From Roseivivax sp. THAF197b (GTDB taxonomy: Bacteria; Pseudomonadota; Alphaproteobacteria; Rhodobacterales; Rhodobacteraceae), in the NCBI RefSeq assembly GCF_009363255.1, contig NZ_CP045318.1, positions 2,593,501 to 2,657,500 of the forward strand: a stretch of 64,000 nucleotides of DNA, read 5' to 3'. Made by a program: the position numbers and the translations under genes. The number at the start of each line of letters is the position of its first letter. The stretch's first letter is position 1. Below, piece after piece: positions 1 to 64,000 of the stretch. The notes under the pieces are model-generated. The model ran no database searches. It was not told the origin of the DNA and saw only the letters and a list, made by a program, of their open reading frames with translations.

Positions 1-105
1 GATCGCGCGCGCCCTCGGGCACGCCTTGATCGGCGAGGTGACGTTCTAGGCGCACACGCTGACGCGCTTCGGCCAGACGTTGCTCGTGGGTGAGGCTCTT
101 GGTCA
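1..105 (-). CDS. Hypothetical protein, 3' part beyond the window
   Basis: An open frame runs leftwards from an ATG at 105 off the window edge without a stop. The first 35 residues begin MTKSLTHEQR and are rich in Arg, Glu and Ala, suggesting an alpha-helical and possibly DNA-binding or coiled protein. No family is recognised. It lies 19 bases downstream of the preceding minus-strand gene and is probably co-transcribed with it from the promoter at 469-497. No strong ribosome binding site is visible. Function unknown. Confidence 0.4.
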
Positions 106-124
106 TGATTGTTCGTTCTTTCGA

Positions 125-397
125 TCAGTGGGTGATCGCGGCTTCTGGCCGCGCAAGTTCAAGGATGCGTTGCTCGCAGATCGGACAGAACCGCGGCAGG
201 ACCTCACCAAGCCATTCGATCAAAGGCGTTACCTCAAAGTGGAGGGCCTTGCTTCCTCTGACGCGGCGCTGTGCAAGCGGGCACTCCAGAAGTCGGCGGA
301 GAATGCGAAGTTCATTCGGCTGCCAGCCCAGCGCGGCGGCAAAATGGTCGTGTTTGATGTACAGCTTTTCCATGGGGAATTGGCCCTGCTCGTTCAT
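125..397 (-). CDS. Small hypothetical protein, possibly phage or element-borne
   Basis: About 90 residues from the ATG at 397. A GTG at 427 and an ATG at 373 (MEKLYIKHDH) are alternative starts, and none has a strong Shine-Dalgarno sequence. The middle of the protein (HFAAALGWQPNELRILRRLL) looks helical. The C-terminal part has a CPIC pair and no second Cys pair, so a zinc site is not established. No family recognised. It sits downstream of a good promoter and beside a tRNA gene, a common place for integrated elements, so a small regulatory or excision-type role is possible but not shown. Confidence 0.4.
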   Translation of the reverse strand: MNEQGQFPMEKLYIKHDHFAAALGWQPNELRILRRLLECPLAQRRVRGSKALHFEVTPLIEWLGEVLPRFCPICEQRILELARPEAAITH

Positions 398-468
398 TTG
401 AAGCTTTGTATGGGGGGACGACAGCACTGTGGCAGGACCCCGTCCTCACCCAAGCTGCATAGGGGCAA

Positions 469-497
469 CCTATACATGATATAACACAACATGTCAA
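469..497 (-). promoter_or_regulatory. Sigma70-type promoter
   Basis: On the minus strand a perfect -35 hexamer TTGACA (497-492) is separated by exactly 17 bases from TATAGG (474-469). It lies upstream of the two short minus-strand genes at 125-397 and 1-105. The spacing and the consensus -35 box make it a convincing promoter. Confidence 0.6.
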
Positions 498-655
498 GGT
501 ATGGTGCACGCGGGAGAGCGCGTAAATCAGTTGAGCCATATCGCATAATGTCGACTGAAGAACATAGAACCGCGTTTTTCGCGCGGCATACCAGAGGCAG
601 CACTGGCCCCTCTTTTGGCCCCTCGAGCCAAATTACCCAATAATTTCAATGCATA

Positions 656-731
656 TGGTGCCCCCACACGGACTCGAACCGCGGACCTACTGATTACAAA
701 TCAGTTGCTCTACCAGCTGAGCTATAGGGGC
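656..731 (-). tRNA. tRNA-Thr (anticodon UGU)
   Basis: A 76-nt cloverleaf read on the minus strand. The acceptor 5' GCCCCTA pairs with 3' TGGGGGC including one G-U. The D arm contains AGCTGGTAGAG, the anticodon stem is CTGAT/ATCAG with loop TTGTAA-type sequence carrying TGT, and the T arm has the GGTTCGAGTCC loop. The 3' CCA is encoded (656-658). UGU reads ACA threonine codons. Its 3' end faces the possible element at 1-655, which fits use as an integration site; no second att copy lies in the window. Confidence 0.95.
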
Positions 732-794
732 ACTGCGCGGCGGTTTACTGCGACCCGCGCAGCGGTGCAATATCTGCGCAGGTGAAAATCTGCA

Positions 795-1760
795 CTATTC
801 GGCGAGATGACACGCCACGCGCGTGCCGCGCACGTCGCGCAGGGCCGGACGCTCCTTGCGGCAGCGCTCGACCGCGATGGGACAGCGCGGATGGAAGGCG
901 CAGCCCGGGGGCGGATTGATCGCGTCGGGGATCTCGCCCTTGGGTGGGTCGATGTCGCGCCCGAAGGCATCCATGCGCGGCGCCGCCTCGAAGAGCATTT
1001 GCGTATAAGGGTGCTTCGGTTCGGAATAGAGCGTGTCACGCGGCGCCTCTTCCACGAGCGTGCCGAGATAGAGCACGCCGACCTTGTCGGCCATATGCCG
1101 CACCACGGTCAGATCGTGGGAGATGAAGAGATAGGTCAGGCCCAGCTCCTCGCGCAGATCCGACATCAGGTTCAGCACCTGGCTTTGGACGGACACGTCC
1201 AGCGCCGAGGTCGGCTCGTCGCAGACGATGATGCGCGGGTTGGAGGCAAGCGCACGGGCGATGCAGATCCGCTGGCGCTGACCGCCGGAGAACTCGTGCG
1301 GGTACTTGCCCACATCCTGCGCGGACAGGCCCACCTGTTCGAGCAGGCGCTCGGCCAGCCCGTCCGTGTCGCCGCCCCGCGCGGCCATCGGCTCTTCGAT
1401 GATGTCCCGCACCTTCCAGCGCGGGTTCAGGGAGGCATAAGGATCCTGGAAGATCATCTGCACGTTTTCGCGCACCTTCGCGCGGCGCTCGCCCTCGGGT
1501 TCGGTCGCGAGGTCCACGCCATCAATCTCCACCTTGCCTGACGACGGCGGCACGAGGCCCACGACGATCTTGCCGATGGTGGACTTGCCCGATCCGCTCT
1601 CGCCCACGAGCGCATAGACGGAGTTCTCCTCGATCCCGAAGGAAACGTCCGAAACAGCCGTCAGCAGCGCGCGCGGCAGCCGTTCGATCACGCGGTTGAG
1701 CCAGGGTTTGGAGACGTCGAAGACGCGGGTCAGGTTCTCGACCTCGATGAGCGCGCTCAT
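795..1760 (-). CDS. dppF: Peptide ABC transporter ATP-binding protein (DppF/OppF type)
   Basis: A 321-residue ATPase powering import of di-/oligopeptides or similar solutes through the DppBC-like channel. Walker A GESGSGKST is at residues 53-61, followed by the ABC signature FSGGQRQR and Walker B IIVCDEPTSAL. The C-terminus carries the oligopeptide-transporter extension with GCAFHPRCP, whose paired cysteines in this family can bind an Fe-S cluster. The start at 1760 overlaps the preceding ATPase stop (ATGA), so translation is coupled. It is the last gene of the seven-gene minus-strand operon. Substrate specificity cannot be read from this subunit. Confidence 0.93.
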   Translation of the reverse strand: MSALIEVENLTRVFDVSKPWLNRVIERLPRALLTAVSDVSFGIEENSVYALVGESGSGKSTIGKIVVGLVPPSSGKVEIDGVDLATEPEGERRAKVRENVQMIFQDPYASLNPRWKVRDIIEEPMAARGGDTDGLAERLLEQVGLSAQDVGKYPHEFSGGQRQRICIARALASNPRIIVCDEPTSALDVSVQSQVLNLMSDLREELGLTYLFISHDLTVVRHMADKVGVLYLGTLVEEAPRDTLYSEPKHPYTQMLFEAAPRMDAFGRDIDPPKGEIPDAINPPPGCAFHPRCPIAVERCRKERPALRDVRGTRVACHLAE

Positions 1761-2752
1761 GCTGAGACCTCTTCTTTCTCGGATGTGGCAGGCAGCGGGA
1801 ACCAGCAGGCGGCGCGTCCTTCGCAGGCCGTGAGGTCCGGTGCGGGGTTCTGGCGGCACTTGGCCTCGGCCCGGTCGCAGCGGGGATGGAAGGCGCAGCC
1901 GTCGGGCAGATGTTCGAGCCGCGGCATGGAGCCGGGGATCTGGCGCAGGCGCTTCTGACCCTGGGAGGCCAGCGGTGTGGAGCCCATGAGCCCCGCCGTA
2001 TAGGGGTGACGCGCGCGGGTCAGCACCTCGCGCACAGGGCCCAGCTCGGCCATGCGTCCGGCATACATGACCGCGACGCGATCGGCGGCCTCGGCGATCA
2101 CGCCCATGTCGTGCGTGACCAACATCACCGCCACGCCCTTGTCCCGGCAAAGCCGCTTCAGAAGCGCGATGATCTGCGCCTGCACAGATACGTCGAGTGC
2201 TGTGGTGGGCTCGTCCGCGATCACCAGATCGGGCTCGGCGCAGAGTGCCAACGCGATCACCACGCGTTGCCGCATACCGCCCGAAAACTCATGCGGGTAG
2301 CTGCCGATCCGCTGGGCGGCGGCCGGAATGCCGACCTCGTCGAGTGCGGCAATGGCGCGCTTTTCCGCCTCGGACTGGCTGACGGGAAGATGCTCGAGGA
2401 TGGTCTCGGTCAGTTGCTCGCCCACGGTCAAGAGCGGGTTGAGCGAGGTGAGCGGATCCTGAAAGATCATGCCCATGCGCTTGCCGCGCAACCGGCGGAG
2501 CGCCTCGCCCTTGGCGGTGTGCACGGCCTCGCCCTTCAGAAGCACCTCACCCGACACGATCCGCGCGGGCGGGTCGAGAAGGCCGATCACGGCATTTCCG
2601 GTCATGGACTTGCCGGCGCCGGATTCGCCGACAACGCCGAGGATTTCGCCCTCGGCAATGTCGAAGCTGACGTTATCGACGGGTTTTAACACGCCGCGGC
2701 GCGTGGGAATTTCCACGGTCAGACCGCGGACGGACAGGACGGGGGTGGTCAT
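1757..2752 (-). CDS. dppD: Peptide ABC transporter ATP-binding protein (DppD/OppD type)
   Basis: A 331-residue ATPase, partner of the DppF-like subunit. Walker A GESGAGKS lies at about 42-49, the signature FSGGMRQR and Walker B VIADEPTTALD follow, and the oligopeptide C-terminal extension again has GCAFHPRCDR. Its ATG overlaps the stop of the upstream HNH gene (ATGA), and its own stop overlaps the downstream ATPase start. Both overlaps show the operon is tightly coupled even across the inserted HNH gene. Confidence 0.93.
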   Translation of the reverse strand: MTTPVLSVRGLTVEIPTRRGVLKPVDNVSFDIAEGEILGVVGESGAGKSMTGNAVIGLLDPPARIVSGEVLLKGEAVHTAKGEALRRLRGKRMGMIFQDPLTSLNPLLTVGEQLTETILEHLPVSQSEAEKRAIAALDEVGIPAAAQRIGSYPHEFSGGMRQRVVIALALCAEPDLVIADEPTTALDVSVQAQIIALLKRLCRDKGVAVMLVTHDMGVIAEAADRVAVMYAGRMAELGPVREVLTRARHPYTAGLMGSTPLASQGQKRLRQIPGSMPRLEHLPDGCAFHPRCDRAEAKCRQNPAPDLTACEGRAACWFPLPATSEKEEVSA

Positions 2753-3252
2753 GGGATTACGCGGTCCCCTTGCGATAGATCATTTACATATTGCGTGCCG
2801 CGCGGTGTTAGAGAGACGTGGACTGGGGTGACATCCACGCCCATCATCCTCACGCCACCTTGCGATCTTTGAATCTGAAGCATGCCATCTTCGACCAAAC
2901 GTTCGAGCAGAAACAACATATTCTCAGCAACCGGAAGTGGCCGCTGCGGCTGACGAGTGAAAGCCTCGATGATGGCCATCTCAAAGCCATTGAAACGCAG
3001 GAGATTCTTTTGCGTGTTTGCCTTGTAGACGCGTATTCTGTCACGAGGAATGTCGCCGCGATCATATCGCGTATGGCAATTCGGACAGAGCGCAATCAAG
3101 TTCTCGGCTGTATCGTCCTGTGTTTCTGAATGAGGAACGATATGCGCCAACTCCACGGGAAATGCCCTGCACGTTGGGATGGCACAACGGTCTCCAGCTT
3201 CCGTGATAACTTGGCGCTTCACGGTCGCGGAAATGGCTTTCCTTTTCGCCAC
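2749..3252 (-). CDS. HNH endonuclease-domain protein inside the peptide transporter operon
   Basis: A 167-residue protein from a GTG at 3252, with a GAGG ribosome site 5-8 bases upstream overlapping the dppC stop. An HNH nuclease motif spans residues 23-60: Cys23 and Cys28, His37 and His41 in ELAHIVPH, Asn51, then CPNCH with Cys56, Cys59 and His60. This is the ββα-metal fold with an extra zinc-binding Cys quartet. The C-terminal half (about 75-167) has no recognised domain. The gene ends in an ATGA overlap with the dppD-like ATPase. Its base composition looks more AT-rich than its neighbours, hinting at later insertion. It could be a selfish nuclease or a cargo gene; nothing links it to peptide transport. 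Confidence 0.8.
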   Translation of the reverse strand: MAKRKAISATVKRQVITEAGDRCAIPTCRAFPVELAHIVPHSETQDDTAENLIALCPNCHTRYDRGDIPRDRIRVYKANTQKNLLRFNGFEMAIIEAFTRQPQRPLPVAENMLFLLERLVEDGMLQIQRSQGGVRMMGVDVTPVHVSLTPRGTQYVNDLSQGDRVIP

Positions 3253-3257
3253 CGCAA

Positions 3258-4217
3258 TCACCTCAGTTTCGGGTTGAGCGCATCGCGCAGCCAGTCGCCC
3301 AGAAGGTTGATCGACAGGGCCAGCGCCAGGAGCGTCAGGGCGGGGAAGAACAGGATCCACCATTCGCCGGAGAACATGAATTCCTGCCCGATGCGGATGA
3401 GCGTACCGAGCGACGGTTTGGTGGGCGGTGCGCCCACGCCGAGGAACGAGAGCGTCGCCTCGGCGATGATCGCGAGCGCCAGCGAAATGGTCGCGATCAC
3501 CAGAACCGGGTTCAGCACGTTGGGCAGGATGTGGCGGATCATGATGGAGAACGGCGAGCGACCGATGAGGCGCGCGGCCTGCACGTATTCGCGGCTTTTT
3601 TCGACCAGCGTGGCGCCGCGCACGACGCGCGCGAACTGCACCCAGTCCGAGAGGCCAATGGCAAGGATCAGCACCCAGATCGCCATCTGGTCGCGGTATT
3701 CGGGCGGCGTGATGCCCTTGGCGATGCCGAAGATCAGCATGGCCACAAGGATCGCCGGGAAGGTCAGCTGCACGTCGGCGACGCGCATGATGATCGTCTC
3801 GGTCCAGCCGCCGAGATAGCCCGCAAGGAGGCCCAGAACGACCCCGATCACCAGCGCCAGCAGAACCGCCGAGAAGCCCACGAAGAGCGAAATGCGCATC
3901 CCGTACAGGATCGTCGAGAAGACATCGCGGCCCTGGTCGTCCGTGCCCATCAGGAAGGCATCGCCGGTAAAGGCGTTCGCCTCTCCGGGCGGGGTGAAGC
4001 CGTTCATCAGGTTCAGCGTTGCGGGATCGAACGGGTTATGCGGCGCAATCAGTGGCGCCAGAAGCGCCGCGAGCACGAGAAGCACCACGACGAAGGCAGA
4101 GACCATCGCCACGGGCGCGTGACGGAAGGACCATGCGAGATCGCTGTCCCAGGCACGGGCCAGCCGCGAGGGCGCGCGATCTACCTTGGGTTCGGGTTGG
4201 ATATCGGTTTCGGCCAT
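3258..4217 (-). CDS. dppC: Peptide ABC transporter permease (DppC/OppC type)
   Basis: A 319-residue inner-membrane permease. The N-terminal OppC-N segment has one membrane span at about residues 35-57 and a NPFDPATLNLM periplasmic region. It is followed by a BPD_transp_1 domain with five further hydrophobic spans. The cytoplasmic coupling (EAA-type) loop is visible as EYVQAARLIGRS...HILPNVLNP. It starts one base after the dppB-like gene ends. It forms the heteromeric channel with that protein. Confidence 0.93.
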   Translation of the reverse strand: MAETDIQPEPKVDRAPSRLARAWDSDLAWSFRHAPVAMVSAFVVVLLVLAALLAPLIAPHNPFDPATLNLMNGFTPPGEANAFTGDAFLMGTDDQGRDVFSTILYGMRISLFVGFSAVLLALVIGVVLGLLAGYLGGWTETIIMRVADVQLTFPAILVAMLIFGIAKGITPPEYRDQMAIWVLILAIGLSDWVQFARVVRGATLVEKSREYVQAARLIGRSPFSIMIRHILPNVLNPVLVIATISLALAIIAEATLSFLGVGAPPTKPSLGTLIRIGQEFMFSGEWWILFFPALTLLALALSINLLGDWLRDALNPKLR

Positions 4218-4218
4218 A

Positions 4219-5202
4219 TCAGTGACCTCCGGCTGTGCGGTCGGCGCGCAGGCGCGGGTCGATCGCGAAGTAAAGCATGTCGACGATCAGGTTGATGCCC
4301 ACGAACATCACCGAGATCATCATGAGATACGCGGCCATCACGGGGATATCGACGAACTGGATCGCGTTGATGAAGAGAAGCCCCACCCCCGGCCACTGGA
4401 ACACCGTCTCGGTGATGATGGCGAAGGCGATGATGGAGCCCAGCTGCAGACCAGTGATGGTGATGACCGGCACCAGCGTATTCTTCAGCGCATGGCGGAA
4501 GTTGATCGCGCGTTCCCGGATGCCGCGGGCGCGTGCGAAGCGGATGTAATCCATGCGCAGCACCTCCAGCATCTCGGTGCGCACGAGCCGCATGATCAGC
4601 GTCATCTGGTAAAGCCCGAGCGTGATCGCGGGCAGAATGAGCGCCTTGAGCCCGCTTGCGGTCAGAAATCCCGTGGACCAGCCGCCGATCTGCGTCACCT
4701 CCCCGCGTCCGAAGGAAGGCAGCCAGCCCAGCTCAACCGAGAAGACGTAGATCAGCAGGATCCCGATCAGGAAGGTGGGCAGCGACACCCCGATCAGCGA
4801 CACGGTCATGATGGCGTTGGCCGGTAAGCCTCGCCTTCGGATCGCGGTGAAGATGCCGAAGCCGATCCCGCCCGCCAGCGCCATGAGGCCCGAGACGAAG
4901 GCAAGCTCCAGCGTGGCGGGCGCGCGTTCGAGAAGGATCTCGCCCACGGGCCGCCCCTGCCTGTAGCTCAGGCCGAAATTGCCCTGAACAGCCTGTTCGA
5001 GGAACTTGTAGTATTGCACCACGAAGGGCTGATCGAGGCCCAGCTCGGTGCGCAGGCGCTCCACGTCGGCCTGGGTGCGTTCCTGCCCCAGCATGTTGTC
5101 GATGGGATCGCCCACGAAGCTGAACATGGAAAAGGCCACGAGCCCCGTGAACAGGAGCACGAGGATCGATTGGCCGACACGGCGGATGATATAGGCGAGC
5201 AT
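4219..5202 (-). CDS. dppB: Peptide ABC transporter permease (DppB/OppB type)
   Basis: A 327-residue permease beginning MLAYIIRRVGQS, the typical short cytoplasmic start followed by a first membrane span. Six hydrophobic segments are visible, and the EAA-type loop is DYIRFARARGIRERAINFRHA. The gene begins six bases after the second binding-protein gene ends. It pairs with the DppC-like permease as the membrane channel of the importer. Confidence 0.93.
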   Translation of the reverse strand: MLAYIIRRVGQSILVLLFTGLVAFSMFSFVGDPIDNMLGQERTQADVERLRTELGLDQPFVVQYYKFLEQAVQGNFGLSYRQGRPVGEILLERAPATLELAFVSGLMALAGGIGFGIFTAIRRRGLPANAIMTVSLIGVSLPTFLIGILLIYVFSVELGWLPSFGRGEVTQIGGWSTGFLTASGLKALILPAITLGLYQMTLIMRLVRTEMLEVLRMDYIRFARARGIRERAINFRHALKNTLVPVITITGLQLGSIIAFAIITETVFQWPGVGLLFINAIQFVDIPVMAAYLMMISVMFVGINLIVDMLYFAIDPRLRADRTAGGH

Positions 5203-5208
5203 GGGCCC

Positions 5209-6765
5209 TCAGTTCACGTTGGTCCAGCGCAGGATGAAGAAGTTGTCCTCGCGCTGGGTCAGGTCGATATTCTCGGCCGCGCCCCAAAGCAGCGGCTGCA
5301 CGTAAAGCGGCACGTAAACCATGTCGTCCTGCACGATGCCAGCGATCTCGTCGAGCATGGCCTGACGGGCCTCCGGATCGATCTCGGATTGCACGGCTGG
5401 TATAAGTTCGTCGACGCGCGTGTTCGAATAGCCGCCGAAGTTCCAGGTGCCGATATTTTCCTGCGGCGTGTGCACGAGGAACCGGAAGGGATGCTCGGCA
5501 TCGAAGGTGCCGGGCGACCAGCCCAGAAGGTACATGTCGTATTCGTCCGCCCTGAGCTCAGTCCAGTAATTGCGCACCGGGATCGCGTCGAGCTGCGCCT
5601 CGAGCCCGATCTGCGCCAGCATCGCGACGGTGGCCTGGCAGACCGACTCGTCGTTGATATAGCGGTCATTGGGACACTTCAGAAGGAAGCGGAAGCCGTC
5701 GGGATAGCCTGCCTCGGCCAGCAGAGCCTTGGCCGCTTCGATATCGAGCTCGGGCCGTTCGGAAAGCCCCTCGGAATAGCCCGACATGGCCGGGCTCACG
5801 AGTTGCGCGGCAGGCTCGGCGGAGCCGCGCATGATGGTCTGCAGGATGGCGGGCACGTTGATCGCCTGCGCGACAGCCCGGCGCACCAGCGGGTCCTGGA
5901 ACGGATTGCCCTCGACCGAGCCATCACCGCCGACAAGCGTGTCCTTGTCCTGGCTGAACCCGAACATCATCACCCGCGCCTCGACGCCGCGCTTCAGCTC
6001 CACGCCATCGGCCTGATCGAGCCGGTCGGCATCCTGCACCGGCACCGGATTGATCATGTCGACCTCGCCCGAGAGAAGTGCGGCAACCGCGGTGGCGGAA
6101 TTGTCGATCGGGGTGAAGATGCCCTCTGTGACATTGCCACGGTCCTCGCCCCACCAGTTCTCAAACGGCGCGAGCGTGGTCTTCAGGCCCGGATCGCGTT
6201 CGGTGATGCGGTAGGCGCCGGTGCCGTTTGTGTTGAGCGTGGCGAAGTTGCCGCGCTCGATATTGGGCCGGGTGACGTCGTTCGCCTCGGCCCAGCCCTT
6301 GTCCATGATCATCCAGTTGGCGATGCTGTCGGGGAAGATCGGGTTCGGGGCGGAGGTGCGGATCTCGACGGTATAATCGTCGGGGGCTGTGACCTCGGTC
6401 ACGCCGGAGAACCAGCTTGCTGTGTCGGATTCCGGGGACGAGGCCCGTTCGTAGGAAAAGACCACGTCTTCGGCGGTGAATTCGGCGCCATCGTGGAAGG
6501 TCACGCCTTCGCGCAGGGTAAAGCGCCAGCCTTCGCCCTCGCCGATAGGCTCCCACGCCGTGGCGAGCGCAGGCTCGATCTGCATGTCGCGGTCCCGCCG
6601 CACAAGGCCCTCGTAGACGTTGTTCAGGAACCCGAGAACCGGCGCGGAATTGCCCGCATGCGGGTCCATCGTGTTCGGATCGGTCGTCCCGGCCCAGCGG
6701 AAGGTTTCGGCCGTGGCAGGCAAGGCAAACGCGCAGAGCGCCGCGGCGGTCCAGAGGGTCTTCAT
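5209..6765 (-). CDS. Periplasmic peptide-family substrate-binding protein (SBP family 5), copy 2
   Basis: A 518-residue family 5 binding protein. A signal peptide MKTLWTAAALCAFALPATA precedes the mature start ETFRWAG. The family pattern DPHAGNSAPVLGFLNNVYEGL near the N-terminus and GYPDGF later are clear. It resembles the protein encoded just upstream (6864-8441) throughout, so the two look like a tandem duplication that may widen substrate range. It is followed six bases later by the permease gene. The ligand is unknown; family members bind peptides, glutathione, opines or nickel complexes. Confidence 0.9.
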   Translation of the reverse strand: MKTLWTAAALCAFALPATAETFRWAGTTDPNTMDPHAGNSAPVLGFLNNVYEGLVRRDRDMQIEPALATAWEPIGEGEGWRFTLREGVTFHDGAEFTAEDVVFSYERASSPESDTASWFSGVTEVTAPDDYTVEIRTSAPNPIFPDSIANWMIMDKGWAEANDVTRPNIERGNFATLNTNGTGAYRITERDPGLKTTLAPFENWWGEDRGNVTEGIFTPIDNSATAVAALLSGEVDMINPVPVQDADRLDQADGVELKRGVEARVMMFGFSQDKDTLVGGDGSVEGNPFQDPLVRRAVAQAINVPAILQTIMRGSAEPAAQLVSPAMSGYSEGLSERPELDIEAAKALLAEAGYPDGFRFLLKCPNDRYINDESVCQATVAMLAQIGLEAQLDAIPVRNYWTELRADEYDMYLLGWSPGTFDAEHPFRFLVHTPQENIGTWNFGGYSNTRVDELIPAVQSEIDPEARQAMLDEIAGIVQDDMVYVPLYVQPLLWGAAENIDLTQREDNFFILRWTNVN

Positions 6766-6790
6766 GGCAGCGGTCCTTATGAAAGGGATA

Positions 6791-6818
6791 ATCCGGGCGC
6801 GATGCGTCGCGCCCGGAT
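6791..6818 (-). promoter_or_regulatory. Intergenic RNA hairpin between the two binding-protein genes
   Basis: A perfect 12-bp inverted repeat around a TGCG loop (arms 6791-6802 and 6807-6818). It lies in the 98-base gap between the two binding-protein genes and has no T-run. It probably protects the upstream mRNA or tunes the level of the downstream genes, as is usual after binding-protein genes in importer operons. Confidence 0.6.
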
Positions 6819-6832
6819 CAGTGTAGCACGGT

Positions 6833-6852
6833 CCCGGGGGAATTCCCCCGGG
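6833..6852 (-). promoter_or_regulatory. Second intergenic hairpin, GC-only stem
   Basis: A perfect 20-bp palindrome, CCCGGGGG-AATT-CCCCCGGG, 14 bases from the first hairpin and 12 bases after the stop of the first binding-protein gene. Its very stable stem fits a 3'-end stabiliser or partial terminator in the operon. Confidence 0.6.
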
Positions 6853-6863
6853 GGAGCGATGGA

Positions 6864-8441
6864 TCAGTTGATCTCCATGAACTTGAACTTGGGATCGTCC
6901 TCGGGGGAGACCTCGATGCCGATCGCGTCGGTCATGCCCCAGTTCAGAACCTGGTGGTGGATCGGGATGTAGAGCTGCTCATCCTGCACCGTCTGCCAGA
7001 TATCCGCGATGGTCGCGTTGCGCGCCTCGAGATCCGTCTCGGAGGCGAGGCTGACGATCTGCGCGTCCATTTCCTCGTTCGAGTAGCCGGTGTTGTTCCA
7101 CGAGCCGCGCTCTTCGCCGCGGGTATGGGTCAGGAAGTTGAAGACATACTCCGAATCGTAGGTCGGAACGCCCCAGCCCAGCATGTAGAAATCCGTCTCG
7201 CCATTGGTGATGAGCGGAAAGTGCTGTGCCTTGGGCTTGGCGTCGAGGTTCACCGTCACGCCGATCTGGGCGAGCATGCCCACGGCAGCCTGGCAGATCG
7301 CTTCGTCGTTGATGTAGCGATCGTTCGGGCAATCGAGCTGGATGGAGAAGCCGTCGGCATAGCCTGCCTCTTCCATCAGCGCCTTGGCTGCGTCGACATC
7401 GGTCTGCGCCGAGGCGTCCATCTCTTCGGTCCAGCCGTTCACGAAGGGCGGTGCGATCATGCCTGCGGGCTCGGACTGGCCGCGCATCACGACCTGCTGG
7501 ATCGCATCGCGGTTGATCGCCATGGACATGGCCTTGCGCACGCGCACATCGGCCAGCGGGTTGGCTCCTTCGACATCGTCATTGGCCAGATCCTCGGCGC
7601 CCATGTTCATGCCGAAGAAGATCACGCGGTTCTGCGGCGCGGTCTTCACGACAAGGCCCTCGGTCTCGCCCACGCGGCCCAGATCCTGCACGGGCACGTC
7701 CTGGATGAAGTCGACCTCACCGGACAGAAGAGCAGCGACGCGGGTCGCGGCGTTCTGAATGGGCGTGTACTCGATGCGGGTCACGTCCATCGGGAACTCG
7801 TCCATGCCCCAGTAATTCTCGTTCTGCTCCAGAACCGTGCGCACGTCGGGCTCGCGGCTTACGAGCGTGAAGGCGCCGGTGCCGTTGGCGTTCTGCGAGG
7901 CGAAGGTCGACTCTCCGCCCTCGACATCCTGCACGGCGACGGAGTCGTTCTCCTCGGTCCAGCCCTTGTCCATCATGAACAGGTTGGTGAGGTTCGACGG
8001 CAGGATCGGGTTCGGGCCATCGGTGACGAACTCGACCGTGTAATCATCGACCGCGCGGACCTCGACGATGGAGTTGAGAAGCTCCTTCATGTTGGAGTTT
8101 TCGGACTTCGCGCGGTTGATCGAGAAGACCACATCCTCGGCGGTGAAATCGGCGCCGTCATGGTAGGTGACGCCTTCGCGCAGGTTGAACACCCAGACAT
8201 TGGGGTCCTCTTCGGAGGGCGCCCAGTCGGTCGCCAGCGCGGCCTGGAACTCACCCGACATGTCGCGGATGATCAGCGGCTCGTAGATCTGGTGCGCGAG
8301 CGTGTGGGTCGGGCCTTCGTTCTGCGCATGCGGATCGAGCGTGAGCGAGTCGCCCGCGCGTGCCCAGCGCAGGGTTTCGGCGGATGCACCGATCGACGTG
8401 CTGGCCAGAAGTGCCGCGGCAAGGATGCCGGTGGTTTTCAT
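6864..8441 (-). CDS. Periplasmic peptide-family substrate-binding protein (SBP family 5), copy 1
   Basis: A 525-residue family 5 binding protein, first gene of the operon. The start at 8441 is chosen because it gives a signal peptide (MKTTGILAAALLASTSIGASA) and has AGGGAG seven bases upstream; a longer frame to 8597 lacks both. The mature part starts ETLRWARAGDSLTLDPHAQ. It is the paralogue of the next gene. It should capture the solute in the periplasm for the DppBCDF-like membrane complex. Ligand unknown. Confidence 0.9.
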   Translation of the reverse strand: MKTTGILAAALLASTSIGASAETLRWARAGDSLTLDPHAQNEGPTHTLAHQIYEPLIIRDMSGEFQAALATDWAPSEEDPNVWVFNLREGVTYHDGADFTAEDVVFSINRAKSENSNMKELLNSIVEVRAVDDYTVEFVTDGPNPILPSNLTNLFMMDKGWTEENDSVAVQDVEGGESTFASQNANGTGAFTLVSREPDVRTVLEQNENYWGMDEFPMDVTRIEYTPIQNAATRVAALLSGEVDFIQDVPVQDLGRVGETEGLVVKTAPQNRVIFFGMNMGAEDLANDDVEGANPLADVRVRKAMSMAINRDAIQQVVMRGQSEPAGMIAPPFVNGWTEEMDASAQTDVDAAKALMEEAGYADGFSIQLDCPNDRYINDEAICQAAVGMLAQIGVTVNLDAKPKAQHFPLITNGETDFYMLGWGVPTYDSEYVFNFLTHTRGEERGSWNNTGYSNEEMDAQIVSLASETDLEARNATIADIWQTVQDEQLYIPIHHQVLNWGMTDAIGIEVSPEDDPKFKFMEIN

Positions 8442-8661
8442 GAGATATCTCCCTGATGGAAAGTCGGGCTTGAGTGCCCGAACGAATGGGCGGATCGTAC
8501 CGATCATGTCCGCGGCTTCAAGCGGTGACGCGGCTGTCGCTTCAAAATCCGCCTCGAATTGCCGTGATCCCTCCCATCGGGCGTGAAGGTATGCCATGGA
8601 AGCGGGGGCCTGACGCCGCTGCCAAGACGCGGATCAGAGCCCTCGACGATCACCACCGGAG

Positions 8662-9495
8662 ATGCAGCCTGTGACCCGACGCTATTTCTCGCCTCTGGGC
8701 GGCCACCCGCCCCAGGACCAGCTGACCACCGATCGGGCCATGTTCACCGACGCCTACGCGGTGATCCCGCGGGGCACGATGCGGGACATCGTCACGAGCG
8801 CCCTGCCCTTCTGGGAGGCGACGCGGCTCTGGGTGCTCGCGCGGCCGCTCTCCGGCTTTGCGGAGACCTTCTCGCAATACATCATGGAAGTCGCTCCCGG
8901 TGGTGGCTCCGACCGGCCCGAAGACGATGCGATGGCCGAGGCCGTACTGTTCGTGACCGCGGGTTCCGCGCGGATCGACATTGCAGGCACACCCCATGAT
9001 CTCCGCCCGGGCAGCTATGTCTACCTGCCGCCCGGCCTCGCCTGGAGCTTCCGCGCCACCGGCGATGTTCCTTGCGTCTTTCACTGGATCCGGAAGGCCT
9101 ACATGGCAGTTGAAGGCCTGCCCGCGCCCGATCCGGTGGTCTCCCACGATGACGATGTCGCCCCCACGCCCATGCCCGGCACGGACGGCAAATGGGCGAC
9201 GACGCGCTTTGTCGATCCGGCCGACATGCGCCACGACATGGCCGTGACCATCGTCACCTTTCAACCCGGCGCCGTGATCCCCTTCGCCGAGACCCATGTG
9301 ATGGAGCACGGTCTGTTCGTGCTGGAGGGCAAGGCCGTCTACCGGCTCAACACCGATTGGGTGGAGGTCGAGGAAGGGGATTTCATGTGGCTGCGCGCCT
9401 TCTGCCCGCAGGCCTGCTATGCCGGGGGGCCGGGGGCGTTTCGCTACCTGCTCTACAAGGATGTGAACCGGCATATGCCGTTGCGGCTGGGCTAG
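8662..9495 (+). CDS. allE: (S)-ureidoglycine aminohydrolase, bicupin
   Basis: A 277-residue two-cupin protein matching UGHY/YlbA. It converts (S)-ureidoglycine to (S)-ureidoglycolate with release of ammonia, next to last step in allantoin breakdown. Recognisable are the N-terminal YFSPLGGHPPQDQLTTDRA segment, a first cupin around residues 75-145 and a second with the metal-type motif PFAETHVMEHGLF at about 215-227. A GTG at 8671 is an alternative start, because GGAG at 8658-8661 is correctly spaced for it and too close for the ATG. It is convergent with allA and divergent from the transporter operon. Confidence 0.88.
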   Translation: MQPVTRRYFSPLGGHPPQDQLTTDRAMFTDAYAVIPRGTMRDIVTSALPFWEATRLWVLARPLSGFAETFSQYIMEVAPGGGSDRPEDDAMAEAVLFVTAGSARIDIAGTPHDLRPGSYVYLPPGLAWSFRATGDVPCVFHWIRKAYMAVEGLPAPDPVVSHDDDVAPTPMPGTDGKWATTRFVDPADMRHDMAVTIVTFQPGAVIPFAETHVMEHGLFVLEGKAVYRLNTDWVEVEEGDFMWLRAFCPQACYAGGPGAFRYLLYKDVNRHMPLRLG

Positions 9496-9571
9496 CGGCG
9501 GCGCCCCTGAACGGCGAGCGCAGGGTCGCTTGGTCATTCGACTCGCGTTGCGCGGGGCCTGTCCGGGGGGG

Positions 9572-9596
9572 GGTGGGTTTTCACCCACCCTACGGA
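9572..9596. repeat. Interspersed palindromic (REP-like) element, copy 1
   Basis: A 25-base sequence with arms GGTGGGT/ACCCACC around TTTC, followed by CTACGGA. It is repeated exactly at 18144-18168. Here it lies between convergent genes (ureidoglycine aminohydrolase and allA), where it may also act as a transcription end. Confidence 0.7.
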
Positions 9597-9624
9597 AATC
9601 GGGGATCTACGCGACGACCGCATT

Positions 9625-10113
9625 TCAGCCCTTTATCACCTGGAAGGGCGTGTCGAACCAATGCTCTTCAAGGTTCGCGCCCCCGCCGATCCGGTCCACG
9701 ACGGCAAACAGTCCCGGCGCGTGAAGCGGGGTCAGGACCCCGTGCCACGTCCCGCGGTGGTAGTTCACACCCTGTCCGGGCGCGGTCCGAAAGGCCAGCG
9801 GCGTGCCCGGCACCCCTCCTGCATCGGGCGCCACGATCACCAGAAACGGATCCCATGACATCGGCAGGAAGGCCTGGCTGCCATCCGGATGCCGCTCCAT
9901 CATGTCGAGTGTCAGGGGCAGCGCGCGCGGTTCCGCCTGAAACAGGCTGATCCCTGCCCGACCCTCCGCGAAATCGAGGCGCGCGCGGTCGTGATAGCGC
10001 CCGCAGAGCCCCTGATTGATGATCTTGTCGGGCGCGCCGTCCGTATCGAGCACGTCGCCGAAGGGCGCAAAGGCCGCGCGCTCCAGCGGCTGGATCCGGA
10101 TCGTGGAACTCAT
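9625..10113 (-). CDS. allA: Ureidoglycolate lyase
   Basis: A 162-residue protein of the AllA family, which splits ureidoglycolate into glyoxylate and urea, the final step of allantoin degradation. Family features include FAPFGDVLD near the start, IINQGLCGRYHDRA, ERHPDGSQAFLPM, and the C-terminal NYHRGTWHGVLTPL and WFDTPF. Length is normal for the family. Its ATG overlaps the stop of the upstream puuE-uraD fusion gene (ATGA), so the two are translationally coupled. Confidence 0.93.
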   Translation of the reverse strand: MSSTIRIQPLERAAFAPFGDVLDTDGAPDKIINQGLCGRYHDRARLDFAEGRAGISLFQAEPRALPLTLDMMERHPDGSQAFLPMSWDPFLVIVAPDAGGVPGTPLAFRTAPGQGVNYHRGTWHGVLTPLHAPGLFAVVDRIGGGANLEEHWFDTPFQVIKG

Positions 10114-11519
10114 CCCAGCGCCTCGATCAGGCGCAGCTCGGCGATGCGTTCGACCTGTCGGCAGGCCTCGGCAAACTCGGCCTCCCGATCCTGCGCCACG
10201 CGCCGCTTGAACGCGGCGAGAATGCCCGCCTTGTCATGGTCGCGCACGGCGATGATGAACGGAAATCCGAAGCGCGCGGTATAGGCCTCGTTGAGGCGCG
10301 TGAAGGTCGCGCGCTCCCCGTCGGTCAGCGCATCGAGCCCGGCAGAGGCCTGCTCCGCCGTCGACGCGGCCGTCAGCCGCTTGGCTGCGGCGAGCTTTCC
10401 GGCGAGATCGGGATGCGCCTGCAGAACCCCCAAGCGTTCCGCCTCGGTGGCAGAGCGGAAGATGCGCGCGAGCGCTGAATGCACGCCGCGCGCGGTGTCA
10501 TGCGTGGGGCCAAGCTCCAGATCGAAGGCGCGCTCCGCGATCCAGGGGCTGTGTTCGAACATTCCGCCGAAGGCCGCGACGAAGGCCGCACTGTCCATCT
10601 CTGAGGGCCGCGTCCGCGATTGGGGCGGATGCGTCGCCGCCCAGTGATCGGCAATCTCTGCGCGGGTCGCGAACCACACGCCGTCATGACCGCGCATGTA
10701 ATCCAGCGCGCGCTTCAATGCGGCGGCCCGTCCCGGACGTCCGATCAGGCGGCAATGCAGCCCGATGGAGAGCATCTTCGGCGCGCCCGCCTGTCCCTCG
10801 GCATAGAGCACGTCGAAACTGTCGCGCAGGTAGCTTTCGAACTGCTCGCCCGCATTGAAGCCCTGCGGCGTGGCAAAGCGCATGTCATTGCAATCGAGCG
10901 TGTAGGGCACGATCAGCTGATCCTTGCCTGCGCACTTCATCCAGTATGGCAAGTCATCGGCGTAACTATCAGCAATATATGCAAAATCGCCCTCTTCAGC
11001 GGCGAGCGCCACGGTATTCATCGACGTCCGCCCGGTATACCACCCACGCGGGGGCGCGCCCGTCACTTCGCTATGAAGCCGTATCGCCTCGCGGATCTGG
11101 GCGCGCTCCTCCGCCTCGCTCATGTCCTTGTGCTCGATCCATTTCAGACCGTGGCTTGCGATTTCCCAGCCCGCATCCTGCATCGCCGCGACCTGTTCGG
11201 GCGCGCGCGCAAGAGCGGTGGCCACGCCGTAGACCGTGATCGGCAGATCGCTCAGCATCCGGTAGAGGCGCCAGAATCCCGCCCGCGCGCCGTATTCGTA
11301 GATCGATTCCATGTTCCAGTGGCGCTGCCCCGGCCAGGCCGCGGCACCGACAATTTCGGACAGGAAGGCCTCCGAGGCCGCATCACCGTGCAGGATGTTG
11401 TTCTCGCCACCTTCTTCGTAGTTCAGCACGATCTGCACCGCGATCTTCGCGCCGCCCGGCCATTGGGGATCGGGCGCGTTGGGGCCGTAGCCGGTCATGT
11501 CGCGGGGATAACGGTGCAT
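10110..11519 (-). CDS. puuE-uraD: Fused allantoinase (PuuE) and OHCU decarboxylase (UraD)
   Basis: A 469-residue fusion. Residues about 1-305 form a PuuE-type polysaccharide-deacetylase-fold allantoinase ([33 protein letters not shown]), which opens allantoin to allantoate. Residues about 310-469 form UraD ([15 protein letters not shown] with the likely catalytic His, and [12 protein letters not shown]), which decarboxylates OHCU to (S)-allantoin. Two consecutive pathway steps are thus joined in one chain. The ATG at 11519 is preferred because it opens the conserved N-terminus. It is divergent from uraH and coupled to allA. Confidence 0.93.
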
Positions 11520-11670
11520 GCGGGGCGTCCTTGTCGGTGTTTGTTTTCCCGTTGATCCACACAAATGCGGCAATTCTCAAACGCTTTCTGCCCGTCCTGC
11601 GGCACCGAAGGCTTTGCAGTGGGATCGCGAGGCTGCGTATAGAGGGGGAAACGACACATGGAGCGCGATC

Positions 11671-12027
11671 ATGGCAGGCTACCTCACGACCCATATCCTC
11701 GATACCGCGCGGGGCTGTCCGGCGGCAGGCGTGAAGATCGCGCTTTACCGCGTCTCGGGCAATTCCCATCGCAAGATCGCCGAGACCGTAACCAATGACG
11801 ATGGCCGCACCGACAGCCCGATCTTGCCGCAGGATGCCTACCAGACGGGCACCTACGAGCTGATCTTCTTTGCGGGCGACTATCTGCGCGCGGCGGGCCT
11901 TGCCTCGGGCGAGACGCTGTTTCTCGATCAGATACCGATCCGCTTCGGGATGGACGATCCCGACGCGCATTACCACGTCCCGCTGCTGCTTTCGCCTTAC
12001 GGCTATTCGACCTATCGCGGCAGCTGA
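11671..12027 (+). CDS. uraH: 5-hydroxyisourate hydrolase (transthyretin-like)
   Basis: A 118-residue protein that hydrolyses 5-hydroxyisourate to OHCU. The diagnostic motifs are present: [13 protein letters not shown] near the N-terminus, an internal DDGRTDSP segment, and the C-terminal [18 protein letters not shown] ending in the family tetrapeptide YRGS. GGAG at 11660-11663 sets the ATG at 11671. It precedes puuD by 38 bases, so the two enzymes acting consecutively on urate are probably co-transcribed. Confidence 0.95.
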
Positions 12028-12065
12028 GCCCGCCTGACCCGTTCTGACACGCTGAAAGACCCGAC

Positions 12066-13295
12066 ATGTACGATTTTGCCATTCTCTGGGACTGGGCCGG
12101 TTTCGCGGTCCGCTGGCTGCATGTCATCACCGCGATGGCGTGGATCGGGGCGAGTTTCTATTTCATCGCGCTCGATCTCGGCCTGCGCCGCGCGCCGGGC
12201 ATGCCCGACGGCGCCTCGGGCGAGGAATGGGAGGTTCATGGCGGTGGCTTTTACCACACCACCAAGTACCTCGTGGCGCCCGAACGCCTGCCCGAGCATC
12301 TGACCTGGCACAAATGGCAAAGCTACTGGACGTGGCTCTCGGGGGCCGCGCTTCTGATGATCGTCTACTGGGTCGGCGGGGAGCTCTACCTTCTCGACCC
12401 GACCAAGGCCGATCTGGCGCTGTGGCAGGGCATCGCGATCTCGGCAGCCACGATCGGGGTGGGCTGGATCCTTTATGACGGGCTGTGCAAGTCGCCTCTG
12501 GGCGATCGGCCCACTGCGATGATGCTGGTGCTCTTCGCGATCATCGTGGCGATGTCCTGGGGGCTGAACCAGGTCTTCACGGGCCGCGCGGCGCTCCTGC
12601 ATCTGGGCGCCTTCACCGCGACGATCATGACCGGAAATGTGTTCTTCATCATCATGCCGAACCAGCGCATCGTCGTGGCCGACCTCAAGGCGGGCCGGAC
12701 GCCGGATGCGAAATACGGCAAGATCGCCAAGCTGCGCTCGACCCACAACAACTACCTGACGCTGCCCGTCATCTTCCTGATGCTGTCGAACCATTACCCG
12801 CTGGCCTTCGGGACGGAGGCCGCCTGGATCATCGCGGCGCTCGTCTTCCTGATGGGCGTCACGATCCGGCATTTCTTCAACTCGATGCATGCAGGCCAGG
12901 GACGGCCCTACTGGACATGGGCAGTGACGGCGGGGCTGTTCGTGGCAATCGCCTGGCTGTCGACCGCCCCGATCTACGACGATTACGAAGAGGCCGCGTC
13001 CCGCGAGATGACCGAAGCGGAGGCGCAATTCGCCGCCGCGGACGGGTTCGAGGATGCCTATCTGACAATCGTCGGCAATTGCGCGATGTGCCACGGCCGG
13101 ACACCGGGCTGGGAGGGCATCCACCGCGCGCCGAAAGGCGTCTTGCTGGAGACCGAGGCCGACGTCGCGCGCCATGCTGAACAGGTCTTCCTGCAGGCAG
13201 GCGTGAGCCACGCCATGCCGCCGCCAAACGCGTTCCAGATGGATGACGCGGCGCGTGCCCAGATCGTCGATTGGTACCGCGCGGCGAGCAATTAA
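12066..13295 (+). CDS. puuD: Membrane-bound urate hydroxylase PuuD with cytochrome c domain
   Basis: A 409-residue protein oxidising urate to 5-hydroxyisourate. The N-terminal urate-oxidase domain has about eight hydrophobic segments (WLHVITAMAWIGASFYF and HNNYLTLPVIFLMLSNHYP are recognisable). A short C-terminal cytochrome c domain has the haem-binding CAMCHGR at about residues 340-346 and a late Met (AMPPP) that could be the distal ligand. Electrons should go to the respiratory chain, not directly to oxygen as in soluble uricase. It follows uraH. Confidence 0.93.
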   Translation: MYDFAILWDWAGFAVRWLHVITAMAWIGASFYFIALDLGLRRAPGMPDGASGEEWEVHGGGFYHTTKYLVAPERLPEHLTWHKWQSYWTWLSGAALLMIVYWVGGELYLLDPTKADLALWQGIAISAATIGVGWILYDGLCKSPLGDRPTAMMLVLFAIIVAMSWGLNQVFTGRAALLHLGAFTATIMTGNVFFIIMPNQRIVVADLKAGRTPDAKYGKIAKLRSTHNNYLTLPVIFLMLSNHYPLAFGTEAAWIIAALVFLMGVTIRHFFNSMHAGQGRPYWTWAVTAGLFVAIAWLSTAPIYDDYEEAASREMTEAEAQFAAADGFEDAYLTIVGNCAMCHGRTPGWEGIHRAPKGVLLETEADVARHAEQVFLQAGVSHAMPPPNAFQMDDAARAQIVDWYRAASN

Positions 13296-13576
13296 CGCCC
13301 TTTCGCCAGCGCGATCCACTCTGACAGCGCATCCCACGCCTGAGCTGTTGGCCTGATCCCGAATGCCTGCCCCCATGGTGGCAGCGCGGTTACTGTTCGG
13401 TTTCTCCGCGCGCAAATTTGTGGCCGCACCGCGCAGCGCCCCGCTCCTGCACGTACCAGCCCATCCTGCGCGCCGATTTTCGAGCGAAGGTCACCGTGCT
13501 GCCCCACTTACACCCAATTCGCACGCAACATGATCGGCAGAGCAGACCGCAAAACCTGAGCAGAACAGGAACGATC

Positions 13577-15769
13577 ATGTCCGAAGTCACGAACATCCCA
13601 GCGCGAAAACTGCGCGCCTCGCCCGTCCTCGTGTTCACCGGGACGATCTTCCTGAGTGCGGCGCTGTTGTTTTTCGTCCAGCCGCTTTACGCCAAGCTGG
13701 TCCTGCCGGTTCTGGGCGGCGCGCCCGCTGTCTGGACCACGGCCATGCTGTTCTTCCAGACCGTTCTGATCGCGGGCTATCTCTACGCGCATCTGATGAT
13801 CCGCTACGTGCCGCCGCGCATCCAGCTGATCGTGCATATGAGCCTGTGGGCCATTGCGCTGTTCTTCCTGCCGCTGGCCCTGCCTGCCGATTGGCGGCCC
13901 GATCCCGATGCGAACACGGCCCTTCAGACGCTCGGCGTCTTCGCCGTGGGTGTCGGGGTGCCGTTTGCCGTTCTGTCGGCGAATGCCCCGCTGCTGCAGG
14001 CCTGGTATGCCCGCTCGGGCGGACCTTCGGCGGAAGATCCCTATTTTCTTTACGGCGCCTCCAATCTCGGCTCGCTGATCGCCCTTCTGGCCTTCCCGCT
14101 GGTGGCCGAGCCCCTGTTCGGCGCGAAGGCCATCGGTCAGGGCTTTGCGATTGGCTTTGTCGTGCTGGGCGCGGGTCTGATGCTGTCGGGCACGCTGGGG
14201 CTCGGGACGCCCGCGACCTTGCGCAAGGACAGCGACGCGGCCACGCCGATCACATTGCGCCAGATTGCCTTCTGGCTGGTTCTGGCCTTCGTGCCGTCCT
14301 CGATGATGCTGGCGGTGACCTCGAAGATCAGCACCGATGTGGGCTCGCTTCCGTTGATTTGGGTCGTGCCGCTGGCGCTGTTCCTGCTGACCTTCGTGCT
14401 GGCGTTCCGGGACTCGGCGCTCAATGCCGCACGGCTGAAATGGGTGGGCCTTGCCTCCGTCGCCTGGCTGGGTTTCGTGTTTTCGGGCTCTGCCGGGTCT
14501 CATCTGAGCCTTCCGGAAGCGGTTTGCCTCGTTCTGGCGTTCTTCGGGCTGGCGCTTTACGCGCATCGCCGCCTCTACGAGGCGCGCCCCGCCGGCAGCC
14601 AGCTGACGGCATTCTACTTGGTCATGTCCGTCGGCGGCGCCTTCGGCGGATTGTTCAACTCGATCATCGCCCCGGCGCTGTTCGACACCCTGGTCGAAGG
14701 CGGCGTCACGACCCTGGTGGGAGCGGCCCTGCTCTTGTCGGCGCGCTTCCTGCCGACGCCGAAACAGGCCATTGCAGGCGTTCTCTATGCGGGTTTCGCG
14801 GGGCTCGTCCTGTGGAGCCTGCCGCGCCTTGCCGGGATCGACGACACGTCCACGCTGACCGTCGTCATGCTGGGCCTTGCCGCAGGCTCGCTCATCTGCC
14901 TGCGCGGCAAGATCCCCGCGATTGCCATCGCGATCCTGCTGATCGTGGTCACCGGCAAGACCTTCCTGCCCGGCGAGCATCTGTTCCAGGATCGCAGCTT
15001 CTTCGGCGTGCACCGGGTGACCGATGCGGGCGAAACCCGGAAATACGTGAACGGCACGACGATCCACGGCACGCAATTCGTGGCCGATCTGGACGCGGCA
15101 CAGCCCCGACCGCTGGCTTATTACCACGAGAACGGGCCGCTTGCCGCGATCTTCCTCGACGGGCCGGTCTCTGCCACCGACCGGATCGGCATCGTCGGCC
15201 TCGGCGTGGGCGCGCTGGCGTGCTATGCCGAAGGGGGCCAGGACTGGCACTATTACGAGATTGATCCCGTGGTCGATCAGGTCGCCCGCAATCACGATCT
15301 CTTCACCTTCGTGTCGAGCTGCACCCCGTCGGCGCCGACCTATCTCGGAGATGCACGGCGCGTGCTGACCGATCAGGACAAGATGGGCTTCGACGTGCTG
15401 GTGATCGATGCCTATTCCTCCGACGCGGTGCCGGTGCATCTGACCACGGTCGAAGCGATGGAGCTCTACATGAGCCACCTGAGCCCGGACGGTGTTCTCG
15501 TCTTCCATATCTCCAACCGGTATTTCGACATCGACCTGCCGCTGGTTGAAAGTGCTGCGCGGCTTGGGCTCACCGCCGCGATCATGGATCACCGCAGCAG
15601 CGGCGCGCCCGGAGATACGGCGACCGAGGCCGTGTTCATCGCCCGCAAGGCCGAGGATTTCGGCGCACTGACCGCATCGGAGATCTGGGAGCCGCTCGAG
15701 GCCGGAAAGGGTCCGTTCTGGACGGACGATTACGCCAACCCGCTCTCCATCCTGCGTTGGGGGCACTGA
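13577..15769 (+). CDS. Membrane-fused spermidine synthase-like protein
   Basis: A 730-residue protein. Residues about 15-470 hold many hydrophobic spans, beginning FTGTIFLSAALLFFVQPLYAKLVLP. The C-terminal part (about 500-730) is a polyamine-synthase-like Rossmann domain with GIVGLGVGALACYA, an acidic loop EIDPVV, and VLVIDAYSSDAVPVHL. This arrangement is known as the 'fused MFS/spermidine synthase'; whether such proteins make polyamines is unclear. The ATG at 13577 is preceded by a weak AGGA. It lies between the purine and beta-hydroxyaspartate genes with no obvious link to either. Confidence 0.8.
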   Translation: MSEVTNIPARKLRASPVLVFTGTIFLSAALLFFVQPLYAKLVLPVLGGAPAVWTTAMLFFQTVLIAGYLYAHLMIRYVPPRIQLIVHMSLWAIALFFLPLALPADWRPDPDANTALQTLGVFAVGVGVPFAVLSANAPLLQAWYARSGGPSAEDPYFLYGASNLGSLIALLAFPLVAEPLFGAKAIGQGFAIGFVVLGAGLMLSGTLGLGTPATLRKDSDAATPITLRQIAFWLVLAFVPSSMMLAVTSKISTDVGSLPLIWVVPLALFLLTFVLAFRDSALNAARLKWVGLASVAWLGFVFSGSAGSHLSLPEAVCLVLAFFGLALYAHRRLYEARPAGSQLTAFYLVMSVGGAFGGLFNSIIAPALFDTLVEGGVTTLVGAALLLSARFLPTPKQAIAGVLYAGFAGLVLWSLPRLAGIDDTSTLTVVMLGLAAGSLICLRGKIPAIAIAILLIVVTGKTFLPGEHLFQDRSFFGVHRVTDAGETRKYVNGTTIHGTQFVADLDAAQPRPLAYYHENGPLAAIFLDGPVSATDRIGIVGLGVGALACYAEGGQDWHYYEIDPVVDQVARNHDLFTFVSSCTPSAPTYLGDARRVLTDQDKMGFDVLVIDAYSSDAVPVHLTTVEAMELYMSHLSPDGVLVFHISNRYFDIDLPLVESAARLGLTAAIMDHRSSGAPGDTATEAVFIARKAEDFGALTASEIWEPLEAGKGPFWTDDYANPLSILRWGH

Positions 15770-15821
15770 GGGAGGCGCGCAGAGGGCGTCAGCCCGCCAC
15801 CCCAAACAACCAGAATAGAAA

Positions 15822-15848
15822 AAGCCCGCACCGGTCCGGTGCGGGCTT
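15822..15848 (-). terminator. Rho-independent terminator after bhcD
   Basis: A long, nearly perfect palindrome (AAGCCCGCACCGG, then CCGGTGCGGGCTT). Read on the minus strand it is followed by a TTTTTCTATT run, so it ends the bhcABCD transcript. It may also work weakly on the plus strand for the convergent gene ending at 15769. Confidence 0.8.
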
Positions 15849-15872
15849 CATTCTGTGCAAGAAAGACCCTGA

Positions 15873-16862
15873 TCAGAGCGTCACGACCTGCGCCATTCCC
15901 TGCTCGCGCGCGAGTTTCGCCGCGACCGACGCCACTGCAAGGTCCTGAAGGCCCACGCCCGTCCCGTCGAAGAGCGTGATCTCGTCATCTGAGGTCCGGC
16001 CTTTGTGATCGCCATTGATGACTGCGCCGATGGGGGTGATATCAGCCTCCTTGATTAGGCCCTGCCCCACGGCGTGCTGCGCCTCGCCGATGCTGATCGA
16101 TTGCGCGATCTCGTCGGTGAAGACTGTGGCGCGGGCCAGAAGCGCCGCGTCGACCTCCTGCTTGCCCTTCGTGTCAGTACCCATGCAGGCGATATGCGTG
16201 CCGGGCTTGATCCAGTCGGCCATCAGCAGGGGCTCAAAGGCCGAGGTGATGGTGATGATGACATCCGCCTGTGCCCCCAACTCCTCCTGGCTGACCGCCT
16301 CGAAATCGAGCCCGATCTCCTTCGCGACCTCACCCAGTTTCGGCAGCATGTCGGGATGCGGGTTCCAGGCCACGACCTTCTCGAAGCCGCGCTGTTCGGC
16401 GGCCGCGCGCAGCTGGAACGCGGATTGATGGCCAGCCCCCACCATGCCCAGCACCTTGGCATCCTTGCGCGCCAGATGCGCGATGGAGACCGAGGACGAG
16501 GCCGCCGTGCGCACGGCGGTCAGGTAATTGCCGCCCACAAGTGCATCGAGCCGCCCGGTATCGGGATCGAAGAGGAACACGGTCGATTGGTGGTTCGTCA
16601 GGCCCTTTTCGGCATTGCCGGGCCAGTAGCCGCCCGATTTGAGTCCTAGCGATCCGCCCACCTTATCAAAGCCCGACTTGAACCCGTAAAGCGCGTCCGC
16701 ATAGCCGATGGCTTCGCGGATGACGGGGAAGTTGTAGGCATCACCCTTGGCCATGGCGCCGAAGACCTGTTCGACCGCCGTGAAGGCCGAGGCGCGGTCG
16801 ACGATCTTCTGGCAGATTTCCTCGGTGACGATGACGACGCTGCCGTCTTTTGCGTTGCTCAT
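15873..16862 (-). CDS. bhcD: Iminosuccinate reductase of the beta-hydroxyaspartate cycle
   Basis: A 329-residue member of the ornithine cyclodeaminase/mu-crystallin family with a central NAD(P) Rossmann motif (GMVGAGHQSAFQLRA). In the BHAC, BhcD reduces iminosuccinate to L-aspartate, which regenerates the amino donor. The specific assignment rests on its place behind bhcA, bhcB and bhcC in the order known from Paracoccus; sequence alone would give only the family. The ATG at 16862 opens MSNAKDGSVVIV. A strong terminator follows. Confidence 0.9.
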   Translation of the reverse strand: MSNAKDGSVVIVTEEICQKIVDRASAFTAVEQVFGAMAKGDAYNFPVIREAIGYADALYGFKSGFDKVGGSLGLKSGGYWPGNAEKGLTNHQSTVFLFDPDTGRLDALVGGNYLTAVRTAASSSVSIAHLARKDAKVLGMVGAGHQSAFQLRAAAEQRGFEKVVAWNPHPDMLPKLGEVAKEIGLDFEAVSQEELGAQADVIITITSAFEPLLMADWIKPGTHIACMGTDTKGKQEVDAALLARATVFTDEIAQSISIGEAQHAVGQGLIKEADITPIGAVINGDHKGRTSDDEITLFDGTGVGLQDLAVASVAAKLAREQGMAQVVTL

Positions 16863-16956
16863 GTTGTGTCCTTCTCGTCCCGCTGCTTTTGTTCTTGGGT
16901 CTCGCAAAAACGCGCGCCCCGGATGAGGGGACGCGCGCAGATCAGTGCATCAAAGC

Positions 16957-18120
16957 TCAGTACGCCTTGCCGCGGGCCGACACGGGCCAGAGCGTTTCGA
17001 CCTTGCCGTTCCGGATGCCCACATACCAATCGTGGACGTTGCAGGTCGGGTCGCAATGGCCGGGTACGAGTTTCAGCTTCTCGTTGACCTTGAGATTGCC
17101 TTTGGGGTCCGACACGACGCCATGCTCGTCCGAGCATTTGACGTATTCCACGTCGTCGCGCCCGTAGATGAAGGGCAGACCGCTATCCACGGATTGCGCC
17201 TTGAGGCCCGCATCGACGATGGCTTTCTCGGCCTTGGCATGGCTCATGACCGAGGTCAGGATGAAGAGCGCGTTTTCCCATTCGCCCTGGTCGATCCGCT
17301 TGCCGTCCTTGTCGAGGATGCGCCCGTAATCGGCATCCATGAAGGCGTAGGAGCCGCATTGCAGCTCGTTATAGACGCCCGAGTTGGACTCGAAGTAGTA
17401 GGAGCCGGTGCCGCCACCGCCGACGATGTCACATTCGAGGCCTTCTGCCTTCAGCGTATCGACGGCGTCCTTCACCATGGCGATGGCGACATCGACCTTG
17501 GCCTTGCGATCCTCGTAGCTGTCCATGTGCTGCATGGCGCCCTGATAGGCCTGGATGCCCGCGAACTTGAGGCCCGGTGCCGCATCGATGGCCTTGGCGA
17601 TCTCCACCACGGCGGGGGTCGTCGTCACGCCGCAGCGGCCCGCGCCGCAATCGATCTCCACCAGGCACTCGATCTCGGTGCCGTGCTTTTGCGCGGCCGC
17701 CGACAGGTCGGCGACGTTCTCGATCTGGTCGACGCAGCAGATAATGCGCGCGCCGAGCTTCGGCATGCGGGCCAGACGGTCGATCTTGGCCGGGTCGCGC
17801 ACCTGGTTCGACACCAGAACGTCCTTGATGCCGCCGCGGGCGAAGACCTCGGCCTCGGACACTTTCTGACAGCAGACGCCGACGGCGCCGCCCAGTTCGA
17901 CCTGCAGTTTCGCCACATCGACCGATTTGTGCATCTTGCCGTGGACCCGGTGGCGCATGCCGTGGGCCTTGGCGTAATCGCCCATCTTCTTGATGTTGCG
18001 CTCCAGCGCGTCGAGATCGAGCACGAGGCAGGGCGTCTGCACCTCGGCCTCGTCCATGCCGATGGCCGCGGGAATGTCGTAGCCGACTTCGAAATCGTCG
18101 AGATTAACGGTATCTTTCAT
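16957..18120 (-). CDS. bhcC: Beta-hydroxyaspartate aldolase
   Basis: A 387-residue PLP enzyme of the D-threonine aldolase-like alanine-racemase fold. It condenses glycine and glyoxylate to (2R,3S)-beta-hydroxyaspartate. HRVHGKMHKS contains the likely PLP lysine, and a C-terminal metal-type segment VPGHCDPTCNVHDWYV is visible. The ATG at 18120 follows GGAGAG with good spacing. The 64-base gap to bhcB holds a copy of the interspersed repeat. Confidence 0.92.
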   Translation of the reverse strand: MKDTVNLDDFEVGYDIPAAIGMDEAEVQTPCLVLDLDALERNIKKMGDYAKAHGMRHRVHGKMHKSVDVAKLQVELGGAVGVCCQKVSEAEVFARGGIKDVLVSNQVRDPAKIDRLARMPKLGARIICCVDQIENVADLSAAAQKHGTEIECLVEIDCGAGRCGVTTTPAVVEIAKAIDAAPGLKFAGIQAYQGAMQHMDSYEDRKAKVDVAIAMVKDAVDTLKAEGLECDIVGGGGTGSYYFESNSGVYNELQCGSYAFMDADYGRILDKDGKRIDQGEWENALFILTSVMSHAKAEKAIVDAGLKAQSVDSGLPFIYGRDDVEYVKCSDEHGVVSDPKGNLKVNEKLKLVPGHCDPTCNVHDWYVGIRNGKVETLWPVSARGKAY

Positions 18121-18143
18121 AGTCTCTCTCCTTGTTGGGGGAT

Positions 18144-18168
18144 GGTGGGTTTTCACCCACCCTACGGA
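18144..18168. repeat. Interspersed palindromic (REP-like) element, copy 2
   Basis: Exact copy of the 25-base element at 9572-9596, here inside the bhc operon between bhcB and bhcC. As RNA it forms a 7-bp hairpin and could modulate the relative level of the distal genes. Confidence 0.7.
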
Positions 18169-18184
18169 GTGTTCGGGGGCGCGA

Positions 18185-19162
18185 TCAGGCGCCGGTCATC
18201 CAAGGCAGCTTGTCGAGATCGACATTCCCGCCGGTCACGATCACGCCGACGCGGCGACCGCGATACACGTCCGGGTTCTTGAGGATCACCGCGAGCGGCA
18301 CCGCGCAGGAAGACTCCATCACGATCTTCATGCGCTGCCAGGTGAGCTTCATCGCGTCGATGATTTCCTGCTCGGACGCGGTCTGCACATCGGTCACGAA
18401 TTGCGACACGAAATGCCAGGTGTTCTCCTTGAGCGGCACCTTGAGCCCGTCGGCCACCGTCACCGGCGCATCATCGGCGATGATGTGACCCGCCTTGAAG
18501 GACCGCATGGCGTCATCGGCCTGTTCGGGCTCGGCCGCATAGATCTTCACGTCGGGCGCGAGGTTCGACAGCGTCAGGCAGGTGCCCGAGATCATGCCGC
18601 CACCACCGATGGGCGCGACCATGGTATCGAGCCCCTCGACCTGCGCCATCAGCTCCGCCGAACACGTGGCCTGACCCGCGATCACGCGCGGATCGTTATA
18701 CGGGTGCACGAATTCCGCGCCGGTTTCCTTCTGCACCTCGGCAAACACCGCCTCACGGCTCGATGTCGAGGGCTCGCATTCGGTGATGATACCGCCATAA
18801 CCGCGCACGGCGGCTTTTTTTGCCTCGGGCGCGGTCTTGGGCATCACCACGTAACAGGGAATGCCCCGGCGACCTGCCGCGTAAGACAAGGACAGCGCGT
18901 GATTGCCCGAGCTGTGCGTGCAGACGCCCTTCTCGGCCTGCGCGTCCGACAGGCCGAACACGGCATTCGTCGCACCGCGCACCTTGAAGGCGCCGGCCTT
19001 CTGGAAGTTCTCGCATTTGAAGAACAGCTCTGCCCCCGTCAGCTCGTTCAGATAGGACGAGGTCAGGACCGGCGTGTTGTGGATATAGGGTTTGATCCGC
19101 TCATGCGCGGCGCGCATGTCGTCGATCGTCAGCTCGGCGGCTGTGGTGGTTGCGTCCAGCAT
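18185..19162 (-). CDS. bhcB: Beta-hydroxyaspartate dehydratase
   Basis: A 325-residue fold-type II PLP enzyme of the threonine/serine dehydratase family. It dehydrates beta-hydroxyaspartate to iminosuccinate. The PLP lysine lies in KAGAFKVRGATNAV at about residue 60, SSGNHALSLSYAAG is the phosphate/substrate loop, and the glycine loop APIGGGGMISG is intact. GGAGGAG stands just before the ATG at 19162. It lies 14 bases after bhcA. Confidence 0.93.
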   Translation of the reverse strand: MLDATTTAAELTIDDMRAAHERIKPYIHNTPVLTSSYLNELTGAELFFKCENFQKAGAFKVRGATNAVFGLSDAQAEKGVCTHSSGNHALSLSYAAGRRGIPCYVVMPKTAPEAKKAAVRGYGGIITECEPSTSSREAVFAEVQKETGAEFVHPYNDPRVIAGQATCSAELMAQVEGLDTMVAPIGGGGMISGTCLTLSNLAPDVKIYAAEPEQADDAMRSFKAGHIIADDAPVTVADGLKVPLKENTWHFVSQFVTDVQTASEQEIIDAMKLTWQRMKIVMESSCAVPLAVILKNPDVYRGRRVGVIVTGGNVDLDKLPWMTGA

Positions 19163-19176
19163 CGCGTCTCCTCCTC

Positions 19177-20367
19177 TCAGGCGGCCGATTTCACGGCGGT
19201 CGCATTGCCGCTGCGATAGAATTCCTGTGCCGCGGCCACGCCCGATCCCAGGGTGATCGGGTAGTCGAGATCCGCCATCGCCATCTCTATGGCGCCGAGG
19301 CCCGACAGAACCATGACGTCGGTCAGGCTGCCCAGATGACCGATGCGGAAGGCCTTGCCGTTCATCTCCCCAAGGCCGATGCCGAAGGACACGCCATACC
19401 CGTCGAAGGCATGCTCGGTCAGGACATTGCTGTCGAAGCCCTTGGGCACATAGATGGCGCTGACCGTGTCGGAGTAAAGATCCGGGCTGTGCGCCACCAG
19501 TTCAAGCCCCCAGGCCTTGGTTGCGCGGCGCACGCCTTCGGCAAGGCGCGTGTGGCGGGCATAGACGTTGTCGAGGCCTTCCTCGAACAGCATCTTCAGG
19601 CTTTCGCGCATGCCGTAGATCAGTTGCAGCGGGGGCGTGTAGGGAAACCCGCCCGAGGCGTTGGCCTTGGTCATGTCGCGGAAATCGAAGAAGGTGCGCG
19701 GCAGTTTCGCGCTCTCCATCGCATCGAGCGCCTTCGGGCTGACGCCCAAAATCGCCATGCCGGTCGCCAGCATGAACCCCTTCTGCGAGCCGGAGACGGC
19801 AATATCGACGCCCCAGGCATCCATCTCGAAGGGCATCGAGGCCAGCGAGGAGACGCAATCGACGAACAGCATGGCCGGATGACTGGCCGCATCCATCGCG
19901 GCGCGCACGGCGGCCACGTCGGATTTCACGCCCGTCGCGGTTTCGTTGTGCGTGACGAGGACGGCCTTGATCTCGTGGCCCTTGTCAGCGCTGAGCGTGG
20001 CTTCGAACTTGTCGGCGGGCGCACCGGCGCCCCAGGCGCATTCGATGATCTGCACATCGAGCCCGTGCCGCTGGCACAGATCGATCCAGCGGTGGCTGAA
20101 CATGCCGTAGCGCGCGACAAGAACCTTGTCTCCGGGGCTGAGCGTGTTGGTGACCGCCGCTTCCCAGCCGCCGGTGCCGGATGCCGGGAAGGTGATGACG
20201 GTGCCGTCCTTGGTGCCGAACACCTTCTTGGTGTCCTCGAGAACCGGTGCGAAGGTCTCGACGAAGTCCGGCGCGCGGTGGTCGCGGGTCTGGACATGCA
20301 TGGCCGACAGCAGCCGCTCGGGGATGTTGGTGGGGCCGGGAATGAAGACGGGGTTCTGGGTGCTCAT
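19177..20367 (-). CDS. bhcA: L-aspartate:glyoxylate aminotransferase
   Basis: A 396-residue class V aminotransferase that forms glycine from glyoxylate with aspartate as donor, the entry step of the BHAC. The N-terminal FIPGPTNIPERLLSAM, the internal FPASGTGGWEAAV, and the PLP lysine in SGSQKGFMLATG at about residue 194 are characteristic. It is the first gene of the bhcABCD operon and is divergent from bhcR over a 210-base AT-rich control region. Confidence 0.93.
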   Translation of the reverse strand: MSTQNPVFIPGPTNIPERLLSAMHVQTRDHRAPDFVETFAPVLEDTKKVFGTKDGTVITFPASGTGGWEAAVTNTLSPGDKVLVARYGMFSHRWIDLCQRHGLDVQIIECAWGAGAPADKFEATLSADKGHEIKAVLVTHNETATGVKSDVAAVRAAMDAASHPAMLFVDCVSSLASMPFEMDAWGVDIAVSGSQKGFMLATGMAILGVSPKALDAMESAKLPRTFFDFRDMTKANASGGFPYTPPLQLIYGMRESLKMLFEEGLDNVYARHTRLAEGVRRATKAWGLELVAHSPDLYSDTVSAIYVPKGFDSNVLTEHAFDGYGVSFGIGLGEMNGKAFRIGHLGSLTDVMVLSGLGAIEMAMADLDYPITLGSGVAAAQEFYRSGNATAVKSAA

Positions 20368-20496
20368 CGTGCGATTCTCCGATTGGATGCGCTACACCTA
20401 GACTTTCGGAAATATTTTTCAATTTTCTCGATACCCTGTGATGACCCGCAGGGCAGGCACGCAAGTAATTGAAATTAGTTCATATCTTATTTCCAT

Positions 20497-20511
20497 TTCT
20501 GCGATGCAGAA
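20497..20511. promoter_or_regulatory. Candidate BhcR operator in the bhcA-bhcR intergenic region
   Basis: A perfect 15-base palindrome TTCTGC-GAT-GCAGAA in the AT-rich stretch between divergent bhcA and bhcR, flanked by TTTCCA and TTGAAA runs. IclR-family regulators bind such near-palindromes. BhcR is known to respond to glyoxylate. That this is its site is inferred. Confidence 0.5.
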
Positions 20512-20577
20512 TTTTATTGAAAATCTTTTTCAGAATTATACACCAAGGGAAACGACGCGCAGGACACCCCATTCGCC

Positions 20578-21399
20578 ATGCAAGCCCCGAAACGTCAGCG
20601 CGGCCGCCCGAAGTCGCAATTCACCGAAAGCTCCGCCGGGACGCTGCAATCGCTCGATCGCGCGCTGTCGGTTTTGGTCGCCTTGTCGCGCGCGGGGCGG
20701 ATGAACCTGACCGATCTGGCGCTGGCCGTGGGCGTGCCCACCGCCACCACGCACCGCATCCTGATGACCCTGCAAAAGCACGATTTCGTGGCCTTCGACG
20801 AGGACCGGCAGGATTGGCTTATCGGGATCGAGGCGTTCCGCACGGGGGCGGCCTTCCTCAAACGCTCCAACCTCGTGGAGATCGGGCGACCGGTCATGCA
20901 GCTTCTGATGGAGGAGACGGGCGAGACCGCGAACCTCGCCGTACCTCAGAAGGCCGAAGTGGTGTTCGTTGGACAAATCGAGACGCTGAACCCGATCCGC
21001 GCCTTCTTCCCGCCGGGCACACGGACGGCGATGCATGCCTCTGGTACCGGCAAGGCGATCCTCGCCGAATTGCCAGAGGACAAGGTAAAGCGGCTTTTGA
21101 CGTCCGCAGGCCTTGAGCAGTTCACGGCCAACACCCGCACGACGCCTGCCGATCTTTTTGCGGATCTGGAGCGCACGCGCGCCCGCGGCTGGTCCTTCGA
21201 CCGGGAGGAACGCTACGAAAGCATGTCCTGCATCGGCAGCGCGATCTTCGACGAGATGGGCAATCCCTGCGCAGGCGTGTCGATCTCGGGCCCGAGCATC
21301 CGCTTCGACGAGGATCGCATCGCGGCCTTCGGCACGGCCGTCAAGAATGCCGCCGACGAGATCACGCGCCGCCTTGGCGGCCTGCCGCCCGAACGTTAA
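20578..21399 (+). CDS. bhcR: IclR-family regulator of the beta-hydroxyaspartate cycle
   Basis: A 273-residue IclR protein. After a basic N-terminus (PKRQRGRPKSQF) a winged helix occupies about residues 20-85 (MNLTDLALAVGVPTATTHRI). The C-terminal effector domain contains MHASGTGKAILAELP and a CIGSAIFDEMGNPCAGVSISGP core. It is divergent from bhcABCD, as in known BHAC clusters. Its stop codon overlaps that of the convergent MFS gene by two bases. Confidence 0.92.
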   Translation: MQAPKRQRGRPKSQFTESSAGTLQSLDRALSVLVALSRAGRMNLTDLALAVGVPTATTHRILMTLQKHDFVAFDEDRQDWLIGIEAFRTGAAFLKRSNLVEIGRPVMQLLMEETGETANLAVPQKAEVVFVGQIETLNPIRAFFPPGTRTAMHASGTGKAILAELPEDKVKRLLTSAGLEQFTANTRTTPADLFADLERTRARGWSFDREERYESMSCIGSAIFDEMGNPCAGVSISGPSIRFDEDRIAAFGTAVKNAADEITRRLGGLPPER

Positions 21400-22631
21400 G
21401 CGCCGCCCTGCCCCGCCTCCCGAGCCATCTGGCGGCGCAACCGGGCCAGCAGGATCAGCAACAGCGCCGACACGGCCGTCACCGACAGAAGCGGCAGCGC
21501 GAAACTGCCCGATTGGTGCGCAAGCGCGCCCAGCGTCACCGGCCCCAGCACACCGCCCATTTCGGCGGCGGTGAAGAACATGCCGCCCGCAAGGCCAAGC
21601 CGCTCCTCGGGCACGCCCGGCGTCTCCATCAGAAGCATGATCGCCACCGTCATCATCGATCCGCGCGCGATGCCCTGCAGCATGAGACCGGGGGCGAGAA
21701 GCGCCGGATGGGCACTTTGCAGCATCAGGCTGGCGGCAAGGACGGCCCCGAACAGCCCGGCCATGACGAGAAGCCGCCGCTCGGGCGTGGCAAGACGCGG
21801 GATCACCAGCACGCCGAGGATGCCGATCGCCGAAGGCAGCGCCGCCCAGTATCCCGCCGCCACCGCCGAAAAGCCGTAGCTGCGCAGGATCTCGGGAATC
21901 CAGTTGTTCAGCCCGTGATTGATGAAGAACACGCCCACGGACATCACGAGGATCAGTTGCACCTGCTTGAGGCCCACGATCTCGCCAAAGGCCGAGAGGT
22001 TGTACTTGCTGGCGCCTGCGCCCGGTCCGATCTCGCTGGCACGCCGGCGTGATACGGCCCACCAGATCAGCGCCGAGAGTAGCACCAGCCCGGCATAGAC
22101 GACCATGGCGGCGCGCCAGTTCTGCCCCACGAGCGGCATGACCACCGAATTGGTGATCGCCAGCGCCACCAGCCCGCCGAGATAGGGCCCGGTCACGTAG
22201 AGCCCCATCGCGCTCGCCCGTGCCTTGCCCTGATAAAGCTTGGCGATCACGACAGGCGCCCCGACCGAAATCATCGGCCCCCCGGCCCCGAAGAGCGCCA
22301 CCGCGAGAAAGAGCTGCAGCGGCGTCTCCGCCAGCCCGCGCAGGCCCGCAGACGCCGCCATCAGGAGGCAGGCGATGACCAGCATCCGCCGCGCCCCCAT
22401 CCGGTCGAGCAACATGCCGCACGGCACGGCGCACAGGATATACGTCAGCGGCCAGGCGCCCAAAATGAGGCCCATGCCCGCATTGGTCACGGCGATGTCT
22501 TCGCGGATTTCGGTGACCAGAGGCGCGGTCGAGGCGATGATCACGCCGAAGCTGAAATAGACGCCCCATACCCCGGCAAGCACCGGCCAGCGCGCGGACG
22601 CCGCACCCTCCGTCTCCTCTGCAATACTCAC
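21396..22631 (-). CDS. MFS transporter
   Basis: A 411-residue major facilitator with about twelve hydrophobic segments, including the MFS loop GMLLDRMGARRML between spans 2 and 3. The GTG at 22631 is chosen because it follows the acyl-CoA dehydrogenase stop by five bases and gives a normal N-terminus; a longer frame would overlap that gene. It resembles CynX/NimT-type and organic-anion carriers. As last gene of the catabolic operon it may import or export a pathway acid. Confidence 0.85.
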   Translation of the reverse strand: MSIAEETEGAASARWPVLAGVWGVYFSFGVIIASTAPLVTEIREDIAVTNAGMGLILGAWPLTYILCAVPCGMLLDRMGARRMLVIACLLMAASAGLRGLAETPLQLFLAVALFGAGGPMISVGAPVVIAKLYQGKARASAMGLYVTGPYLGGLVALAITNSVVMPLVGQNWRAAMVVYAGLVLLSALIWWAVSRRRASEIGPGAGASKYNLSAFGEIVGLKQVQLILVMSVGVFFINHGLNNWIPEILRSYGFSAVAAGYWAALPSAIGILGVLVIPRLATPERRLLVMAGLFGAVLAASLMLQSAHPALLAPGLMLQGIARGSMMTVAIMLLMETPGVPEERLGLAGGMFFTAAEMGGVLGPVTLGALAHQSGSFALPLLSVTAVSALLLILLARLRRQMAREAGQGGA

Positions 22632-22636
22632 CCGGC

Positions 22637-23836
22637 TCAGTAGCTGCGCGGCAAGCCGAGGACGTGCTGACCGAGGAAGCCGTAGATCATGTTCTTCGAG
22701 ATGGGCGCCGTCTGGTAAAGCCGCGCCTCGCGCCACTTCCGCTCGATCCCGTATTCACGTGCGAAAGCAAAGCCGCCATAGGTCTGCATGCAGACCTCGG
22801 CACAAGCCCAGGACGCGTCCGCGGCGAGCAGCTTGGCCATGTTGGCCTCCGCCCCCGCCTTCTCTCCCGCATCGAACATCGCGGCGGCCTTGGTGACCAT
22901 CAGCTCGGCGGCCTGCGCCTTGGCATAGGCATCGGCGATGGGGAACTGGATGCCCTGGTTCGCACCGATGGGCTTGCCGAAGACCGAGCGGTCATTGGCA
23001 TATTCACAGGCCTTCTCGATGAAGTATTTCGCGTCCCCGATGCATTCATAGGCGATCAGGATCCGCTCCGCGTTCATGCTGTCGACGATGTAGCGGAAAC
23101 CCTTGCCCTCTTCGCCCACGAGCGTATCGGCGGGGATCTCGACATTGTCGAAGAACACCTCGCAGGTGTTGTGGTTGATCATCGCGTCGATCTTGGACAG
23201 CGAGAGGCCGTTCTTCTTGGCCTCGTTCATGTCGATCAGGAAGACGGACATGCCGTCGGAGCGTTTCTTGCATTCCGCAGCGGGCGTGGTGCGCGCCAGA
23301 AGCAGTATGAGGTCCGACTCGAAAGCGCGGCTGGTCCAGACCTTTTGGCCGTTGACGATATAGGTGCCGTTCTCGGTCTTCTCAGCCTTGGTTTTGAGCT
23401 GAGTCGTGTCGCTGCCCGTCGTGGGTTCGGTCACGCCGAAGGCCTGCAGGCGCAGCTCACCGGTGGCGATCTTGGGCAGGTATTTCTGCTTCTGCTCCTC
23501 CGAGCCGTGCTTCAGCACCGTGCCCATCGTGTACATCTGCGCGTGGCAGGCCGCGGCGTTGCAGCCTTTGACGTGGATCGTCTCAAGCACCGCACCGGCG
23601 GCGGCCAACGGCAGGCCCGAGCCGCCATATTCCTCGGGGATGAGCGCACCCAGGAAGCCGCTTTCGGTCAGCGCATTCACGAAGTCATGCGGATAGGCAT
23701 CTTCCTTGTCGAGCTTCAGCCAGTATTCGTTCGGGAAATCGTCGCAGAGGCGCCCGACCGCGTCGCGGATATCGCCCCAGGCAGGGTTCACGGGCATCGA
23801 GGTCATGTCGGGGTCGTATTGGTTCATGTCTGGCAT
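22637..23836 (-). CDS. Acyl-CoA dehydrogenase
   Basis: A 399-residue FAD enzyme of the acyl-CoA dehydrogenase family. Clear features are the N-terminal helical part with GALIPEEYGGSGLPL, the FAD segment QAFGVTEPTTGSDTTQLKT, VNGQKVWTSRA, and the C-terminal MQTYGGFAFAREYGIERKWR. It introduces an alpha-beta double bond into an acyl-CoA; the chain is not deducible. It lies three bases after the CoA-transferase gene, suggesting that its substrate is made by that enzyme. Confidence 0.9.
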   Translation of the reverse strand: MPDMNQYDPDMTSMPVNPAWGDIRDAVGRLCDDFPNEYWLKLDKEDAYPHDFVNALTESGFLGALIPEEYGGSGLPLAAAGAVLETIHVKGCNAAACHAQMYTMGTVLKHGSEEQKQKYLPKIATGELRLQAFGVTEPTTGSDTTQLKTKAEKTENGTYIVNGQKVWTSRAFESDLILLLARTTPAAECKKRSDGMSVFLIDMNEAKKNGLSLSKIDAMINHNTCEVFFDNVEIPADTLVGEEGKGFRYIVDSMNAERILIAYECIGDAKYFIEKACEYANDRSVFGKPIGANQGIQFPIADAYAKAQAAELMVTKAAAMFDAGEKAGAEANMAKLLAADASWACAEVCMQTYGGFAFAREYGIERKWREARLYQTAPISKNMIYGFLGQHVLGLPRSY

Positions 23837-23839
23837 CCT

Positions 23840-25027
23840 TCAGATGACGTTCTTGGCGCGCAGCGCGGCGATCTCGTCGGCGCTCAGACCGACCTCACCG
23901 AGGATCGCATCGGAATGCTCGCCCGCATCCGGGGCGGAGACATAGACCGACGCGGGCGTGCGCGACAGTTTCACGGGTTGCGCGACGAGTTTCGTCTCAC
24001 CGCGCGCCGGGTGTTCGATCGGGGCAGCCATGCCGAGATGCTGCACCTGCGGGTCCGCGAAGACCTCGTCCATCATGTAGATCGGACCGGCGGGCACGCC
24101 CATCTCTTCCAGCGCCTCGACCCACTGGGCCGTCGTGCGTTTGGCGAAGATGGGCTTCAGCAGGTTCCAAAGTTCGGGCCGATGTTCGAAACGTGCGGGA
24201 TTGGTGGCGTATTTCTCATCCGTGGCCCAGTCGGGCATGTCTATGAGTTCGCAGAAGGCCTGCCATTGCGCGTCGCTGCCGACGCCGAGATTGAGATAGC
24301 CGTCCTTCGTCGCCACCACGCCCATCGGCGTAACGTAGGGGTGATCGTTGCCGGAGCTTTGTGGCACCTCACCCTCGACAAGGTAGCGCGCCGCCTGGAA
24401 ATCCATCATCGCGATCTGCGCTTCGAGAAGTGAGCTTTGCACCCATTGCCCCTGACCCGACACGCTGCGTTCCTGGAGTGCCACGAGGATGCCAATGGCC
24501 GCGTAAAGGCCTGAGGAGCTGTCCGCCACCGCCGCCCCTGCCCGCATCGGGCCCTCTTCGGGATTGCCCGTGACGCCCATGAGCCCGCCCATGCCCTGCG
24601 CGATCTGGTCGAAACCGGCGCGCTTGGCATAGGGGCCATCCTGCCCAAAGCCCGAGATCGAGGCGAGTATGATGCGCGGGTTCACCTTTGCCAGATCGTC
24701 ATAGGCAATGCCAAGCCGGACCTTCACGTCGGGGCGGAAGTTCTCGACCACCACATCGGCGCTCTCGACCATGCGCAGGAACAGCGCGCGACCCTCCGGG
24801 GCCTTGAGGTTCAGCGTCAGAGACCGCTTGTTGCGGTGCAGGTTCAGCATGTCGTAGCCGTGCCGTGCGCCTGACACGCCCGCCGACGGATCGGCCCCAA
24901 CCGGGGCCTCGATCTTGATCACATCCGCACCGAAATCCGCAAGCACACGGCAGCAGGTGGGCCCTGCCCGCACGCGCGTCAGGTCCAGCACCTTGAGATT
25001 GCCCAGCGCGGTGGAGCGTTCTGCCAT
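23840..25027 (-). CDS. Class III CoA-transferase (CaiB/BaiF)
   Basis: A 395-residue family III CoA-transferase. The N-terminal LGNLKVLDLTRVRAGPTCCR, the NKRSLTLNLKAPEG segment and the aspartate in AVADSSSGLYAAIG, equivalent to the catalytic Asp of formyl-CoA transferase, are present. Such enzymes move CoA between carboxylic acids such as oxalate, succinate, mesaconate or itaconate. Its ATG overlaps the upstream deacetylase stop by one base (TGATG). It likely activates the acid produced by that gene or brought in by the importer. Confidence 0.9.
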   Translation of the reverse strand: MAERSTALGNLKVLDLTRVRAGPTCCRVLADFGADVIKIEAPVGADPSAGVSGARHGYDMLNLHRNKRSLTLNLKAPEGRALFLRMVESADVVVENFRPDVKVRLGIAYDDLAKVNPRIILASISGFGQDGPYAKRAGFDQIAQGMGGLMGVTGNPEEGPMRAGAAVADSSSGLYAAIGILVALQERSVSGQGQWVQSSLLEAQIAMMDFQAARYLVEGEVPQSSGNDHPYVTPMGVVATKDGYLNLGVGSDAQWQAFCELIDMPDWATDEKYATNPARFEHRPELWNLLKPIFAKRTTAQWVEALEEMGVPAGPIYMMDEVFADPQVQHLGMAAPIEHPARGETKLVAQPVKLSRTPASVYVSAPDAGEHSDAILGEVGLSADEIAALRAKNVI

Positions 25028-25929
25028 CACGCCGCCTCCATCACGCGGGCGGCGCCATCGGGGTCGGCGGCGGCGTACCAGTCGCCGATCCCGCTCGAGG
25101 TCAGAAAGATCGTGTCATCGCGCGCCGTCAGCAGATCGAGCGCTTGCTCGAAATGATGCGCGATATGCGGCACGCCGATGATATGCGGATGCAGCGCGAG
25201 GGTCATGACGCGGGGCTGCGATTTCAGCTCGCGTTCGAACACCGCGAGCGTCGCCTCGACGCGTTTGAGATATTCATCCGTGCTGCCATTCTGGATCGCG
25301 TAGACCGGCACGTCGTTCAGCTCGAACGAATAGGGCAGCGCCATGAGCGGCCCGTGTTTGGTTTTCATCCATGTTGGCAGGTCGTCGAGCACCCAATCGT
25401 GCAGGAACTCGATGCCTTCGGACTTCAGGATGTCGGGCGTGTGTTCCGTCTCTCCAAGGCCCGGCCCCAGCCAGGCGCGGGGCCGTGCGCCGCCCGCCTG
25501 TTCCAGCCGGTCGAGGCAGCGGCGGATCACGTCGGCCTCATCCTCGGCCTGTTTCAGCGATTGCTGGAAGAAGCCGTGGCCCACCAGCTCCCAGCCTGCG
25601 CCCATCACCGCCTCCATCAGCGTTGGATAGACGTCCGCCACCTGCGCATTGAGAAACGCCGAACATGGCAGCCCCTTGCGATCCAGCATGTCGAGGATGC
25701 GCGGCATCCCGCAGCGCAGACCGTATTCCACCCAGGAGAAGTTCGGCACATCGGGCGGCGCGGGCGTGGCCCCGTGCGGCGCGGGAATGATGCCGCGCGG
25801 CATGGCGCGCTCGATGGGCCAGTATTCAATGTTCATGACGATATGAACGATCAGGTTCTTACCCTCGGGCCCTGTCAGGGGCGCGCGGTCCGAGGACAGC
25901 TGGAACGGGATACGCGGGTTCGACGGCAT
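25027..25929 (-). CDS. Polysaccharide-deacetylase-fold amidohydrolase, PuuE or cyclic-imide-hydrolase like
   Basis: A 300-residue protein of the NodB-fold hydrolases that include PuuE allantoinase and bacterial imidase. Typical segments are VHIVMNIEYWPIERAMPRGI, WVEYGLRCGMPRILDML, WELVGHGFFQQSL and LHPHIIGVPHIAHHF. It differs strongly from the true PuuE at 10110-11519. Its place between an importer and a CoA-transferase argues for ring opening of a cyclic amide or imide, not for polysaccharide work. The specific substrate is inferred only. Start at 25929 follows the potA-like stop by four bases. Confidence 0.8.
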   Translation of the reverse strand: MPSNPRIPFQLSSDRAPLTGPEGKNLIVHIVMNIEYWPIERAMPRGIIPAPHGATPAPPDVPNFSWVEYGLRCGMPRILDMLDRKGLPCSAFLNAQVADVYPTLMEAVMGAGWELVGHGFFQQSLKQAEDEADVIRRCLDRLEQAGGARPRAWLGPGLGETEHTPDILKSEGIEFLHDWVLDDLPTWMKTKHGPLMALPYSFELNDVPVYAIQNGSTDEYLKRVEATLAVFERELKSQPRVMTLALHPHIIGVPHIAHHFEQALDLLTARDDTIFLTSSGIGDWYAAADPDGAARVMEAA

Positions 25930-25933
25930 GGGC

Positions 25934-27055
25934 TTACTCCACGTGCAGGCGGATATCGGAGGCCTTCCAGGACAGGCGCACGGGTGCGCCAGCTTCGGGC
26001 AGGCTGTCATTGCTATCGGCAATAACACGGCTGACCATCTCCGTCCCGTCCGGAAGGCGCGCCATATGCGAGGTCGTGAGGCCCAGATAGACGCTCTCGT
26101 CGTACGAACCGATGATCGACAGCCCGTCGGCGGGGGCGTTCGTCCCATTCACCCGGTCGAGCGCCACGCATTCGGACCGGATCGAGAGGTTGACCTCCTG
26201 CCCGTCCCTGACGCTGAGCCCGCGCTTGTCGACCTTTAGCTTGGAGCCCGCCACATCCACGGTGACCGCGCTGCCATTGGCTTCGGCCACCTTGCCCTTC
26301 AGCATGTTGTTCTCGCCAACGAAGCTTGCCGTGAAGGTCTTTTCGGGCGCACGGTAGATGTCCCGCGCGCGGCCGAACTCCACCAGATCACCATTGGCAA
26401 TCAGCGCGATGCGGTCCGCGACGGTCATCGCCTCTTCCTGGTTGTGGGTGACGTGGATGAAGGTGATGCCCACCTTTTCCTGAAGGTGCTTGAGCTCAAG
26501 GCACATATCCTTGCGGAGCTGCGCGTCGAGGGCCGCCAGCGGCTCGTCCAGAAGCAGGATATCGCGGTCGAGCACGATGGCGCGGGCAAGCTGCACCCGC
26601 TGCTGCTGACCACCCGACAGCTCATGCGGCTTGCGGTGGGTGAATTGCGACAGCCCCACCTGTTCGAGCGCGTAATCCACCTTCTCCGCGATCTGTGCCT
26701 TTGGCATTCCCGCCACCTTCAGCCCGTAGCCCACGTTCTGCGTGACCGTCATATGCGGGAATAGCGCGTAGGCCTGAAAGACCATGGTGGTCGGGCGCTT
26801 GTCGGGCGGAAGATGCCCGACGGATTTGCCATGCAGCAGGATCTCGCCCCTGGTGGGTTTGTGAAACCCGCCGATGGTGCGCAGAAGCGTCGTCTTGCCA
26901 CCGCCGGACGGACCCAGCAGCACGAAATACTCGCCCGCAGCAATGGTCACGTTCACATCCTTCAGGGCGACGAAATCGCCGTAATGCTTGGCTAGGTTGC
27001 GCACCTCGACGGCAGGGACAGTCTGGTCATTCATGGCGTTCGTTCCGTTGGTCAT
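25934..27055 (-). CDS. potA: Spermidine/putrescine-type ABC transporter ATPase (PotA-like)
   Basis: A 373-residue ATPase. Walker A GPSGGGKTT, the signature LSGGQQQRV and Walker B ILLLDEPLAALD are intact. The C-terminal third is a TOBE-type regulatory domain (GENNMLKGKV, NLSIRSECVAL). Its ATG overlaps the permease stop (ATGA). The PotABCD-like class also imports opines, betaines and other cations or organic acids, so polyamine is not proven. Confidence 0.9.
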   Translation of the reverse strand: MTNGTNAMNDQTVPAVEVRNLAKHYGDFVALKDVNVTIAAGEYFVLLGPSGGGKTTLLRTIGGFHKPTRGEILLHGKSVGHLPPDKRPTTMVFQAYALFPHMTVTQNVGYGLKVAGMPKAQIAEKVDYALEQVGLSQFTHRKPHELSGGQQQRVQLARAIVLDRDILLLDEPLAALDAQLRKDMCLELKHLQEKVGITFIHVTHNQEEAMTVADRIALIANGDLVEFGRARDIYRAPEKTFTASFVGENNMLKGKVAEANGSAVTVDVAGSKLKVDKRGLSVRDGQEVNLSIRSECVALDRVNGTNAPADGLSIIGSYDESVYLGLTTSHMARLPDGTEMVSRVIADSNDSLPEAGAPVRLSWKASDIRLHVE

Positions 27056-27936
27056 GACATCACCGGTTCGGATTTGGCGCGGGCAACGCGGCTCAGCGTC
27101 TCGGCGCGGATCATGGTGAAAAGGATGATGGAGCCGATCACGGCGATGGCGACGAAACTGACCATGGCGGACATGGCGTAGCTTTGCGGCGACATGCCGG
27201 TATTCAGCATCTGGCTGATCAGCACCGTCGTAAAGGTGTCGAACCCGCCCTTCAGAAGGCTCGTGCGGGTGTATTCGTTGAAGACGAGGATCACCGTGAA
27301 TGCGCAGGCTGAAAAGACCCCGGCGCGGATCTGTGGAAACTCGATATCCCAAAAGGCGCGCCAGCCATTGGCCCCGCAGGCCCGCGCGGCCTCGGTCTGT
27401 TCGGGGCGGTAGCGGCCCATGGTGATCAGGATCACCACGAAGCTGTAGGGGATCGTGTAGATGATCAGCCCGATCGTGGCGGTCAGGAAGGACAGGCGGA
27501 ACCAGCTGTCGAAAATCCCGGTGCCGATCTGATCGCCAAGCCAGATGAAGGCGATGTTGAGGTTCTTGAAGAACACCAGAAGCGCAGAGCCCAGGATATC
27601 CGGCGGCACGAAAAGCGGGGCCAGCAGCAGGAAGACCGGGAAGAGCTTGTTATCGGCCGCCTTGTAGTATTTCGCCGCCAGAAGCGCCATCGGCACGGTG
27701 ATTACCGTGACCACCAGCGCCAGCATCAGCGTCCAGCGCAGCGCGCCGATCAGCAACTCGTCCGAGAAGATCAGCCCATACCATTCCCAGGTGAAGACGT
27801 ATTCGTTCGCCCCGAAGCCGTTCTGGTTGAACGAAACGTACATGACGTACATCACCGGCGTCATCAGGGTCAGCACGACGAAGAGCAGATACGCCCATTT
27901 CAGCTTGTGCAGCCACGGATTGTCATAATCGTTCAT
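27052..27936 (-). CDS. potC: Spermidine/putrescine-type ABC permease (PotC-like)
   Basis: A 294-residue membrane protein with six hydrophobic segments and the coupling loop EAARACGANGWRAFWDIEFPQI. It belongs to the PotC branch of BPD_transp_1 permeases. The ATG at 27936 is eight bases beyond the PotB-like stop and is preceded by a GGCGTT stretch only, so its ribosome site is weak. It forms the channel with the PotB-like protein. Confidence 0.9.
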   Translation of the reverse strand: MNDYDNPWLHKLKWAYLLFVVLTLMTPVMYVMYVSFNQNGFGANEYVFTWEWYGLIFSDELLIGALRWTLMLALVVTVITVPMALLAAKYYKAADNKLFPVFLLLAPLFVPPDILGSALLVFFKNLNIAFIWLGDQIGTGIFDSWFRLSFLTATIGLIIYTIPYSFVVILITMGRYRPEQTEAARACGANGWRAFWDIEFPQIRAGVFSACAFTVILVFNEYTRTSLLKGGFDTFTTVLISQMLNTGMSPQSYAMSAMVSFVAIAVIGSIILFTMIRAETLSRVARAKSEPVMS

Positions 27937-27944
27937 GGAACGCC

Positions 27945-28859
27945 TCAGCTCAGCGGGGTCAGGATCTTGGTCAGATCGAAGAGTTTGTGACCGATCCAGA
28001 GCAGCGTCATCAGCGTGGCCATCATGATCGCGCTGACAGCCATGGCGAGCGGAAAATCGAGCGCGGTGATCGCCTGCGTGGCAATCAGCCCCGCATTCAC
28101 CGCCCCGGCCCCGCCGAGGATATTCGGCAGAAGCGCCACGCCCAGACCGTTGACGAAGATGAAGACCGAGCCTGCGAAGATACCCGGCGCTGCGAGCGGC
28201 AGGATCACATCCTTGAAGCGCCGCCACGGGCCGACGCCCAGATCGTCACAGACCTCGAAGATGAATTTCGGCACCGCCTCCATGGCGAGGAAGCCCGAGA
28301 AGACGATGAACGGCAGGAAGGACAGCACCTCGCCGATCACGACGCCGGTATGGGTGTAGAGAAGCGCGGTGATCGGCTCGTCGATGATGCCGAGATCCAT
28401 CAACGTCGTGTTCACCAGCCCGTTTCGCTGCAAGACCGGGCGCAGGGCGAAAACGCGGATGATCTCGGAGACCATGAACGGCAGGATGAACAGCAGCACC
28501 ACCCGGTGTTGCGCCACCTGCGGGATCGACTTGCGCACGAAGACCGCGATGGGAAAGCCGAAGACGAAGCAGATCGCGACCGAGATCAGCGAATACTTCA
28601 TCGAGTTCAGGAAGTTCGTCAGCCGCGCGGAGAAGAAGAAGTTCTCGTAGGAGAAAAGCGTGAAGCCCGGCTCCATCCAGAACATCGTGCGTTCGAAGAC
28701 CGAGAACACCACGGTGGCCGCCATCGGGATGGCGAAGAACAAAACCATGAAGATGAGAGGCGCGCGGAACGCCCATGGCGCGAGACGTTCGCGCCATGGG
28801 GTCCGGGTTCGGCTGGCGGGGGCGAGCCCGCCAGCGCTGCTGCTCGACAGCTCGGCCAT
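27945..28859 (-). CDS. potB: Spermidine/putrescine-type ABC permease (PotB-like)
   Basis: A 304-residue permease with six hydrophobic segments after a Ser/Ala-rich cytoplasmic leader and RERLAPWAFRAPLIFMVLFF. The coupling loop is CDDLGVGPWRRFKDVILPLAAPG. It starts six bases after the binding-protein gene and pairs with the PotC-like permease. Confidence 0.9.
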   Translation of the reverse strand: MAELSSSSAGGLAPASRTRTPWRERLAPWAFRAPLIFMVLFFAIPMAATVVFSVFERTMFWMEPGFTLFSYENFFFSARLTNFLNSMKYSLISVAICFVFGFPIAVFVRKSIPQVAQHRVVLLFILPFMVSEIIRVFALRPVLQRNGLVNTTLMDLGIIDEPITALLYTHTGVVIGEVLSFLPFIVFSGFLAMEAVPKFIFEVCDDLGVGPWRRFKDVILPLAAPGIFAGSVFIFVNGLGVALLPNILGGAGAVNAGLIATQAITALDFPLAMAVSAIMMATLMTLLWIGHKLFDLTKILTPLS

Positions 28860-28865
28860 TGGCGA

Positions 28866-30029
28866 TCAGGCCGCCTGCACCCGAGCCCACCAATCCTGGT
28901 AGGCGCGAATGTTCGTGGGGAAGACGTTCTGCCAGGAATTGCCCGCGACCGCGCGGCGGGCCTGCTTGCGCTCCAGCCGCTCGGCCATGATGGCCTTGGT
29001 GTCATCGTCGAACATGTCGGGATTGGCATCCACGTAGTGCTGCACGCCCTCCATCTGCGGGGTGAAGCCGAGGCCCGCGAGCGTCTGCGCGCCGAACCAG
29101 GGCGAGAGGTACACGTTGGCGAGGCTGTAGAAGGCCTCCTCCATCCCGCGCTCCTGTCCGCCGCGGGTCAGCATGACGACGTTGTTCCAGCTCTGATGGC
29201 CTTCCTTCATGGTGCCGTAGCGGATGTCCTGCCCGTTCTTGCGGGCAGCGAAGATCTGGATGACCTCCCAGCACGAGCTGACCAACACCTCTTCGGATGA
29301 CAGAAGGTCTGCGCCGTTTTGCACACCATCCCAGAAGGTGCGGAAATGGCCCTTCTTCTTGAGGTCGATGAGGAATTCGCAGGTCTGGCGCACCTCGTCC
29401 TCGGACATGTCCGACGGGTTGTCGATCGAGCCCTTGCCCGATTGCTTGAGGTAGATCGCGGTGTTCGTGAGCGTCGGGCCGAAATCGTTCTGCATGGCCG
29501 CACGGCCGCGGAACTGGCTGTCGAAAAGCGCCTCCCAAGAAGTCAGCTCCTCGCCGATCTCGCCGTAGTTGAAGGCAAGGCTGTCGGCGTTCGAGATATA
29601 GGGCACCGCGACGACCTGCCCGTCATAGCGGATCGTGTCGGCGGACATGCCGCCCTCCTGGTAGCTCGGCAGGATGTTCGCCCAGTTCGGGATCTTCGAG
29701 GTATCGAGCGGGACGATCGCGCCCTGGCTCGCCAGCGCATCCTCCATGCCGCCGCCATTGTCGGTCATGGCGTCGTAAAGCGCGTTGCCATCGCCCACGA
29801 CCATCTTCTGGATCGACTCGTCCGCGCGGGCGGATTTGGCGATGGCGTTGATGCCGATCCCGGACTGCCCTTCCATGTCGGACCAATCCTGCGCACCGAC
29901 CTTGGCGATGCCCGGCGCCCAGAGCTTGAGCGCCTCCTGCGCGCGGGCCGGCATGCCGACCGCGCCTGCGGCGGCCGCGGCGCCCATCAAGGCCATGAGC
30001 TGTCGGCGGGTGAAGTCTGCTTGGTTCAT
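28866..30029 (-). CDS. potD: Periplasmic extracellular solute-binding protein (PotD-like)
   Basis: A 387-residue binding protein. The N-terminus DFTRRQLMALMGAAAAAGAVG is a twin-arginine-type signal, so it may be exported folded by Tat. Mature features of the family include VPYISNADSLAFNYGEI and the C-terminal WWARVQAA. It is the first gene of the minus-strand catabolic operon. Its ligand is unknown; the ATG at 30029 is preferred because it opens the signal sequence. Confidence 0.9.
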   Translation of the reverse strand: MNQADFTRRQLMALMGAAAAAGAVGMPARAQEALKLWAPGIAKVGAQDWSDMEGQSGIGINAIAKSARADESIQKMVVGDGNALYDAMTDNGGGMEDALASQGAIVPLDTSKIPNWANILPSYQEGGMSADTIRYDGQVVAVPYISNADSLAFNYGEIGEELTSWEALFDSQFRGRAAMQNDFGPTLTNTAIYLKQSGKGSIDNPSDMSEDEVRQTCEFLIDLKKKGHFRTFWDGVQNGADLLSSEEVLVSSCWEVIQIFAARKNGQDIRYGTMKEGHQSWNNVVMLTRGGQERGMEEAFYSLANVYLSPWFGAQTLAGLGFTPQMEGVQHYVDANPDMFDDDTKAIMAERLERKQARRAVAGNSWQNVFPTNIRAYQDWWARVQAA

Positions 30030-30363
30030 CTGTGTCACTCCTGTTGGGTCTGCCGTTACGCGGCGGACAAATGAGCCTCGTCCGATCTTCCCGTCGGCCT
30101 GGGCGCGTGATCGCGGCCCGGACATGGCGCAGCCCTGGATTTCCAGCTGAAGACACCGCCGAGCACTGCAAAGATTATGTCGACAAAAAAATCATATGGC
30201 AAAATATTTCTGTATACAGCTGACGATCTCAATAAATCGCTGAATTTAAGAGGATAGTCGCAGATAACGGGCGGCATTCAGGAAGTATGACACTGGAATT
30301 TTCCTTGATCTGCGGACGAAAAAGACAGAACGTAACGCTCATAAACCCATTTTTGTATGCGAA
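30030..30363. promoter_or_regulatory. Divergent control region of the catabolic locus
   Basis: An AT-rich 334-base stretch between the divergent importer operon and the MmgE/PrpD operon. It holds a perfect palindrome CTGTATACAG at 30210-30219 and TTTGTATGC at 30352-30360, the reverse complement of a site upstream of the GntR gene (36926-36934). Both suit operators of the locus regulator. No confident -35/-10 pair was assigned. No coding signal is seen here. Confidence 0.5.
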
Positions 30364-31743
30364 ATGACCAAAAAATCGCCATCAGTCGAATCACAGCTGA
30401 TCGAGATCTGCCGCAGGCCCATTCCCGCACAGGTCGCGGCGCGAGCACGGCTGCACCTGCTCGATTGGCTGGGCTGTATCCTTGCCGCGCGCCGCTCGGA
30501 GGCGGCGGAACGCATGGCGCGCGCGGTACTGACCGAGTCTGATGATCTGTTGACCGCAGGTCTGTCGGCCACGCGGCTGGATGCGCAAACTGCGGCCTTG
30601 TGCCTTGGGACCTTGGGCAACGTGCTGGAAATGGACGATCTGCACCGGGCCTCCATCCTGCATCCCGGCGATACGGTCTGCGCGGCGGCGCTGGCCACGG
30701 CCTTGAGGCGTCCGGTAACGGGCCGCGCGCTTCTCGACGCGCTCGTGCGCGGATACGAGATTGCCATACGGATCGGCACCGCCGCCGCGGCGGGCGGCTA
30801 TACGCCCTTCTACAATTCCGGAACCTGCGGGGTTTTCGGCGCGGCCATGGCGGCGAGCGAGGTATCGGGGCTGGATGAAAGCGCCCTGGCCGATGCGCTG
30901 GGACAGGCCGGAATGCAGGCGGCGGGCATCTGGCAATGCCGGTTGGAGCCCGGCTTCTCGAAACAGCTCGCAACAGCTCATGCCGCCCGGGCGGGCGTCT
31001 TCGCAGCAGAGCTCGGCGGCGCGGGTTTCGCCGGGCCACGGGCGATCCTCACCGGGAAGATGGGCTTCTTCGCAAGCTACTACCCCGGAGCGGATCTGGC
31101 CCATCTGACCGCACTGCCCGCGCGCGAGGCCTGGGCCCTGACCGAGATGAGCGTCAAGCCCTTCCCGGCCTGCCGTCATACCCATCCCGCGATTTCAGCC
31201 CTCCTGTCCCTGCGCCCGCGCATCGACAGTTCAGCCATCGCGCGGATCGACATTCACACCTATCGCGCCGCGCTCGATTTCTGCGACAACCCCGAGCCCG
31301 AAACGCCGGGGGAGGCGCGCTTCAGCCTCCAGCACACGGCTGCCATATCGCTGTTGCGCGGCGCGCCCGGTCTTGCGGATTTCGAAGGCGCGGTGCTCAC
31401 GGCCCCCGATGTGGCGGCCCTGCGCGAGAAGGTGCATTTGCATGTCGATCCCGCCTGTGACGCGGCCTTCCCGCGCGATTATGGCGCATCCGTCTCGGTC
31501 ACCGGGGCTCAGGGCGCGGTGCAGGTTGCGGACTGCCCGCAAGCCTGGGGCGATCCCGAGAACCCGATGTCGGAGGCGGAAATCGTGACGAAGTTCCGCG
31601 CCAATATCCGCCATGGGAGCGTGCCCGAGGCTGCGGCCTCCCCGCTCGTGGACGCGCTCCTCGATTTGCCCGACGCGCCCGATCTGACCCACTTGAAAGA
31701 AGCGCTGACCGCCGCCCTTTCCCCTGCACCGGAGTATGCCTGA
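30364..31743 (+). CDS. MmgE/PrpD family protein
   Basis: A 459-residue protein of the family that includes 2-methylcitrate dehydratase, cis-aconitate decarboxylase and iminodisuccinate epimerase. Family-like segments are LHLLDWLGCILAARR, EMDDLHRASILHPGDTVCAAALA, PFYNSGTCGVFGAA and VKPFPACRHTHPAI. These enzymes act on tricarboxylate- or dicarboxylate-like acids without cofactor. The specific reaction is unknown. No ribosome site precedes the ATG, and the candidate operator ends three bases before it, so the message may be leaderless or the start may lie later. It heads the plus-strand operon. Confidence 0.85.
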   Translation: MTKKSPSVESQLIEICRRPIPAQVAARARLHLLDWLGCILAARRSEAAERMARAVLTESDDLLTAGLSATRLDAQTAALCLGTLGNVLEMDDLHRASILHPGDTVCAAALATALRRPVTGRALLDALVRGYEIAIRIGTAAAAGGYTPFYNSGTCGVFGAAMAASEVSGLDESALADALGQAGMQAAGIWQCRLEPGFSKQLATAHAARAGVFAAELGGAGFAGPRAILTGKMGFFASYYPGADLAHLTALPAREAWALTEMSVKPFPACRHTHPAISALLSLRPRIDSSAIARIDIHTYRAALDFCDNPEPETPGEARFSLQHTAAISLLRGAPGLADFEGAVLTAPDVAALREKVHLHVDPACDAAFPRDYGASVSVTGAQGAVQVADCPQAWGDPENPMSEAEIVTKFRANIRHGSVPEAAASPLVDALLDLPDAPDLTHLKEALTAALSPAPEYA

Positions 31744-32132
31744 TGCATCTGAAGCCCGCCGTTCCCTTCCACGTGCTCGACCCCGATAGCGGCTGGGAGC
31801 CCGTGCCCGGCGGTGCGCCGGGTGTGGAGCAGAAGATGCTGTCCGGCGCGCTCGACGAGACGGCGAAAACGGGCGTGCGCACGCGGCTCATCCGGTTTCA
31901 GCCGGGCACGATCGCGCCGAACGTCTTCCTGCACGATTACTGGGAGGAGGTGTACCTGATCTCGGGTCGGCTCGTGAATGGCTGCGACGCGGACGCAAAA
32001 GGCGGCACGGAATTCACCGCCCCCGCCTATGCCTGCCGCCCGCCCGGAACGGAGCATGGGCCCTTCACCTCGGCGGAGGGCTGCATCTTCTTCGAGATCC
32101 AGTATTACATCGGAGATGACGATGGATCTTGA
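31743..32132 (+). CDS. Cupin-domain protein
   Basis: A 129-residue single-cupin protein. The beta-barrel region RLIRFQPGTIAPNVFLHDYWEEVYLISGRL carries His and Glu in a cupin-type arrangement, and PPGTEHGPFTSAEGC carries the second motif with His. Metal binding is likely but the reaction is unknown; isomerase, decarboxylase or sensor roles are all possible. Its ATG overlaps the MmgE/PrpD stop (TGATG) and its end overlaps the SDR start by 11 bases. Confidence 0.8.
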   Translation: MHLKPAVPFHVLDPDSGWEPVPGGAPGVEQKMLSGALDETAKTGVRTRLIRFQPGTIAPNVFLHDYWEEVYLISGRLVNGCDADAKGGTEFTAPAYACRPPGTEHGPFTSAEGCIFFEIQYYIGDDDGS

Positions 32133-32904
32133 CCTGGCGGGCAAACGAGCGCTGATCACTGGCGGCTCCAAGGGGATCGGACGCGCCATCGCGGCGGCCC
32201 TTCTGGCGGAAGGCGCGCATGTGACGCTGGCAGCGCGCGATGCGGACATCCTGGCGGCGACCCGGGCGGATCTGTCAGCCGAGGCTCCGGGCCGGGTGGA
32301 GGTCGTCGCGGCCGATCTCGGCACCGATGCGGGGCGCCTGGCCCTGGTCGAGGCCGCGGGCACGCCGGATATCCTCGTGAACAATGCAGGCGCGATCCGG
32401 GCGGGCAAGCTCGGCGATCTCGCGATCAACGATTGGCGGCAGGATTGGGAGTTGAAGGTCTTCGGCTACATCCATCTGTGCCAGATCCTGCAGCCCGCGA
32501 TGGCCAAGCGCGGCACGGGCACGATCCTCAACATCATCGGTATGGCGGGACGGGCGAACCGGGCGGCCTATATCTCGGGCTCCGCGGCCAATGCCGCATT
32601 GATCGCCTTCACACAGGCGCTTGGCGCCGAGGCGCAGGGGCAAGGTCTTCGGGTCTTCGGCATCAACCCGTCGCCCACGCTGACCGACCGGATGACCGAT
32701 TTCATGAAGCGCAAGGCGCAGGCCGAATATGGCGATGAGAGCCGCTGGCGCGAGATGGTCGAACCGGACCGCTTCCCCTATGGCCGCCCCGCCCAGCCCG
32801 AAGAGGTCGCGGCCTTGGCCTGCATGCTGTTGTCTCCGCATGCGGGATACCTCAATGGGTGCGTGGTTGATCTCGATGGAGGCGGACAATGGACGGGCAC
32901 ATGA
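32122..32904 (+). CDS. Short-chain dehydrogenase-like protein with altered active site
   Basis: A 260-residue SDR. The NAD(P) loop GGSKGIGRA and the NNAGAIRAGK motif are intact. The usual catalytic Ser and the Lys of YxxxK are missing: the region reads NIIGMAGRANRAAYISGSAA, keeping only the Tyr. It may therefore be a non-oxidoreductase SDR or use another mechanism. GGAG at 32112-32115 favours the ATG at 32122 over that at 32116. It overlaps the cupin gene and the enoyl-CoA hydratase gene. Confidence 0.88.
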   Translation: MDLDLAGKRALITGGSKGIGRAIAAALLAEGAHVTLAARDADILAATRADLSAEAPGRVEVVAADLGTDAGRLALVEAAGTPDILVNNAGAIRAGKLGDLAINDWRQDWELKVFGYIHLCQILQPAMAKRGTGTILNIIGMAGRANRAAYISGSAANAALIAFTQALGAEAQGQGLRVFGINPSPTLTDRMTDFMKRKAQAEYGDESRWREMVEPDRFPYGRPAQPEEVAALACMLLSPHAGYLNGCVVDLDGGGQWTGT

Positions 32905-33707
32905 ACGAAACGCGGGACCTCGCGGAGGGCAAGCTGCAGCTAACGCGGCAGGACGGGGTTGCGAAGATCGTCTTCAACAATCCCGCCCGGCTGAATGCGA
33001 TGAGCATGGCCATGTGGCAGGCGCTTGGCGATGTCTGCGCAGAGTTCGGTGAAGACGACAGCTTGCGCGTCGTGACCCTGGAAGGCGCGGGCGAGAAGGC
33101 CTTTGTCGCGGGTGCGGATATCTCCGAATTCGGCAAAACGCGTGGCTCCGCCTATGCGGCAGCGGCGTATAACGCAACCGTCGCGCGGGCAGAGGCCCTG
33201 CTCGAGGCGCTGCCGGTGCCGACGCTGGCGCTGGTGCGAGGCTATTGCGTGGGCGGCGGGCTGGGCATCGCGATGCGCTGTGATCTGCGCATGGCGCGCG
33301 AGGATGCCCGCTTTGCGATCACCCCGGCGAAGCTTGGCCTCGGCTACGGGTTTGACGGGGTCGCGTCGCTCAATCGCAGGCTGGGCCATGCGGTGACGGC
33401 GGATCTTCTGTTCACCGGGCGCAAGGTGCCGGCCGCCGAGGCGCTGAGCCGGGGTATCTGCGATTTCGTCTACCCGCCGGCAAGCTTCGATGCCGATTGC
33501 GCGGCTTACGTGGCCACCATGGCCGCGAATGCCCCGCTCACGATCCGCGCCGCCAAGGCAGCCCTTCTGGAACTCGCCAAGCCCGAGACCACCCAGGATC
33601 CCGCGCGCATCGCGGCGATGATCGAGACCTGCTACAACAGCGCCGATTACCAGGAGGGCCAGCAGGCCTTCGCCGAGAAGCGCCCGCCCGTGTTCCAGGG
33701 AAAATGA
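32889..33707 (+). CDS. Enoyl-CoA hydratase/isomerase family protein
   Basis: A 272-residue crotonase-fold protein. Oxyanion-hole segments AGADISEFG and GYCVGGGLGIAM are clear. At the usual first catalytic Glu the sequence reads ITPAKLGLGYGFDG, with Ala where many hydratases have Glu, so hydration is not certain and another crotonase reaction is possible. GGAGG before 32889 sets this start; an ATG at 32901 in ATGA overlap with the SDR stop is the alternative. It probably acts on a CoA ester of the pathway. Confidence 0.87.
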   Translation: MDGHMNETRDLAEGKLQLTRQDGVAKIVFNNPARLNAMSMAMWQALGDVCAEFGEDDSLRVVTLEGAGEKAFVAGADISEFGKTRGSAYAAAAYNATVARAEALLEALPVPTLALVRGYCVGGGLGIAMRCDLRMAREDARFAITPAKLGLGYGFDGVASLNRRLGHAVTADLLFTGRKVPAAEALSRGICDFVYPPASFDADCAAYVATMAANAPLTIRAAKAALLELAKPETTQDPARIAAMIETCYNSADYQEGQQAFAEKRPPVFQGK

Positions 33708-34552
33708 CCATGTCCGGGGGGCCGCAGGACAGTGCCATCGGGCGCACCGAGGAGGCGCGTGACACGCTCGATCTGCGCCAGGCGCAGCTCATGCAGCTGA
33801 CGCTCGATGCGCCGGTGAGCCTTGAGGCGGGCGATCCGCTGCCGCCCTTCTGGCATTACCTCTATTTCAATCCGCGCATCCGGGCGTCGGATCTCGGGGC
33901 CGACGGGCATGAACGCCTCGGCCGCTTCATTCCGGATTTCGGTCTGCCGCGCCGCATGTGGGCGGGCGGACGGGTCAGCATCGACGCGCCCTTGCGCCTG
34001 GGCGAGGCTGCGAAAAAGGTCTCCACGATCCGCGCGATCGAAGAGAAAGAGGGCCGGTCCGGGCGGCTCTGTTTCGTGACCGTGGATCACGATTTCAGCG
34101 TGGATGGGGTCCACCGCCTGCGCGAAAGGCAGAACATCGTCTATCGCGATCCCCCTGCCCCGGATGCCCCCCCGCCGCCGGGCAAAGCCGCGCCGGACAA
34201 TGCCGAGTTCCGCCAGGTGATCTCGCCCGATCCGGTTCTGCTCTTTCGCTATTCCGCGCTGATCTTCTACGGCCACCGCATCCATTACGACGCAGATTAC
34301 ACCCGCGATGTCGAAGGCTATCCGGGCCTTGTCGTGCATGGACCGCTGACCGCGACATTGCTGGTGCAACTGGGCCTGTCGCACATGGCGGGCCGCACCC
34401 TCGGCGCGTTCGATATCCGCGCCATGGCGCCGCTTTTCGCAACGGCCCCCTTCACGCTGGAAGGCCGCCGGACCGAGACCGGCGTCGATCTCTGGGCGCG
34501 CACGCCCGAGGACACCATCGCCATGACCGTGACGCTGCAGGCCGCGCCATGA
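33704..34552 (+). CDS. FAS1/HTD2-type MaoC-fold acyl-CoA dehydratase
   Basis: A 282-residue double hot-dog protein like mesaconyl-C4-CoA or itaconyl-CoA hydratases. The C-terminal segment FYGHRIHYDADYTRDVEGYPGLVVHGP is the family hallmark with the Asp/His active-site pattern, and LPRRMWAGGRVSID lies in the N-terminal half. It would add or remove water on a branched dicarboxylyl-CoA; the substrate is not proven. Its ATG overlaps the crotonase stop (ATGA). Confidence 0.85.
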   Translation: MTMSGGPQDSAIGRTEEARDTLDLRQAQLMQLTLDAPVSLEAGDPLPPFWHYLYFNPRIRASDLGADGHERLGRFIPDFGLPRRMWAGGRVSIDAPLRLGEAAKKVSTIRAIEEKEGRSGRLCFVTVDHDFSVDGVHRLRERQNIVYRDPPAPDAPPPPGKAAPDNAEFRQVISPDPVLLFRYSALIFYGHRIHYDADYTRDVEGYPGLVVHGPLTATLLVQLGLSHMAGRTLGAFDIRAMAPLFATAPFTLEGRRTETGVDLWARTPEDTIAMTVTLQAAP

Positions 34553-34571
34553 CCAACCGGGAGATAATCCG

Positions 34572-36116
34572 ATGACCAATCCGCTTTACGACACGCTGAT
34601 CGGAGAGCGCGCTGGCAGCGCGGCCCCGCTTCTGCACCTCGCAGATGGCACCACGCGCAGCTATGCCGATATCGCCGCATTGGCCGCCCGGTTTGCAGGA
34701 CTTCTGCGCGCGCGGGGATTGGACAAGGGCGACCGGCTGGCGATGCAATGCCCCAAATCTTCCGAGGCCTTCGCGCTCTATCTCGCCTGCCTGCAAGCGG
34801 GCGTGATCTTCCTGCCGCTGAACACGGCCTACACGCCGGACGAGATCGCGTATTTCGTGGGTGATGCGACGCCGAAGATCGTGGTGGCCGACCCCGACGC
34901 CGCAGCCGCCTTGCAGCCCGTCTGCGACAAGGCAGGCGCCGCCCTTCTGACCCTGGATGACAAAGGCCAGGGCAGCTTTGTCGAGGCCGCGGAAGGCGTG
35001 TCGCCCATGACCGACGTGGCGGAGTGTGACACCGACGATCTCGCGTGTTTCCTCTATACCTCCGGGACGACGGGCCGCTCCAAGGGGGCGATGCTCACGC
35101 AGGGCAACCTTTTGTCCAATGCGCAGATCCTGACAGAGACCTGGCGCTTCACCGGGGAGGACGTGCTGCTGCACGCGCTGCCGATCTTCCATGCCCATGG
35201 CCTTTTCGTTGCCTGCAACGTGGTGATGATCGCGGGCGCCTCGATGATTTGGCTGCCGGGCTTCACCGTCGATGGGGTGCTCGATGCCCTGCCGCGCGCC
35301 ACGACGATGATGGGCGTGCCGACCTTCTATACCCGTCTTCTGGACGCGCCCGGCTTCACCCGCGAGGCGGCAGGGCATATGCGCCTGTTCACCTCGGGCA
35401 GTGCGCCGCTCCTGGCCGAGACGCATGAGCGTTTCCGCGCCCGCACCGGTCAGGCCATTCTCGAACGCTACGGCATGACCGAGACGGGGATGAACACCTC
35501 GAACCCCTATGACGGCGAACGCCGCGCGGGCACGGTGGGCTTCCCGCTCGCGGGCACAGAGATCCGGATCATCGACGAGAAAAGCGGCGAGGAAGCACCA
35601 CGCGGCCAGACCGGCATGATCGAGGTGCGCGGCCCCAACGTCTTCAAGGGCTATTGGCAGATGCCCGAGAAGACGGCCGAGGAGTTGCGCGACGACGGGT
35701 TCTTCATCACCGGCGATCTGGGGCGCATCGATGACGATGGCTACGTGACCATCGTGGGCCGCGAGAAGGATCTGATCATCTCGGGCGGCTACAACATCTA
35801 CCCCAAGGAGGTGGAGCAATTGCTCGACGCGCAGCCCGGTATCCGGGAAAGCGCCGTGATCGGCGTGCCGCACCCGGATTTCGGCGAAGGGGTGGTTGCG
35901 GTTCTCGTGGCAGAAGATGCGCCCGCGCCCGACCTGATCGCGATCCGCGCCGAGGTGGCGTTGCGGCTGGCCAATTACAAGCGCCCCAAGCATTACGTGA
36001 CGGTGCCCGAATTGCCGCGCAACACGATGGGCAAGGTGCAGAAAAACGCGTTGCGTCAGACCTTTGACGGGCTGTTCTCCGATGCGAACGCGAGCCGGAA
36101 ACGCGCAGGCGCGTAA
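34572..36116 (+). CDS. matB: AMP-forming acyl-CoA synthetase, malonyl-CoA synthetase (MatB)-like
   Basis: A 514-residue adenylate-forming ligase. The P-loop-like YTSGTTGRSKGAMLTQGN, RYGMTETGMNTSNPYDGERR, GDLGRIDDDGYVTIVGREKD and the C-terminal catalytic Lys in PRNTMGKVQKNALR are intact. The NTSNPYDGERRAGTVGFPL region is typical of malonate-CoA ligases, although this class can also accept methylmalonate and related acids. It ends the plus-strand operon and offers a second way of making acyl-CoA besides the class III transferase. Confidence 0.85.
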   Translation: MTNPLYDTLIGERAGSAAPLLHLADGTTRSYADIAALAARFAGLLRARGLDKGDRLAMQCPKSSEAFALYLACLQAGVIFLPLNTAYTPDEIAYFVGDATPKIVVADPDAAAALQPVCDKAGAALLTLDDKGQGSFVEAAEGVSPMTDVAECDTDDLACFLYTSGTTGRSKGAMLTQGNLLSNAQILTETWRFTGEDVLLHALPIFHAHGLFVACNVVMIAGASMIWLPGFTVDGVLDALPRATTMMGVPTFYTRLLDAPGFTREAAGHMRLFTSGSAPLLAETHERFRARTGQAILERYGMTETGMNTSNPYDGERRAGTVGFPLAGTEIRIIDEKSGEEAPRGQTGMIEVRGPNVFKGYWQMPEKTAEELRDDGFFITGDLGRIDDDGYVTIVGREKDLIISGGYNIYPKEVEQLLDAQPGIRESAVIGVPHPDFGEGVVAVLVAEDAPAPDLIAIRAEVALRLANYKRPKHYVTVPELPRNTMGKVQKNALRQTFDGLFSDANASRKRAGA

Positions 36117-36151
36117 ACGCTCGGGTTCGTAAAGGCGCGGGCGCGCGCGGC

Positions 36152-36877
36152 TCAGGCCGCGTCGCCTCCCGCATCGGAGGTCTTGAGCCGGGCTGCAACA
36201 CGCGAGGCCCCGGCCAGCAGATGGGCCGACATCACGCTTGAGGCCCAGTCCGGCGCGCGCGCCTCGATGGCGTCGATGATCTCGGCATGGTGGTTGAGGC
36301 TGCGCCGCAGGTCCTTTTCGGAGAACATCGAATAGGTCCGCACGACCATGCTGACATCGAGCGCGGTGGTCATCAGCGCGGTCAGGCGCGGAGACCGCGC
36401 AGCCGCCACGATGGTGCGGTGAAATTCCTCGTTGGCCTCCGTCAGACGCTGATAGGCGGCCTGATCGCGGGGCGGCGTATCGGCCTGCATCGCGGCGTGG
36501 ATCCGGCGCAGGGCGGCGATATCCTCCTCGGTGGCAAGACGCGCGGCGCGCTGGACGGAATAGCACTCGACGAGGCGGCGGATCTCGTAGACCTGTTCGG
36601 CCTCGTCTTCGGGGAAATGCGCAACCCGCGTGGTGTAGCCGCTTTGCCGCTCGATGAAGCCTTCGAGGATGAGCCGCCCGATCGCTTCCCGAATGGGCGT
36701 GCGGCTCAGGCCCAGATCGTCCGAGAGGCGGGTCTCGGTCAGGCGTTCCCCTTCCTTCAGGCGGCCGGTCAGGATATCGTTGCGGATACCGTGATAGGCC
36801 TGCTCGGTGGCGTTCATCTTGGGCGGATTCGGGCTTTGCATCGGGTCACGCTTTGTCATTCGCGGGACATTCTGCAT
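36152..36877 (-). CDS. GntR/FCD-family transcriptional regulator
   Basis: A regulator of about 225-241 residues. The winged helix (ILTGRLKEGERLTETRLSDD, then LGLSRTPIREAIGRL) is followed by a helical FCD effector domain (EANEEFHRTIVAAA, RSLNHHAEIIDAI), which usually binds a metal and a carboxylate. Several in-frame ATGs (36877, 36859, 36841) lack clear ribosome sites, so the start is uncertain. It lies beside the catabolic locus, and sites resembling GCATACAAA in its own promoter recur in the divergent control region at 30030-30363, which suggests it controls that locus. Confidence 0.88.
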   Translation of the reverse strand: MQNVPRMTKRDPMQSPNPPKMNATEQAYHGIRNDILTGRLKEGERLTETRLSDDLGLSRTPIREAIGRLILEGFIERQSGYTTRVAHFPEDEAEQVYEIRRLVECYSVQRAARLATEEDIAALRRIHAAMQADTPPRDQAAYQRLTEANEEFHRTIVAAARSPRLTALMTTALDVSMVVRTYSMFSEKDLRRSLNHHAEIIDAIEARAPDWASSVMSAHLLAGASRVAARLKTSDAGGDAA

Positions 36878-36934
36878 GCAAAATATGACCGTTTCCAGAC
36901 ATTATCGCGTACGAACCCCCTATCTGCATACAAA
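36871..36934. promoter_or_regulatory. Paired candidate GntR sites
   Basis: Two 12-base direct repeats, TCTGCATGCAAA (36871-36882) and TCTGCATACAAA (36923-36934), differ at one base and lie 40 bases apart around the start of the GntR gene. The nine-base core GCATACAAA recurs inverted at 30352-30360. They fit autoregulation by the FCD regulator. Confidence 0.45.
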
Positions 36935-36961
36935 GCATCATGCGACTTGGGTTCGTGAGGC

Positions 36962-39900
36962 TTATTCCGCGGCCACCGGGCTCGGGGCCGTATCGGCGAC
37001 CGGACGCGCCGACAGCACGAGCCGCAGAAGCGGCGGCACGGTCAGCAGGGTCAGGAATGCCGACATCGACAAGCCCCCCACCACGACGGCGCCCAGCCCG
37101 CGATAAAGCTCGGAGCCTGCGCCGGGGAACAGCACCAGCGGCAGCATCCCGCAGACCGAGGTCAGCGTCGACATGAAGATCGGGCGGATACGGTTGCGCG
37201 TCGCCTCCTCGATCGCGTCGACCGGGGCCATGCCCTCCTCGCGCAGATGATAGAGCGATTGGTGAACGATCAGGATCGCGTTGTTCACCACGATCCCCAC
37301 GAGGATGACGAAGCCCAGAAGCGTCAGCATGTCCAAAGGCTGCGTGCCGATCAGGTTCAGCACCGCCAGCCCGCCGACCCCGCCTGCCGCCGCCACTGGA
37401 ACGGAGATCATCACAACGAGCGGCAGAACGAACGATTCGAACAGCACGGCCATGACCAGAAAGACGATCACCATCGCCACGGCGAGGTTGATCTGGATCG
37501 CGTTCCACGTCTGCGACAGCTGATCCGCCGTGCCCGACACGGACAGGCGCACGCCGGGGGGCAGGCCCTGTTCCTCGAGCACGCCGATCACGTCCGATTG
37601 CAGAAGCTCGACCGCCGCCTCAAGCGGCAGCGCATCCGAGGGCCGCACTTCGAGCGTGACCGTGCGCAGACGCTCCAGATGCCGGATCTCCGTCGGACCG
37701 GCGGTGACGCGCACCTCGGCGAGCTCCGACGCGGGCACGATCCGTCCCGAGGGTGTAACCACCGGGAAGGCCCCCACATCCTGCGTCCGCAACCCGCTGA
37801 GGATCGTGTCGTCGCCCTTCAGCGTCAGGTCCAGACGGCGATTGCCCACATTGATCTCCGCCACGCGTAGCCCGTCATTATAGGCGTCGACCGTCGCGGC
37901 CAGATCCTGTGTCGACAGGCCCGCATCGGCCAGACGCACACGGTCAGGGATCAGTCGCAATTCCGGCGCGCCCAGCTCAAGGCCGGGAATGGGCCGGAAC
38001 TGGTGCCCTTCGGAGCGCGGCAATTTCTGGCTGATGATACCGGCCGCCTGCCCGGCCACGGCCAGGATATCTTCAAGCTCATCGCCCGAGACATTGACCT
38101 CGATCGTGCGTCCGCCGCCCACACCGCGCCCGAAAAGCGATGGTTGCGTCATGAAACCGAACGTGCCGGGCTCCGCAAAGATGGGGCGCGACAGGATCGG
38201 GATCACGTCCGCCACGCGGCTGCCATCGACTGCCGCCGCACCCACGAAGGAATTGCCCGGTGTTGCCACGAAGAAGAACGAGCTGAGCGCGGGACGGCCA
38301 TCCTCCGTTTCGGTCGCGGGGCGCGCCTCCCACATGGGTTCGGCCACCGCCTCGATCCGCTGGGCAATGGTCTCGGTCGTGTCGAGGTTGTAGCCCGGCG
38401 GCGGGATCAGCAGGCCGAAGACGAGGTTGCGGTTGCCCTCGGGCAGGTATTCGAGCTTCGGCAAGAACGCCCATGCGGCGATCAGCGCGCCACCGCCAAT
38501 GGCCGCCACCATGACGAGGCCCGCCGCGCGAAAGCGCACGGTGAAGCGGACATAAGCCATGATGAGCCAGGAAAATCCGCGCCCGAAATGATCGATCCCC
38601 GGCAGCGGGAAGGTCTTGGTCTGCCCCTCCTTCAGAAGGCGGCTCGACAGGGCCGGGATCACCGTGACCGCCACGACGAGCGACAGCAGCACCGAGACGG
38701 AGATCGCAACAGCGATATCCCGGAAAAGCTGCCCCGCCTCAAGCTGCATCACGAGGATCGGGATGAAGACCATCACGGTGGTCAGGGCCGAGACGAGGAT
38801 CGCGCCCCAGACCTGTTTCGCGCCGATATAGGCGGCCTCGCGGCGGGATTTGCCCTCCTCCCGGAGGCGGAAGATGTTCTCCAGCACGACGATGGCCGCG
38901 TCGACGATCATGCCCACGGCGAAGGCGATGCCTGCCAGCGAGATGACGTTGAGCGTGCGCCCCGTCACTGCCATCGCCACGAAGGTCGCCACGATGGAAA
39001 CCGGGATCGCCATGGAGATGACCAACGTGGCGCGCGGGCTGCGCAGGAAGATCAGCAGGATCGAGGCGGCCAGAAGCCCCCCGATCCAGATATTCTGCGT
39101 GACGAGGTCGATGGCGCCCTCGATATAGACCGTCTCGTCATAGACCTGTTCGAGCTGCAGGTTCTGGGCCGCGACGGGACCCTCTTCGAGTTCGCGCAGG
39201 ACGGTCTTCACCTCGGCCATGGTGGTGATGACATTGGCGCCCTGTTCGCGCACGATGTTGAACGCCAGCGCAGGCTCCCCCCGGAAGCGCAGCCGCGCGG
39301 TACCCTCCTTGTAGGCAAAGCCCACCTCGGCCACATCGGCCACGCGCACACGCCCCAGCGCGCCGCTGCGTCCCTGGCTTTCGCTGCGCAGAACGACGCT
39401 TTCGATGGCTTCCGCCGTGTTCAGATTGCCGTCCGCGCGCACCACATAGCGGCGCTTGCCCTCGTCGACATCGCCCGCCGAAAGGCTGATATTCTCGGCC
39501 CTCAGGCGCGCCACGACGGCGGGAATGGTCAGGCCGAACCGGGCCAGTTCCGCAGGTTGAATGACGATCTGCAATTCACGCGCCACGCCGCCGAAGGCGT
39601 TCACGGTCGAGACCCCGTCGATCCGTTCGATCCGTTCCTTGATCACGTCCTCGACGAAATCGCCATATTGCGGCAGCGGACGCTCCGTCGCCTCGGTCGC
39701 GCGGACCATGACCCAGGCAATCGGACTGTCGTCGGAGCCCGAGGTGTTGAGCGTGGGCTCCCCGGCCTCGGAGGGATAGCCCCCCACCCGGTCGAGCCGG
39801 TTGGACACCAGAAGCAGGATATCCCCCATATCGGAGCCAACCGCGAATTCGAGCGTCACCTCTGCCCGGCCTGTGCGGGCGCGGCTCGTCATGATCTCGA

Positions 39901-40129
39901 GGCCTTCGAGGCCGCGGAAGGCGTCTTCCTGCGGATTGATGATCTCGCGCTCGACCTCGGCGGGGGCGGCACCGGCCCAGTTCGTCTCCACCACCACGAT
40001 GGGTTTGCGCACGTCAGGGGCCAGCTGCACCGGGATCCGGGTCAAAGCCAGCACGCCGAAGAGGACGGCCATGATGACCACGGCAAGAACGGCGATGGGC
40101 CGGTCGATGGCGGCGCGGATCAGGTCCAT
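36962..40129 (-). CDS. RND efflux permease (HAE1-like)
   Basis: A 1,055-residue inner-membrane RND pump using the proton gradient. The start IRAAIDRPIAVLAVVIMAVL, two large periplasmic loops and about twelve hydrophobic spans are visible. In span 4 the sequence is GMIVDAAIVVLENIFRLREE: one of the two neighbouring acidic residues typical of proton translocation is Ala, as seen in some alphaproteobacterial RND proteins. It follows its adaptor by three bases; no outer-membrane factor is nearby, so it probably uses a TolC-type channel encoded elsewhere. Substrate unknown. Confidence 0.92.
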   Translation of the reverse strand: MDLIRAAIDRPIAVLAVVIMAVLFGVLALTRIPVQLAPDVRKPIVVVETNWAGAAPAEVEREIINPQEDAFRGLEGLEIMTSRARTGRAEVTLEFAVGSDMGDILLLVSNRLDRVGGYPSEAGEPTLNTSGSDDSPIAWVMVRATEATERPLPQYGDFVEDVIKERIERIDGVSTVNAFGGVARELQIVIQPAELARFGLTIPAVVARLRAENISLSAGDVDEGKRRYVVRADGNLNTAEAIESVVLRSESQGRSGALGRVRVADVAEVGFAYKEGTARLRFRGEPALAFNIVREQGANVITTMAEVKTVLRELEEGPVAAQNLQLEQVYDETVYIEGAIDLVTQNIWIGGLLAASILLIFLRSPRATLVISMAIPVSIVATFVAMAVTGRTLNVISLAGIAFAVGMIVDAAIVVLENIFRLREEGKSRREAAYIGAKQVWGAILVSALTTVMVFIPILVMQLEAGQLFRDIAVAISVSVLLSLVVAVTVIPALSSRLLKEGQTKTFPLPGIDHFGRGFSWLIMAYVRFTVRFRAAGLVMVAAIGGGALIAAWAFLPKLEYLPEGNRNLVFGLLIPPPGYNLDTTETIAQRIEAVAEPMWEARPATETEDGRPALSSFFFVATPGNSFVGAAAVDGSRVADVIPILSRPIFAEPGTFGFMTQPSLFGRGVGGGRTIEVNVSGDELEDILAVAGQAAGIISQKLPRSEGHQFRPIPGLELGAPELRLIPDRVRLADAGLSTQDLAATVDAYNDGLRVAEINVGNRRLDLTLKGDDTILSGLRTQDVGAFPVVTPSGRIVPASELAEVRVTAGPTEIRHLERLRTVTLEVRPSDALPLEAAVELLQSDVIGVLEEQGLPPGVRLSVSGTADQLSQTWNAIQINLAVAMVIVFLVMAVLFESFVLPLVVMISVPVAAAGGVGGLAVLNLIGTQPLDMLTLLGFVILVGIVVNNAILIVHQSLYHLREEGMAPVDAIEEATRNRIRPIFMSTLTSVCGMLPLVLFPGAGSELYRGLGAVVVGGLSMSAFLTLLTVPPLLRLVLSARPVADTAPSPVAAE

Positions 40130-40132
40130 GGC

Positions 40133-41386
40133 TCAGCCCTGCCCGTCGGCATTGTCGGGCGTCTCACCACCTTCTGCCGCGTCGGGGCTCGGTGGGGTGG
40201 CGGCATCCTCGGCATCGGCCGTGTCCGGCGCGGGCGCAGATGCGCCGGCCTGATTGCCACCGGGCGCGCTGCCGCCATTGGCAGGCGCGATATCCTGGCC
40301 CGGACGCAGCCGTTCGTTGCCGCGCACCACAACCTCGTCGCCCGGCGCGAGCCCCGAGATCACCTCGAACCCGCCGTCGAGCGCGGCCCCGATCTCGACA
40401 GTGCGCGGCTGGGCCTTGCCGTCTGCGTTGATGAACACGCTCCACCCGTCGCGGCCCTGGACCAGCGCGTCTTTCGGCACGACGATGACTTCGCGCGGGG
40501 CGGAGATCGGCACGTCGAGCGTTACCGACTGTCCTACTGCGACATCGCGCTCGGTGCTGGTGATGGCAAAGCGCACTGGTCGCGTACGGGTCGCGGCAAA
40601 TTCGGTGGGCAGGATGGCCCGGAGCCTCAGATCGAGCGCGCCGCCTGCATCCGTACGCGCCTCGACCGGTTGATCGTCGCGCAGGGCCGGGACGAAGCGC
40701 GCGGGCACGTTGGCCTCCACCTCTGTCGCGCCGAGATCGAGCAATGTCGCGACCTGCGCGCCCGCACCGATATATTCGCCCTTCTGCGCGGTCACCTCCA
40801 GCAGGACGGCATCGAAGGGCGCGAAGATCGTCGCGTTCTCCAGCCGGTATTCGGCCTGGGCCAGCGCCGTTTCCGCCGCCTGAATCCGTGCCCGCGCCTG
40901 TTGCTCCGCCCCAAGCGCCGCGTTGTAATCGCCCGAGCGTTCGTCGAACTGGGCCTGCGCGATGGTGGAATTCGCCGCCAGCGCCTCTGCCCTGCGCAAG
41001 GCCTTCTCGGCGCGGTCGCGCTGAGCGGAGGCCACAGTGACACCCGCTTCGGCAATTTCGATCTCGGCGCGGGCGAGATCGCGGTCGATCTCCAGGAATT
41101 CCGTATCGAGCTGCGCCAGGATCGCGCCTTCCGAGACCCGGTCGCCGACGCTAAGCGGCATTCCGGTGACGATACCGGCCACCCGTGCCGCGACCGCGCT
41201 CTGCCTGCCGGAGACGACCTCGCCGAAGACCGACACGGTCTCCGACATGGTGCGCATCGTAACCTCTTCCGTGGCGACGCTGGCCGGGCCGCCTTGCGCC
41301 TGTGCGTCTTGCGGCAAGCTCAAGAGGGCGAGGAGTGCAAGGCATTGCCCGAGAGGAAGACCGATACGGAGAATGGCGCGCAGCAT
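40133..41386 (-). CDS. RND efflux periplasmic adaptor (HlyD/MFP family)
   Basis: A 417-residue adaptor. The start at 41386 opens a signal peptide (RIGLPLGQCLALLALLSLPQ then DAQAQ). A helical hairpin at about residues 95-180 (LARAEIEIAEAGVTVASAQ, ALAQAEYRLENA) sits between lipoyl-type halves ARVAGIVTGMPLSVGDRV and ATIFAPFDAVLLEV. A barrel and a beta domain follow. The Gly/Ala/Pro/Asp-rich C-terminal tail (last 50 residues) is disordered-looking. Encoded three bases before the pump. Confidence 0.92.
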   Translation of the reverse strand: MLRAILRIGLPLGQCLALLALLSLPQDAQAQGGPASVATEEVTMRTMSETVSVFGEVVSGRQSAVAARVAGIVTGMPLSVGDRVSEGAILAQLDTEFLEIDRDLARAEIEIAEAGVTVASAQRDRAEKALRRAEALAANSTIAQAQFDERSGDYNAALGAEQQARARIQAAETALAQAEYRLENATIFAPFDAVLLEVTAQKGEYIGAGAQVATLLDLGATEVEANVPARFVPALRDDQPVEARTDAGGALDLRLRAILPTEFAATRTRPVRFAITSTERDVAVGQSVTLDVPISAPREVIVVPKDALVQGRDGWSVFINADGKAQPRTVEIGAALDGGFEVISGLAPGDEVVVRGNERLRPGQDIAPANGGSAPGGNQAGASAPAPDTADAEDAATPPSPDAAEGGETPDNADGQG

Positions 41387-41894
41387 GAGGGGCTTTCTTG
41401 AATTCGAACCAGGAGCCGAGAGGTCAAAAGATAGCGCGATTGCCCCGAGGACCAGCGCACAAAACCGGAATCTGCGCAGATATGTTGTGCATTTATCGCG
41501 GAAATCGCCGCGCTCCGCACTGCATCGCGGCAATGAGAGCGCAATCAGGCAGGATCGGTGGCGGGTCATTGGCCGCCTGACTGCCAAGGCACCGGAATTC
41601 GAGGCCGGTCGATTCTGCCGCCAGACCTTAAGTTCAGCACAACAGGCGAATTGGCGATCTTAATACGCCATCGAGAGGCCATTTGCGCCTGCGCAGCCGA
41701 CCAGTCGCAAACACCGACTATACGATCGAGCATCCGGAATGACCCTCCGGACCGGCAGAGTCCCCTTCGGCAGACTTCGCGTCTCTTTCCCGGTCAATTA
41801 ATGTCATTCCTGTGAAAAGGCATATCACCTTCTTGCAAAAGACATTCTGAAAAACGGATCTCCGAACAGGCGGTCCTGAGCGGAGGACGACAAC
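41387..41894. other. Intergenic region, no gene recognised
   Basis: About 508 bases between the RND adaptor (minus) and the small membrane protein (plus). No convincing coding frame, RNA gene or strong hairpin is seen. Its right part is AT-richer and should hold the promoter of the small gene. Nothing else could be supported. Confidence 0.5.
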
Positions 41895-42167
41895 ATGAAA
41901 CATGCGTCGCATTTCGACTTTATCCCCACGATGCGTCCGCCGTATCATTCCTTTTCTCCAAACAGCATGTTCGAGGAAATCGACCAGGTCAGCGATCATA
42001 TTTCCCGCATCCAGCCAAGAATGGAATACGAAAGCAAATTGGAAACGACCCGCGCAAAAGAATGCGCAAAGACCTACCAGGGGAAATGCTCGACCCTGAC
42101 GATGATTTGCCTGGCCTTGGCCACAAGCTTTATCGCGCAAGCCCTGCTGGTCTATACGTTGAGCTGA
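41895..42167 (+). CDS. Small C-terminally anchored membrane protein, unknown function
   Basis: A 90-residue protein. Residues 1-65 are polar with several His, Met and Glu and a predicted helix (MFEEIDQVSDHISRIQPRME). Residues about 67-87 (LTMICLALATSFIAQALLVY) form one membrane span, so it is probably tail-anchored. It has two cysteines before the span. GCGGAGGACG precedes the ATG as a strong ribosome site, and a clear terminator follows, which supports a genuine single-gene transcript. Not recognised as a known family. Confidence 0.65.
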   Translation: MKHASHFDFIPTMRPPYHSFSPNSMFEEIDQVSDHISRIQPRMEYESKLETTRAKECAKTYQGKCSTLTMICLALATSFIAQALLVYTLS

Positions 42168-42194
42168 AACAAAACCTATTGCTGCGCTAAAGAC

Positions 42195-42225
42195 AGGACG
42201 CCAATCAGGCGTCCTCTTTTATTTT
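42195..42225 (+). terminator. Rho-independent terminator
   Basis: Stem AGGACGCC/GGCGTCCT (42195-42202, 42208-42215) with loop AATCA, followed by CTTTTATTTT. It ends the small membrane-protein gene 27 bases downstream. Confidence 0.85.
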
Positions 42226-42276
42226 CGACGAGCCTTTCAAGAGACACGCGCGCGACGCCGGTCGCGAACAAGAACA

Positions 42277-42294
42277 GGGCGGCCGCAGCCGCCC
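42277..42294 (-). terminator. Likely terminator of the glycosidase-like gene
   Basis: Stem GGGCGGC/GCCGCCC with loop CGCA. Read on the minus strand it is followed by TGTTCTTGTT, a moderate T-rich tail. It lies about 35 bases beyond the stop at 42329. Confidence 0.5.
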
Positions 42295-42328
42295 CTCCGT
42301 GTCCTGCCATGCCGAGCGGTGCTGCGCT

Positions 42329-44140
42329 TCAGCCCAACCCGAAGAGCGCCAGAAGCGGAAGCAGAAGCACGAAGCTCATATCGCCCATGCCGCCCCCATC
42401 GCCGCCACCGCCACCGCCGCCGCTGTCATCCCCGTCGTCTTCCTCGTCGTCTTCGTCGTCGCTGGCCTGAGTGGACGGCGCGCTCGCTGAGATCAGCGCG
42501 TCGACATCGCTGGCGGTGATCTGGGGTTCGGCTTGCGCTTGCGCGGGGGTGATGACCTCCACCTCTTCTTCCGCCTCCATCGCAGGCGGCACCACATTCT
42601 GCGGATCGGCGTCCACCTCGCGCATGACAGCCGCGAAATCCTCCGTCGGCTCGAAGCCGTCGATCACCACATGCATGATCTCGCCGGGCTTGAGTTCCGC
42701 CACCAAAATGCCGTCCTGCACCGCCTCCGCGAGCGGGATCTCGGTGACCACCGCGTCCGAGCTGTTATCGCCCGGTGATTGCCCCTCGGCGACGCCCAGA
42801 ATGTTGATGGTGGCGGACGAAATATCGGTGAACATCTCTGACATGTCGATCTCTTCGATCGAGGTCCGATCGCTGATCGAGGCGATGAAAAAGACCACCT
42901 CGTCCTCGCCGTAATAGCCGTGCACATCGGCGTTTTCGCCCACGGCCTCGGTCTCGCGGCTGCTGTCGTCGAAATCGAGGAGGGTCTTGCCCGGAAGGCT
43001 GTCGGCCATCATCGAGAACATCTCGCCGGGCGTGGTCAGCTCATCATAGGTGAAGCCCTCGCAAAGCGTGTTGGCGGTGTTCTGAAGAAGCGGCCAGACC
43101 TGCGCCTGATCGACACCCATGAAGACCATTTCCTCAAGCGTGTTCAGCATTTCATGGGACTGAAACAGGCCGTAATCTTCTTCGCGATCATAATGGCCGG
43201 AATTGCCCGCCTGGTTCCATTCGGTGACGTAGACGTCGATCTCGTCGAACTCCTCACCCCAGGTCTGTTCGACCATGTCGAGCTGGAAGGTGCGGTTCGA
43301 AGGGTTCACGCTGCCCTTGGAATAAAGATGTGTGACCACACCATCGACGGCCTCTTTCGATTCTTCCGTCTCGAACGCGTCGAGGATGAGTTCGTTGGCC
43401 ACCAGCGTCCAGTTCACGGAGCCAGAGGAGCCGATGATGCCGTCGTCGAAATCGGTTCCGTAGTCTTCGTTGAGCGCGTCCACGACCTCTTCGGCGGTCT
43501 CGTATTCCGCGTAGTCGTTGGTCAGCGAGGCATAATTGTAATTGTAGCCGGACTGCACGATCAGATCGATCTCTTCGGCCTCGGGATGCGTGTCGGCCAT
43601 GCCCTGCAACTCGTCATCGATGATGCGCGTCATCTCGGCGGCGAGACGGCCATATTCGACCGAGGACATCTCGCCCGAGCCCCAGTATTCGTTGCCGATC
43701 TCGAAGGCGTCGATGGTTGCGTCACCATAGACGCCGCTGACCACGTCATTGACGAAGCCGCGCAGCGCCGCCTCGTCGAGATCCACGTAGCGGTCGCCGT
43801 TTTCGTCGGTCTCGTCTGAAAAGAAGTTGCGCGTGGGCAGCACGATGACCGCTGACAGACCCTCCGCCTCGGCAAAGGACATGAAGTCCGACAGGGCGAT
43901 GAAGCTGCATTCCTCGCCGTCTTCCTTGACCACCAGTTCCGCGTCGGGGTTGGTGATGTCGAAGTAGTTTTCGGTCAGCGAGCCGCCCGGATACCGAAGC
44001 GACGTGACCCCGAGGTCATCGACCAGATCGGCAAAGCCCGTATCATCGGAAAGCTCGTCCCGCGACGCGAGGATGTTTCCTCCGAAATGCGCGTCAGTGA
44101 AAGTGGCATCGAGTGCCTGGGGAGCAGCAAGACTTACCAT
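42329..44140 (-). CDS. Glycoside-hydrolase-like protein with acidic, Gly-rich and hydrophobic C-terminus
   Basis: A 603-residue acidic protein. Its first 440 residues look like a (beta/alpha)8 glycosidase of the clan that includes GH30/39/79: VTSLRYPGGSLTENYFDI, FEIGNEYWGSGEMS with a candidate acid/base Asn-Glu pair, and YVTEWNQAG with a candidate nucleophile Glu. A small beta domain follows, then DDEDDEEDDGDD, a run of glycines, and a hydrophobic end MSFVLLLPLLALFGLG. The tail resembles C-terminal sorting signals but lacks the usual closing Arg cluster. No N-terminal signal peptide is present. GAGG before 44140 sets the start; 44179 is an alternative. Confidence 0.7.
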   Translation of the reverse strand: MVSLAAPQALDATFTDAHFGGNILASRDELSDDTGFADLVDDLGVTSLRYPGGSLTENYFDITNPDAELVVKEDGEECSFIALSDFMSFAEAEGLSAVIVLPTRNFFSDETDENGDRYVDLDEAALRGFVNDVVSGVYGDATIDAFEIGNEYWGSGEMSSVEYGRLAAEMTRIIDDELQGMADTHPEAEEIDLIVQSGYNYNYASLTNDYAEYETAEEVVDALNEDYGTDFDDGIIGSSGSVNWTLVANELILDAFETEESKEAVDGVVTHLYSKGSVNPSNRTFQLDMVEQTWGEEFDEIDVYVTEWNQAGNSGHYDREEDYGLFQSHEMLNTLEEMVFMGVDQAQVWPLLQNTANTLCEGFTYDELTTPGEMFSMMADSLPGKTLLDFDDSSRETEAVGENADVHGYYGEDEVVFFIASISDRTSIEEIDMSEMFTDISSATINILGVAEGQSPGDNSSDAVVTEIPLAEAVQDGILVAELKPGEIMHVVIDGFEPTEDFAAVMREVDADPQNVVPPAMEAEEEVEVITPAQAQAEPQITASDVDALISASAPSTQASDDEDDEEDDGDDSGGGGGGGDGGGMGDMSFVLLLPLLALFGLG

Positions 44141-44247
44141 GACGCCACCTCGCCCGATCCGAGGTGAATGGAATTGCATGTTTGGGCAATTCGACGTACC
44201 GGCACGGATTGCGCGGGCCCGGCATCAAAGAAATTGGCAGTTTTCAT
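44134..44247 (-). CDS. Short upstream ORF, 37 residues
   Basis: From the ATG at 44247, preceded by CCAGGAGCGCAAA, one of the best ribosome sites in the window, a 37-codon frame beginning MKTANFFDAGPAQ ends at a TAA overlapping the ATGGTAA start of the glycosidase-like gene. It may be a coupled leader peptide. It could also be the true start of that gene separated by a frameshift, since the two frames differ. It is not a recognised family. Confidence 0.45.
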   Translation of the reverse strand: MKTANFFDAGPAQSVPVRRIAQTCNSIHLGSGEVASW

Positions 44248-44873
44248 TTTGCGCTCCTGGTGAATTGAGGCGTCCCGAATGGCGTTCGGGTCAGGAACAA
44301 TTCGACCGGAATGGCGCTATTTATGAAGATTGCGAAACGAATAGCCGGAATAGGAAAAGAACGGCGACCCTCTCAGTGTGGAAGTTTCGCTGGACCGAAT
44401 AGATCGAGAAAGAGCACGGAAGTCGGTATCGGATATCAATTCCGCTTATTTCGAATTCGAAAGATTGAGAATACGCGCAAAAGAAGGATAAGAGCGTATT
44501 GATCGAATGGCGCGTCTCCTCCCTTTTGCGGGGCGCGCGACAAAAGGTGCAGCTCTCCAAATCCAAAGGATTGAAGCGCCCCTCTCCTTTCCACCGATTC
44601 TGACGCAAATTCCTGAATGGCCGCCAGCTGAGCTGGGTGTCGGCGAAAGAGGTGTGCGCGCGGTACACCTTTCGCGCGTCAAGAGTCTCGAAAGTATATC
44701 GGGAGCATCGCAATCGCCCGCGAAGCATCCAGAAGCACGCGCCACTATCCGGCTACACGACTGCCCGGTCAGGCCTTGCACGGGCACATTCCTTTCACCG
44801 CAGAACGCGTCCGCAAGGCCGATCCTGTGGAGCCCCCGAACTCTGCCCATGGGCAGCCTTGAAAGGAACCAAC
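44248..44873. promoter_or_regulatory. Divergent intergenic region upstream of the DUF11 gene set
   Basis: About 626 bases without a convincing gene. It contains an imperfect inverted repeat at 44642-44672 (CGAAAGAGGTGT ... ACACCTTTCG) and a perfect palindrome CTGCCCATGGGCAG at 44842-44855, just upstream of the first DUF11-type gene. Both are possible operators or hairpins in the 5' untranslated region. AT-rich stretches around 44320-44500 could hold promoters for either direction. Confidence 0.4.
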
Positions 44874-45386
44874 ATGAAGACCCAGACCCTTCCGACCCTG
44901 CTATCGGTGGCCTCGGCTGTGTGTCTCTCGCTCGTGGGTGCGCAAGCCCATGCCGAGACGCTGACCAGCGAAATGGCCTACCGCATCGTTGCCAAGGCAG
45001 ATGACGGAACCGAGACCCTGATTGAGCGCGACAGCGTGCGCCCGGGCGAGACGATCGAATTCGAGATCATCCATTCCAACGGCACCGAAGACAGCATCGA
45101 CGGCCTCAGCGTGGCACTCCCCGTGCCCGCAGGCGTGACCGTGATCCTTGGTGAAGAGACCTCGTCGGTGCCTGCCGCCTTCGAAGTCCAGGCCGAGATG
45201 GACCCCGAAACGCCCGGCCTCGAATGGTCCACCCTGCCCGCCTCGCGCACCGTGATCGAAACCGATGGCACGGCGCGTACCGAACCCCTTCCTGCCGATG
45301 CGGTCACCGCCGTGCGCTGGAATCTCGAAGCCGCTCTGCCGAGTGGCGAGATGACCCGCAACGCCTACCGGGTCGTCGTCAACTAA
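44874..45386 (+). CDS. Small exported DUF11-like protein
   Basis: A 170-residue protein with a signal peptide (MKTQTLPTLLSVASAVCLSLVG, then AQAHAETL) and one beta-sandwich-like domain. RDSVRPGETIEFEIIHSNGT, GLSVALPVPAGVTVILGEET and VRWNLEAALPSGE resemble the DUF11 conserved repeat (a 'theft of a property of the neighbouring proteins': asymmetry between pro-peptide and strand content is not visible). AAAGGAACC precedes the ATG. It is the first of three co-directional exported genes and may be a subunit or assembly partner of the two large ones. Confidence 0.75.
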   Translation: MKTQTLPTLLSVASAVCLSLVGAQAHAETLTSEMAYRIVAKADDGTETLIERDSVRPGETIEFEIIHSNGTEDSIDGLSVALPVPAGVTVILGEETSSVPAAFEVQAEMDPETPGLEWSTLPASRTVIETDGTARTEPLPADAVTAVRWNLEAALPSGEMTRNAYRVVVN

Positions 45387-45434
45387 GCCCTGAGCGCCTC
45401 TCCCGGCTGCCTCCCCCCTCCCTTTGTCTCTGAA

Positions 45435-48056
45435 ATGGATAATTCTGTGAAACATCAAACGTTCTTCCGCACGACCAGCGCGCTTGCGCTGGCCTCCGTC
45501 CTGGGGGTCGCCGCACATGCCGCGACGCCCGAGGCGGGCTCCGTCATCGGCAACCAGGCCACCGCGACCTATGTGAACGGCGCGGGCGACACGATCACCG
45601 TGACCTCGAACAAGGTCGAGACGGTCGTTCAGCAGGTCGCGGGCCTGTTGCTGACCTCCGACAACAGCGAAGAGATCGCGCCCGGCGGCAAGGCCTTCCT
45701 GCCGCACATCGTCACCAATACCGGTAACGGCGCCGACGCGTTCGCCCTGACCGCCGTCGAAGGTGCCGGCGATTACGATTTCGCCTCGGTCGTCATCTAC
45801 GCCGATGCCGACATGGACGGTGTGGCCGACAACGCAACGCCGATCACCGAGACCCCGGTTCTGGCCGCGGGCGAGCGCTTCGGCATCGTCATCGTGACCA
45901 CCACGCCCGCCACCGCAACAGCAGGCCAGACCGAGACGGTCACTCTGACCGCCACGAGCCAGCTCGACGGCACCGAGACCGTCACCAACCTCGACACCCT
46001 GACCGTGGCCACCGGCGCGATCATGGAACTCGTGAAGTCGATGAGCGTCGACAAGAGCGCGGGCGACCCGACCATCGTCGATGCGGGCGACAAGGTCACC
46101 GTGACGCTGACCTACTCCAACACCGGTCTGTCTGCCTCGACCGGCTACACCGTCAGCGACGTGATCGACACGCGTCTGCCCTACACGCTCAGCTCGGCCC
46201 AGTGGTCCGACGCGACCGTGGCAGGCGGGCTCGATGAATCGAACGGCGCGCTGGTCGATGCCACGAACGGCGTGGGCGAGACCATCGCCTGGCAGGCCGA
46301 TGCGGCCTCCAACACCGTGGAGTTCGAAATCTCCAGCGTCGCCCCCGGCCGGACCGGCAGCGTGACCTTCGAAGCCACGATCGGCGCGCTGGCCGAAGCG
46401 GGCCTGATCGAGAACACCGCGACGCAAGCCGATGCCTCCGGCGCCTATCCCGACTCCAACACCGCATCGGTGGAAGTCGATCCGCAATATGTCCACGTCA
46501 TCGACGACAGCTTCACGCAGTCCGACCTTTCGGTTCTGCGCTCCGCGACCGATGACGACGCGGCGAATGACAGCGTGCTCGAGACCACGGATACCGCACA
46601 GGGCGGCACGGTCGTCTTCGAATTCGTGCTCGGCAACGACTCGAACCAGGACGACGCCTACACGCTCGACGTGAGCAACCTCGACTTCCCGGCAGGCACC
46701 ACCTTCCGCGTCGTCGGCGCCGATGGCGCGACGCCCATCGTCGGTGAGGTTCCGCTCGCGGCCGGCACCGGCACCAAGGTCACGCTGATCGCGACCCTGC
46801 CCGTCAACGCCGCACCCGCCGCCGCAGGCACGACGAACTACACCGCCACGATCGAGGCCACCTCGACGCAAAGCGGCAACGTCAACACCTCGACCGCCGA
46901 GTTCACCGGCGCGGTCCTGGCCGCCACGGTCGACCTGACCAACGCGGTCGCAGGCTCCGAAGGCACGGGCGACAACCCCGATAACCTCGGCGCCCCGTGG
47001 GTGACCACGACCGCCGATCCGGGCGAGACCGTGATCTACCCGCTCGAGCTTGCGAACCAGGGCACCACGTCGGACAACTACAATCTGACGCTGGACGCCC
47101 CCCTGCCCGATGGCTGGACCTACGAATTCCAGCTTCCCGACGGCACGGTCGTGACCAACACCGGCACCATCCCCGCAGGCCAGAGCGCGACGGTCAACCT
47201 CGTCATCACGCCCGCGGAAGATGAAGTTCCGGGCACCACGTCCTTCGAGATCGTTGCCACCTCGCCCATCTCGGGCCAGAGCGACAGCATCGTCGACGCG
47301 CTAACCGTCAACACCGTGGTCGACCTCGCGATCTCCGCGGACCAGACGACCCAGGCAGCCCCGGGCGGCGTCGTGGACATCCTCCACACCGTGACGAACG
47401 AAGGCAACATCACGATCACCGAAGGTGCGCTGAGCCAGACCGGCCTGTCGCAGTTCTCGGGCGTGATCTACCTCGACCAGAACGGGGACGGCGTGCTCGA
47501 TCCGACCGATCCGGTGATCGACAACATCGACGACATCGCGGGCGGCATCGCACCGGGTGACAGCGTGCAGCTGATCTACCGCGTCCAGGTGGGCCCGGTG
47601 CCCGGCGTCGCGGAAACCGGCACGATCTCGATCGACACGGCGCTCAACAGCGGTGCCGCGACCGATGGCGACACGCTCGACAACGCGGTCGAGGACCAGA
47701 TCGTGGTCGTCTCGGGTGACGTGACCCTGACCAAGTACCAGGCCATCGACCCCGATTGCGACGGCAATCCCGGCGCCTTCTCCAAGGAGCGTCAGGCCGT
47801 CGAGCCCAACCAGTGTATCCGTTACCGGATCGTTGCGGCCAATACCGGCACCGCCTCCGTCGATGACGTCGTCATCAAGGATATCGTGCCGGCCTACACC
47901 GCCTACGAGACCTGCGGCGCGGCTTGCGACGCGGCTGTCACCCCGGCGACCGCAACGCTCGATGTGACCGGCGATCCGCTGATCGAAAGCAGCCACGGCG
48001 CGCTTGCCCCCGGCGCCGATGCCTCGCTCGAGTTCACGGTCCGCGTCGATCCCTGA
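45435..48056 (+). CDS. Large exported repeat protein with DUF11-type domains
   Basis: An 873-residue exported protein. A signal peptide (about residues 1-30, ending AAHA) is followed by GSVIGNQATATYVNGAGDT, an N-terminal pattern shared with the next gene. Repeated Ig-like units follow, with recurring phrases such as NTGNGADAFALT, SNTGLSASTGYTVSDVIDTR, NQGTTSDNYNLTLDAPLPDG and NTGTASVDDVVIKDIVPAYT. The composition is rich in Thr, Ala, Asp and Val with almost no Cys except a cluster near the C-terminus (DPDCDGNPG, QCIRY, ETCGAACDA). It has no barrel or membrane anchor, so it may be secreted or held by the following protein. Function unknown. Confidence 0.85.
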   Translation: MDNSVKHQTFFRTTSALALASVLGVAAHAATPEAGSVIGNQATATYVNGAGDTITVTSNKVETVVQQVAGLLLTSDNSEEIAPGGKAFLPHIVTNTGNGADAFALTAVEGAGDYDFASVVIYADADMDGVADNATPITETPVLAAGERFGIVIVTTTPATATAGQTETVTLTATSQLDGTETVTNLDTLTVATGAIMELVKSMSVDKSAGDPTIVDAGDKVTVTLTYSNTGLSASTGYTVSDVIDTRLPYTLSSAQWSDATVAGGLDESNGALVDATNGVGETIAWQADAASNTVEFEISSVAPGRTGSVTFEATIGALAEAGLIENTATQADASGAYPDSNTASVEVDPQYVHVIDDSFTQSDLSVLRSATDDDAANDSVLETTDTAQGGTVVFEFVLGNDSNQDDAYTLDVSNLDFPAGTTFRVVGADGATPIVGEVPLAAGTGTKVTLIATLPVNAAPAAAGTTNYTATIEATSTQSGNVNTSTAEFTGAVLAATVDLTNAVAGSEGTGDNPDNLGAPWVTTTADPGETVIYPLELANQGTTSDNYNLTLDAPLPDGWTYEFQLPDGTVVTNTGTIPAGQSATVNLVITPAEDEVPGTTSFEIVATSPISGQSDSIVDALTVNTVVDLAISADQTTQAAPGGVVDILHTVTNEGNITITEGALSQTGLSQFSGVIYLDQNGDGVLDPTDPVIDNIDDIAGGIAPGDSVQLIYRVQVGPVPGVAETGTISIDTALNSGAATDGDTLDNAVEDQIVVVSGDVTLTKYQAIDPDCDGNPGAFSKERQAVEPNQCIRYRIVAANTGTASVDDVVIKDIVPAYTAYETCGAACDAAVTPATATLDVTGDPLIESSHGALAPGADASLEFTVRVDP

Positions 48057-48243
48057 TCGCTGACACGAAAGACCGCTCTCCCGCCGCCCCGGCGCGCGGG
48101 GGAGCCCCCTCTCCCCGAGATTTTCTCAGATTTCCAAAGGCCTCACCAGCCGTCCCGTTCAGGCCTCACCAGCCGCCCTCCAGCCCTTTTTCATCTTCAG
48201 TATGCCACCCCGCCGCCCCCGCGCCTCTGCCCCGGAGACCCCC

Positions 48244-51200
48244 ATGCCCAAAGCCCGCAACATGCCGCTGCCCGGTCTTGTCCGCCCCTGGCTGTCTTTC
48301 CTGATGGCCCTCGCTTTGGCGCTTGTCGCCAGTTTCGGCACACCGGTCGCGGCGCGCAGCCCGGCGCCGGGGACGGAGATCGCCAACCAGGCGATCACGA
48401 CCTACTGGAACCCGCAATTCGGCCTTCTGGAGACGGTCCGGTCGAACACGGTCGTCGCGACCGTGCAGGCCGTGGCCGCGGTCGAGCTGTCGGGCTTCAC
48501 CGATCTGCGCCTGACACGCGGCGCCGTGGACCAGCATTATTTCGAGGTCCGCAATGACGGCAATGTCGATGTCAGCATCGGCCTCACGCTCGTGCAGGAC
48601 ATGGAGCGGGGCATCTTGGGCAATCAGAAGCTGTTCTGGGACCGCAACCGCAACGCCATCATCGACGCTGACGACCCCGTGGTCGAACGCGGCGCGCCAC
48701 TGCCCGTGGAGGTCGGTGCACGCCAGCAGATGATCTACCAGTTCCGGGTTCGGGACGAGGCGCGGCTTGGCGATGAAGCCTGGACCTCGCTCGGCTTCGA
48801 CCAGACCAATACTCAGGCCATCGCGCGCGGGAACATCCCGCTGGTGACACGTGGCGAAGGCCGTGGCCGGGTGATCGTGTCCGAAGGCACGTTCGAGCTG
48901 CAAAAATCCGTGGCTGCCCGCAAGACCGCGACAGGCACGGACCTGACCTACACGATCGCCGTGCGCAACAACGCCACGATGCCGATCCCCCCCTACACCA
49001 CCATCGGCACGGAAGAGATCCTGATCGACGGCGCGCCCCGCCGCGTCGTTCTGGTGCGTGACGAGATCCCGCTGAATACCGTCTTTCAGGCAACCGGGCC
49101 GTCCTCTGGCTTCATGCCGATCTATCACGTCGCGGGCGCGCCGATGCAGAGCTATGTCACGACCCCGCCCGCCGATCCCGCCCGGATCGATGCGCTTGCC
49201 TGGGCGTGGGACGGCATCTTCGAGGTCGGCCAATCGGCGGATCTGGAATTCACCGTGACCGTGCCCGGCACGCTAGGCGATCTCGAGGTCGAGAATGTGG
49301 CAGGCGCTTATCACCCGGGCGGTCCGGATTTCGACATCGTGCCCTCGAACCCGGTCACTCTGGACGTGGCGGGCGAAGGCGCCGCGCTACAGTTCGACCG
49401 CGCGATCGCTGCCTTGAACGAAGATCAGAGCCTGAAGCTCAACGGCGGCGCCTGCAATGTGAGCGACGCCATCGACAGCGTCGAGATCACCGTGCGCAGC
49501 CAGCTGACCGGCGATCTGGAGCAAGTGACGGCGACCGAGACCGGACCCAATACCGGCATCTTCTCCACCGGTCCCCTGCCGCTTTTGCAGATGTCGCGCC
49601 CGGTGCATCATGACGGCGTGATGGCGACGGAGGCGGGCGACACGCTGACGGGCACAGCCCTTTGCGGCGATCTGCAGCTGTCCGCGACGCTGCCCGTGGT
49701 GCCTGGCAATGTCGTCTTCAACGCGGTCAGCAACGCGCCCGTCGCTGGCGCCGAAGTGATCCTGCGCGACATGTCGGGCCGTGAAGTCGCACGCCGCACG
49801 AGCGATGCGCGCGGCTTCTTTTCCTTCGGCACGATGGGCGCGGGCCGCTATGTCTACGATGTGCAGCCGCCCTCGGGCCTGAACTTTCCGTCGGACCGCG
49901 ACAGCTTTCCCGATTTCGGCCGCAGCGTACGCGCCGATTCAGGATACGGCGCGGCCTTCTCCCATGACGGCCAGACGCTCGCGCCGAGCGACATCCCGCT
50001 CGATCCCGGCTACACGATGCCCGTCACGCTGGAAAAGAGCGCGGGCAAGGCCCGCATCGAGACCGGCGAGAGCCTGCGCTACACGCTCGTCGCCGCGAAC
50101 GAGATGGACGAAGCGCTGGTCGATGCAGTTGTCACCGATACGCTTCCCGCGGGCATGGATTACGTCGAAGGATCGCTGCGGGTCGATGGCGATGCCGCGC
50201 CCGACCCCGCGACCGGCCCCGATGGTGCGATGCGCATCTCGCTCGGCACGCTGGCCCCCAAGGCGCGCGTCACGATCAGCTACGTGTTGCGGGCCACGCC
50301 CGCCCTCGATCCCGGCAGCCTCGTCAACGTGGCGCAATTGTCCGGTCAGCGTGCCGGGCTGGGCAACCGCGTCACATCCAACGAGGCGCGCGCGGAGGTC
50401 ACGCTCGATGATCGCGGCGGTGTCTTCTCTCCCGAAGGCGTGGTTGTCGGCACGGTGTACCTCGATTGCGACGCGAACGGCGTGAAAGGCCTGCAGGAAG
50501 ACGAGCCCGGCGTGCCCGGCGTGCGCATCGTCACGCAGACCGGCCTGACGGTCGTGACCGACCATGAAGGCAAGTTCTCGCTCTTCGGTCTGCGCCCCGT
50601 CACCCATGCGTTTGTGCTCGACCATCGCACCCTGCCTGCGGGCGCGGAAGCGCTGGCCACGCGGACGATGGATCTGCGGCGCGGCGGCTCGCGGCTCGTG
50701 GATCTCAAGCGTGGCGAGCTGCGCAACGAATCCTTCGCCCTGAGCTGCCCCGCCACGGCCCGGTCCGAGACCGCCGAGCGCATCGCCCTCTTCGCCGCGC
50801 GCCAGGCGGAGACCGGTCCGGAGCGTCTGGGCGATCTGCCGCTACAGGCGGGCCGTCCCGCGCCGCTTTCTGCGCGCACCGAAGCGGGTCTTGCCACCCA
50901 GACGCAGCTCAGCCCCGCAGGGGTTGCGCGCGCCGTGGCCGAGGATGCCGAGGCCCCCGCGCGGGATGTGGCGAGGATGAGCCTTGAAGAGATGGTCGCG
51001 GAGATGGATGCCACGCTGGGTTTCCTGGACCTGCCCGCCGAAGGCCGGACCCGCCGCTCCACCCTGTCGCTGCGCGTAAAGGGGCCCGCCGACCTGGACC
51101 TCGCGCTCACGCTGAACGGCAGCCCGGTGCCTGCAAGCCGCATCGGCGAGCGGACAAGCTGGGCTGCGGGCAATGTACAGGCGATGGAATACGTGGCCCT

Positions 51201-53991
51201 TGAGCTGCGCCCCGGTCGCAACGTGCTGACGCTCTCGGGCACCGATCCGTTCGGCATCCCCCGCGCCAGTGCGGAGGCCGTGATCACCGCACCCGGCGCG
51301 CCTGCCCGGCTTGCGATCATCGCGCCGGACGAGGCCCCCGCAAGTGCCGGGACGGCCGTGCCCGTGCTCGTTCAGATTCGTGACGCCGCGGGCCGCCCGG
51401 TCGAGACCTCGTCGCTGGTGACGCTGTCGGCGCACCATGGCCGTTGGGACGTGGCCGATATTCGGCCCGAAACGCCGGGCACGCAGGTCTATCTCGACAA
51501 TGGCGAAGCGACCTTCGATCTTCTGGCACCGCAAGTCTCGGGCCCGGACCGGATCACCGCGACCAGCAGCTTCGGCACCGCCGAGGCGCGGCTGAACTGG
51601 GTGCCCGATCTCGATGCCCGCATCCTTGTCGGGGTTATCGAGGGCGCCGTCGCCCTTGGCGGCGAGAACGTGGCCCTCGATCAGGATCAGCTTTCGCCCT
51701 TCGAGGAGACGGCGACGGGCCTGCGCGGCGAGCTCTACCTCAAGGGCCGGATCCGCGGCGATAAGCTTCTGACCCTGCGCTATTCGTCGGACCGCGATAC
51801 CGAGGATCGGCTCTTCCGCGATATCCGCACCGATGAATATTACCCGGTCTACGGAGATGCGTCCGAGCGCGGCTATGATGCGGCCTCGTCGAGCAATCTC
51901 TACGTCAAGATCGAGAAAGGCGCGTCCTACATCCTCTATGGCGATTTCGCGATCGAGCCTGCATCGGATGCCTATGAGCTTGGCGCCTATAACCGGGTGA
52001 CCACCGGCCTCAAGGGGCATTGGCAGGGCGAGGATGTCGCCGTCACGGTCTTTGCCGCTCGCACACGTCAGGGCCAGAAGATCGAGGAAGTGCCCGCGCG
52101 CGGCATCTCCGGCCCCTATGATCTGGACCTCACGGACATCCAGGAAGGCAGCGAACGGGTCGACCTTCTGGTCCGCGACCGCATCTCCGGCGAGATCATC
52201 GAGGAACGCAGCCAGATCCGGCTGACCGATTACGTGCTCGACTATTTCCGCGGTGCGATCCTGTTCAACGCGCCCGTGGCGCAGACAGATGCCTCGGGCA
52301 ACCCGATCTCGATCCGCATCCGCTACGAGACCGAGGCCGACACGACCGAACGCTACTGGCTCTACGGGGCGGAGGTGCTCTGGCAGGCAGGCGCGCGCAC
52401 CGAGATGGGCCTGCGGGTCGTCCATGCGGATGCCGAGGAAATGACCGACGAGCGCGAGCGCGTCATGGCCGCCTTCCTGCGCAGCTGGATCGGCGAGCGC
52501 ACGGAGATCGAGGCCGAGATCGCGCGCTCCGAAGACGCTGCAGGCGTGGCGGGCACCGGTGCGCGCGTGGCCCTCACCCATTACGGCAGGAGCGCCACTC
52601 TGCGACTAGAAGCAACCTCGACGGACGAGGATTTCGCCCCCACGGGCGCATCCGTCGACCCCGGCATCGACCAGATCAGCCTGGGCGTGGAGACGCTGGT
52701 CTTCGGCGAAGATCGGCTTGAGGCAGAGCTGCAATATGTCCGCGATCGCATCAACGAGACCGAGCGTCTGAACGGCGAAGCCACGGTCGAAATCGCGCGC
52801 AATCCCGACGAGACCCTGCGCGCCGGCCTGCGCTTCGAGCATGACATGCATGACCCCGACGCCGATATCCGGCTTTACGGCATCCTTGGCGCCACCTGGT
52901 CGCGCAGCGCGGGCGAAGACGGGCGTCCCATGACCTTCGGTTTCGACATGCTGACGCCGGTGTCGGGCGGCATGGACGGCTTCGCACGCTTCTCGGCGCA
53001 ATATGCCGCCACCGACAAGCTGCGCTTCAACCTCGATGGCGAGGTGACGCTGTTCGGCGATGACAGCCCCGAGCGGCTGTCCTATCTCGCCTTCTCGGTG
53101 GATTACGCCGTGACCGAGCACGTGACCGCGCGCAGCGAGATGCATGCCGAGGGGCACGATCTGGAAGCCGCGCGGATGATCCAGTCGATGCGCGCCGCCT
53201 GGTCGCCCATTCACGGCGTGGACCTGCGCTTCGGGGTCGAGCATACCCACGGGCTTGGCACCGACGAGGACTGGCTGACCGCCGTAACCTTCGGGATGGA
53301 CTGGATGTCCGAGGATGGCAACTGGATCGCGGATCTCGACCTCGAGACCACCTTCGAGGACGAAGGCGACACCTTCTACGCCAATCTCGGTGTCGCGGGT
53401 CAGATCACGCCCGAGCTGAGCGTTCTGGGCCGCGTCCGGCACGCGGTCGACGATACCGGCGCCGAGGATGTCCGCATCCGCCAGCGCGCCCGCATCGGTG
53501 CGGCCTACCGTCCGCTGGACGACGATCGGCTTAACGTTCTGGCCTGGTACGAGCGCCGGTTCGAGCAGGACGGTGTGCGCGAGGATGCGCATCTGTGGTC
53601 CTTCGCCGCCGCATACCGGGCGCGCGAAAACCTCGACCTGCGCGGAAAATATGCGGGCATCCACCGCGAGACGCGCTTCGAGGATGGCGTGACCAGTGCC
53701 GCCACGACGCAGCTTGTGCAGGCCGGGCTTGATTGGGATTTCGCCGATGACCGGTTCCGCCTCGGCCTGCAGGCCTCGCATCTGTGGGATTCCGAAGGCT
53801 ACGCCACACAAGCGATCGGCGCCGAATTCGGCATCGCGATGGCCGAGGGCACGCTTCTTGCGGTGGGGTATAACCACCTCAACAAGATGCTCCCGGGCGC
53901 CGAGGATCTGATCGGCGAGGGCTTCTACGTCCGTCTGCGCCTTCTGCTCGACACGTCGCTCTGGGACCGGCTAGAGCGTTGGCTGGACTGA
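48244..53991 (+). CDS. Giant exported protein: DUF11, Cna-B/SdrD-like and barrel-like regions
   Basis: A 1,915-residue protein. The start at 48244 follows CGGAGA and opens a long signal sequence (LSFLMALALALVASFG). GTEIANQAITTYWN at about 41-54 mirrors the previous protein. A carboxypeptidase-regulatory-like unit lies at 499-545 (PVAGAEVILRDMSG), a DUF11 unit at 595-725 (VTLEKSAGKARIETGESLRY), an SdrD-B-like unit at 732-795 (GTVYLDCDANGVKGLQEDEP) and a Big1-like unit near 1017-1110. The last 800 residues, from YYPVYGDASERGYDAASSSN onward, are strings of short amphipathic strands with acidic turns, as in outer-membrane barrels. It probably sits in the outer membrane and presents or exports the repeat protein; this is inferred. 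Confidence 0.85.
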   Translation: MPKARNMPLPGLVRPWLSFLMALALALVASFGTPVAARSPAPGTEIANQAITTYWNPQFGLLETVRSNTVVATVQAVAAVELSGFTDLRLTRGAVDQHYFEVRNDGNVDVSIGLTLVQDMERGILGNQKLFWDRNRNAIIDADDPVVERGAPLPVEVGARQQMIYQFRVRDEARLGDEAWTSLGFDQTNTQAIARGNIPLVTRGEGRGRVIVSEGTFELQKSVAARKTATGTDLTYTIAVRNNATMPIPPYTTIGTEEILIDGAPRRVVLVRDEIPLNTVFQATGPSSGFMPIYHVAGAPMQSYVTTPPADPARIDALAWAWDGIFEVGQSADLEFTVTVPGTLGDLEVENVAGAYHPGGPDFDIVPSNPVTLDVAGEGAALQFDRAIAALNEDQSLKLNGGACNVSDAIDSVEITVRSQLTGDLEQVTATETGPNTGIFSTGPLPLLQMSRPVHHDGVMATEAGDTLTGTALCGDLQLSATLPVVPGNVVFNAVSNAPVAGAEVILRDMSGREVARRTSDARGFFSFGTMGAGRYVYDVQPPSGLNFPSDRDSFPDFGRSVRADSGYGAAFSHDGQTLAPSDIPLDPGYTMPVTLEKSAGKARIETGESLRYTLVAANEMDEALVDAVVTDTLPAGMDYVEGSLRVDGDAAPDPATGPDGAMRISLGTLAPKARVTISYVLRATPALDPGSLVNVAQLSGQRAGLGNRVTSNEARAEVTLDDRGGVFSPEGVVVGTVYLDCDANGVKGLQEDEPGVPGVRIVTQTGLTVVTDHEGKFSLFGLRPVTHAFVLDHRTLPAGAEALATRTMDLRRGGSRLVDLKRGELRNESFALSCPATARSETAERIALFAARQAETGPERLGDLPLQAGRPAPLSARTEAGLATQTQLSPAGVARAVAEDAEAPARDVARMSLEEMVAEMDATLGFLDLPAEGRTRRSTLSLRVKGPADLDLALTLNGSPVPASRIGERTSWAAGNVQAMEYVALELRPGRNVLTLSGTDPFGIPRASAEAVITAPGAPARLAIIAPDEAPASAGTAVPVLVQIRDAAGRPVETSSLVTLSAHHGRWDVADIRPETPGTQVYLDNGEATFDLLAPQVSGPDRITATSSFGTAEARLNWVPDLDARILVGVIEGAVALGGENVALDQDQLSPFEETATGLRGELYLKGRIRGDKLLTLRYSSDRDTEDRLFRDIRTDEYYPVYGDASERGYDAASSSNLYVKIEKGASYILYGDFAIEPASDAYELGAYNRVTTGLKGHWQGEDVAVTVFAARTRQGQKIEEVPARGISGPYDLDLTDIQEGSERVDLLVRDRISGEIIEERSQIRLTDYVLDYFRGAILFNAPVAQTDASGNPISIRIRYETEADTTERYWLYGAEVLWQAGARTEMGLRVVHADAEEMTDERERVMAAFLRSWIGERTEIEAEIARSEDAAGVAGTGARVALTHYGRSATLRLEATSTDEDFAPTGASVDPGIDQISLGVETLVFGEDRLEAELQYVRDRINETERLNGEATVEIARNPDETLRAGLRFEHDMHDPDADIRLYGILGATWSRSAGEDGRPMTFGFDMLTPVSGGMDGFARFSAQYAATDKLRFNLDGEVTLFGDDSPERLSYLAFSVDYAVTEHVTARSEMHAEGHDLEAARMIQSMRAAWSPIHGVDLRFGVEHTHGLGTDEDWLTAVTFGMDWMSEDGNWIADLDLETTFEDEGDTFYANLGVAGQITPELSVLGRVRHAVDDTGAEDVRIRQRARIGAAYRPLDDDRLNVLAWYERRFEQDGVREDAHLWSFAAAYRARENLDLRGKYAGIHRETRFEDGVTSAATTQLVQAGLDWDFADDRFRLGLQASHLWDSEGYATQAIGAEFGIAMAEGTLLAVGYNHLNKMLPGAEDLIGEGFYVRLRLLLDTSLWDRLERWLD

Positions 53992-54012
53992 GCAACACCA
54001 CCGGAATGCATG

Positions 54013-54045
54013 AAACGCCGGGCCTGCGGGTCCGGCGTTTTTCTG
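54013..54045 (+). terminator. Rho-independent terminator after the giant gene
   Basis: Stem AAACGCCGG/CCGGCGTTT (54013-54021, 54032-54040) with a ten-base loop, followed by TTTCTG after the stem's own Ts. It lies 22 bases past the stop and ends the DUF11 operon. Confidence 0.85.
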
Positions 54046-54294
54046 TTGGGCTTGGCCGCGTCGCAGAATCTTGAGCCTGCCGTGTTCCGGTGCTCCCCCA
54101 CCCAGGAACTCTAACAGCGTGGGCAGGCCATGGCATTCTCACTGCCCTGATGCCCTTCGCAGAGGCCGGACGACATGGGATACCGGGCCTGCTGCGCCAC
54201 ATCGGCGGACCAGCCCGACACCGGATCGCAGTGAATATGGGAACGATCCCGCGGTATCCTCGGTGACCCGAAGTGCTTCTCAGAGCCAGCGGCC

Positions 54295-54318
54295 AAAAAA
54301 AACGGCGCCGAAGCGCCG
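54295..54318 (-). terminator. Rho-independent terminator after the lysozyme-like gene
   Basis: On the minus strand CGGCGC-TTCG-GCGCCG is followed by eight Ts (54302-54295). The stable UUCG tetraloop and U-run make it a textbook terminator, 38 bases beyond the stop at 54356. The rest of the 53992-54355 gap holds no supported gene. Confidence 0.9.
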
Positions 54319-54355
54319 CAAGTCAACACGAGGGGTAGAAAAAGACGCGTCGCGA

Positions 54356-55105
54356 TCAGTCGAAGATCGCCGCCATGTGCCGGTCGTAATCGCGCCAGGA
54401 GATCGTCGCGTGATTTCCGGCATAGCCGTGGTAATAGGACCGCCCCGAGCTGGTCGGCAGGCCCGCCCAAATGCGCGCGAGGTTGTGCATGAACCGTTTG
54501 CGGCTAAGCGCGCCGTCATGGAACGCGGCATAGCCGGCATCCAGCAGCAACAGATCGGCCAGGCGATCCTGCAGCTCGGGCGTGAACTGCGCGGAATGCG
54601 GCGTACCGCTGCGCTTGAGCAGGGACCGCAGGGTCTTCGGGATAAACTGGTAGCGCCCGATGGCGTGGGGCTGGCCGGGCGTCGCGCGGACCCAGTCGAG
54701 GATTTCGCCAACGCTCATTTCAGTGGGGCGGCGCGGCGGTAGGCGCTTGGCGCCGTAATTCACCGCGTCATAGCCCAGACGTCCGGCTTCGGCGGCGGCG
54801 ATCAGGCTTTTCAGCTTGGCCACGCGATTTGCGCCTTCCAGGCGGATGGGCGCGCCCTGGCGCACCGCACCCATGGTCGAGATCCGGCCGGGCCGCGTCT
54901 TGGCAAGCTTCGGTTTGGCGATCTGCAGGCTTGGCGTCGAGACGGGATTGTGGAAGCTGCCATCCCAGAGATCGGCCATCGGCGCATGGGGCATCTTTGG
55001 CGCGCTGCGCAGATCGCCCGCTTCGACAGCGGAGCTGAGAGCGGGCAGGACAAGCGCGCAGGACAAGAGCAACGCGCGGCGGGAGCGATCGAAAAGTCGG
55101 GGCAT
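54356..55105 (-). CDS. Exported lysozyme-like muramidase
   Basis: A 249-residue protein. The ATG at 55105, with AAGGA upstream, opens a signal peptide (RRALLLSCALVLPALSS). The C-terminal part (about 115-249) resembles phage-type lysozymes of the GH104 kind: AAEAGRLGYDAVNYG with a possible catalytic Glu, HAIGRYQFIPKTLRSLL, FTPELQDRLADLLLLDAG and a Tyr/Gly-rich GRSYYHGYAGNHATISW end. It would cleave peptidoglycan in the periplasm. It is divergent from the polysaccharide-type cluster; a role in letting a surface structure through the wall is only a guess. Confidence 0.75.
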   Translation of the reverse strand: MPRLFDRSRRALLLSCALVLPALSSAVEAGDLRSAPKMPHAPMADLWDGSFHNPVSTPSLQIAKPKLAKTRPGRISTMGAVRQGAPIRLEGANRVAKLKSLIAAAEAGRLGYDAVNYGAKRLPPRRPTEMSVGEILDWVRATPGQPHAIGRYQFIPKTLRSLLKRSGTPHSAQFTPELQDRLADLLLLDAGYAAFHDGALSRKRFMHNLARIWAGLPTSSGRSYYHGYAGNHATISWRDYDRHMAAIFD

Positions 55106-55896
55106 CGGGCAAGGTCCTTCGAGGTGGCAGGGGGACGTTGTGATGGGCAGGTGTGATGTCGGTGGGGCCGACCCATCCAACCTGCCCGAGCCCCGATCTT
55201 CCCGGCAGACCAGCATGCGGACAGTGCCCCCTCCAGAGGCCTAGCGACCGATCGCATCGGGCACTCCGCCTATCCGAAAGAGGTGCGCCCGCGCGCGGAC
55301 GGTGCGTGATGGGCAGCATTCGGGCAAGCGGTCTTCATCGCGCGGCCTTCAGCGCCGCGCGCCCATGCGCCCGCGATGTTGCGGCGAAACGCGGGTTAGC
55401 GCGCCGGATGTGATCGCATTTGATCCAACGACCGACTGACGGTGCCAGACGATATTTGCACCGCTCACACGCCTGTCCGGATGCGCGACTATAAGGAGGC
55501 CGCGTTCTACCGCTCAGAAATGGGGTGTGTCCGCTGCCTCGCGCATCGAAGGCAGGCTCTGCCCACAGCCAGACTTATTGGCGCCGGTGCGCTGGCCGGG
55601 ATCCAGGCGTCTCGATCGGCGGTGCGAACATTCCACGCAAACCGCAGATCTGGGACGCCTTCAAGCGACTAGCCCCGCGGACCGCGCGAACCGCCCGATT
55701 CTGGCCCCTGATGCCCCCACCGGCGTAGCGCCCTAATCGAACGTATAGCCGTGCGCGGCACTTGGGCTGCCCGGCGACCCACTCGCCTCCCCATTCGCTG
55801 CCGATGGTGCGCGCCGTAACCCGACGCCCAAGCGACGGAGGCCGCGCTGCATGGGAAGACAGGAGCAACCAGTCACCTGCTCACGGACTTCCGAAA
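55106..55896. promoter_or_regulatory. Long divergent intergenic region
   Basis: About 790 bases between the lysozyme-like gene and the glycosyltransferase gene. Short open frames are present on both strands but none has a ribosome site together with credible protein character. No RNA gene or strong terminator was found. It should hold the two divergent promoters; degenerate remnants of a lost gene cannot be excluded. Confidence 0.4.
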
Positions 55897-56709
55897 ATGC
55901 GCATCGACCCCACCCTGACCGCCGCGACCGCACCGTCCTTTTCCTATTCGACCGGACGCACGATCATCGTGGTCCCCTGCTACAACGAGGCACAGCGCCT
56001 CGATGTCGGTGCCTTTCATGCCGCGCTCGAGATGCTGCCCGGTATCGACTTTCTCTTTGTGGACGATGGCAGCCGCGACGCGACGCTCGAGCGTCTGCAG
56101 GACATGGCGAAACGCGCACCGAGCCGCATCTCGGTGCTGGCGCTGCCCCGCAATGGCGGCAAGGCCGAGGCTGTCCGGCAGGGCCTGATCGAAGCCACGG
56201 CCCGCGGTGCTGCCATCACCGGCTACTGGGATGCCGATCTCGCCACGCCGCTCGATGCCATCGGTGACATGCTGCGGGTTCTGAACCGCCATGACCATGT
56301 CGAGGTCATCTTCGGTTCCCGCCGACCGCTGCTGGGTCACAAGATCGAGCGCGCCGACAATCGTCGCCTCGTCTCAAGGATCTGCAACGCACTGGCGCGT
56401 GTCGCGCTGCGCATGCCCATCGGCGACACGCAATGCGGCGCCAAGATGCTGCGCGCCACCCCGTCGCTGACTCGCGCGCTTGCCGCACCGTTCCAGGCCG
56501 GATGGCTGTTCGACATCGAGCTCTTCTCGCGGCTCGGCACGAACGGGACGACGCAGGCCGCCTTCTACGAAATGCCGCTGGCCGAATGGTACGAGATCCC
56601 CGGCTCCAAGGTCAGCGCCCGCGCGGTTCTGCGCGCCGGTGTGCAGATGCTGGGCCTGATCGCCGAGATCCGCATCGCCCCACTGGCCCAGCGCGCCGCG
56701 TTTCTCTGA
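55897..56709 (+). CDS. Family 2 glycosyltransferase (dolichyl-phosphate-type)
   Basis: A 270-residue GT-A glycosyltransferase. TIIVVPCYNEAQRLD begins the nucleotide-sugar domain, VDDGSRDATLERL and LPRNGGKAEAVRQG follow, and GYWDADLATPLDAI contains the DxD metal site. It lacks the usual C-terminal membrane spans, so it is likely soluble or membrane-associated. It probably transfers a sugar to a polyprenyl-phosphate or a growing glycan. The following flippase gene starts 22 bases later. Confidence 0.85.
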   Translation: MRIDPTLTAATAPSFSYSTGRTIIVVPCYNEAQRLDVGAFHAALEMLPGIDFLFVDDGSRDATLERLQDMAKRAPSRISVLALPRNGGKAEAVRQGLIEATARGAAITGYWDADLATPLDAIGDMLRVLNRHDHVEVIFGSRRPLLGHKIERADNRRLVSRICNALARVALRMPIGDTQCGAKMLRATPSLTRALAAPFQAGWLFDIELFSRLGTNGTTQAAFYEMPLAEWYEIPGSKVSARAVLRAGVQMLGLIAEIRIAPLAQRAAFL

Positions 56710-56731
56710 CCGCCCCCCCGAGGATCATCCG

Positions 56732-58048
56732 ATGCCCCGCCCCATGCCCCTTTTCGGTCGGCTCTCGACCACTGCGCTCGCCCTGAGCCCGGCGGCGGCC
56801 ATCTTCGTGTCCTCGAACATCGCCAATGTCGGCAACCTCGCCTACAACATGCTGTTCAGCCGCTGGCTCGGACCGGAGCTGTTCGGCGATCTGGCCCTGC
56901 TCCTGACGCTGAAACTGGGCATTCTGGCCGCGCTCACGGCGGTGCAGATGGCGGTCTCCAAACGCGTGGCCGCCGAAGACGGCGCGACCGTCACGAGCGC
57001 CCATGCCCGACTGGCCCGCAACGCCCTCCTCTGGGGCGGTATCGCGTTGCCCATCTGCCTTTTCGCGCTCTGGATTGCGCAAGCCGGTGAGGCCCTGTCG
57101 CTGTCGGAGCCGGGCGCGCTGATGCTTCTCGCACTGGCCCTACCCTTCGCGATGCCGCTTTGTCTGCTGCGCGGGGTGCTGACCGGCAGGCTGCAGGTCG
57201 GCGCCGTTATCCGCTCCACCCAGATCGAGATGCTCGTGCGTCTGGCGGGCGGCGCTTTGGCCTGGCAGATGGGCTGGGGATTGACCGGGATCAGTGCCGC
57301 GCTGGCCCTGTCGATCGTGCTGGGCTGGGCCGTCATTGCCCGCGATGTGCCCGCCACTGACCCTGGCGCCACAGCACAGCCCGCCTCCCGCCAGCTCATC
57401 CGCGGGCTGACCATTGCCGCCCTGCCCTTCGCCTTTCTGCAACTGGCCCAGGTGGCGCTTCTGGATGGCGACCTGCTGCTCGCCAAGCTTCTGCTGACGC
57501 CCGTCGAGACCGGTCAGCTTGCCGTGCTCGGATTGTTCCAGCGGATCGAGTTCTTCGCCTGTTTCGGCCTGGCCTCGGTGCTTTTGCCCACAATCGGCCT
57601 TGCCCTTGCCCGCGGCGAAAGCGTGCTGCGTGCGGCCCGCCCGGTGGCGCTTCTCTTCCTGCTGGTCTCGGTGCCGCTGATGCTGGCCGCGCTCCTCATC
57701 CCCGAGGTCCTGCTCACGCTGCTGGCCGGTCCCGCCTTCCGCGATGCCGCCCCCCATCTGGCCGAGGCCGCAGGCGCCGCCACCGCCTTCACGCTGAGCT
57801 ACCTCGTGGCGACCTGGCTTTCGGCCCAGAACGATTACCGCGGGATCGCGCTCCTCGCCGTGGCGGTGCCGCTTTACCTGGGCGCTGTACCGCTCGCCGC
57901 GCAACTGACCGGCCAGGCCGATCTCGCCCTGCTCGTCACGCTCAAGCTGCAGGTTCAGCTGGGCCTCGCCCTCCTGATGCTCAGCCTTGCCGCTTTCCGC
58001 TCCGTCCCGAAACGACCCGCGCCCGTCCCGGCCCCCATGCCCGGATGA
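56732..58048 (+). CDS. Polysaccharide flippase-like membrane protein (MOP superfamily)
   Basis: A 438-residue protein with about twelve to fourteen hydrophobic spans. The N-terminal region SNIANVGNLAYNMLFSRWLG and a following loop MAVSKRVAAEDG resemble Wzx-type or MATE-type exporters. It would move lipid-linked sugars across the inner membrane. It lies between a GT2 gene and a ManC-type cupin gene, which supports a glycan role. No close functional assignment is possible. Confidence 0.8.
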   Translation: MPRPMPLFGRLSTTALALSPAAAIFVSSNIANVGNLAYNMLFSRWLGPELFGDLALLLTLKLGILAALTAVQMAVSKRVAAEDGATVTSAHARLARNALLWGGIALPICLFALWIAQAGEALSLSEPGALMLLALALPFAMPLCLLRGVLTGRLQVGAVIRSTQIEMLVRLAGGALAWQMGWGLTGISAALALSIVLGWAVIARDVPATDPGATAQPASRQLIRGLTIAALPFAFLQLAQVALLDGDLLLAKLLLTPVETGQLAVLGLFQRIEFFACFGLASVLLPTIGLALARGESVLRAARPVALLFLLVSVPLMLAALLIPEVLLTLLAGPAFRDAAPHLAEAAGAATAFTLSYLVATWLSAQNDYRGIALLAVAVPLYLGAVPLAAQLTGQADLALLVTLKLQVQLGLALLMLSLAAFRSVPKRPAPVPAPMPG

Positions 58049-58097
58049 GCGCAGCCCCGCACGCCCCTCAAATCACCAACCACGAAAGACCACGCCC

Positions 58098-58478
58098 ATG
58101 ACCAAACACATGCACATCCAGGCCGAGACCCCTGCCGTCACCCGCGAAGACCGCCCCTGGGGCCATTACGAATCGCTGATGCTCGGCGGTCGCTTCCAGG
58201 TGAAGTCCATCGTTGTCGATCCCGGCGGCATCCTGAGCCTGCAGAGCCACATGCACCGCGCCGAGCACTGGATCGTCGTCGAAGGCACGGCAACCGTCAC
58301 GGTGGGCGAGGATGTCCGGCTCCTGCCCGAGCAGAGCCACGTCTTCATCCCGCTCGGCGCCAAGCACCGGCTGGCCAATTCCGGCAAGGTCCCGATGCGC
58401 CTGATCGAAGTCCAGATGGGCCCGTATCTGGGCGAGGACGACATCACCCGCTTCGAGGATGTCTACGACCGCCACTGA
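58098..58478 (+). CDS. Mannose-6-phosphate isomerase-type cupin (ManC C-terminal-like)
   Basis: A 126-residue stand-alone cupin matching the C-terminal domain of bifunctional mannose-1-phosphate guanylyltransferases. EDRPWGHYESL, VDPGGILSLQSHMHRAEHWI, VVEGTATVTVGE and RLIEVQMGPYLGEDDITRFE are characteristic. It may interconvert fructose-6-phosphate and mannose-6-phosphate for GDP-mannose supply, although the guanylyltransferase part is absent here. The ATG at 58098 follows GAAAGACCAC. Confidence 0.85.
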   Translation: MTKHMHIQAETPAVTREDRPWGHYESLMLGGRFQVKSIVVDPGGILSLQSHMHRAEHWIVVEGTATVTVGEDVRLLPEQSHVFIPLGAKHRLANSGKVPMRLIEVQMGPYLGEDDITRFEDVYDRH

Positions 58479-58600
58479 CCCCGGCACGACAGCGCCGGGC
58501 GGGCCTGCCAAGCCCGCCCGGCCGCCACACCGACCAAACCCAAGCCCCCACATCCCGGCCTCACCAGCCGATCATCACCATCCCTTGAAAGGATCGCACC

Positions 58601-59440
58601 ATGCGCTGCCTCCATCTCGCGAAATCCATTGCTCTTGCCGCCGCCCTCTTCTGTCTCAACGCGCCCGCCGCGCAGGCCAACGAGGACGACGCCGCCCGTC
58701 TGCCGAAGATCACCTTTCCCGGCGCCACCGGCGGCATCCTGCGCTTTCCCAACACCAATCAGGACTCCGATGAGGGCAACGCCTTCGCCGAGGCCTGGCT
58801 CAAGCAGGGCGTGCAGGTCTGGCAGCGCGGCGACACCAAGCTGCAGTTCTTCTACCTCGGCAACTACGTCCGCGACACCGAGCCGAACCCCTGGAACAAC
58901 TCCACCAAGCACGGCCTCGGCGTGCAGCTTTCGACGCGGCTGGGCGACCACCTGGAACTGACCTTCTCCGCGCGCCACGATTGGTACACCGAGCTCGAAA
59001 GCGGGCTCGAGAAGTCGGGCTGGCGCTTTGCCGCGGATTATTACTACTACCGCTATTTCCCCAAGGAAGGCGGCGGTTTCGGCCCGTTCGACCGGGTCTC
59101 CTCGGTGTTCAAGAGCTACGGCACGCTGGCCGCTCCCGGCTCGCTAGAGCCCGGCGACACCAATATCGTTCTGACCGTCGGGGGCGAGTACTCGCTCGAA
59201 TACAAGATCGCCGACAGCAAGTGGCTGATGGTGCCCTTCGCGGACATGCATTTCGCCTGGGACAAGGACCAGAACAATTACAACAACAAGCTGATCCCGG
59301 CCGCAGGCGTCAAAGTGCGCCGCCCCATCACCAAGGGCGAGCTGTTCGCGGGGGTCAAGATCGAGGCCGATTATCGCTGGGTCGAGGACACACTCGATGT
59401 CGGTCCCATGGTATTTGCAGGGTGGTACAGGGGTTGGTGA
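58601..59440 (+). CDS. Exported outer-membrane-like protein, unknown function
   Basis: A 279-residue protein with a signal peptide (about residues 1-26, ending AAQA). The mature part is rich in Tyr, Trp and Phe and in alternating strands (FAADYYYYRYFPK, VMVPFADMHFAWD-type stretches, DYRWVEDTLDVGPMVFAGW), ending with aromatic residues as many outer-membrane barrels do. GAAAGGATCG precedes the ATG. It closes the polysaccharide-type cluster and is followed by a strong terminator. It may serve in surface glycan export; no family recognised. Confidence 0.7.
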   Translation: MRCLHLAKSIALAAALFCLNAPAAQANEDDAARLPKITFPGATGGILRFPNTNQDSDEGNAFAEAWLKQGVQVWQRGDTKLQFFYLGNYVRDTEPNPWNNSTKHGLGVQLSTRLGDHLELTFSARHDWYTELESGLEKSGWRFAADYYYYRYFPKEGGGFGPFDRVSSVFKSYGTLAAPGSLEPGDTNIVLTVGGEYSLEYKIADSKWLMVPFADMHFAWDKDQNNYNNKLIPAAGVKVRRPITKGELFAGVKIEADYRWVEDTLDVGPMVFAGWYRGW

Positions 59441-59503
59441 CCCCGTGGGGCGTCCCCCTGCAAAGGCGGTCGGGTGTGGCAGCACCGACCGCCGCTTAAA
59501 CGG

Positions 59504-59538
59504 AGGCCTCCGTGGTGGACACCACGGGGGCCTTTTTC
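59504..59538 (+). terminator. Rho-independent terminator after the polysaccharide-type cluster
   Basis: Long stem GGCC(T)CCGTGGTG / CACCACGG(GG)GCC with a short loop, followed by TTTTTCC. It lies about 65 bases past the stop at 59440. Confidence 0.8.
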
Positions 59539-59540
59539 CG

Positions 59541-60001
59541 TTGATGCGGTTCGGTGGCGGAAGATGCTCGGGGCCGCACGGCGTTCCGGAGGGGCGTGCC
59601 TGTCGCGTAGGGGCGGGGCGCGATCAAGACCTTGCCGCCATCGGGCCGCAGGGCTGTGAGCACCAGATGGCTCCCAGCCCCATACGCGTCCCGATCTCCG
59701 CGCATTGCCCCTTGTCGTCGCAGTGCCCGAGCATGGGCTGCTCAGCTCCATTGCGATCCCGCGCTGCGCATCAAATATCGAGTATCGTGCCCTGATGTGA
59801 TCTTTGGGCGTGACGCCTGTACCGCGGGGCAAGACCGTTAAACGGCCTGCCGTCGCCTCTTCAAGGCATCACGTCCGCGCTTGGGTGCGCGCCCTCTACG
59901 CAGTGCCGCTGTCCAAGCCCAGCGCCGCCGAGATCCTACCGAGCGACAGACACCGAGCTGGCCGCGCACCGACGACAAAACCGCCCGCCCTTCGGACATG
60001 C
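59541..60001. other. Intergenic region, no gene recognised
   Basis: About 460 bases between the terminators of two convergent units. Short frames exist but show no ribosome site or recognisable protein. No RNA gene was identified. Confidence 0.4.
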
Positions 60002-60029
60002 AAAACCCCGCGCGCCGAAGCCCGCGGGG
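60002..60029 (-). terminator. Likely terminator of the hybrid kinase gene
   Basis: Stem CCCCGCG/CGCGGGG (60006-60012, 60023-60029) with a ten-base loop. On the minus strand it is followed by TTTTG. The T-run is short, so termination may be partial. It lies about 40 bases past the stop at 60069. Confidence 0.5.
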
Positions 60030-60068
60030 TCATGAGCGATTTGGCAGTTCCGAGACGACGCGCCCGTC

Positions 60069-62651
60069 TCAGGTCAGCTCCAGTTGCCTCTCGTCGCGGT
60101 AGATCTCCACCGTCTCGGACCAGCACGCCTTGATGTCATCGGCCGCCTCATCGAGCGTATCATCCGGCCCGAGGCGAAGCTGAACCTCGAACTCGCGAAG
60201 CAATTCGGCCAGCCGGAGCCCACCGAAGATACCCGAAGACCCGGCCAGCCGATGCGCCTCGGCGGCCAGCGCGTCATGCTGCGCGGGATCCGCGACTTGC
60301 GCATCCAGCGTGTCGATGAACGCTTCCAACTCATCGCAGACGGCATCCATCGCGGCGGCGAAACGCTCCTTGTTGAGCGTGCGGCGCACAGTGCGGGCCT
60401 GCTCCCAGTCAAAGAGCGGCTGTTCGGCCTCCAGAAGCTCTGCCTCGTCCTCGTCGTCGGCATCCGATGCGAAGGTCTCCATGATCCGGCGCAGAGCCGC
60501 GATGGAGATCGGCTTGGCCAGAACATCGGTCATGCCCGCATCGCGGAAGCGCTGCACGTCATGCTGCAACACATGGGCGGTCGTGGCGATGATCGGGCTG
60601 TCGGCGGATTGTCCCCCGCCCGAGCGTATGGCGCGGGTCGCCTCGGTCCCGTCCATTTCGGGCATGGAGATGTCCATGAGGATCACGTCGAAGGCCTTGC
60701 GGCTGGCCAAAGCGACGCCCTCGCGACCGTTATGGGCCTCTTCGACGCGATGGCCGTCGCGTTCCAGCATCTCGCGGGCCACCAATCGGTTGACCGCATT
60801 GTCCTCGACCAACAGCACGTTGCGGGCCGGGATCGTGTGGGCGGGCTTCGCGGCCTTGCTCCGGGCGCCGCCGGAGGATGCGTCGGGCGCGGGCAATTCC
60901 TGCCCCGCGGGCGGCTTCAGCGACAGGCGCAGCCAGAAGCGGCTTCCCTCGCCAGGCGCGCTGTCCGCGCCAATCTCAGCGCCGAGCGCCTTGGCCATGC
61001 GCGCGGAAATCCCCAAGCCCAGGCCGGTGCCGTTGTTGTTGCGCGCATAAGAGCTGTCGAGCGTCACGAAATCCTCGAAAATTCGCGACAGGTCTTCCTT
61101 CTCCATCCCGATGCCATCGTCGATGACGCGGATCTCCACCTCGTCGAGCCCGTTCAGGCATTCGACCTCCAGCGTGATCTGGCCGTTCCGCGTGAACTTG
61201 ATCGCGTTGCCCAGAAGGTTGATCAGGATCTGCCGGACGCGGACCGGATCGCTGTAGACATGCTTCAGCTCGCGTCCGGCGGCGTTCAGAACGATCACGT
61301 TGCCGTTTTCGCGCGCGGGCTGGGAATAGGTATCGACCAGCTCCTCCAGGAAAGCGTGGAGATCGAAGATCCGCGGCGTCATCGTCATCCGCCCCGCATC
61401 GAGGCTGGAGATGTCGAGAACGTCGTTCACATGCCCCAACAGCACGTTGCCCGAAGACCGGATCGTCTTGACGTAGCGCTCCGTCTTCGAATCGAGATCG
61501 AGCGTTTCCATCAGGTCGAGCGTGCCCAGCATGCCGTTGAGCGGCGTGCGCATCTCGTGGCTCATCACGGCCAGCATGTTGGCCTTCGACTTCTCGCCCG
61601 CGATGGCGCGGTCGCGCGCGGATTTGAGGTCATTTTCGGCTTCGACCCGGCGGGAGATGTCGCGGATATAGCCCACGAAGATCTCGCCCTCGGGCCGCTG
61701 AACGCTGGCGATGGACAATTCCACCGGAAACAGCGTGCCGTCGCGACGCTTCGCCTCGAGTTGGACGATCCCCTGATTGACCACCCGTTCCTGGCGATAC
61801 TTGATGAAGCGCTCCATGCCCTTGTTATGGGCCTGACGCAGATGGTCGGGGACGATCAGTTCGGCCATGGATTGCCCCACGGCTTCGGCATGGGTGTAGC
61901 CGAAGATCTTTTCGGCCGCACCGTTATACTCGACCACCTTTCCCTCGAGGTCGATGACGATGACCGCGTCGATCGAGGTGGAAATGATCGTCTCGATCCG
62001 GTCGCTGACGGCCCGGCTGTTGCGTGCATTTCGTTCGGCAACGCGCGCAAGGCGGGCCATGACGACCAGCATCAACATCAGAACGCCGATCAGGGCGGTC
62101 GTGACCAGCGCCACGTAACTCAGCGTGTCTGAGACGCCGGTGCGGTTCTGATCGCTCTGATTGGCGAAACGCTCTATGCCCTTGAGGGCGACGCGCCGCA
62201 TGACCGGACGCAGCGCCACGACCTCGCTTTGAATGCGCGGCAACGCCTCCCGCAGAACCGGATCTTCGCTGTCGAAATAGGACACGTTGCGATTCAGGAA
62301 TTCGCGCAATTCCATCAGGCTGCCATTGGCATCGGGATCGCGACGCAGCGTGGCAAAGGACGGACCTTCGGCCAGGGTCGTCACCCTGCTGTAGAAGATA
62401 TCGAAGCGACGACGCAGCTCGACCAGGGAGGCCTCGGGGTCCAGCGCGGCGACCGAGACGGCCTTGTCCAGCGCGGCCAGTTCAACCTCGCCCTGCGACA
62501 GGGTCCATTGCACGTTGTCCGAAGAGGCCGTGGCCAATTGATCGAGCTGACGCAAAACGTCGCTGGCCAGGAACAGCCAGATACCGCAAAGCAAAAGCAC
62601 GACGAGGCCGAAAAGGCCTCGTTTCACGCTGAAGATACCGGTCAGGGACAC
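60069..62651 (-). CDS. Hybrid sensor histidine kinase (PAS-HisKA-HATPase-REC-HPt)
   Basis: An 860-residue membrane sensor. A first span at about 12-33 and a second near 175-195 bracket a periplasmic domain of about 140 residues. A PAS domain follows (about 215-330), then HisKA with His365 in MSHEMRTPLNGML, HATPase_c with the N box and DGIGMEKEDLSRIFEDF, a receiver with Asp660 in LMDISMPEMDG, and an HPt domain with His800 in AEAHRLAGSSG. It is built like ArcB-type phosphorelays. The divergent response regulator at 63545 is a likely target, but the presence of its own receiver and HPt allows other partners. Confidence 0.92.
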   Translation of the reverse strand: MSLTGIFSVKRGLFGLVVLLLCGIWLFLASDVLRQLDQLATASSDNVQWTLSQGEVELAALDKAVSVAALDPEASLVELRRRFDIFYSRVTTLAEGPSFATLRRDPDANGSLMELREFLNRNVSYFDSEDPVLREALPRIQSEVVALRPVMRRVALKGIERFANQSDQNRTGVSDTLSYVALVTTALIGVLMLMLVVMARLARVAERNARNSRAVSDRIETIISTSIDAVIVIDLEGKVVEYNGAAEKIFGYTHAEAVGQSMAELIVPDHLRQAHNKGMERFIKYRQERVVNQGIVQLEAKRRDGTLFPVELSIASVQRPEGEIFVGYIRDISRRVEAENDLKSARDRAIAGEKSKANMLAVMSHEMRTPLNGMLGTLDLMETLDLDSKTERYVKTIRSSGNVLLGHVNDVLDISSLDAGRMTMTPRIFDLHAFLEELVDTYSQPARENGNVIVLNAAGRELKHVYSDPVRVRQILINLLGNAIKFTRNGQITLEVECLNGLDEVEIRVIDDGIGMEKEDLSRIFEDFVTLDSSYARNNNGTGLGLGISARMAKALGAEIGADSAPGEGSRFWLRLSLKPPAGQELPAPDASSGGARSKAAKPAHTIPARNVLLVEDNAVNRLVAREMLERDGHRVEEAHNGREGVALASRKAFDVILMDISMPEMDGTEATRAIRSGGGQSADSPIIATTAHVLQHDVQRFRDAGMTDVLAKPISIAALRRIMETFASDADDEDEAELLEAEQPLFDWEQARTVRRTLNKERFAAAMDAVCDELEAFIDTLDAQVADPAQHDALAAEAHRLAGSSGIFGGLRLAELLREFEVQLRLGPDDTLDEAADDIKACWSETVEIYRDERQLELT

Positions 62652-62686
62652 GATTGTCCTCCGTTACGCGCCGCGCGGCGCATTCG

Positions 62687-63214
62687 TTACGATCCGTCCG
62701 CCAAGCCGAGGCGGTCGAGTTGCCAGATGCTGCGCGAGTAATGCACTTCGCTCTGGTAGTCGGGGTTGGCGTCATAGGGGTACACGACCCAGATAGGCCC
62801 CTTGTCGCGCACGGACATCGGCTCTCCGTTGCGATCGAGCGCGAGGATCGGGCCATCCTCGACCGCGTCCGAGACCGGGATCTCGACCGCGTAATCGTTC
62901 ACGGCGGTGGCCGTCAGCGTGCCCTCTTCGATGCCAAGCAGATCGGTCAGCGCCTTGAGCGACGGGCCGGAGAATTCCTGTTCGCCCTCGGTCCAGATCG
63001 TCGAGGTCGTGATCGTCACGAGGCCAAGCTCTTCCAGCATGGCGCGGTCGAATTGTGCGGTGTCGCCGACATTCGTCGCTGCGAGCTCTCCCGAAACGGT
63101 CAGGATCACATCTCCTTCTGGCTGAGCGAGGTCTGCGGCCAGAGCCGCCGAACCGGAGCACGCGAGCGCGATGGAGACAATGGCAGCGCGGGGAAGGCCA
63201 GTGATATTCTGCAT
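62687..63214 (-). CDS. Small exported protein, molybdopterin-oxidoreductase-like
   Basis: A 175-residue protein with a signal peptide (about 1-26, ending AALAADL). GDVILTVSGELAATN, LVTITTSTIWTEGEQEFSGP, LKALTDLLGIEEGTLTATAVNDYAVEIPV and GPIWVVYPYDANPDYQ resemble the compact YedY-like oxidoreductase fold with the molybdopterin-ligand Cys not visible, so redox function is doubtful. Such genes often neighbour sensor kinases. It precedes the kinase gene by 35 bases on the same strand and may be its periplasmic input protein. Confidence 0.7.
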   Translation of the reverse strand: MQNITGLPRAAIVSIALACSGSAALAADLAQPEGDVILTVSGELAATNVGDTAQFDRAMLEELGLVTITTSTIWTEGEQEFSGPSLKALTDLLGIEEGTLTATAVNDYAVEIPVSDAVEDGPILALDRNGEPMSVRDKGPIWVVYPYDANPDYQSEVHYSRSIWQLDRLGLADGS

Positions 63215-63313
63215 TGATCCAGGATCCTTGATGGTTAACGCATCTAACTCGTACAGCATGGCGTATTGCCTTCGCGCAGTCACAACTGCAAATGTATGCT
63301 CGGCCTATACTTT

Positions 63314-63332
63314 CGCATAGTTTGTCTATGCG
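63314..63332. promoter_or_regulatory. Inverted repeat in a divergent promoter region
   Basis: Arms CGCATAG and CTATGCG around TTTGT, in the 330-base gap between the divergent signalling genes (63215-63544). It is a possible operator or a short RNA hairpin. The remainder of the gap is AT-richer, with no other gene seen. Confidence 0.45.
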
Positions 63333-63544
63333 GCGTGGCGTTGCCGCCTTTCAGAAGAGCGAAAGTCACGTGCAACTTATTGGGTTAATGTAACCGCAGA
63401 TCGCTTGACGCGGCCCTTTGCGCAAGGTGGCATGACGAAAGACATCGCAATGTCTCGGAATTGCCGCTCTGACCACAAAGGCGTCAAATTCGGGCGCGAT
63501 AACAAAATTGATTTAACTCTGATGACCCCTGGAGGGCGGATAGA

Positions 63545-64000
63545 ATGTCCTGCGTATCCTTGTTGCCGATGACCATATTCTTGTACGTGATGCGATTGCT
63601 GCCTTTTTGCAGGCCGACGATTTTGCCGAAGTGACCACCGTTTCCAGCCTGCCCGAGGCGCTCGACACGGTCCGGGAAGTGGGCGCGTTCGACCTCGTGC
63701 TTCTGGATTATTCCATGCCGGGCATGGACGGGCTCGACGGGCTGGCCAAGATGCGCAAGGCCAACAACGAAAAACCGGTGGCGATCCTGTCGGGCACGGC
63801 ACCGCGCGAAGTGGCCGAAGCCGCGCTGAAGGCCGGCGCGCAGGGCTTCGTTCCCAAGACCCTGGCCGCCAAATCGCTGGTCGTGGCGGCGCAATTCATG
63901 GCCGCGGGCGAGATCTACGCCCCCTTCGGCTTCATGCAGCAGAACGAAGACGATGGCACGGGTCCGATGACCAAGCGCGAACTCGAGGTGCTCCGCGGCA
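63545..64000 (+). CDS. NarL/LuxR-type response regulator, cut by window end; start disrupted
   Basis: The frame reads VLRILVADDHILVRDAIAAF, a normal receiver start, then LVLLDYSMPGMDG with the phospho-acceptor Asp and FVPKTLAAKS with the conserved Lys, and the beginning of a LuxR-type DNA-binding domain (MTKRELEVLRG) at the window end. In this frame the codon at 63541-63543 is a stop and no ATG, GTG or TTG precedes the conserved start. An ATG at 63545, correctly spaced from GGAGGG (63531-63536), is out of frame by one base. One missing base after it would restore M-S-L-R-I-L. It may be a real mutation, a sequencing gap or an unusual start. It is divergent from the hybrid kinase unit. Confidence 0.75.

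Follow-up and report, generated by a model that had tools for sequence, protein, structure and literature searches.

At positions 21396..36877 of the window, the 64,000-nucleotide stretch of Roseivivax sp. THAF197b DNA that we analyzed, lie 14 open reading frames with coding-like codon composition and a GntR/FCD gene. They form two divergent operons, eight genes on the minus strand running from an MFS transporter to a binding protein and six on the plus strand running from an MmgE/PrpD protein to a MatB-like ligase. With the starts chosen here, neighboring genes of an operon lie between -16 and +19 bp apart, and 334 bp separate the two divergent operons. The initial annotation of 14 packed genes in this arrangement with one GntR gene is borne out by the ORF, codon and Pfam/NCBIfam data, with the correction that the regulator gene and the plus operon converge. 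The named families are backed by Pfam/NCBIfam matches; no NCBIfam name reaches its cut-off for the cupin, the hydratase or the binding protein. The features are as follows.

21396..22736 (ORF), minus strand: MFS transporter (Pfam MFS_1, E=1e-38)
22637..23827, minus strand: acyl-CoA dehydrogenase, in one group with the Mcd genes, of (RS)-methylsuccinyl-C4-CoA dehydrogenase type, that occur in itaconate clusters
23840..25030, minus strand: class III CoA-transferase (Pfam CoA_transf_3)
25027..25929, minus strand: PuuE/imidase-fold hydrolase, proposed cyclic imide hydrolase (Pfam Polysacc_deac_1)
25934..27064, minus strand: PotA-like ABC ATPase (Pfam/NCBIfam)
27052..27936, minus strand: PotC-like permease (Pfam/NCBIfam)
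27945..28859, minus strand: PotB-like permease (Pfam/NCBIfam)
28866..30029, minus strand: PotD/F/YdcS-like binding protein (aligned to E. coli PotD and PotF)
30030..30363: divergent promoter region, with TGTCGACA at 30178, TGTATACA at 30211 and TTGTATGC at 30353
30364..31743, plus strand: MmgE/PrpD protein, proposed to epimerize or isomerize a substituted succinate (Pfam/NCBIfam)
31743..32132, plus strand: Cupin_7 protein (Pfam Cupin_7; invariant His64, Glu69 and His105)
32122..32904, plus strand: SDR of the PRK06125 subfamily (NCBIfam, 339.7 bits, cut-off 261)
32889..33707, plus strand: crotonase-fold protein (ECH; active-site residue comparison)
33704..34552, plus strand: itaconyl/mesaconyl-C4-CoA hydratase-like protein (Ich; match to PDB 8khg)
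34572..36116, plus strand: MatB-like (methyl)malonyl-CoA synthetase (NCBIfam PRK07514)
36152..36877, minus strand: GntR/FCD regulator (Pfam)
36926..36933, minus strand: second copy of TTGTATGC, in the gntR promoter

The motif TTGTATGC is common to the divergent promoter and the gntR promoter and has only these two copies in the whole window. The GntR protein may control the whole gene set.

Two transport systems are encoded. The MFS gene was not named in the gene list of the initial annotation; its true start, near 22.63-22.64 kb, is uncertain, and what we say of it is based on the Pfam match of the in-frame ORF and on the MFS protein of a related locus, L047 ('MFS45'). TRAP DctPQM genes take its position in some relatives, and either transporter may take up a related compound or acid. 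Polyamine import of the PotABCD/PotFGHI kind is argued against by the binding protein, which retains the Trp box and has lost most of the acidic residues that we take to bind the amine in E. coli PotD and PotF. Relative to PotD, E171 is replaced by P and D257 by N while D168 is kept; relative to PotF, D39 and E185 are replaced by P, D247 by I and D278 by N. The best Pfam match of this protein falls below cut-off. We suggest that the Pot-type ABC system imports a substituted five-membered cyclic imide.

The PuuE-like hydrolase belongs to the same fold family as the allantoinase PuuE, and it is on this family membership that we propose an imidase-type activity. An allantoinase function is rejected on its score against the PuuE NCBIfam model (82.9 bits; equivalog cut-off 424.6) and its 28.7% identity to a separate, full-scoring allantoinase in the window. 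The presence of that enzyme also argues against the locus being part of the neighboring allantoin-glyoxylate (bhc) catabolism, as the bhcABCD-bhcR and ureide genes adjoining it in the window might suggest. This adjacency is found only in the window and in R. lentus (L027/L048); the other stretches lack it, several of them ending near the cluster, and we regard such a role as highly improbable.

Both halves of the locus occur together in 16 Rhodobacterales genomes, with parts missing in G032 and G145, and an arrangement that recurs in this way is not due to chance. The initial annotation had held that its proposal would suffer if the two operons occurred independently in most genomes, a check that it withstood. 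Among family genomes (394 searched), the PuuE-like gene is present in nine, seven of which have Ich within ~10 kb; in an eighth, G145, SDR-ECH-MatB adjoins the PuuE-like gene and the locus is without Ich, MmgE and cupin. Elsewhere, the L030 locus is without the ABC, MmgE and cupin genes, the L079 locus is without MmgE, and in Azospirillum and Variovorax the stretch contains CaiB and ECH genes but neither Mcd nor Ich. Because the loci were found with a PuuE-like query, the constant presence of this gene is by construction.

Between the plus operon and the GntR gene, relatives carry an amidase (11/14 genomes) and a CoA-ester lyase (8/14 genomes), counts for which 16 genomes were asked and L050 and L051 left out. 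Both genes are absent from the window locus and the R. lentus locus, and relatives of each lie elsewhere in the genome. With related loci counted apart, the amidase is found in 12 of 36 PuuE-like loci by a profile built partly from the same loci, as was the CCL profile; for comparison, G000 has five amidase genes in 4.24 Mb.

The repeated pairing with a signature amidase fits a half-amide as the product of ring opening. It thereby speaks against an alternative in which the ring is another small C-N ring, such as a hydantoin, lactam, dihydropyrimidine or hydroxylactam, that later yields a branched dicarboxylate. Points in favor of this alternative are that the natural ring substrate of PuuE is a ureide, that the L056 locus pairs a PuuE-like gene with genes resembling 5-oxoprolinase subunits (labels read by eye), and that the SAR116 and Thalassobaculum loci retain PuuE-like and Pot genes with other partners. 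Given also that we noticed no gene for a carbamoylase or for urea handling in the set of 14, we consider it rather unlikely.

The enzymes of CoA-ester metabolism point to a branched dicarboxylate. The acyl-CoA dehydrogenase is 57-62% identical to dehydrogenases of itaconate/methylsuccinate-type clusters, in which its counterpart is methylsuccinyl-C4-CoA dehydrogenase (PMC12290011). For Mcd, Ict and Msi, our references were plasmid-borne clusters with the same genes, in place of the studied Cupriavidus and Pseudomonas proteins. In the Mcd tree, the window's dehydrogenase falls in one supported group of 25 rows (98/96), with support at the group level only and long-branched outgroups; the group includes a Cupriavidus gene (L113) from outside any itaconate cluster. 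The Ich-like protein matches the solved itaconyl-CoA hydratase (PDB 8khg) with 216 bits, retains the GHRIHYD...EGYPGLVVHGPL stretch and is 44-50% identical to homologues in the reference loci. The CoA-transferase has other affinities: at 70, 57 and 52% identity, it groups with the imide-type loci of Azospirillum, Variovorax and a Rhodospirillaceae MAG (support 93/90), and it belongs to another clade than the CaiB of itaconate clusters, to which it is ~34% identical.

The relationships of Mcd and Ich would also suit a locus that handles a methylsuccinate-like acid and no nitrogen compound, with the PuuE-like hydrolase and amidase as unrelated scavenging enzymes. Consistent with such a locus, linkage is looser in reverse, in that 10 of the 17 family genomes where Ich occurs (E<=1e-80) are without a PuuE-like gene (E<=1e-90), and a TRAP transporter also accompanies the L112 cluster, which has no PuuE-like gene. 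The position of the PuuE-like gene inside the operon, between PotA and CaiB, and that of the amidase, which in most of these genomes separates the plus operon from GntR, argue the other way, and make this explanation unlikely in our estimation, although the argument from operon position is weaker than it looks because the PuuE-like protein served as the query.

Lyases linked to the locus in relatives make up a separate clade (98/98). A malyl-CoA-lyase-like protein of G000 is about as similar to them (30-35% identity, similar bits) as the cluster CCLs are (30-40%); one row of this comparison, L105, covers just 79 residues. Thus, citramalyl-CoA lyase is not a closer relative of the linked lyase than the malyl-CoA-lyase-like protein is, and the acid in Rhodobacterales may be a homologue of methylsuccinate. 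Citramalyl-CoA may still be the substrate of the linked lyase, as a candidate weakened by the own-clade placement. An unlinked lyase copy in G000 (C1:2432949) groups with the cluster CCLs, several of which it matches at 46-48% identity.

A Halomonas locus, L075, joins the two sets of functions: imidase-like and amidase genes stand with homologues of the full Ict-Mcd-Ich-Ccl-Msi set. Alongside its PuuE-like, amidase, TRAP, Mcd and Ich genes, it has a CaiB of the cluster clade (67% identical to that of B. stagnalis), a CCL-like gene that groups with cluster CCLs, and two MmgE genes, one of them 50% identical to the MmgE of the five-gene itaconate/methylsuccinate cluster. The window's MmgE/PrpD protein is 34% identical to this five-gene-cluster MmgE and retains five of seven listed residues, two being changed, which makes it a candidate, if not a clear one, for a canonical methylsuccinate isomerase. 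Characterized MmgE/PrpD substrates have a 1,4-dicarboxylate backbone in common (PMC12290011), and the 1,4-dicarboxylate that a five-membered imide would yield fits this substrate type.

None of the SDR, crotonase, cupin and MatB proteins has a place in the known methylsuccinate route, and the roles given to them here are putative. A homologue of the SDR (49% identity) lies beside PuuE-like and amidase genes in the Azospirillum locus, and we propose that the enzyme makes an imide from a hydroxylactam. In the crotonase-fold protein, Gly and Pro stand where hydratases have their two catalytic glutamates, which we take to be Glu144 and Glu164, so a plain enoyl-CoA hydratase is rejected and the earlier label of crotonase is doubtful. 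The protein retains a ScpB-like Tyr and has lost the ScpB His, and its Azospirillum homologue retains the first Glu, like ScpB; we would guess at a retro-Claisen enzyme or a decarboxylase. The MatB-like ligase scores 782 bits against PRK07514 (cut-off 558) and 617 bits against 4fuq/4gxq. Its score above the subfamily cut-off, together with a crotonase that is without the glutamate pair and keeps the Tyr, would accord with a malonate or substituted-malonate route in which MatB makes malonyl-CoA, the ScpB-like crotonase decarboxylates it, and the remaining genes supply malonate. The loss of the His, the presence of ECH without MatB in L101, L121 (the genome of L052) and the Azospirillum and Variovorax loci, and the fact that no second MatB-pathway gene was seen lead us to think such a route very unlikely.

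We find it somewhat probable that the locus serves to take up and degrade a cyclic imide with a substituted five-membered ring, either methylsuccinimide or one of its homologues. Each reaction, substrate and regulatory effect in what follows is inferred. After import, or formation by the SDR from a hydroxylactam, the imide ring would be opened to a half-amide by the PuuE-like enzyme, and the amidase, locus-borne in relatives and encoded elsewhere in this genome, would release ammonia and a substituted succinate. Epimerization by MmgE would precede formation of the CoA ester by the class III CoA-transferase. The Mcd-group dehydrogenase and then the Ich-type hydratase would convert this ester to a citramalyl-CoA-like ester, and a CitE/Ccl/Mcl-family CoA-ester lyase, linked in relatives and unlinked here, would split the latter to give a 2-oxo acid and an acyl-CoA. 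A side chain or a side product may be what the crotonase-fold protein, cupin and MatB act on. Imide uptake and ring opening followed by CoA-ester breakdown of a branched dicarboxylate, as initially proposed, is thus partly supported, in direction, by the linked amidase and lyase, the Mcd-group dehydrogenase and the Ich-type hydratase.

We suggest more tentatively that marine Rhodobacterales and Halomonas share an undescribed aerobic pathway from alkyl-substituted cyclic imides to acyl-CoA and a 2-oxo acid via methylsuccinate-type intermediates. The earlier claim that no known pathway has this gene set stands after a search of open-licence PMC papers, in which we found no description of a route of this kind. 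Cyclic imides, possibly maleimides and succinimides released as chlorophyll, bilins and haem decay, would then supply methylsuccinate or its homologues in the environment. If this is true, these bacteria have an extra food source, one that supplies marine bacteria with both nitrogen and carbon, and CoA-transferase, MmgE/PrpD, CoA-ester-lyase and crotonase clades to which we could link no known function acquire testable tasks.

Our findings can be set beside three known systems. The malonate mat locus pairs MatB with a GntR-family regulator, and these two kinds of protein are what it has in common with our locus; no other mat gene was seen there, and the rest is unrelated. The itaconate/methylsuccinate cluster ich-mcd-msi-ict-ccl of Cupriavidus, Pseudomonas and Paraburkholderia (PMC12290011) shares the dehydrogenase group and the hydratase family with our locus; both also have a class III CoA-transferase and an MmgE/PrpD protein, and relatives of the window have, like the cluster, a CoA-ester lyase. 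To this set, our locus adds the PuuE-like hydrolase, Pot-type ABC system, SDR, crotonase, cupin and MatB, with the amidase in relatives, whereas its CoA-transferase and the linked lyases come from other clades and its MmgE is only 34% identical. The joining of imidase-like and amidase genes to enzymes of this cluster points to cyclic imides as a further source of its acids. In the nicotinate pathway of Aspergillus nidulans, HxnW, HxnM and HxnN, an SDR-type dehydrogenase, a cyclic imidase likened to HpPgdA and PuuE, and an amidase, act in sequence (PMC9304392). The enzyme kinds and their order are those proposed here, a likeness of description, whereas the Hxn route leads from a six-membered imide to 2-hydroxyglutarate.

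Gene finding and Pfam/NCBIfam scans bore out the gene set of the initial annotation, 14 genes plus a GntR/FCD regulator gene at 21396-36877, which are arranged with their neighbours in the window as follows:

1757-8597: Opp/Nik-type ABC transporter genes adjoining the ureide genes, possibly the importer for ureides
8662-21399: ureidoglycine aminohydrolase, ureidoglycolate lyase and an allantoinase-OHCU decarboxylase fusion near bhcABCD (beta-hydroxyaspartate cycle) and bhcR, each ureide and bhc gene exceeding an NCBIfam cut-off; an allantoin-to-glyoxylate-assimilation string
21396-36877, minus strand: MFS transporter, acyl-CoA dehydrogenase (ACAD), class III CoA-transferase (CaiB), PuuE-like protein, Pot-type ABC importer
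21396-36877, plus strand: MmgE, cupin, SDR, crotonase-fold protein (ECH), itaconyl-CoA hydratase-like protein (Ich), MatB; then the convergent gntR
36962-41587: large RND-type efflux protein and adaptor after the GntR gene (translation read by eye)
45435-53991: very large surface-protein-like ORFs of 873 and 1929 aa, both with DUF11, the second also with SdrD_B

With the starts we chose, intra-operon gaps run from -16 to +19 bp in both operons, the divergent gap between them is 334 bp and MatB lies 35 bp from gntR. Our best reading is a methylsuccinate-type pathway with an added putative imidase-amidase front end, a route not described in the literature searched (open-licence PMC papers). The initial interpretation, an imide followed by CoA-ester breakdown of a branched dicarboxylate, was right in direction.

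In regard to regulation, TTGTATGC occurs twice in the 64 kb, one copy lying directly ahead of mmgE (30353) and the other in the promoter of gntR (36926), and TGTATACA once, at 30211. Related loci carry similar sites near mmgE (L026, L044/L116, L045/L117, L047/L118, L049/L119, L067/L120, L052/L121, L101, L029) and near gntR (L116, L117, L119, L120, L102, L029), the gntR-side site of L101 being about 330 bp away and the sole site of L050 and L051 sitting mid-gap. The gaps of L104 and L102 yielded no site, nor did the surroundings of gntR in L118 and L121 or, with a longer pattern, in L026. Similar predicted sites at mmgE and gntR fit a single autoregulating GntR protein.

Scanning genome contigs with the PuuE-like protein as query recovered 36 loci, with the Roseivivax lentus protein (G007) at 97%. 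In 11 of these (L044-L052, L067, L079) the PuuE-CaiB-ACAD operon adjoins SDR-ECH-Ich, and both halves occur together in 16 genomes when the window and G032, G067, G145 and G283 are included, the sets of G032 and G145 being partial. The set is rare among the 394 family genomes: the PuuE-like protein occurs in nine (E<=1e-90) and Ich in 17 (E<=1e-80). Ich lies within about 10 kb of the PuuE-like gene in seven of the nine; in the eighth (G145) SDR-ECH-MatB adjoins it, and the ninth (G194) offers a 5.7-kb contig with CaiB, PuuE-like and ECH genes. No PuuE-like protein was found at that threshold in 10 of the 17 genomes with Ich. On both counts together, the PuuE-like protein implies the second operon, not vice versa. 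Among four of these ten that we inspected, three (G222, G118, G033) have no further recognisable locus set around Ich, only lone weak transporter, ALDH or MatB matches, and in G382 genes for a citramalyl-CoA lyase (CCL), CaiB and ACAD adjoin Ich, a PuuE-like gene (33%) lying some 5 kb away.

The fullest order in relatives has GntR-lyase-amidase facing MatB-Ich-ECH-SDR-cupin-MmgE, diverging from SBP-PotB-PotC-PotA-PuuE-CaiB-ACAD (SBP, binding protein), with an MFS or TRAP (DctPQM) transporter after ACAD in several genomes. The amidase is at the locus in 11 of 14 genomes (G005, G032, G067, G145, G283, G425-G430) and the lyase in eight (G067, G283, G425-G430); in G431 (L079) they lie about 25 kb and 10 kb away, respectively. 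Neither is at the locus in the window or R. lentus, and loss in both would be the simplest reading. Elsewhere in the window's genome, G000, are an amidase gene (contig 2, 46%) and, adjoining an apparent class I fumarase, a CCL-like gene (C1:2432949, 47%). Other absences are MatB (L101, L121), MmgE and cupin (L030, L102), MmgE (L079), Ich (L102) and the ABC genes (L030). G431 also has a second imide-like set (L122, 1553-15606: MmgE, amidase, ECH, ACAD, MmgE, PuuE-like, SDR), 30-44% identical to window or reference genes.

Since all these loci were found with a PuuE-like query, the presence of that protein is no evidence for an imide by itself. An amidase lies inside the stretch in 12 of the 36 loci (five from SAR116, two the Halomonas pair), compared with five amidase genes in the 4.24 Mb of G000. 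The orders are amidase-CaiB-ECH-ABC-PuuE-SDR in Azospirillum (L022) and amidase-CaiB-ECH-PuuE-MmgE in Variovorax (L021). In Halomonas faecis (L075), which Billgrantia L076 resembles, PuuE-like, amidase and TRAP genes stand together with CCL-like, CaiB, methylsuccinyl-CoA-dehydrogenase-type (Mcd), Ich and two MmgE genes; its CaiB belongs to the clade of the itaconate/methylsuccinate clusters (67% to Burkholderia stagnalis), and one MmgE is 50% identical to that of such a cluster in Variovorax (L114). Aligned with PotD, the binding protein retains the tryptophans and lacks most of the acids that we take to bind the amine, so a flat neutral ligand would fit better than a polyamine. In Aspergillus, a dehydrogenase forms a cyclic imide, an imidase compared to HpPgdA and PuuE opens the ring, and an amidase then acts (PMC9304392). 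Characterised MmgE/PrpD substrates share a 1,4-dicarboxylate backbone (PMC12290011), which a five-membered imide would yield.

Six SAR116 loci (L060-L064, L072) keep the Pot-type ABC and PuuE-like genes, with MmgE-cupin in five, amidase in five, and neither CaiB nor ACAD within the stretch. The alphaproteobacterial L056 (9131-16217), in which PuuE-like and ECH genes adjoin 5-oxoprolinase-subunit-like genes (by eye) and a TRAP transporter, is perhaps a lactam version. Variovorax VAI-C carries the imide-type L021 and the itaconate/methylsuccinate-type cluster L114 on a single replicon.

Within the second operon, the crotonase lacks both glutamates of the hydratases and retains the tyrosine, not the histidine, of the methylmalonyl-CoA decarboxylase ScpB; given the roles we assume for these residues, the pattern suggests a possible function in decarboxylation or C-C cleavage. 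Its homologues stand with CaiB and PuuE-like genes in Azospirillum and Variovorax, in stretches without Mcd and Ich. One guess at the reaction of the crotonase is the formation of succinyl-CoA or methylsuccinyl-CoA from a CoA ester that bears a side chain. The cupin's His64, Glu69 and His105 are invariant in a six-row alignment.

The lyases linked at the locus in eight relatives form a separate clade (support 98/98), 30-40% identical to cluster CCLs and, with similar bit scores, 30-35% to a malyl-CoA-lyase-like G000 protein (L082, named by eye). The CCL-like gene of Halomonas groups on the side of the cluster CCLs, as does L083, a G000 gene not linked to the locus. By homology, then, Halomonas would have the full known set, and the acid cleaved in Rhodobacterales may be a homologue of citramalyl-CoA.

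The closest known systems are the itaconate/methylsuccinate clusters. The window ACAD is 57-62% identical to their dehydrogenases and forms one supported group with those of B. stagnalis (L094), Paraburkholderia (L095), Phaeobacter (L112), Variovorax (L114, with MmgE), Paracoccus yeei (L115), G382 (L105) and Halomonas (L075), in a tree with unsettled internal branching and long-branched outgroups; another member, L113, sits outside any such cluster. Window Ich is 44-50% identical to homologues from the reference loci and scores 216 bits against the solved itaconyl-CoA hydratase. Gonner and colleagues showed for such a cluster that methylsuccinyl-C4-CoA is the substrate of the dehydrogenase and that the MmgE/PrpD protein acts as methylsuccinate isomerase, Msi (PMC12290011). 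Window MmgE is 34% identical to that of L114. All seven residues listed in that paper for the Pseudomonas enzyme can be placed on the L114 protein by a shift of three positions; of these, window MmgE retains Glu91, His102, Tyr148, Lys202 and Lys266 and replaces His88 with Asn and His152 with Tyr. We take window MmgE to be a putative isomerase of an acid related to methylsuccinate.
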